From positions 1 to 21,650 of the IMG/VR virus record IMGVR_UViG_3300044980_000002: a stretch of DNA of 21,650 bases; one strand, 5' to 3'. The notes beneath the pieces were generated by a model that was not told where the DNA came from, did not search any database, and was given only the letters and a program-made list of their open reading frames with translations. The number at the start of each line of letters is the position of its first letter. The stretch's first letter is position 1. This DNA comes from a virus. Made by a program: the position numbers and the translations under genes. Shown here piece after piece: positions 1 through 21,650 of this stretch.

Positions 1-27
1 CTATGTTCCTTCCCCCATTCCCTCCTT

Positions 28-68
28 AGTTTCCTAGTTTCCTCCCCTTACGCAGGAAACAGGAAACT
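28..68. repeat. GTTTCCT/AGGAAAC dyad (iteron-like hairpin) inside IR-L
   Basis: Two tandem AGTTTCCT units (28-35, 36-43) face AGGAAAC (54-60) and AGGAAACT (61-68). They could form a stem of 15 bp with one bulged A at 36 and a 10-base loop (44-53). No T-run follows on either strand, so it is not a convincing terminator. Its centre lies about 60 bp upstream of the predicted +1 at 108, a common place for activator binding, so a protein-binding site is the likeliest reading. An identical copy lies at 20941-20981. Confidence 0.7.
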
Positions 69-92
69 TTCGCTAGCCAATGACTGTAGGTA

Positions 93-107
93 TGCTATAT
101 TGGGGAA
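93..107 (+). promoter_or_regulatory. Extended -10 promoter in IR-L reading toward the 108-308 gene
   Basis: TGCTATATT at 93-101 fits the extended -10 form TGnTATAAT with one mismatch (hexamer TATATT at 96-101). No good -35 box is at the right distance, as is usual for extended -10 promoters. Counting from the hexamer, +1 falls at 108, the A of the ATG. The only Shine-Dalgarno-like run, GGGGA at 102-106, is one base from the ATG and would not be transcribed, so the message would be leaderless. The promoter is inferred from sequence alone. Confidence 0.5.
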
Positions 108-308
108 ATGAATTTACAAGAGCTAATAGAGTTCGCACAGCAGATGCAAAGATTGCATGGCGACTTAGAAGTGTTTTTTAAAATGAGTTCGGATAGGTTT
201 GTATCTATAGAAGAATTCGCCGTCTACACTGATCCAACAGACAACACAAATATCTTCGTATTGCAATCAGATATAATTGAACGTAGCCATTTGAAAGTTA
301 TTAAATAA
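108..308 (+). CDS. Small phage protein of unknown function (66 aa)
   Basis: I do not recognise the family. The 66-residue acidic product looks like a real small phage protein: a helical start (LQELIEFAQQMQRLHGDLEVFF) followed by a likely strand-rich part with a DPTDNTNIFVL stretch. No signal peptide or membrane segment is visible. Its ATG is the first codon outside the inverted repeat. No normally spaced ribosome site exists, so translation may be leaderless from the repeat promoter. It is the only plus-strand gene left of the late block and converges on rusA; the two stop codons overlap (301-303 and 306-308 within an 8-bp overlap), with no terminator between them. Late transcription would therefore run antisense through it. 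Confidence 0.6.
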   Translation: MNLQELIEFAQQMQRLHGDLEVFFKMSSDRFVSIEEFAVYTDPTDNTNIFVLQSDIIERSHLKVIK

Positions 309-660
309 GCCCCATATTAATTACTATAACGCCATCTAAAGGCATGCAACGCCATATATTAATCTTGTCCACCTGATTGTCATCCACGTATATCTTCGCA
401 TGCTGTAAGGCATCTAGAATCGGTTTTAAGATATTATCTAAATCCCTCCTACGCTTGTCAGGCGGATAGGCTTCAATCAATAAAGCTACCCGATCCCCAC
501 TCTCAAACATTCCCCTATTCCTATAAGCAAGAGAAATAACTTCATCCCTATAGTCAATGCCTTTCTGGGTAATGAAATATCTTCCACCGTTTCTACGCCA
601 ATAGGTATTAATGCTTGGAGGCCAAGAAGTTTTAATGGTTAGAGTTTTGTTATCAGGCAT
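301..660 (-). CDS. rusA: RusA-type Holliday junction resolvase
   Basis: The 119-residue product matches the RusA family in length (E. coli RusA has 120) and motifs. The key acidic and basic residues of E. coli RusA (D70, D72, K76, D91) have counterparts at D73, D75, K79 and D94 with identical spacing, in the segment YPPDKRRRDLDNILKPILDA and the later YVDDNQVD. The N-terminal PPSINTYWRR is also typical. RusA dimers cut four-way DNA junctions symmetrically. In phages they resolve branched replication or recombination DNA, which must be unbranched for packaging. Its ATG overlaps the stop of the membrane-protein gene upstream (TAATG), so translation is probably coupled. It is the last gene of the late operon, away from replication genes, a position that suits clearing branches at packaging time. 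Confidence 0.93.
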   Translation of the reverse strand: MPDNKTLTIKTSWPPSINTYWRRNGGRYFITQKGIDYRDEVISLAYRNRGMFESGDRVALLIEAYPPDKRRRDLDNILKPILDALQHAKIYVDDNQVDKINIWRCMPLDGVIVINMGLI

Positions 661-890
661 TAGGGGATGACTTCCTTAGCGGCTGGGGGCTGAGTGCCTT
701 CGATCTCTGCTGCGAGCTTTGAGAAGTTTACATCAATGCCTTCAGCGTGGAGGATTGTTTCGGCAGCTCTTTCGATCGGAACTTCGGTGGTTCCATATTT
801 AATTATACAGAGACCGCCGATAACGAAACATAGAAGTATGAGTACCATTATCAGCGGCTCAAACATTCCCAGAACTTTCCTTGTTCTCAT
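660..890 (-). CDS. Small single-span membrane protein, holin- or spanin-like
   Basis: The 76-residue product has a short basic N-terminus (MRTRKVLG), one hydrophobic segment at about residues 12-30 (LIMVLILLCFVIGGLCII), then a soluble tail with TEVPIERAAETILHAEGIDVNFS. A tail of the type 'PIE.AAE.I...GIDV..S' recurs in small phage membrane proteins next to lysis genes. It lies just downstream of the lysozyme-like gene, overlapping its 3' end by 32 bases, which supports a lysis role: a holin that opens the inner membrane, or an inner-membrane spanin. A second start, ATG at 866 (68 aa), has an AAGGA site at longer than ideal distance; it would remove the basic N-terminus and most of the overlap. 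There is no lipobox and no second membrane gene. The membrane segment is clear, the precise role is not. Confidence 0.6.
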   Translation of the reverse strand: MRTRKVLGMFEPLIMVLILLCFVIGGLCIIKYGTTEVPIERAAETILHAEGIDVNFSKLAAEIEGTQPPAAKEVIP

Positions 891-1368
891 GAATTATCCA
901 TCCCTGTATATCTTGGGCTGCTCTTACAAACGCTTCTACGCTTGCTGCCCCTTCACTTGTATTGTAATACTTTTTGTAATGGTTGGCTTGAGCTTCCACA
1001 TCTTTATAGGATGGAATAGGTTCATGAATCATGTAGTACTTTGTCCTGGCTATGAGGCAGTTCAAAGACATATCGCTTATAACAGTGATTGGATTGTTCG
1101 GAAGGTTGACACGCTCTGTATAAGAAACAATGGCGTTATATAAGGCATGAGCGTTAGTTTGTAGATATCTTCTAACGTCTTCATAGGTTGCCCATTCTAC
1201 TTGGAAAAATCCTAGAGCTGGCCCTTCAGGTAATTGCTTGAGGTGTGTGAGTTTAGATTCAACCATGGCGGTACATACCATTAGGTACATAGCATCCAGT
1301 GAATACATGCCACAAGCCTTTAGAGCTGGCTCTAGTATTAAATTCACAAATTGATGTGGATTTATCAA
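859..1368 (-). CDS. Lysozyme/transglycosylase-like peptidoglycan hydrolase (putative endolysin)
   Basis: The 169-residue product has the pattern of a phage lysozyme-like fold: VCTAMVESKLTHL (candidate catalytic Glu37), then PEGPALGFFQVEWATYEDV (residues 47-65), where GPALG.FQ.E is the family hallmark. Later come conserved helices with SLNCLIARTKYY and YKKYYNTSEG (about 131-140), which is also typical. It should cleave the glycan strand. No signal peptide is seen, so release would need a holin, possibly the adjacent membrane protein. It could instead be virion-borne, since the large ejection protein here shows no hydrolase domain; the position beside the membrane gene favours lysis. The start is TTG at 1368, directly after the TAA of the gene upstream; the family's first helix (FVNLILEPALKA) needs this start rather than the ATG 20 codons later. 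Confidence 0.75.
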   Translation of the reverse strand: MINPHQFVNLILEPALKACGMYSLDAMYLMVCTAMVESKLTHLKQLPEGPALGFFQVEWATYEDVRRYLQTNAHALYNAIVSYTERVNLPNNPITVISDMSLNCLIARTKYYMIHEPIPSYKDVEAQANHYKKYYNTSEGAASVEAFVRAAQDIQGWIIHENKESSGNV

Positions 1369-1554
1369 TTAGCGCATCTTGCTGGCTTTGCCAGATTGAA
1401 TCTTCTTCTCAGTGGCTTTTACGCCAGCTTTAGATTCAGCCTTGCGACCTTCTTTTTGAACTGCGGCACGTTCTTTAACGCCACGTCTGCCGTTCTTCTC
1501 ATCACCTTTTCCGCCGCGTGGTGACTTCATCTCTTTAGAGTTATCAGTTTTCAT
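1369..1554 (-). CDS. Small lysine-rich basic protein, unknown function
   Basis: The 61-residue product is almost wholly charged: runs such as SPRGGKGDEKNGRRG and KEGRKAESKAGVKATEKK, with few hydrophobic residues. It is probably disordered and strongly basic, which would suit nucleic-acid binding or packing inside the head, but no family is recognised. The ATG overlaps the TAA of the gene upstream (TAATG), a sign of coupled translation, and its TAA touches the TTG of the lysozyme-like gene. It belongs to a group of four small genes (1369-2174) between the fibre cassette and the lysis genes. Confidence 0.7.
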   Translation of the reverse strand: MKTDNSKEMKSPRGGKGDEKNGRRGVKERAAVQKEGRKAESKAGVKATEKKIQSGKASKMR

Positions 1555-1685
1555 TACTTGCTCCGTTTAGGTTTAACTTTTTCTGGCAGCTTTTTTCCTT
1601 TCGGAGTTTCCTTCTGCCATCTCTCAGCCATAGCCGGATGGTTTGCGTACATCCACCGTCTTTGATCTTCACTAACAAATGGCAT
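1554..1685 (-). CDS. Short conserved phage protein with QRRWMYANHP motif (43 aa)
   Basis: This gene is below common length cut-offs. Translated from the ATG at 1685, it begins MPFVSEDQRRWMYANHP, continues AMAERWQKETPKGKKLPEKV, and ends in a basic KPKRSK tail. The pattern (P-F-x-S-x-x-Q-R-R-[WY]-M-[YF]-A-x-H-P ... W-x-K-E-T-P) is a well-known tiny phage protein of unknown function, often found among virion and lysis genes. AAGGAG lies 8 bases before the ATG, at the very end of the DUF6582-like gene upstream, and its TAA overlaps the next ATG (TAATG). The start, ribosome site, family match and exact fit between neighbours make it convincing despite its size. Confidence 0.88.
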   Translation of the reverse strand: MPFVSEDQRRWMYANHPAMAERWQKETPKGKKLPEKVKPKRSK

Positions 1686-1690
1686 ATCAA

Positions 1691-1897
1691 TTACTCCTTG
1701 TCAAGCATCGCATGCGCTTTAGCTCGAACACGGTTAGCCTCAGAGACAGATATATGCCCATTCTCCAATGATTGCGTAACTCTGCCCAAAGCATTACGAG
1801 CATGCGCCTTGTCCTCGATTGGATACTTCCTCTCTCTTGGTAATGCGAAATCACTCTTAGGTAAACTCTCGCGCTCTCCATAAGTAAGCTTAGACAT
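1691..1897 (-). CDS. DUF6582-like small phage protein
   Basis: The ATG at 1897 is chosen over an upstream in-frame start at 1954 because GGAGG sits 6 bases before it, inside the last codons of the gene upstream, and the longer form would overlap that gene by about 56 bases. The 68-residue product contains RESLPKSDFALPRERKYPIEDKAHARNALGRV, the core pattern (LP.S.FALP..R.YPI.D..HARNALARV) of a small domain catalogued as DUF6582, widespread in phages and prophages, of unknown function. In longer relatives it is joined to other phage domains; here it stands alone. It is the second of four tightly packed small genes and was probably translated with them. Confidence 0.82.
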   Translation of the reverse strand: MSKLTYGERESLPKSDFALPRERKYPIEDKAHARNALGRVTQSLENGHISVSEANRVRAKAHAMLDKE

Positions 1898-1898
1898 T

Positions 1899-2174
1899 TT
1901 AGGCCTCCATATCTTCAGTAAATCTTGACTCTCTTGGCTTATCCTCTTTTGCAAGCCGTTCGTTCATGGCACGTTCACGGGTAGCACTAGGGATGGCATA
2001 GTTAGTTCTGCCAGGCTTAGCTAGCCCCATCTTTGGCTCTTGGCTCTTAACCCGAAGCCCATCAATAGATTCAACCGCTCTGCGATTATCTTCCTGATGA
2101 ACTGGGTAGCCAGAACTATTAGGACGTGCGCCATTGTTTTTAGGTTTACTGTCTTTGTACATATCTTCTTTCAT
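1899..2174 (-). CDS. Small hydrophilic, probably disordered protein, unknown function
   Basis: I do not recognise this 91-residue product. It is rich in K, R, E, N and P with few hydrophobic residues (MKEDMYKDSKPKNNGARPN at the start, ERLAKEDKPRESRFTEDMEA at the end), so it is probably largely unfolded on its own. No signal or membrane segment is seen. The ATG at 2174 has AAGGAG six bases upstream, a strong site. Its TAA is one base before the ATG of the DUF6582-like gene, whose ribosome site lies inside this gene's last codons, so the two are probably co-translated. Confidence 0.72.
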   Translation of the reverse strand: MKEDMYKDSKPKNNGARPNSSGYPVHQEDNRRAVESIDGLRVKSQEPKMGLAKPGRTNYAIPSATRERAMNERLAKEDKPRESRFTEDMEA

Positions 2175-2183
2175 GATAACTCC

Positions 2184-2732
2184 TTAACCTGTAATGCTAT
2201 TCAAATAAAAATTACCGGAAGTAATAACGCCGGTATCCACATAGAATTGTAGTGCATTTACATTAGCCATCGTATAGAAGCCGCTTCCAGAGAATGTAAA
2301 GTAATATGTAGTAAATGCTAATCCAGTATAGGTGAGCGCAGAGTAACCGCTATCGGGAGAGAATAATTTAATATTGAAAAATGCTGGACTACTGCTTGGT
2401 GCGTTCTCATTGATGAATAGTTGAATGAATGAAACATTGGTGCCACCGGTTCCGCTTACTGAGGCTGAGCCAATGAAAGGTTGATCTATAAACCCCCATC
2501 CATAATTATTACCGCTATCATATGACACGCCATTGTTAGTAGAAAATCTAACCTTCAATGAAGCATTAGTGCTTAATACAAGATTATCAATAAAGATATC
2601 ATAAGATGAATTAACGGATGATAAATTTACAAAAGAAATATTAGCACTGCTGGACGCTACTTGCTTTTGAACAAGGTTATAGCTGCCACCACTTGATCCA
2701 CCGCCAGTTGTAAAGCTTGAGGTATCGCTCAT
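2184..2732 (-). CDS. Putative receptor-binding or fibre-tip protein (182 aa)
   Basis: The 182-residue product starts with a Gly/Ser linker (TTGGGSSGGSYNLVQKQ) and continues as an aromatic, Ser/Thr/Asn-rich beta-type domain (about residues 20-182) with no Cys, a composition typical of phage fibre tips. Its core, from 'SSSANISFVNLSS..SSYDIFI' to the glycine-rich 'SYDSGNNYGWGF', resembles the C-terminal part of the 2973-3638 product ('SASSSLEFASLFSSTYYQYLFLF' to 'ATAGGYVATNYQW'), so the two are probably diverged relatives. Unlike that protein it lacks the MTTYNN... adaptor at its N-terminus. The ATG overlaps the stop of the gene upstream (ATGA), with GGTGGGAA just before. A carbohydrate- or receptor-binding role is inferred from composition and position. 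Confidence 0.55.
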   Translation of the reverse strand: MSDTSSFTTGGGSSGGSYNLVQKQVASSSANISFVNLSSVNSSYDIFIDNLVLSTNASLKVRFSTNNGVSYDSGNNYGWGFIDQPFIGSASVSGTGGTNVSFIQLFINENAPSSSPAFFNIKLFSPDSGYSALTYTGLAFTTYYFTFSGSGFYTMANVNALQFYVDTGVITSGNFYLNSITG

Positions 2733-2968
2733 GTTATTCCCACCTTTGCTTCTAATGCTTTGATTCTATCCTCGATTGATACAACTGCTTTCTTTGCCTC
2801 AATCTCTAAAGCTTGTCTTGCTTCATTGGCTGCCCACCTTGCCAGCTCTTGTGCTTCTTCTTCCGCAGTTAATTCTATTTGCTTAACTACCGGCGAATGT
2901 TCTGCTATTGGCAATAAAAGATTAGCAGCTTTTACAGCGCAGTCATAAACCAAATTGTGTAATGCCAT
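2729..2968 (-). CDS. Small coiled-coil protein in the fibre cassette
   Basis: The 79-residue product is predicted helical. A first part (MALHNLVYDCAVKAANLLLPIAE) is followed by a long charged alanine-rich helix (ELTAEEEAQELARWAANEARQALEIEAKK) and ends in SIEDRIKALEAKVGIT, a coiled-coil pattern. Short genes of this kind often sit between fibre genes, where some act as assembly chaperones; that role is only an inference here. AGGA lies seven bases before its ATG, overlapping the stop of the preceding fibre-like gene, and its stop overlaps the next ATG as ATGA. No membrane segment is evident. Confidence 0.6.
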   Translation of the reverse strand: MALHNLVYDCAVKAANLLLPIAEHSPVVKQIELTAEEEAQELARWAANEARQALEIEAKKAVVSIEDRIKALEAKVGIT

Positions 2969-2972
2969 AATA

Positions 2973-3638
2973 TTATCCTGCTGTTATTCCAAATACATCT
3001 ATAATGCCAGAAGCTATCGTGCTGGTATTCATAAAGAATTTAATCTTTGTGAAAGTTGCTGCTGGTTGAAACCATGCGCCATTGGCGGCGATGACTTGTG
3101 ATCCAGTAGCACCATAGTTCCATTCAAGATTCATTGAAGCACACGCTGGATTGCTAGAACCATTCGGCCCAGAGATTAGCATCTGTCCATTCAACCCACC
3201 ATTTGTCGATGTACTTGAAAGCCCCCATGAACCGCCAGAATTAGTTAGTGTTGCTTGCGTATCGCTTGTACTATTAGAATTTTCAATCGTACCACCAACC
3301 CAACAGTTACTAGCCCATTGGTAATTGGTTGCAACATAACCTCCAGCCGTAGCGACTTGGCACTGTAAATATGCTTGGTTAGTCGTAGGCACTATCTGCC
3401 TAAATAAAAATAGATACTGGTAATATGTAGAGCTAAAAAGACTAGCAAATTCAAGGGATGAACTAGCACTAGCAGTTAATGTGGCTAAAGCTACAACAGC
3501 ACCTCCTCCACCCCCACTTCCGTTACTTGCAGCCGTAATTAAACCAGCTGCGTTAACAGTTAGATTAGTGTTGGTATAACTACCGGCACTCACACCCGTA
3601 GGATTGGCAGTGTTTGTGGCGTTATTGTATGTAGTCAT
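2973..3638 (-). CDS. Fibre-like protein with shared N-terminal adaptor and its own C-terminal domain (221 aa)
   Basis: The first 45 residues (MTTYNNATNTANPTGVSAGS, then YTNTNLTVNAAGLITAAS) are nearly the same as in the adjacent 152-residue product, and end in a GSGGGGG linker. The rest (about 50-221) is a Ser/Thr/Asn/aromatic-rich beta domain with 'EFASLFSSTYYQYLFLF' and several Trp residues. It is different from the 152-residue protein's C-terminus but distantly like the 2184-2732 product. The 'SYTN.N.TV.A.G.ITAAS.G' segment is a common connector in phage fibres. The likely role is a receptor-binding or fibre-associated subunit carried on a shared attachment module. AAGGTG precedes the ATG. 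The adaptor similarity is seen directly; function is inferred. Confidence 0.65.
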   Translation of the reverse strand: MTTYNNATNTANPTGVSAGSYTNTNLTVNAAGLITAASNGSGGGGGAVVALATLTASASSSLEFASLFSSTYYQYLFLFRQIVPTTNQAYLQCQVATAGGYVATNYQWASNCWVGGTIENSNSTSDTQATLTNSGGSWGLSSTSTNGGLNGQMLISGPNGSSNPACASMNLEWNYGATGSQVIAANGAWFQPAATFTKIKFFMNTSTIASGIIDVFGITAG

Positions 3639-3646
3639 ATTTCACC

Positions 3647-4105
3647 TTATGCGTAAGCAATATTACCCTGTGTAGCATATGCAGTAAATGTAGTATTAGC
3701 TGTCACACATCGAATTGTTACACAGTCAAATTGGTTTGAAGATGTAAGCGTTCCAGATGTTGTAGTACAGGTTGCAGTTCCGAAATGGATTGTCTGGCCT
3801 GATGCTTCAGCTACTTGCCAACCACCTGAACCAGCTAGCCCACCAATGATTGTGTATTCATCGCCTACCGCCGCAGTTGCAGGGAGTGTGAATACTGTTT
3901 GGCCGCCAGTGTAATTATTTACATACACGTTACCGGCAGCAAGGGTTGCAGTTGAAGTTGTTTGATTTACAACCGTACCACTCCCACCGCTGGATGCTGC
4001 GGTAATTTGACCGGCGGCATTAACGGTAATGTTAGCATTTGTATAAGAACCAGCAGAGACTCCAGAAGGTATGGAGGTATTCGTACTGTTATTGTAAGTG
4101 GTCAT
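3647..4105 (-). CDS. Fibre-like protein duplicating the main fibre's C-terminal domain (152 aa)
   Basis: Residues 1-42 are the MTTYNN...GSYTNANITVNAAGQITAAS adaptor shared with the 221-residue product. Residues about 46-152 match residues 378-480 of the main fibre: VFTLPATAAVGDEYTIIG against AFTLPTTAAIGDIMEIAG, and SGTLTSSNQFDCVTIRCVTANTTF against TGSLASSNTGDCIRLLCTATNTNW, both ending near-identically in N(I/L)(A/S)YA. This beta-rich domain is probably a fibre tip. The gene looks like a detached and diverged copy of the fibre's last domain on its own adaptor, either an accessory receptor-binding subunit or a reservoir for recombination. AAGGAG sits seven bases before the ATG and overlaps the fibre gene's stop. 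Confidence 0.7.
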   Translation of the reverse strand: MTTYNNSTNTSIPSGVSAGSYTNANITVNAAGQITAASSGGSGTVVNQTTSTATLAAGNVYVNNYTGGQTVFTLPATAAVGDEYTIIGGLAGSGGWQVAEASGQTIHFGTATCTTTSGTLTSSNQFDCVTIRCVTANTTFTAYATQGNIAYA

Positions 4106-4117
4106 TTAAGGTCTCCT

Positions 4118-5560
4118 TTAAGCGTAACTCAAGTTTCCGAAATCTCCGAGGACGATCCAATTCGTATTTGTTGCAGTACATAATAATCTTATGCAATCAC
4201 CGGTGTTGGAGGATGCTAGTGATCCAGTTGCGCCAAGGCTGGTTGCAACTTTACCAAACTGAATTTGTTGGCCAGCATTTTGAATAATGCTCCAGCTATT
4301 ATTATATCCTGCAATTTCCATTATATCGCCAATAGCCGCAGTTGTTGGTAATGTGAAAGCAACACTGCCACCATTAACAATATAGTTAACACCGCTAACC
4401 ATTTGCGTTGCACTAGATACTGTTTGCCATGAGCCTGTCACTGGGCTTGGTTGCGGAATTACCTTACCACGCCAATTAAAGAAGTAACCCATTGTAGTGG
4501 TAAGTGCATTGAATAATGGTTTCTCCACTGAGCCTGGCGTGGTAGGAGCGGTCGCTGTGAGCGCACCGGCTACGGCATCACTTAAGAAATTAATTCCAGG
4601 TGTTAGCGGATTTGTTGGATTTACGAGGCCTTCTGTGGTTAGGATAAATGAATTGACATTGATAACATTTGTAACCATACCAACTGCTTCGGCGGTTGCT
4701 AGAGTATTTGCTTGTGCTAATGCCCAGGCTGAGCCAGTCCAGTAGAGGATTTGATCTAAAGTGAATCCATGCGCCACCTGATTAACAGTAGTGGTTGTTG
4801 CGCTACCATTGCCACCACCACCAGAACCATTAGATGCAACTGTGATTCTACCATAAGCATCAACTGTTATATTGGCATTAGTATAGCTGCCAGGAGTTAA
4901 TCCGCCGATCGCCGGTAAATCGACACCAATAATACCCGTTGAAGTTACTGGGTTGGTTCCACTTAAAGCAAGAGTAGATGTAGTTAGGCCAACAGAAGTT
5001 ACACTGCCTCCTCCTCCACCACCTGAAGGAATTGGAACTGCAATGATTGCATCGTTCCCTGCATCTTTTTCCCAGATATAAGTTGGAGGAAGATAAGGGA
5101 TAATATTATCTGTAATATCGTTAGTATTTAGTGTTTCACTGTTATTGTATTTAATTGACAGATAATTATCACATAACAATCTTTCTTGAATCATCATGAT
5201 AATACGATTGAAATCTTCATTTAACATTGTTGGATTGAAGTTCAAGGTATTGTATAGGTTCATTCGATCAACCGGAGTCATCCGCGTAATCGTAATGATA
5301 TCGCCAGCATTAACTACAAATGCAGGATTGAAATTAACTTGAATATAGTAATTACTACCGACGTATATGACGGTGTAGTTAATTGGATCTACAAGCTGTA
5401 AGAAATCATTAGCCGGTGTTCCACCAGGTCTGTAATAAACAGTAACATCAGTTGTAGCGTCTGCCGTCCAATTAGTCGAGAATTGTAATTGGTTAGGGGA
5501 TGCAATGATTTGCGTCCAAGGCAATGTTAAATTAATCGGTATGGCTGGACTGTATGGCAT
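4118..5560 (-). CDS. Main tail fibre protein (480 aa)
   Basis: Residues 1-130 resemble the T7 gp17-type N-terminal part that docks fibres on the tail, including 'ITITRMTPVDRMNLYNTLNF' and 'LNEDFNRIIMMIQE'. A poly-Gly linker (180-185) leads to VTSVGL repeats and the connector 'PGSYTNANITVDAYGRITVA' (223-242), then a second glycine linker (about 245-251). Next is a common fibre domain (about 258-365: 'YWTGSAWALAQAN', 'TPGINFLSDAVAGALT', 'GYFFNWRGKV'). The last about 100 residues form the domain duplicated in the neighbouring 152-residue protein. At 480 residues it is shorter than T7 gp17 (553), and it lacks an obvious intramolecular chaperone. It follows the ejection-protein genes, the usual place in T7-like phages. 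Receptor binding is inferred from architecture. Confidence 0.82.
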   Translation of the reverse strand: MPYSPAIPINLTLPWTQIIASPNQLQFSTNWTADATTDVTVYYRPGGTPANDFLQLVDPINYTVIYVGSNYYIQVNFNPAFVVNAGDIITITRMTPVDRMNLYNTLNFNPTMLNEDFNRIIMMIQERLLCDNYLSIKYNNSETLNTNDITDNIIPYLPPTYIWEKDAGNDAIIAVPIPSGGGGGGSVTSVGLTTSTLALSGTNPVTSTGIIGVDLPAIGGLTPGSYTNANITVDAYGRITVASNGSGGGGNGSATTTTVNQVAHGFTLDQILYWTGSAWALAQANTLATAEAVGMVTNVINVNSFILTTEGLVNPTNPLTPGINFLSDAVAGALTATAPTTPGSVEKPLFNALTTTMGYFFNWRGKVIPQPSPVTGSWQTVSSATQMVSGVNYIVNGGSVAFTLPTTAAIGDIMEIAGYNNSWSIIQNAGQQIQFGKVATSLGATGSLASSNTGDCIRLLCTATNTNWIVLGDFGNLSYA

Positions 5561-5563
5561 TTT

Positions 5564-8500
5564 CTAATCCCTATCTACCCATGAGTAATAATCTGCATCT
5601 TTGCGAGTCTCAGGTAAATCAGTCTTCTTCAGACCCTCGCGTAATATATAATCTGGTATCAATGAAAGGCTTACTGGCAATACGTTGGCGAGCTTTACGA
5701 TTCCGGCTTGACTGTATTTTCCATCCATAAACATTTGCCCTACATCAATCACATTCTGCATGTAACCGCCTATTGGCCCACCAGCAACACCTAGGAAGCT
5801 TCTGCGTCTAAACTTGTCAGTCTTCCATCTATCAAGAAATGGTGGATCTAATAAAGCCGTTGCAGTATTCAAAAGGTCTACATGATAACCAAGAACACCG
5901 CTATCAGATGCGGCTTGCCAGAACCATTGATCCCAAGCCTTCTCATCCTCAACTTCAAATTCCTCACCCTTAGACCATTTCCTAAAAGGTTCAATCCATG
6001 CTCCATAGTATAACATCATTCCATAAGCTGCCACTCTAGAACCATCTGGTTGCTGAAATAATGGCAATAGGAATTTGTTAAAGGCGGCATAGTTATAACC
6101 GAGGAATTGGGCCGGTAAGCCTAGGATTGGATCTCTAGTCCAAAACGGCTTATCAAATACCCCAGGCTTTAAAATAGATCCGGTAATATCATTCTGAATC
6201 GCACGCCTCATCTGACTTTGAAGCCCAGCATCTTCCCATAGCCACCAGTTACTTACATGCCCACCAAAAGCTTTATAACCTTTAGCTCCCTTGTAGGCAG
6301 CAATAAACTTGTCAGCATCCGCAGGATTGATACCGTTCATCAATAATCTATCAATGCCAGCCTTATTTAACTTGCCCCTAGAGTGTGCCAACAAATCAGC
6401 CATAACTCTAGATTGTGTAATACCAGCAGATATATCCTGTAATGAATTAGTAATAAGATTCGTGCCATTAATCACCGATGAAAAATTAGAACTCTTTTGT
6501 AAGAATGTTGACCATGCTCCGCCAACCTCCGATACAGTACCTTCGTAAAGAGAATTGCTCAAGCGTTGCATGCCCATCTCAAGCCCTACACGTGCATGCG
6601 TTGCACCTTCTCTAAATTCTGCTCTAGCTGTATCAGAACCAATCCTTCTAAACAATGGCAATAAACCACCAGTAATCGTAGGCCATAATCCCTGCTTATA
6701 AGCCATCGCTATTGCATCAACCCCTTGCAATAAAGGCACACGCTTCAGCATACTAATGGCTGTTAGATTGCGTGCAGCCCTGCCGAACTTAATCCTATCT
6801 GGGTGCGCTCCATTGTTGCCAATGAAATAGTTATAGCCATTCTCGATAAGATTTTTATTCTCATTGAATTCTTTTTCAATCTTGTCAATCTTAGCATCTC
6901 TTGCTTTAGTTCTAGTTGGAAACTCTGCCTCAATGCGTTCAATGCGCGAAGCCTTTTCAGCGGTTAATTCTTTTACAATATCTGATACACCATTGCGCCA
7001 ATCAGCTTCAGTGAATACTTGTTTTAAAGCAATCTTCTTGCCAAGATTCTTTGCATACAAATCAACCATTGCTGGCATATTGGTGCTTAGGAATCCATTC
7101 TCAAGAAGGGTTAGATCACGAACCATAAAAGTTCTTGCCAAGGTTGGATTGGTTACTGTGCCACCTGATAGAAAGCCCGTCATCTCTTGCGTGATTTGCT
7201 CTGGAGTCATAGATAGATAAGCGTTTCTGGCATTGTCAGCATGTTCAGCCATAGCGGTCTCAGACAAGTAGACTGGACGAAACATTGCTTCTGGATCTCT
7301 ATCTCGAATCTTTGTGAGGTGATCTTCTAAAAGATACCCAGGAATCTCCCTTGACTCAATCTTAGTTAGCAATTCAGACCTAAGCTTACCAAGTTGCGCT
7401 CTAGCATTATCTAATTCATTTTGTAATATCTTACGACTCTTGCCTTTAGTATTAGGCAATCTTTCTTCCATGGTGGCGATAAAGGTTTTAAGATTCTGGA
7501 TTGGATCTTTATATCCCTTAATCAAATTATCCTGATAAGTAAACTCTTGAATCATTGTTCTGCGCCAACCATCAGGATTCCTGATTAATTCAGCCTGATT
7601 CATTATGCGTGAAGCATAGCCAACAGATGTTCTTGGAGGCAGTATATCTCCGTTGCCACCATTTAATTCTAACCATTTAGAATAAAGTGGATCAGAAAAC
7701 TCCTTCCAAATCTTTGCAGCCTCATTGACTTCCTTGATCGGGGATGGCTCACCAGAATAAATAGTCTTTAAAACCTTCGCAAAGAAACTATCTGGACTAG
7801 ACATTCCACCATCTTGCAGTCCTTTAATCACAGCACGAGCATTGTTAACCACCCCAGGCTTTAAACCCAATGATTGTACATATAAGTCCTGCAAGATAAA
7901 TCCAGTCTGTCTGCCATGCTTTGTAATATCATCTAGAATTTCTTCAACCGTTACTTCGCGTGGCAATCCACGGGCAATCCTTCCAACCACAATAGATTGA
8001 TTAGCCATCCGATTAAAGAACTTTCTAGTTACTCCATAAGTTGATGTTAAGCCTTTAAGTAAAGGCGAACCAAAGTAAGGTATTTTATTTATTACGCCAA
8101 TGAAAGGCGATAGCCCTGAAAGAACTGCACCATTATCAAGGAAGGCTTGTGCTGCCGCTAAATCTGCATCAGATACTATCTGGCCTGGAATCGCTTCAGC
8201 TATTAAGCCTTTGTAAACTTTGTTCTCATCGGTATGGATTAGAGTACGGATACCTTTGTAGTTATGATCTACAATTTCACGAGCCTTCCAAATATTTGCA
8301 GCCCTAGTTCCCAATCCAATCGCTCGGCCAGCACCATAGAAAGCAAGACCAAAAGCAGTATCACGTAAACCATTAAGAACAGCCTGATCAACTTGAGACT
8401 CAAGTTTACCCCCTTCCACGATCGCTTCATGTAAGAAACTCTGTGCTGCAATCTTTGGAGCCGCCTTTAATGTTCCATATACAACATGCCCAAGAACCCC

Positions 8501-9037
8501 AGCAAGCTCCGGCCCCTTACCTAATGGAAATAGAAATGTTGAAGGTGATAATATCGCACCAGATGCCGCACCCAAGAATGTAGAAAATCCACCACCAGCT
8601 GCCAAGCGTTCTTCATGCTCCATCGCATCAAACACACGCTTGCGCCTATATTCTAAATCCTTTGGTGACTGAGCATTTAAAATATAATCCCAGTAGCGTT
8701 CATGCGTATCTACAATATTGTCAACGCTTAATGTATTCCAGCCTTCTGGAATAATTTCCTGCGTAATATCCGGCGCATTACTGTCTGGCAAGAACTTATT
8801 GATTAACCTGAAACCAGCGGCAAGTTCTTCATGCTCTACAAAATGATTGCCAAAGTTTTCCCAGAATGATGGCTTAGATTTTTTATCCGTTAATTCAAAT
8901 GGCCCAGGAGATAATGCGTAAGATAATAGATTTACTTCTTTGTCTGGAATATCAAACTTTTCTTCATCCGATTTTTTAACACCGGAGATTAATCTTTCTG
9001 TTACTTCGCTAATATATTCCCTGGTAACTTCTTCCAT
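5564..9037 (-). CDS. Large internal virion / DNA-ejection protein (T7 gp16-position, 1157 aa)
   Basis: The longest gene of the window follows the gp14- and gp15-position genes, as gp16 does in T7 (1318 aa). T7 gp16 is expelled with the DNA and spans the cell envelope. This protein is mostly helical. Residues 146-245 are hydrophobic and Gly/Ala-rich (GGGFSTFLGAASGAI, GLRDTAFGLAFYGAGRAIGLG), which could insert in membrane; a coiled charged stretch comes mid-protein (EERLPNTKGKSRKILQNELDNA). The C-terminal third has aromatic segments such as FLGYNYAAFNKFLLPLF and YGMMLYYGAWIEPF. I see no transglycosylase motif at its N-terminus, unlike T7 gp16. The ATG overlaps the upstream stop (TAATG), with GAAGAAGG before it. 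Assignment rests on position, size and composition. Confidence 0.75.
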   Translation of the reverse strand: MEEVTREYISEVTERLISGVKKSDEEKFDIPDKEVNLLSYALSPGPFELTDKKSKPSFWENFGNHFVEHEELAAGFRLINKFLPDSNAPDITQEIIPEGWNTLSVDNIVDTHERYWDYILNAQSPKDLEYRRKRVFDAMEHEERLAAGGGFSTFLGAASGAILSPSTFLFPLGKGPELAGVLGHVVYGTLKAAPKIAAQSFLHEAIVEGGKLESQVDQAVLNGLRDTAFGLAFYGAGRAIGLGTRAANIWKAREIVDHNYKGIRTLIHTDENKVYKGLIAEAIPGQIVSDADLAAAQAFLDNGAVLSGLSPFIGVINKIPYFGSPLLKGLTSTYGVTRKFFNRMANQSIVVGRIARGLPREVTVEEILDDITKHGRQTGFILQDLYVQSLGLKPGVVNNARAVIKGLQDGGMSSPDSFFAKVLKTIYSGEPSPIKEVNEAAKIWKEFSDPLYSKWLELNGGNGDILPPRTSVGYASRIMNQAELIRNPDGWRRTMIQEFTYQDNLIKGYKDPIQNLKTFIATMEERLPNTKGKSRKILQNELDNARAQLGKLRSELLTKIESREIPGYLLEDHLTKIRDRDPEAMFRPVYLSETAMAEHADNARNAYLSMTPEQITQEMTGFLSGGTVTNPTLARTFMVRDLTLLENGFLSTNMPAMVDLYAKNLGKKIALKQVFTEADWRNGVSDIVKELTAEKASRIERIEAEFPTRTKARDAKIDKIEKEFNENKNLIENGYNYFIGNNGAHPDRIKFGRAARNLTAISMLKRVPLLQGVDAIAMAYKQGLWPTITGGLLPLFRRIGSDTARAEFREGATHARVGLEMGMQRLSNSLYEGTVSEVGGAWSTFLQKSSNFSSVINGTNLITNSLQDISAGITQSRVMADLLAHSRGKLNKAGIDRLLMNGINPADADKFIAAYKGAKGYKAFGGHVSNWWLWEDAGLQSQMRRAIQNDITGSILKPGVFDKPFWTRDPILGLPAQFLGYNYAAFNKFLLPLFQQPDGSRVAAYGMMLYYGAWIEPFRKWSKGEEFEVEDEKAWDQWFWQAASDSGVLGYHVDLLNTATALLDPPFLDRWKTDKFRRRSFLGVAGGPIGGYMQNVIDVGQMFMDGKYSQAGIVKLANVLPVSLSLIPDYILREGLKKTDLPETRKDADYYSWVDRD

Positions 9038-11475
9038 TACTTACCTTCTTCCTGTGGAACTTCAACTCCAATGTTTCCGGAGTTATCTACAATAATCTCA
9101 GTACCTTTCTTATCTTTCTCAATGCGCTCATTAGCTTTGCGCTTATGCTCATCAAATTGTTTCTGCATCTCTTTAACGGCTTTGGCATCACCGCTATTAG
9201 ATGATTCAATATATTTTAAATAGTCTTCTCTGAACTTGGTCTCATTAGGAATATAGAATACTGAACGACCAAGGAGGGCATTGGCTCCAATGAATTCTTC
9301 TGGATCTCCCTGCGCCCCCTGCAACATCACATTATAAACCTGCATCCCATTATATGCCGTTAAATCACTAGCATAAATATTTAATGAAAATACTTCAGGC
9401 TCACCATGCCGATATACCCTTTCAATCTGCGGCAGCCCTGGTTCCTCATAAGATGCAATCTTAGATTTCAATGCCGTGATATCATATATAGGCTGATGCT
9501 TACGCCCAAGCCTAGCCTCAGCTGCTCCTAAGATTAATTCTCTAAATTCATTTGTGCCTTCTAATGCCTTCTTTAAATCTTCCTTAGCTTTATTATATTC
9601 TTCAAAGGAAACACTTGAACCTTCTTTAAATACATATTTAAAATCAGACTGGCCAGATTCATAAAGTTTATTAAATTCATTCACTTGAGCTTTTACTTGT
9701 TCAGCCATCTGCGAATAAACAAATGGTAATTGTTTTTCAGTGATATTTAATACACGCTCAATAGGTTTAAATAAGAATTGCTCTTTACCGTTAGCCTTTG
9801 AAACATCATGCGTTGACATGATTTGCTTAATAGCCTTAGTCTTAGCAGCTTCTATATTGCCAATAGATAAGTAATTGGATTTCAATGCGTTCTTGTAGGC
9901 CACACCCAATGCTTCATCATCAACAATAACTTTCTGTGACAACCCTAAGTCAAGCTTAGCTCTGGTTCCCCATGTCTTATTATTCTTTAAGCTTGATGTC
10001 TCAAATAATGTCCATTGCTCTTTGCGTCTGTCTTGTTCAGCCTTATCTATATCCAATACAGCTTTAGTTGCAGTCTCGGAGGCTTGGACTATATCTTGAC
10101 CGCCGGTTCTGGCCTGATCAAACATTGTCAGATAATTTTCAGCGTCGCTGCTTAGACCTTGCAAATTGCCTGGATTTTGCTGGTTAATTGTTTTAATGGC
10201 ACGAGAGGCCGCATCTCTTGCTTCTGGTGTACCATTAATTGCCATGGCATTTAGTTCGTTGATGTAGGATGTGATCGGAGTTGCAGCACCAGCAGCAGTC
10301 AAAGTCTTAGCGGTGAAAGCATCAACTCCAGTCTTATTGGCAATATCTTGCCAGTTAATCTGAAATGCTTTTTCTAAAGCTTTTCTGTCAACATTGGCTA
10401 ATGCTCCAGCGTTGCCCCAATTATCCAAAACAAACTGTACGTCTTCTTGATTGTCTTTCTTGCGTTGATCAGCTATTGTCTTTTGCGTTAAAAAATTATT
10501 AAAGTTGGTCGGTGACATTTCGCGCTGAAAACGTAATATAGTTTCTGCATCTACATCATCTTGGGCAATCCTTAGATTACCTTCAGATACTAATAGCGAT
10601 TGATTCTTTGCATCGGTTGAATCCTTTAGCTGCACAAGCTGTAATAGATTCTTACCAACATCAACCCATTCAGATGGTGTCATGTCTTCTGGTGGCTTTT
10701 TGCCATACTCACTTAAGAATGTATCTAGGTTGCCATTTTTCTGTTCTTCCATGGCTTTAGCAAATTCACGGCCAGTTAAAAATGTTATGCGTGTAGATTT
10801 AATTAATGACTCACCATCAAGTTTGGATAACAATCCGCTCTCTACTTGATTTCTAACAGAAGCATTAAAGATTTCTAATTGGGCTTTGGCTGCTTCAATT
10901 TCACCAACAGATGCTATATCAAATATTTCACTAGATGCTTGCTGGGCATAAGTTGCAAAGGTATCCTGTAAATCTTCTTTCTGCTCTTTGATTAATCGCG
11001 CTTCTAGTTTGCCTTGAGCAAGGATTGCGCTGCTATTTAATTTTGTTCTTAGAACTTCTTGATCAACAAGAGGAGCCTGGGAGACTATCTGTTCAATGCC
11101 TTTGTCCATACTAGATCTAAAGTCACCAATTAATTCTGGTGATAATTTATTGGCACTTGATATCGTAGTTAATGAATCGCTTAATAGTTTATCGCCTTGC
11201 ACGCTCAATGTTTGCAGAGCGGTATTGCGATAGGCAGTTTGAAATGCTTCATCGGTTTTATTTAATGCAGGGAGTAAATCACCAGATGGATCTTTTCCAA
11301 ACTCAACCCCAGCTCTCTCAGCCCTTGCAACGCTCGCTCTAATGGCAACATCAGAACCAATGGCACTTAAAAAATTACCAGCTTGACCAAGCTCTCTGCC
11401 AGCCTGTCCAAAAGGCAATGGCGATGTTGCTGGCTGTAATGTCTCTTGTCTTTTAAATTCTGGTGTTTCTGCCAT
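9037..11475 (-). CDS. Internal virion protein (T7 gp15-position, 812 aa)
   Basis: The 812-residue product is almost entirely helical and hydrophilic, with many Gln, Lys and Glu and no Cys or membrane segment in the parts inspected. It starts with a proline/glycine-rich part (about residues 14-40: PATSPLPFGQAGRELGQAGNF) then long helices (VARAERAGVEFGKDPSGDLLP, KLEARLIKEQKEDLQDTFATYAQQ). Length and place match T7 gp15 (747 aa), one of three proteins stacked on the portal inside the head and ejected to form the DNA conduit. It is joined to both neighbours by TAATG overlaps, so the three ejection proteins are probably made in coupled amounts. Families here diverge fast, so the call rests on position and helical character. 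Confidence 0.72.
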   Translation of the reverse strand: MAETPEFKRQETLQPATSPLPFGQAGRELGQAGNFLSAIGSDVAIRASVARAERAGVEFGKDPSGDLLPALNKTDEAFQTAYRNTALQTLSVQGDKLLSDSLTTISSANKLSPELIGDFRSSMDKGIEQIVSQAPLVDQEVLRTKLNSSAILAQGKLEARLIKEQKEDLQDTFATYAQQASSEIFDIASVGEIEAAKAQLEIFNASVRNQVESGLLSKLDGESLIKSTRITFLTGREFAKAMEEQKNGNLDTFLSEYGKKPPEDMTPSEWVDVGKNLLQLVQLKDSTDAKNQSLLVSEGNLRIAQDDVDAETILRFQREMSPTNFNNFLTQKTIADQRKKDNQEDVQFVLDNWGNAGALANVDRKALEKAFQINWQDIANKTGVDAFTAKTLTAAGAATPITSYINELNAMAINGTPEARDAASRAIKTINQQNPGNLQGLSSDAENYLTMFDQARTGGQDIVQASETATKAVLDIDKAEQDRRKEQWTLFETSSLKNNKTWGTRAKLDLGLSQKVIVDDEALGVAYKNALKSNYLSIGNIEAAKTKAIKQIMSTHDVSKANGKEQFLFKPIERVLNITEKQLPFVYSQMAEQVKAQVNEFNKLYESGQSDFKYVFKEGSSVSFEEYNKAKEDLKKALEGTNEFRELILGAAEARLGRKHQPIYDITALKSKIASYEEPGLPQIERVYRHGEPEVFSLNIYASDLTAYNGMQVYNVMLQGAQGDPEEFIGANALLGRSVFYIPNETKFREDYLKYIESSNSGDAKAVKEMQKQFDEHKRKANERIEKDKKGTEIIVDNSGNIGVEVPQEEGK

Positions 11476-12005
11476 TACGCTGTACCCTTGTTTATACTGC
11501 CGATTGAACCACTAGTCTTGCCAGCTTCAGTCTTTTTAACCCGTTCAAATTCTTTGCCCAATTCACTAAAAGGGATCTGCTGGAATAATCTGCTAGATAA
11601 AGATTGTCCAAGTTGAGTTTCACTCGCTGCTTGATGCAATCCCGTTAAAGCACCACCTGCTCTAAGCTGAGCTTCTCTTGATAGCAGGTTCATGCGTCTA
11701 ATGCGCTCATCAGAATTGAAGTTGCCAACCGATGTATTGCCAATTAAAAAGCCAGTCCCTTGGCCGCTATCTGTGCCTCTAGCTGCGGCGATCGTTCTCT
11801 GTGTAGCTAGAATAGCTCGCAAAGCTTTCATGGCATCAAGTGAGGCCATGGCTGATTGAAGTCTTTCTTCTTCTAGGCGAGTATTAAATTGTGCTTGTTC
11901 TAACTCAGCCGCAGCCCGTCCAACTTTAATTTGTTGGCCTGTGCCATAGACATCAGCTATCGCTCCAGCTGCTTGCATAGATAGCAAGAAAATTTCCATA
12001 CTCAT
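11475..12005 (-). CDS. Internal virion protein (T7 gp14-like, 176 aa)
   Basis: I place the start at ATG 12005 rather than an upstream TTG at 12017: the ATG is one base past the nozzle gene's stop, and GAGA lies six bases before it. The 176-residue product begins with a short hydrophobic helix (IFLLSMQAAGAIADVYGTGQQ), then a long helix (AAELEQAQFNTRLEEERLQ), and a conserved-looking 'RTIAAARGTDSGQGTGFLIG' followed by 'RRMNLLSREAQLRAGGALTGL'. These are hallmarks of the gp14 group (T7 gp14 has 196 aa), the ejected protein that forms a pore in the outer membrane. Its stop overlaps the ATG of the gp15-position gene (TAATG). Confidence 0.82.
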   Translation of the reverse strand: MSMEIFLLSMQAAGAIADVYGTGQQIKVGRAAAELEQAQFNTRLEEERLQSAMASLDAMKALRAILATQRTIAAARGTDSGQGTGFLIGNTSVGNFNSDERIRRMNLLSREAQLRAGGALTGLHQAASETQLGQSLSSRLFQQIPFSELGKEFERVKKTEAGKTSGSIGSINKGTA

Positions 12006-12006
12006 A

Positions 12007-14514
12007 TTAAATCTCAATCCTATAAAATAAGCCGATTAGATTAAAATCAAACGGATCACTTTGCGTAATAATACATTGCGGACTTCTAAATTGATTCCAT
12101 CCCTCCATCAGACTTACTTGCATAATGCCAGTCCGAGGCATAGGTGGATCAAATTGGAAATTATCCAAATACTGTAAACTAATATTCTGGTTATTAACTT
12201 TACCACCAATACTGTCAACCAGCATAATATTTACAAAACGAATATGCTTGGCAATCGTAAGGTTGCTAGTATGTGGATCACTCCCCAATGGTATAGCAAT
12301 CGGTAATGGAACCACCATATATTGTATGGGGAAACCTATCTCAATATTATCTACCTGATACGACTGCCCCATCGCAGTAATGTTTTCAACCCCTCCAATA
12401 ATAGGGTTGGAATCCCATACCCTACCATCAGCCTTAACCGTCATAGTCTGAGCGTTAAACAAATTCAACCCAGTCGCCGCAGTTAAATTCACACCACTTT
12501 GTACCACCGCACAATCTGTATTAACCGCATAGCTCAATTCTTCTAAATTCAAAATGGTAGTCAAAGTATAAGCAATAACAGTACTGCTAATGCCTAAAGC
12601 CTCAACTGCAATAGGATTCACATTTGCTATCGCATCCGATTGAGAAGCATAAATCTGAAATGTATTAACATCTAACCCAATAGCATAATAATATGTGGCA
12701 GTATTAATCTGTGGGGTAGTTGTCGGTAATTGACTGGCAGTATTAAATAACACAGCAGTTGGCACAGTCAAACTAAAATTAGATGCCGTTGCCGTGAAAG
12801 TATTATTCACAGTATTAACCGCAGTAATTGCAATAGGAGTCTGCGCTATAGCTTGCTGACGCTCAACTATAAACCAACATCTACCAAGCACAGAAGATAT
12901 CACATATCTAAAGTATGACTGGCCATAAGGCTGGGAAGTCTGCGCCCATGTCCAGCCGCCAATATCTTCTGATAGCAATGTTTGATACATGGCAAGTACG
13001 CCATTGCGATTGATGATAAATAGATATCTACCGCCAGCTGTGGTGCGATCACGAAACCCAGCCATTGAAATTGGATCTGTAATCAAATGCTCACTTTGCG
13101 CCGATATCAAATTAGGCACGTAAGCTGATTGCCCGAACTCCCATAACAATGAATTAACATCACGCCCAGATATAATCATTAACTGGTTATCAATGGTTAC
13201 CGGCTGCACTACTGTGCTTGGGGTACTATCTTGTAGCGTTAAAGAAAAAGTAGTCGGAGTAATAGGCACAGTTGATAATTGTGGAGTAGAGTAAACGCCA
13301 GCATCCGTATGAATAACAAGATTGCGATATGGTGTAATAAAATCAATACTATTATCAACTTCAGAAGTTGGATACCAATCAATCGCCATATCATCGAGCG
13401 TTGACGAATCATCGAAGTTATTATATTCATTTACAACGCTGCACCATAATCCATTGGGCAAAGATTCAGTATTGGCAAAGATGGCTCTGTTTTGATACGA
13501 CCCACAAACATTTGGCCATCCTCTCAAGTCACTCCATGCAGGCTCAGATAATAATGAAATCATACCACTAATAGCACTAGTCGCTGCGAAATCATCAATG
13601 ATTAAAATATTTGCAACGGTCGTGCTTGATATAGATATAATTCTTGCAACACCACCATCCCCTGCAAATAACCCGCCAATGAACTGATTAGTAAATCCTC
13701 CGGTTGCACCCCACGTACCTGAAGCAGTTAATGTAGTAGTTCCGGTAGTTGCTCCTGGAGTGAAAGTAATTGCATCATAACTATCATTGAAGTCATACAC
13801 TGGAACATTTGAGAATACTATTGGTGCAAATGTCCAAGTATTTTGCGGAACCATTGTACTTGCGCCCAGAGCTGTAAATGTAACCCTATTTATATCTGCC
13901 GCTGCATCGGTTGCAGTTCTATAGATTGCTACAGTATTGAGACTTAATCCCCTAGAGAAATATACTCTACCAACTTTTAATTGTGGATTACTTGTTGGAG
14001 GTGTGCCAGTAAATTGTACTGGTAATACCAAGCCAACTGTTACAGCAGAGGCTACAATTAATGTATTGGCCGTAAAGCCTGAAATAGTGTTGGCTGAACT
14101 TGCAGAGCGAACTAAAGCATATGGGGCTTGGAAGCCGACTGTTATCACTACTTGATTGCGTAGAACTGTTTGGTCTATTAAGGATACATCATTGCCATCA
14201 ATGTTTGTTCCTGTAACAGTTGCAACCAATCCGCCTTCAAGATAAATATCAATAGCATTATTATAAAATATTAACTGATAAATACATTGATTAGTATATT
14301 CAAAAGCCATGGGAAAGATTTGCGTATAATCATTCTGTCCAAGAGTGGCTTCCAGTAATGTACCAAATCTTTTACGTGCGCCACCTTGAGGGATTGGTAA
14401 AACATTCTTGGCAACCTTGAGGCCTTTATAATAGATTGGATTTTCTACGCGAGCATACATGGTAGGCGATAATTCGCCTTTAGTGAATAAGTTCTGTGAG
14501 TGTAGGTAATCCAT
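12007..14514 (-). CDS. Tail nozzle protein (T7 gp12 / tail tubular protein B-like, 835 aa)
   Basis: The N-terminus (NLFTKGELSPTMYARVENPIYYKGLKVAKNVLP, then QGGARKRFGT at 43-52) is the classic gp12-type start. Middle motifs 'EPAWSDLRGWPNVCGSYQNRAIFA' (324-347) and 'VNEYNNFDD' are equally typical. The protein forms the hexameric tube end that closes the head and anchors fibres. Length is close to T7 gp12 (794). Unusually, it carries two related inserted domains, at about 150-222 and 565-648, with the shared pattern P.l...TPP/TTP.........YY...GLdvNT..IY...sDA.A.iN.......LG.ST. The ATG overlaps the stop of the adaptor gene upstream. The C-terminus ends in the beta-rich MEGWNQFRSPQCIITQSDPFDFNLIGL, also common in the family. 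Confidence 0.9.
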   Translation of the reverse strand: MDYLHSQNLFTKGELSPTMYARVENPIYYKGLKVAKNVLPIPQGGARKRFGTLLEATLGQNDYTQIFPMAFEYTNQCIYQLIFYNNAIDIYLEGGLVATVTGTNIDGNDVSLIDQTVLRNQVVITVGFQAPYALVRSASSANTISGFTANTLIVASAVTVGLVLPVQFTGTPPTSNPQLKVGRVYFSRGLSLNTVAIYRTATDAAADINRVTFTALGASTMVPQNTWTFAPIVFSNVPVYDFNDSYDAITFTPGATTGTTTLTASGTWGATGGFTNQFIGGLFAGDGGVARIISISSTTVANILIIDDFAATSAISGMISLLSEPAWSDLRGWPNVCGSYQNRAIFANTESLPNGLWCSVVNEYNNFDDSSTLDDMAIDWYPTSEVDNSIDFITPYRNLVIHTDAGVYSTPQLSTVPITPTTFSLTLQDSTPSTVVQPVTIDNQLMIISGRDVNSLLWEFGQSAYVPNLISAQSEHLITDPISMAGFRDRTTAGGRYLFIINRNGVLAMYQTLLSEDIGGWTWAQTSQPYGQSYFRYVISSVLGRCWFIVERQQAIAQTPIAITAVNTVNNTFTATASNFSLTVPTAVLFNTASQLPTTTPQINTATYYYAIGLDVNTFQIYASQSDAIANVNPIAVEALGISSTVIAYTLTTILNLEELSYAVNTDCAVVQSGVNLTAATGLNLFNAQTMTVKADGRVWDSNPIIGGVENITAMGQSYQVDNIEIGFPIQYMVVPLPIAIPLGSDPHTSNLTIAKHIRFVNIMLVDSIGGKVNNQNISLQYLDNFQFDPPMPRTGIMQVSLMEGWNQFRSPQCIITQSDPFDFNLIGLFYRIEI

Positions 14515-15132
14515 TTATTCGCCATTTCCTGCCACATTGAAATTCTCGCCATGCGCTATATTTAACATTGGGAATTGATTGAATTCATAGTTAGGTCTAT
14601 TCTTCGCATCTAATCCCATTGCAATAGCCATTTGATTGTTACGCTCTTGTTTTAAAGCTTCATAGTAATCGGCCTTCTGTGCATTAGATAATGCCAGGTA
14701 GGTTGCAATCTCATATACGAAATAATTAACGAACCACGCAGGAAGCCTGGATATATCAGGGAGAAATATATACTCCATCCAGATCCCAGTATTGCCATTC
14801 CAATTAGACAATATCTTATTGTCTGCGTAAATCTCATAAATATAATTCTGCGGATATATTCTAATATTACCCAAATAGCCTGATGGCAATAACCAAAGGC
14901 TAGCCCACTTATAAGCAAGCGGTGGATTAAAGTTTTCAATCAATGAAAGCTGAACAATATCGCAAGCAAATCGCCAGGAATTCTTAGCGATAGATGCTGG
15001 TAATAACATATCAAATGCTTGCTCAGCAGCAATTACTAAATCATCTACGTTTGGAACGTCTAGCGTAAGTATGGGCTTATGACCAAGTAATGTTATGGCA
15101 TTTGAAATTATTGATACTTTAGTTATAGCCAC
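14515..15132 (-). CDS. Head-tail adaptor (T7 gp11 / tail tubular protein A-like, 205 aa)
   Basis: The start MAITKVSIISNAITLLGHKPI and the following 'AAEQAFDMLLPASIAKNSWRFA' are typical of gp11-type proteins, which form a dodecameric ring between portal and nozzle; T7 gp11 has 196 residues. The middle (LPSGYLGNIRIYPQNYIYEI) and the late helix 'QKADYYEALKQERNNQMAIAMG' fit too. The start codon is GTG at 15132, with GGGGG about five bases upstream and a hairpin (15149-15170) just before that. The stop overlaps the nozzle ATG, as expected for partners made together. It is the first tail gene after the head genes. Confidence 0.88.
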   Translation of the reverse strand: MAITKVSIISNAITLLGHKPILTLDVPNVDDLVIAAEQAFDMLLPASIAKNSWRFACDIVQLSLIENFNPPLAYKWASLWLLPSGYLGNIRIYPQNYIYEIYADNKILSNWNGNTGIWMEYIFLPDISRLPAWFVNYFVYEIATYLALSNAQKADYYEALKQERNNQMAIAMGLDAKNRPNYEFNQFPMLNIAHGENFNVAGNGE

Positions 15133-15148
15133 TATGCCCCCATAAAGT

Positions 15149-15170
15149 AGAGGGAGCTTGCGCCCCCTCT
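15149..15170 (-). other. GNRA-loop hairpin between head and tail genes
   Basis: On the minus-strand transcript this reads as a 9-bp stem (one G-T pair) closed by a GCAA tetraloop: AGAGGGGGC, GCAA, GCTCCCTCT. It begins six bases after the head-fibre gene's stop and ends 16 bases before the GTG of the adaptor gene. The stem is strong but only a weak T-stretch (CTTTAT) follows. Partial termination, or an RNA stability or processing element that lowers tail-gene expression relative to head genes, is likelier than full termination. Confidence 0.75.
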
Positions 15171-15176
15171 ATATGA

Positions 15177-16055
15177 TTAGGCCGCAGGCACAATTCTGTA
15201 CCAACAATCCCAAGTCCAAGTACCATCACCAGTTGTAAACGCACCTGTGGCATTTGACAAGTATACGCCTTGGTTAACAACAGTTGCAGTTGCAGTCACA
15301 GCGGTAACACTTGTTAATGCTAAGAAGCTATTAGCAGCGATACCATTGATTGTTGCAGCGGCAACAGTTTGAGATGCTGCAACACCAGCACCGTGAACGG
15401 TGTTTTCGTATTGCAATGATACAACACCACCAGCTGCGTATTGAGCAGCTACGAATGTCATATTCAACCAGAACTTATCAATCACGATTGCTTTGTTCGC
15501 GCCTGGTGCTGCAACGATTTGAATTGGAGTTGCATACATTCCATTCCATTGTGCGGCAGTGATCGAACCACTCGCATAGTTTACTACAGTTGCAGGAACT
15601 CCAAGAGTTGTACCACTGAATGCTAAAGCATTACCTAGAGTGATTTCTTCAACATTGGCTGTACCGCCAGTTGGATTACCAATCAAAGTATCAGCAGATG
15701 CAGTTTGAATCTTCGCATATGTTACTGCATTATTAGAAATGTTTGCAGTACCAACGACAGATGTTGCAAAGCCAACAGTTTGAGTAGTAATGGTTGGAGG
15801 ATTAACAGTGTTGTTAATTGTTGCTACTTGTAACAGCACAGTTGAATCAGAGCCTACGCAGAAAATCAAATCATTTACACATAGCACGTATGTTTGTGTA
15901 GTGAAATAGTTTGCTGCTTCAATAGTTGCGACAGCATCAGTTGTACTCATATATGAGAATATCTGAGGAGCCGCAGTATTAGGAGTTACAGTTGTATCTA
16001 GACCAGCGTTCATGGCAACAGTCTGTCTAGAGAAGTTGGTTAATAGAAAGGCCAT
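15177..16055 (-). CDS. Head fibre / capsid decoration protein (292 aa)
   Basis: The gene follows the capsid gene by one base, with AGGAGA eight bases before its ATG. Residues about 30-75 (FSYMSTTDAVATIEAANYF ... VNDLIFCVG) are a small beta domain common in capsid-associated podovirus proteins. Residues 106-153 (ISNNAVTYAKIQTASADTLI, GNPTGG.ANVEEITLGNALAF) are a connector otherwise familiar from tail fibres. The rest (about 155-292) is a Val/Ala/Thr-rich beta domain ending in WTWDCWYRIVPAA. A capsid-bound domain plus a fibre-like shaft and tip suggests a head fibre or cementing protein. Position right after the capsid matches cementing proteins in BPP-1-like phages. What the exposed part binds cannot be told. 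Confidence 0.72.
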   Translation of the reverse strand: MAFLLTNFSRQTVAMNAGLDTTVTPNTAAPQIFSYMSTTDAVATIEAANYFTTQTYVLCVNDLIFCVGSDSTVLLQVATINNTVNPPTITTQTVGFATSVVGTANISNNAVTYAKIQTASADTLIGNPTGGTANVEEITLGNALAFSGTTLGVPATVVNYASGSITAAQWNGMYATPIQIVAAPGANKAIVIDKFWLNMTFVAAQYAAGGVVSLQYENTVHGAGVAASQTVAAATINGIAANSFLALTSVTAVTATATVVNQGVYLSNATGAFTTGDGTWTWDCWYRIVPAA

Positions 16056-16056
16056 A

Positions 16057-16887
16057 TTATAAATCTCCTGTAGAAGTTACAGCTAATGTACCGCGATCAT
16101 CAATTACAACTGAACCAGCACTGAATACGCCGTTAGCTAACCAGGAGGTTAATACTGGAACATAGTTCACTTCAGCGCGGAAGTTTGCACCGACACCAAA
16201 ACCAACAGCCATTTTATGCCAAGCAAGAGCGGTTGTTACGCCACCACTTGAAGGCAATCCACCTTCTGTCATTTGAGGGATGATGACCAAGTTTATACCT
16301 AAGTATTCTTTTACGAACCCTCTATCTAACACTCTGTTTTGAGTGAAGAAGGTTGACACGAATTGGTCTGCTGCAAGCAAGCTTCTAAATTGTGCCGCAG
16401 TCATTGCAACCCATCTGTCTCCCAAAGGAACACCGTTGTTTTCGAAGAATTCCATTATCTGTGTATAGCCAGTATATGAGAAGGCTGTACCTAACGTGAT
16501 GGTTTGTCCGACATCGGCATTGATAGCGTTGATTGTTATTTGATCAGATCTACGACCCATAGCTTGTCCGATCGCAATCACAGATTCCATTGTCGCATCA
16601 AAGTTCACAGTCAATGCTTCAACATCATCCACAACAACCGGAGTTGTATATTTTTGAAGTTGAGCAGAAGGAACGTAGATACCTGGATTTTGTGGGGTAA
16701 CTGCCTGAGCATATCCGGTAGGTACAGAGATTACCTGACCCATTTTACGGAACTGAACAGAGCTACCTATGACGTTTTCTTTACGTCTTACGGCATCGCG
16801 TAGTAAGAAACCTTCAGAACGGTATTGAATTTTAACGAGCTGATCGTACTCGATCTGGGCCGCTGGACTTAAATTAAACTGTGCCAC
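16057..16887 (-). CDS. Major capsid protein (276 aa)
   Basis: The 276-residue product reads as an HK97-fold capsid protein: an N-terminal helix with IEYDQLVKIQYRSEGFLLRDAV, an extended-loop region (VQFRKMGQVISVPTGYAQAV), the spine-like helix region ('QAMGRRSDQITINAI', about 108-122), then 'DRWVAMTAAQFRSLLAADQF' and 'VKEYLGINLVIIPQM', typical of podovirus capsids that lack an immunoglobulin extension. It sits between scaffold and head-fibre genes, as expected. The start is GTG at 16887 with AGGGGA six bases upstream, and it follows the largest spacer inside the operon (16888-17027), which may raise its expression. No N-terminal prohead protease or delta domain is evident, fitting a separate scaffold. 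Confidence 0.9.
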   Translation of the reverse strand: MAQFNLSPAAQIEYDQLVKIQYRSEGFLLRDAVRRKENVIGSSVQFRKMGQVISVPTGYAQAVTPQNPGIYVPSAQLQKYTTPVVVDDVEALTVNFDATMESVIAIGQAMGRRSDQITINAINADVGQTITLGTAFSYTGYTQIMEFFENNGVPLGDRWVAMTAAQFRSLLAADQFVSTFFTQNRVLDRGFVKEYLGINLVIIPQMTEGGLPSSGGVTTALAWHKMAVGFGVGANFRAEVNYVPVLTSWLANGVFSAGSVVIDDRGTLAVTSTGDL

Positions 16888-17027
16888 TATATTTCCCCTA
16901 AAAAGAAAATTAAACCAAATGCTTAATCTTTATCTCTTTTGGGCTTGTGGCTAGTGCAGTTGTCCATTAGGGCTGCGGCCAGTGAAGTTCTCCAGCTCAA
17001 TAAAGGCTTGACTTAAGCGTAGCACTA
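16888..17027 (-). other. 140-bp spacer upstream of the capsid gene
   Basis: This is the longest non-coding gap within the late operon. Read on the minus strand, it has interrupted complementary blocks around 16971-16987 and a T-rich run (TTTTCTTTTT) directly before the capsid ribosome site AGGGGA. I find no convincing -35/-10 pair and no stable terminator stem just before the T-run. A 14-codon open frame starting MDNCTSHKPK lacks a ribosome site. A capsid-specific leader is plausible but not shown. Confidence 0.4.
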
Positions 17028-17759
17028 CTAACTAGTTTTTTCAACATATCCATGCGAAGTATCTCTACGTGCCGCATCTTGAAGTCTACGCTTGTAATCA
17101 TTCCTATATTTTTCATCATTCTGATAATTTCTAAAGTTCTCAGGCTTAGATAATTCTGCTTCCAAGTCTGCAATAGATTCACTGCTTGCGCCATTAGGCT
17201 CTGAACCATTCGGTATGTTTGGTGTTGTTGACCCTATCATCTTCGCTCTAACCTCCATCATTGCTTTTACTGCTTTAGCTGATCCCATACTCTCAAATAA
17301 AGCTTCTGCCGCCTCAGTACTTAAATTAGCCTTTGCCCAATTATTCAAAGTCTCAATCTGCTTAGCTCCATCTGGCCCAAGCTTTGCCATCTCAGCATCA
17401 GCATTGGGAGCCAAACTCTGCCCGTACTTAGTAAAACATTCTAACATCTTTGACATTACTTCTTGCGGTACACGCTTCTCTTTAGCATAGGCTGTCAGCT
17501 CTTTAAATGCTTCATGGTTCTTATCAAACACTTCGCCATGTTCACCGAAATCATAATCTTCAACCGGTGCAGTTCCCATCTTCTTTTCTAGTTCCGATAA
17601 ACTAGTGAGCGCATCTTTCACTGTTTTAAATTTCTGTGGAAACCATTCTGGCCTCTCGCCAGTTGCAGCAACGCCTTCATCAATAAACCAGCTTGGTTGA
17701 TTGGCCGGTGGATTTTCCGCTGGTGGTGTTGGCTCAACATTCGGATCTACATTTTCCAT
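17028..17759 (-). CDS. Scaffolding protein (243 aa)
   Basis: The product is acidic with a Pro-rich N-terminus (VEPTPPAENPPANQPSWFIDEGV) followed by 'ERPEWFPQKFKTVKDALTSLSELEKKMG' (35-62). That pattern is highly characteristic of podovirus scaffolds, where the segment around 'RP.W.P.KFK....A...L..LEKK.G' is conserved. The middle is helical, and the C-terminal part (about 205-243) is charged and basic (YQNDEKYRNDYKRRLQDAARR), like the capsid-binding tail of other scaffolds. The protein guides capsid assembly from the portal and leaves before DNA enters. Its place directly before the capsid gene supports this. The ATG follows the upstream stop by two bases, with GGGGCAG before it. Confidence 0.88.
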   Translation of the reverse strand: MENVDPNVEPTPPAENPPANQPSWFIDEGVAATGERPEWFPQKFKTVKDALTSLSELEKKMGTAPVEDYDFGEHGEVFDKNHEAFKELTAYAKEKRVPQEVMSKMLECFTKYGQSLAPNADAEMAKLGPDGAKQIETLNNWAKANLSTEAAEALFESMGSAKAVKAMMEVRAKMIGSTTPNIPNGSEPNGASSESIADLEAELSKPENFRNYQNDEKYRNDYKRRLQDAARRDTSHGYVEKTS

Positions 17760-17761
17760 AA

Positions 17762-18088
17762 CTACTGCCCCTTCAATTCTTCTGCTAGGTGATTCTTGTG
17801 CGCGGTTACAACCAACTCAATATTATATAATTGCTTTCTAGCCCCCTCAAGACTTGCCATATGCAAAGCATAATTAGGAGCCGTAGCATCTGCAAACATA
17901 TTATTTAATTGTTCTTTAGTTTCCTTTAACCATTTCTTGCCGTCATCCGATGTAAATAGTTTAAATGTTAATGCTTGATATTTGAAATGCTTGTTATCAA
18001 AATCTTGTTTAAAAGATTCATTATACTCTTGAAAGTAATCATCTGGTTGCGGATGAAATTCATCATAGACATATTTATCTTCAGACAT
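17762..18088 (-). CDS. Bbp19-like small phage protein (108 aa)
   Basis: The core FKLFTSDDGKKWLKETKEQL (42-61) and the later 'EGARKQLYNIELVVTAH' (81-97) fit the pattern of Bbp19-like proteins named after Bordetella phage BPP-1: an 'F..lf.t..G..vL..L' segment, then an EG.R.....I helix. These small proteins lie between portal and scaffold genes in many podoviruses and their role is not established. Residues 1-30 are a hydrophilic extension rich in Asp, Glu, Tyr and Phe. The gene begins three bases after the portal stop. No good ribosome site is near the ATG (GGAG is about 15 bases away), so translation may depend on that of the portal gene. Confidence 0.72.
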   Translation of the reverse strand: MSEDKYVYDEFHPQPDDYFQEYNESFKQDFDNKHFKYQALTFKLFTSDDGKKWLKETKEQLNNMFADATAPNYALHMASLEGARKQLYNIELVVTAHKNHLAEELKGQ

Positions 18089-18091
18089 CTA

Positions 18092-19732
18092 TTATTGCAA
18101 TGCTCCAGGTGGTTGCCCTTGTGTGGCGGCAGCTGCTTGCATAGCATTTTGCTTGTCTTTTAATTGCTGAGCGATTGCTTTCATCTCAGGCTGCGTATTA
18201 ATTAAACGCATATCCATCTGTAACCATTCTGCAATTATCCATGGAGCTTGTTCTGCATTAACTAATAGCTGTGCTACGTCTGGCCCCATCACGCCTTGAA
18301 TGACTTGGATGTATTGGGTAAAGATAGATAAGTCTTGTTGGCCTCTAGCAAATGCTAATGGTGAACGGTATTGGAAACTTATATCTGCGCCATTTAATTG
18401 AGGCTTTGCAACAAGGCCAAGCTTATCAAGATGGTGCATTGTTACTTCAAGGATTGGCCATAAGAATTCTTGTTGAAGCCGTGTAAAGAGTGGGCCGATC
18501 TTCTCAGCCAATGCTTGTTGTCTAATGACAAGTTCAGTAGCAGTTCTAGGTGGTGCATCGACTGGGCCGAGCGGATCTGCAAACATCAAATTATTAATCT
18601 GCGCCCTTAAATCTGCCAACGTAACTTGACCAAATGCCGGATTGCTAGAATCAGGAAGTGGTATCAAAGGCACTTGACCATTAGTTCCTATTGGAGCAAT
18701 AGGTATAACAGCCATTGGACGTAGACGGAAAGTATGAGGATTGAACACGTTATCAGAAAAGCCCATATAAGGCCTAAAAACATTGAGGTTCGCACTGGCG
18801 AATTCAATCTTAGCCATTTCATTTGCACGCATGATCGCAGGGAGCGCGAACATGACTGGCCCTCTCCCCCACCATTCGTTATTTGTTTTTTGGAAACGCC
18901 AAACAATACCAGGATTGATTTCCAATTCTTTTTCAAATAATGGTTTACCGCCTTGGATTCCGCTACCTTGAGCAGCACCATTACCTGTGCCACCACCAGG
19001 GGAATTATACAAAGAATAACGGTAAGGGTATTTCTCTCCATAATGATACGTGACACCTTCTACTAATCTTGTAGTAGCGTTTGGCCCTTGTACTATAGAT
19101 TGTCGCAAGTCATCATTGATTACGGCTTCTGGCCATCTTAAATTAATTTCATCAACGCGAACTTGTTTCCAGGTTCTAAACCATGAACGGACTTTTCCGT
19201 CTATTGATTCTTCAATGGCTAGTTGATCTACAGGAATTGAAGTATAGAGTAATGGATTTTTAAAATCGGCCTGAGCATTGCACACAAGGCAAGATGTACC
19301 GACAGCCAAGTCAAAGTAAGTTTCACCCACTGACACATCAAAATTAGAACGATGAATATACTTAAAGACTTCACGCATATAGTTAGACAATATCTTTTGT
19401 GCTTCAGTTCTAGTTTCCTCATCCAAGTTTGGATCTGAATCATTAACCACCAAATAACCCCATTGCACTTGAGGAGGTGTCATCACCGTATGAATCTTTG
19501 ATACAAATGAATTAGTAGCTTCAACTGCCGTTAAGTCATAAAGTCTGGCATTATTAAATGCACCCTGGTATTCAACATCTCTATAGAATCTATTTCTAAA
19601 GGGAACAGCATAATAAAATGATGCTTCTAATATGGATAACCATTGCATGAATCTTGCATGAGCGCGTGAATATCGCGCATTGAATTCCATGCTTCGAGTC
19701 ATACCGGATGGACTTAAATCTTCACTTGCCAT
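18092..19732 (-). CDS. Portal (head-tail connector) protein, T7 gp8-like (546 aa)
   Basis: The length is almost that of T7 gp8 (536). Typical features are the N-terminal 'RYSRAHARFMQWLSILEASFYYAVPF', the 'FVSKIHTVMTPPQVQWGYL' stretch, and the strongly conserved region at about 385-425 (DAPPRTATELVIRQQALAEK, IGPLFTRLQQEFLWPIL), which forms helices facing the DNA channel in this family. Twelve copies form the ring at one vertex through which DNA is packed and ejected. The gene lies between the 122-residue membrane-like protein and the Bbp19-like gene. Its ATG overlaps the upstream stop (TAATG). The C-terminus is Gln/Ala-rich (QNAMQAAAATQGQPP), typical of connector tails. Confidence 0.93.
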   Translation of the reverse strand: MASEDLSPSGMTRSMEFNARYSRAHARFMQWLSILEASFYYAVPFRNRFYRDVEYQGAFNNARLYDLTAVEATNSFVSKIHTVMTPPQVQWGYLVVNDSDPNLDEETRTEAQKILSNYMREVFKYIHRSNFDVSVGETYFDLAVGTSCLVCNAQADFKNPLLYTSIPVDQLAIEESIDGKVRSWFRTWKQVRVDEINLRWPEAVINDDLRQSIVQGPNATTRLVEGVTYHYGEKYPYRYSLYNSPGGGTGNGAAQGSGIQGGKPLFEKELEINPGIVWRFQKTNNEWWGRGPVMFALPAIMRANEMAKIEFASANLNVFRPYMGFSDNVFNPHTFRLRPMAVIPIAPIGTNGQVPLIPLPDSSNPAFGQVTLADLRAQINNLMFADPLGPVDAPPRTATELVIRQQALAEKIGPLFTRLQQEFLWPILEVTMHHLDKLGLVAKPQLNGADISFQYRSPLAFARGQQDLSIFTQYIQVIQGVMGPDVAQLLVNAEQAPWIIAEWLQMDMRLINTQPEMKAIAQQLKDKQNAMQAAAATQGQPPGALQ

Positions 19733-20100
19733 TAGCCTAAACTCTCATTGTTAGATTGAATACCTGGCTCTAGAAATCCACGAGGAGCTTGGAACTTTCT
19801 ACGCAGTCCACGGGCAAGACCTTCATTAATCTTGGCTCGCTCTTTAGCAAGGGCAGCACTGGTTTTATCTTGTTCGGCACGAAGTCTTTTTTGCATGGCT
19901 TCGTTTTCACGGCGTTGATCATCTGCTATTCGCTGACCACGCTTAGCAGCCTTAGATGAATCAATTTGACTTCCGATAGTAGCACCGGCTGCTGCGCCTC
20001 CAGCTACCAGAAGACCAAGGGATGCACCGCCGGTAAATGGAGCTGCTGCAATAGCTGCTGCTGTACCTAATGCTGCCCCAAGAAAACCCCACTTTGCCAT
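19732..20100 (-). CDS. Small Gly/Ala-rich hydrophobic plus coiled-coil protein (122 aa)
   Basis: Residues 5-45 are a Gly/Ala-rich hydrophobic stretch (GFLGAALGTAAAIAAAPFTG, then GLLVAGGAAAGATIG) with glycine-zipper spacing, followed by a strongly charged helix (about 50-98: AAKRGQRIADDQRRENEAMQ, KRLRAEQDKTSAALAKERAK). Proteins of this build are frequent beside portal or terminase genes in podoviruses, and some are minor virion components; the function is not known to me. The hydrophobic part could insert in membrane, so a role in ejection is possible, or in lysis if it behaves as a holin. GAGG lies about nine bases before the ATG, and the stop overlaps the portal ATG. Confidence 0.68.
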   Translation of the reverse strand: MAKWGFLGAALGTAAAIAAAPFTGGASLGLLVAGGAAAGATIGSQIDSSKAAKRGQRIADDQRRENEAMQKRLRAEQDKTSAALAKERAKINEGLARGLRRKFQAPRGFLEPGIQSNNESLG

Positions 20101-20110
20101 TTTAATTACC

Positions 20111-20242
20111 TCACAAGTCTATGTGTACGTAGATTGTCTTTTCTTCCCATTCATCTTTGGGGATGTAATGGTCTACAAATTTAACTAGCCAGGGGAGCTT
20201 TATTTTCTTGCGTAGTTGGAGAAGTTGTGATCTGATACTCAA
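20111..20242 (-). CDS. Overlooked 43-aa gene overlapping the small terminase 3' end
   Basis: The 80-bp gap after the terminase gene is filled by an open frame with protein-like content, overlapping the terminase gene by 62 bases. From TTG at 20242 it starts MSIRSQLLQLRKKIKLPWLV and ends KTIYVHIDL, with KFVDHYIPKDEWEE between, and stops with TGA 10 bases before the next ATG. GGAGG lies about nine bases before the TTG, within terminase codons. A basic helical start and an acidic, aromatic second half are visible; no family is recognised. The exact fit in the gap and the ribosome site favour a real gene; the TTG start and short length count against it. Confidence 0.5.
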   Translation of the reverse strand: MSIRSQLLQLRKKIKLPWLVKFVDHYIPKDEWEEKTIYVHIDL

Positions 20243-20789
20243 GTTCCCTTTCCTCCATCTTCTTCAATCCCTGCTTCAATTCATTAATCTCATCTTGTAA
20301 GTTACATACCTCAAGAGCGCGTAACCCAATATTGATTGATTCCATTATCTGTTTAATTTGTGCAGAAGTAAAATCGCCAGCAGCAGCCTGAATCATAATC
20401 TGTTCGTACTGCTGGATAGGCGTATCTTTCGGATTAACAAATAATGAAACCGTGTTACCACTACCAAAGTTCTTTTTATACAGTTGCTGCCAAGACATTA
20501 CATCGAACTTGTCATCCTCATCTTCGGGTTCCCACTCGGTTCTAATCTTCATCCAAGCAATCTTGCCCACCTCTTTACCAAGCATTACAGCTTCCCTAAA
20601 CATAGGGCATGTCTGCCATGCAGTAAATCTCTGACGGCTAATGCCAATCTTTAAACAGAACTCTGATATGCCTTCGTTATTACTAAACATATCTATGATT
20701 AGTGGACAGTGAATATCAGCATTGTATTGAACATTGCTTTTGATTTGCTCATAGAGAACGTCACCAAGCGTAGTAATCTTTGCAGCCAT
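20181..20789 (-). CDS. Terminase small subunit (202 aa)
   Basis: The first gene of the late operon. Residues about 37-60 (NNEGISEFCLKIGISRQRFT) are a helix-turn-helix of the kind small terminases use to bind the packaging site, followed by 'MFREAVMLGKEVGKIAWMKI', a segment typical of this group in which a sensing helix-turn-helix is followed by 'A...G.......W'. The C-terminal third is a coiled coil (ALEVCNLQDEINELKQGLKKMEEREL), suited to oligomerisation. It recognises phage DNA and recruits the large ATPase subunit, whose gene is not in the window. TAAGGA precedes the ATG. It lies 112 bases downstream of the predicted start of transcription in the right repeat. Confidence 0.82.
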   Translation of the reverse strand: MAAKITTLGDVLYEQIKSNVQYNADIHCPLIIDMFSNNEGISEFCLKIGISRQRFTAWQTCPMFREAVMLGKEVGKIAWMKIRTEWEPEDEDDKFDVMSWQQLYKKNFGSGNTVSLFVNPKDTPIQQYEQIMIQAAAGDFTSAQIKQIMESINIGLRALEVCNLQDEINELKQGLKKMEERELEYQITTSPTTQENKAPLAS

Positions 20790-20808
20790 TAATTTTCCTT
20801 AAAGTTAA

Positions 20809-20843
20809 AGAGCAGGCTAACAGGTTTAAACTGCCCCTGCTCT
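20809..20843 (-). other. Hairpin in the late-operon leader
   Basis: AGAGCAGG and CCTGCTCT form a perfect 8-bp stem around a 19-base loop, which holds a smaller near-palindrome CAGGTTTAAACTG. It lies in the leader between the predicted transcription start (about 20901) and the terminase ATG, ending 20 bases before that ATG. The sequence after the stem (TTAACTTTAAGG) is not a clean T-run. It may be an attenuator, an antitermination site, or simply leader structure. Confidence 0.55.
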
Positions 20844-20900
20844 ACACAGGAACCGATACTAATTCATCTGGAAAGGACTCATTAAGTTAACAACCCTGTG

Positions 20901-20916
20901 CTTCCCCAATATAGCA
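20901..20916 (-). promoter_or_regulatory. Late-operon promoter in the right repeat (extended -10)
   Basis: Read on the minus strand, 20916-20908 is TGCTATATT, the same extended -10 as in the left repeat, with no clear -35. The predicted +1 is about 20901, the first base outside the repeat, giving a 112-nt leader to the small terminase. Along with the dyad upstream, it is the best candidate for the start of the late transcript. Inferred from sequence only. Confidence 0.55.
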
Positions 20917-21008
20917 TACCTACAGTCATTGGCTAGCGAAAGTTTCCTGTTTCCTGCGTAAGGGGAGGAAACTAGGAAACTAAGGAGGGAATGGGGGAAG
21001 GAACATAG
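20902..21008 (-). repeat. Right copy of the perfect inverted repeat (IR-R)
   Basis: This is the exact reverse complement of 1-107. Its inner end is bounded by the mismatch at 20901. Its outer end is not defined, because the left copy is cut by the window start. It lies in the divergent control region between the late operon and the plus-strand genes at 21248, with its promoter facing the late operon. Confidence 0.97.
20941..20981. repeat. GTTTCCT/AGGAAAC dyad inside IR-R
   Basis: This is the mirror copy of the dyad at 28-68: AGTTTCCT (20941-20948), GTTTCCT (20949-20955), then AGGAAACT twice (20966-20981). Relative to the predicted late start at 20901 its centre lies about 60 bp upstream. Confidence 0.7.
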
Positions 21009-21183
21009 GGGAGAGAGGGGGGTGTGCTGGTGGGATGCAGGAGAGAGTTCTGGCACTCCGGAGATTCCTAAAGCCTAGAAATCCGGTCTTCCCCCTCCCT
21101 GCATCTAACGCATCCAACAATCCCTATCGAGTTCTCTACCTTAATAGTCCTTTAGAGCTAATCTTAATAAATATATTTGATAT

Positions 21184-21205
21184 AGTCATTGACAAGTCAT
21201 TAACT
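21184..21205 (+). repeat. Tandem 11-bp repeat (AGTCATTGACA, AGTCATTAACT), operator-like
   Basis: Two head-to-tail 11-base units, 21184-21194 and 21195-21205, share AGTCATT at 11-base spacing, one helical turn. The first unit contains the -35-like TTGACA. The same AGTCATTG occurs inside each inverted-repeat copy (20924-20931, and reversed at 78-85) in the spacer of its promoter. A shared regulator site is a reasonable inference. Confidence 0.5.
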
Positions 21206-21220
21206 CTATGGGAATATAGA
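21189..21220 (+). promoter_or_regulatory. Candidate promoter for the plus-strand genes
   Basis: TTGACA at 21189-21194 is a perfect -35 box. The -10 is poor: GAATAT at the ideal 17-base spacing, or TATAGA (21215-21220) at 20 bases. Such a weak pairing suggests an activator-dependent promoter or one tuned by the tandem repeat it overlaps. It lies about 30-60 bases before the first plus-strand gene. Confidence 0.4.
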
Positions 21221-21247
21221 TATACGATTTATGAATGAGGTGTGAAT

Positions 21248-21436
21248 ATGACGTTAGAAGAATTGATGAGTTATGATTTATATAAGATTATGAAAGACAC
21301 TATAGCTGATGCTGAGGTATCTCACGGGGGCACTACAGATCAAAACGTAATGACTCTATTCAAACTTAATATGGTTAGAGCTAGAGATGCTACCTATAAG
21401 TTCTGGATGGAACAAGCTAAGTTTATAGGGGCTTAA
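21248..21436 (+). CDS. Small phage protein, unknown function (62 aa)
   Basis: I choose ATG 21248 over the in-frame GTG at 21242 because GAGG lies seven bases before the ATG. The 62-residue product (MTLEELMSYDLYKIMKDTIA at the start, then a loop with SHGGTTDQNV, then a helix TLFKLNMVRARDATYKFWMEQ) is helical, mixed-charge and soluble, without Cys. No family is recognised. It is the first gene of the plus-strand group, divergent from the late operon, and probably an early gene. The next gene starts one base after its stop, so they are probably co-transcribed. Confidence 0.65.
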   Translation: MTLEELMSYDLYKIMKDTIADAEVSHGGTTDQNVMTLFKLNMVRARDATYKFWMEQAKFIGA

Positions 21437-21437
21437 C

Positions 21438-21641
21438 ATGACTAAGAAACAAAAAAGAGAGTGGGCAATCAATAAAGCTGTCAGCGTATTAACCTGTGAC
21501 AATCCCATACCAATGCTAGGGCCAATGCAGAAGCTTGCAGCTAAGCTGGATGCTATGGAGTTAGCAGATATTGGGGTTATTATAGCAAGTGAGTATAGCC
21601 CAGAAGGTAACGCTAGATGGCAAGATTTGATGGGGGTTTAG
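21438..21641 (+). CDS. Small phage protein, unknown function (67 aa)
   Basis: The 67-residue product starts with a basic MTKKQKREWAINKAVSVLTC and continues as a likely helical protein (MQKLAAKLDAMELADIGVII, then ASEYSPEGNARWQDLMGV). No recognised family, signal or membrane segment. A GGGG run lies six bases before the ATG. It follows the preceding gene by one base and is itself followed directly by a possible GTG start at 21642, cut off by the window end, so the plus-strand operon probably goes on. Confidence 0.65.
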   Translation: MTKKQKREWAINKAVSVLTCDNPIPMLGPMQKLAAKLDAMELADIGVIIASEYSPEGNARWQDLMGV

Positions 21642-21650
21642 GTGGATGGT

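Follow-up and report, generated by a model that had tools for sequence, protein, structure and literature searches.

What does it mean that a block of virion genes in a viral contig is enclosed by two identical copies of one sequence in inverted orientation? The question arises from the window, by which we mean the whole stretch of 21,650 bases that was analysed. Its inverted repeat, here called R, has a left copy at 1-107 (plus strand) and a right copy at 20902-21008 (minus strand), each 107 nt long, 100% complementary to one another and separated by 20,794 nt. The sequence-only reading had claimed a perfect inverted repeat of at least 107 bp, and both a repeat search and a letter-for-letter script check confirmed that it is exact. 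When the window was shuffled 30 times by mononucleotides, exact inverted matches were no longer than 21 nt, and therefore R cannot be attributed to chance; the runner-up inverted pair within the window reaches 25 nt at 80%. We regard R as a real sequence feature, ordinary in kind, and most likely a duplicated promoter module.

The virus record is identical to the window, a single contig that holds only these 21,650 bases, and base 1 is thus a contig end, as the earlier reading had cautioned. The left copy is consequently cut at this point and its outer end lost, so that 107 bp is a minimum and R may be longer. The additional claim that the flanks of the two copies are unrelated can be judged only where the record offers sequence, which is inside both copies and outside the right one. 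Beyond the right copy, phage DNA with ORFs continues for at least 642 bp. A linear genome with inverted terminal repeats was considered and rejected, because the right copy is internal and is followed by these 642 bp. Phages phi29 and PRD1 share with the window the presence of inverted copies, in PRD1 of about 110 bp, but theirs are terminal.

The gene block between the two copies

According to PHROGs and Pfam scans, the minus-strand block at 301-20789 encodes a virion of the T7 type. The virion genes, all on the minus strand, are those for the portal (phrog_332), a scaffold-like protein, the major capsid protein (phrog_3437), tail tubular A- and B-like proteins (phrog_394 and phrog_376), internal virion proteins (phrog_418 and phrog_342) and tail-fibre-like proteins; it is the connector, tubular proteins A and B and the internal virion proteins (phrog_332, 394, 376, 418 and 342) that place it among virions of this type. 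The proposal that R brackets the whole late gene block was thus broadly right, with the amendments that no large terminase was recognised within the 21,650-base window and that R also encloses a RusA gene, small genes and one plus-strand ORF. In two distant relatives, MEP301 and Vibrio 1.254.O, the large terminase is encoded upstream of the portal. Rfam and tRNA scans were empty.

The first gene of the late operon (20181-20789, minus strand) encodes a protein of 202 aa, the homologues of which sit directly before the portal in relatives. The homologue in the contig L005 matches the Sf6 small terminase family of Pfam, weakly (E 1.7e-5; 25.3 bits, below the cut-off of 27), and the name terS-like that is used here is fair but unproven. 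Between this gene and the right copy lies a leader of about 112 nt (20790-20901, minus strand) with an AAGGA site and a strong predicted hairpin, GAGCAGG...CCTGCTC, which is followed by a T-rich stretch and is possibly an attenuator. At the far end of the block, profile scans revealed a RusA-type Holliday junction resolvase (301-660, minus strand), convergent with an ORF at 108-308. The end opposite terS also contains a gene for a protein of 169 aa (859-1368; phrog_3108), which is encoded on the same strand as the terS-like gene. In the related contig L020, a homologue of this protein (32% identity) is encoded at 273-743, next to terS on its upstream side and in divergent orientation, indicating that the gene order at the block ends is not fixed in the group.

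Composition of the repeat and adjacent gene starts

From its outer to its inner end, R is composed of part of a pyrimidine-rich tract, a hairpin and an extended -10-like site. The tract (20982-21024 on the minus strand; purine-rich on the plus strand) runs across the outer edge of the right copy at 21008/21009. The hairpin is predicted at 28-68 (plus strand) in the left copy, with 15 paired bases and one bulge, and contains GTTTCCT/AGGAAAC motifs, two per arm and four in all; the same hairpin lies at 20941-20981 (minus strand) in the right copy. The two copies of R contain 8 of the 12 AGGAAAC sites of the window, in the whole of which 2.4 would be expected. The sequence-only reading had described an inward-facing promoter-like element in each copy, and such an element was indeed found at 74-101 (plus strand) and, in identical form, at 20908-20935 (minus strand), where it faces into the late operon. 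It is a consensus match only, consisting of TAGCCA, 16 nt and TATATT, with TG before the -10, i.e., a TGC-TATATT extended -10-like element with a poor -35. By itself, a match of this kind is no commoner than in shuffles; its interest lies in its position.

The combination of a hairpin, iteron-like AGGAAAC motifs, their enrichment and an adjacent polypurine/polypyrimidine tract would also suit an element that serves replication or packaging and occurs close to either end of the late region, where contigs would break because of its structure or because of physical genome ends; the contigs of relatives do begin just upstream of terS. However, R was not recognised in relatives, and among these only L006 has a CT tract of comparable length upstream of terS, so that we give this explanation very little credence.

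The tract of L006 nevertheless bears on the history of R. Its alignment with the tract of the right copy has a score of 34, compared with a maximum of 27 in 500 shuffles. The tract is of low complexity, and hence the alignment is to be taken as support, not as proof; because both tracts occur at the same place upstream of terS, the right copy probably occupies an old position before the late operon and is probably the native copy.

The left copy ends precisely where the ATG of the 66-aa ORF at 108-308 (plus strand) begins, 6 nt past TATATT. In the contig as assembled, each copy of R therefore precedes a correctly oriented gene, the left one ending at ATG 108 and the right one 112 nt before the ATG of the terS-like gene. 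The ORF has three weak matches to small PHROG families (E 0.02-0.12), all of which align from residue 1 with profile position 1, and its coding score resembles those of RusA and the 169-aa gene. These alignments and the gene-like coding statistics suggest that ATG 108 is probably the true start and that the ORF is probably a real gene; a protein search of viral contigs yielded no homologue.

A similar arrangement is found in two relatives, in which the sequence before terS reads TATGCTAGATT-C-ATG (L005) and TATGGTTTAGGGG-ATG (L006). The starts are supported by similar N-termini, and the start codon sits a few bases past an element of the TATGCT/TATGGT type. From these two layouts, a promoter that abuts the ATG seems to be native to this phage group. 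It should be added that the terS-like genes at L005 376 and L006 234, located a few bases after the -10-like element, apparently have no normally spaced Shine-Dalgarno motif, which suggests leaderless late transcripts.

Contig ends and the possibility of a chimeric join

The location of the left copy introduces a rival explanation, namely, that its 107 bp stem from a chimeric read, a template switch during whole-genome amplification or a misresolved assembly graph and were joined artificially at base 108, in which case the genome would have the right copy only. Usual assembler word lengths such as 99, 123 and 127 do not equal 107, a point that was not used as evidence. Several findings suit an artefact and count against a duplication: base 1 is a contig end, where chimeric joins occur; 107 bp is less than the usual read length; the perfect identity would likewise be produced by an artefact; and two copies are present in no relative, although the contigs of the relatives are incomplete and none from a close relative is known to extend as far as the left end. 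The shuffle-level frequency of the promoter-like match and the fruitless search for homologues of the 66-aa ORF likewise count against a duplication. In amplified DNA, inverted joins are known to be in excess, accounting for 406 of 475 chimeras, and 69 of these 406 link segments more than 10 kb apart (PMC1855051). Contigs of IMG/VR with inverted end repeats are often incomplete, with a high-quality share of 33.2% vs 90.0% for those with direct repeats (PMC8116208).

The window resembles the inverted chimeras of amplified or assembled metagenomic DNA (PMC1855051) in that distant segments are joined in inverted orientation at a contig end, but differs from them in that the join coincides with the boundary of promoter and start codon. 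It falls exactly between the promoter-like site and the ATG, in the productive orientation, and this layout is also that of L005 and L006. A join by chance would be improbable, with a likelihood of about 1% at most if only the ATG side is considered, an estimate of our own that was formed with the sequence already in view. Few chimeric joins made at random would hit this boundary, which argues for a real duplication; because the argument was formulated after the fact, it was discounted, and we hold it to be moderately probable that the late promoter was truly duplicated in inverted orientation and drives both the late operon and the small gene inward. An artefact is less likely but is the main alternative.

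The nearest relatives are metagenomic contigs, the portals of which are 47-64% identical, together with one contig in a Burkholderiales MAG; named phages are distant, with portals about 25-30% identical. An exact search of viral contigs with the core of R gave no match, the records of L005-L008 likewise yielded no copy of R, and no long inverted match was found in L008, L010 and L012 when examined with further pieces of their contigs. Megablast of the whole window against phages was without match. Viral contigs were also searched at the protein level, with the 1157-aa virion protein, the 169-aa protein and the ORFs at 108-308 and 21438-21641 as queries; no relatives emerged, so that none was available in which the left end of the block is covered. 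The collections searched may leave out records very near the window. The sequence-only reading had called for a comparison with related phage genomes, which was achieved for three distant ones: no inverted repeat of at least 28 bp occurs in MEP301, Hodr or Vibrio 1.254.O. No contig of a close relative is known to span both ends of the block.

The contigs of five relatives (L005, L006, L008, L010 and L011) all begin 130-400 bases upstream of the terS-like gene, which has a joint value of about 1e-4 under a crude model that lets contig ends fall at random. However, the sequences of L010 and L011 hardly differ at this end, and the two contigs start within about 10 bases of each other, which makes the evidence weaker than this value, and a further contig, L020, reaches about 800 bp upstream of terS. 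The repeated starts within about 400 bp of terS indicate that assembly stops there more than once, which could be caused by a repeat, by a structured or low-complexity tract or by a physical genome end. As support for a repeat, the shared starts are at most mild.

Possible inversion of the block and probable duplication of a promoter module

Could the two copies recombine, so that the 20.8-kb block exists in both orientations? A long perfect inverted repeat is present, the perfect identity would suit ongoing exchange, and RusA, which could resolve the junctions of a homologous recombination, is encoded inside the block; the inward promoters would serve either orientation. Nevertheless, no inverted isomer or second orientation was found, the second copy is absent from the relatives, the contigs of which are incomplete, and among the window genes scanned with PHROGs and Pfam no invertase was recognised, only RusA. 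Furthermore, the symmetry of the inward promoters implies that flipping would leave expression unchanged, and expression of the same genes in both orientations offers no evident benefit. The claim of the sequence-only reading that the late block flips therefore did not find support, and homologous recombination over 107 bp is a mere possibility. We consider an invertible block very unlikely, and the same applies to its fuller version, in which identical late-promoter modules around the whole virion block are kept identical by recombination, both orientations exist and late transcription is on in either.

The G segment of Mu with Gin and the C segment of P1 with Cin are alike in that a segment lies between inverted repeats and is in principle able to flip. 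In these systems, a serine invertase acts on dedicated crossover sites and flips tail-fibre genes, whereas here 20.8 kb of virion genes are enclosed and the scans of the window genes revealed no invertase. The literature, searched with the terms used, yielded nothing on phage genome isomers around late blocks. A further comparison is offered by the dispersed promoters of T7-like phages, in which the same promoter-containing sequence also precedes more than one transcription unit and the virion is of the T7 type, although the promoters of the window are predicted ones. In contrast to these, R comprises 107 identical bases including tract and hairpin, its copies are inverted, and the window contains no gene for a phage RNA polymerase.

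If a real duplication is assumed, R would serve the late operon as its upstream regulatory module, consisting of part of the tract, a hairpin with operator-like AGGAAAC motifs and an extended -10 promoter. The right, presumably native copy would drive the leftward late operon, starting with the terS-like gene, via the leader with its Shine-Dalgarno site. The left copy would be a recent inverted duplication that brings the promoter right up to the start codon of the small gene at 108-308, which would be read from a leaderless or near-leaderless transcript. As both promoters face inwards, expression of the late operon and that of the small gene would begin together, under the same control sequence.

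Under either explanation of the left copy, the region upstream of terS is one at which assemblies of this phage group repeatedly stop. If the left copy is an artefact, the window is a useful example of a contig end that mimics a promoter duplication. If it is real, an unrelated small gene has been drawn into the late programme by a recent copy of an entire late-promoter module, and the inverted copies of R would provide the phage with a natural substrate on which 20 kb of its genome could be flipped.
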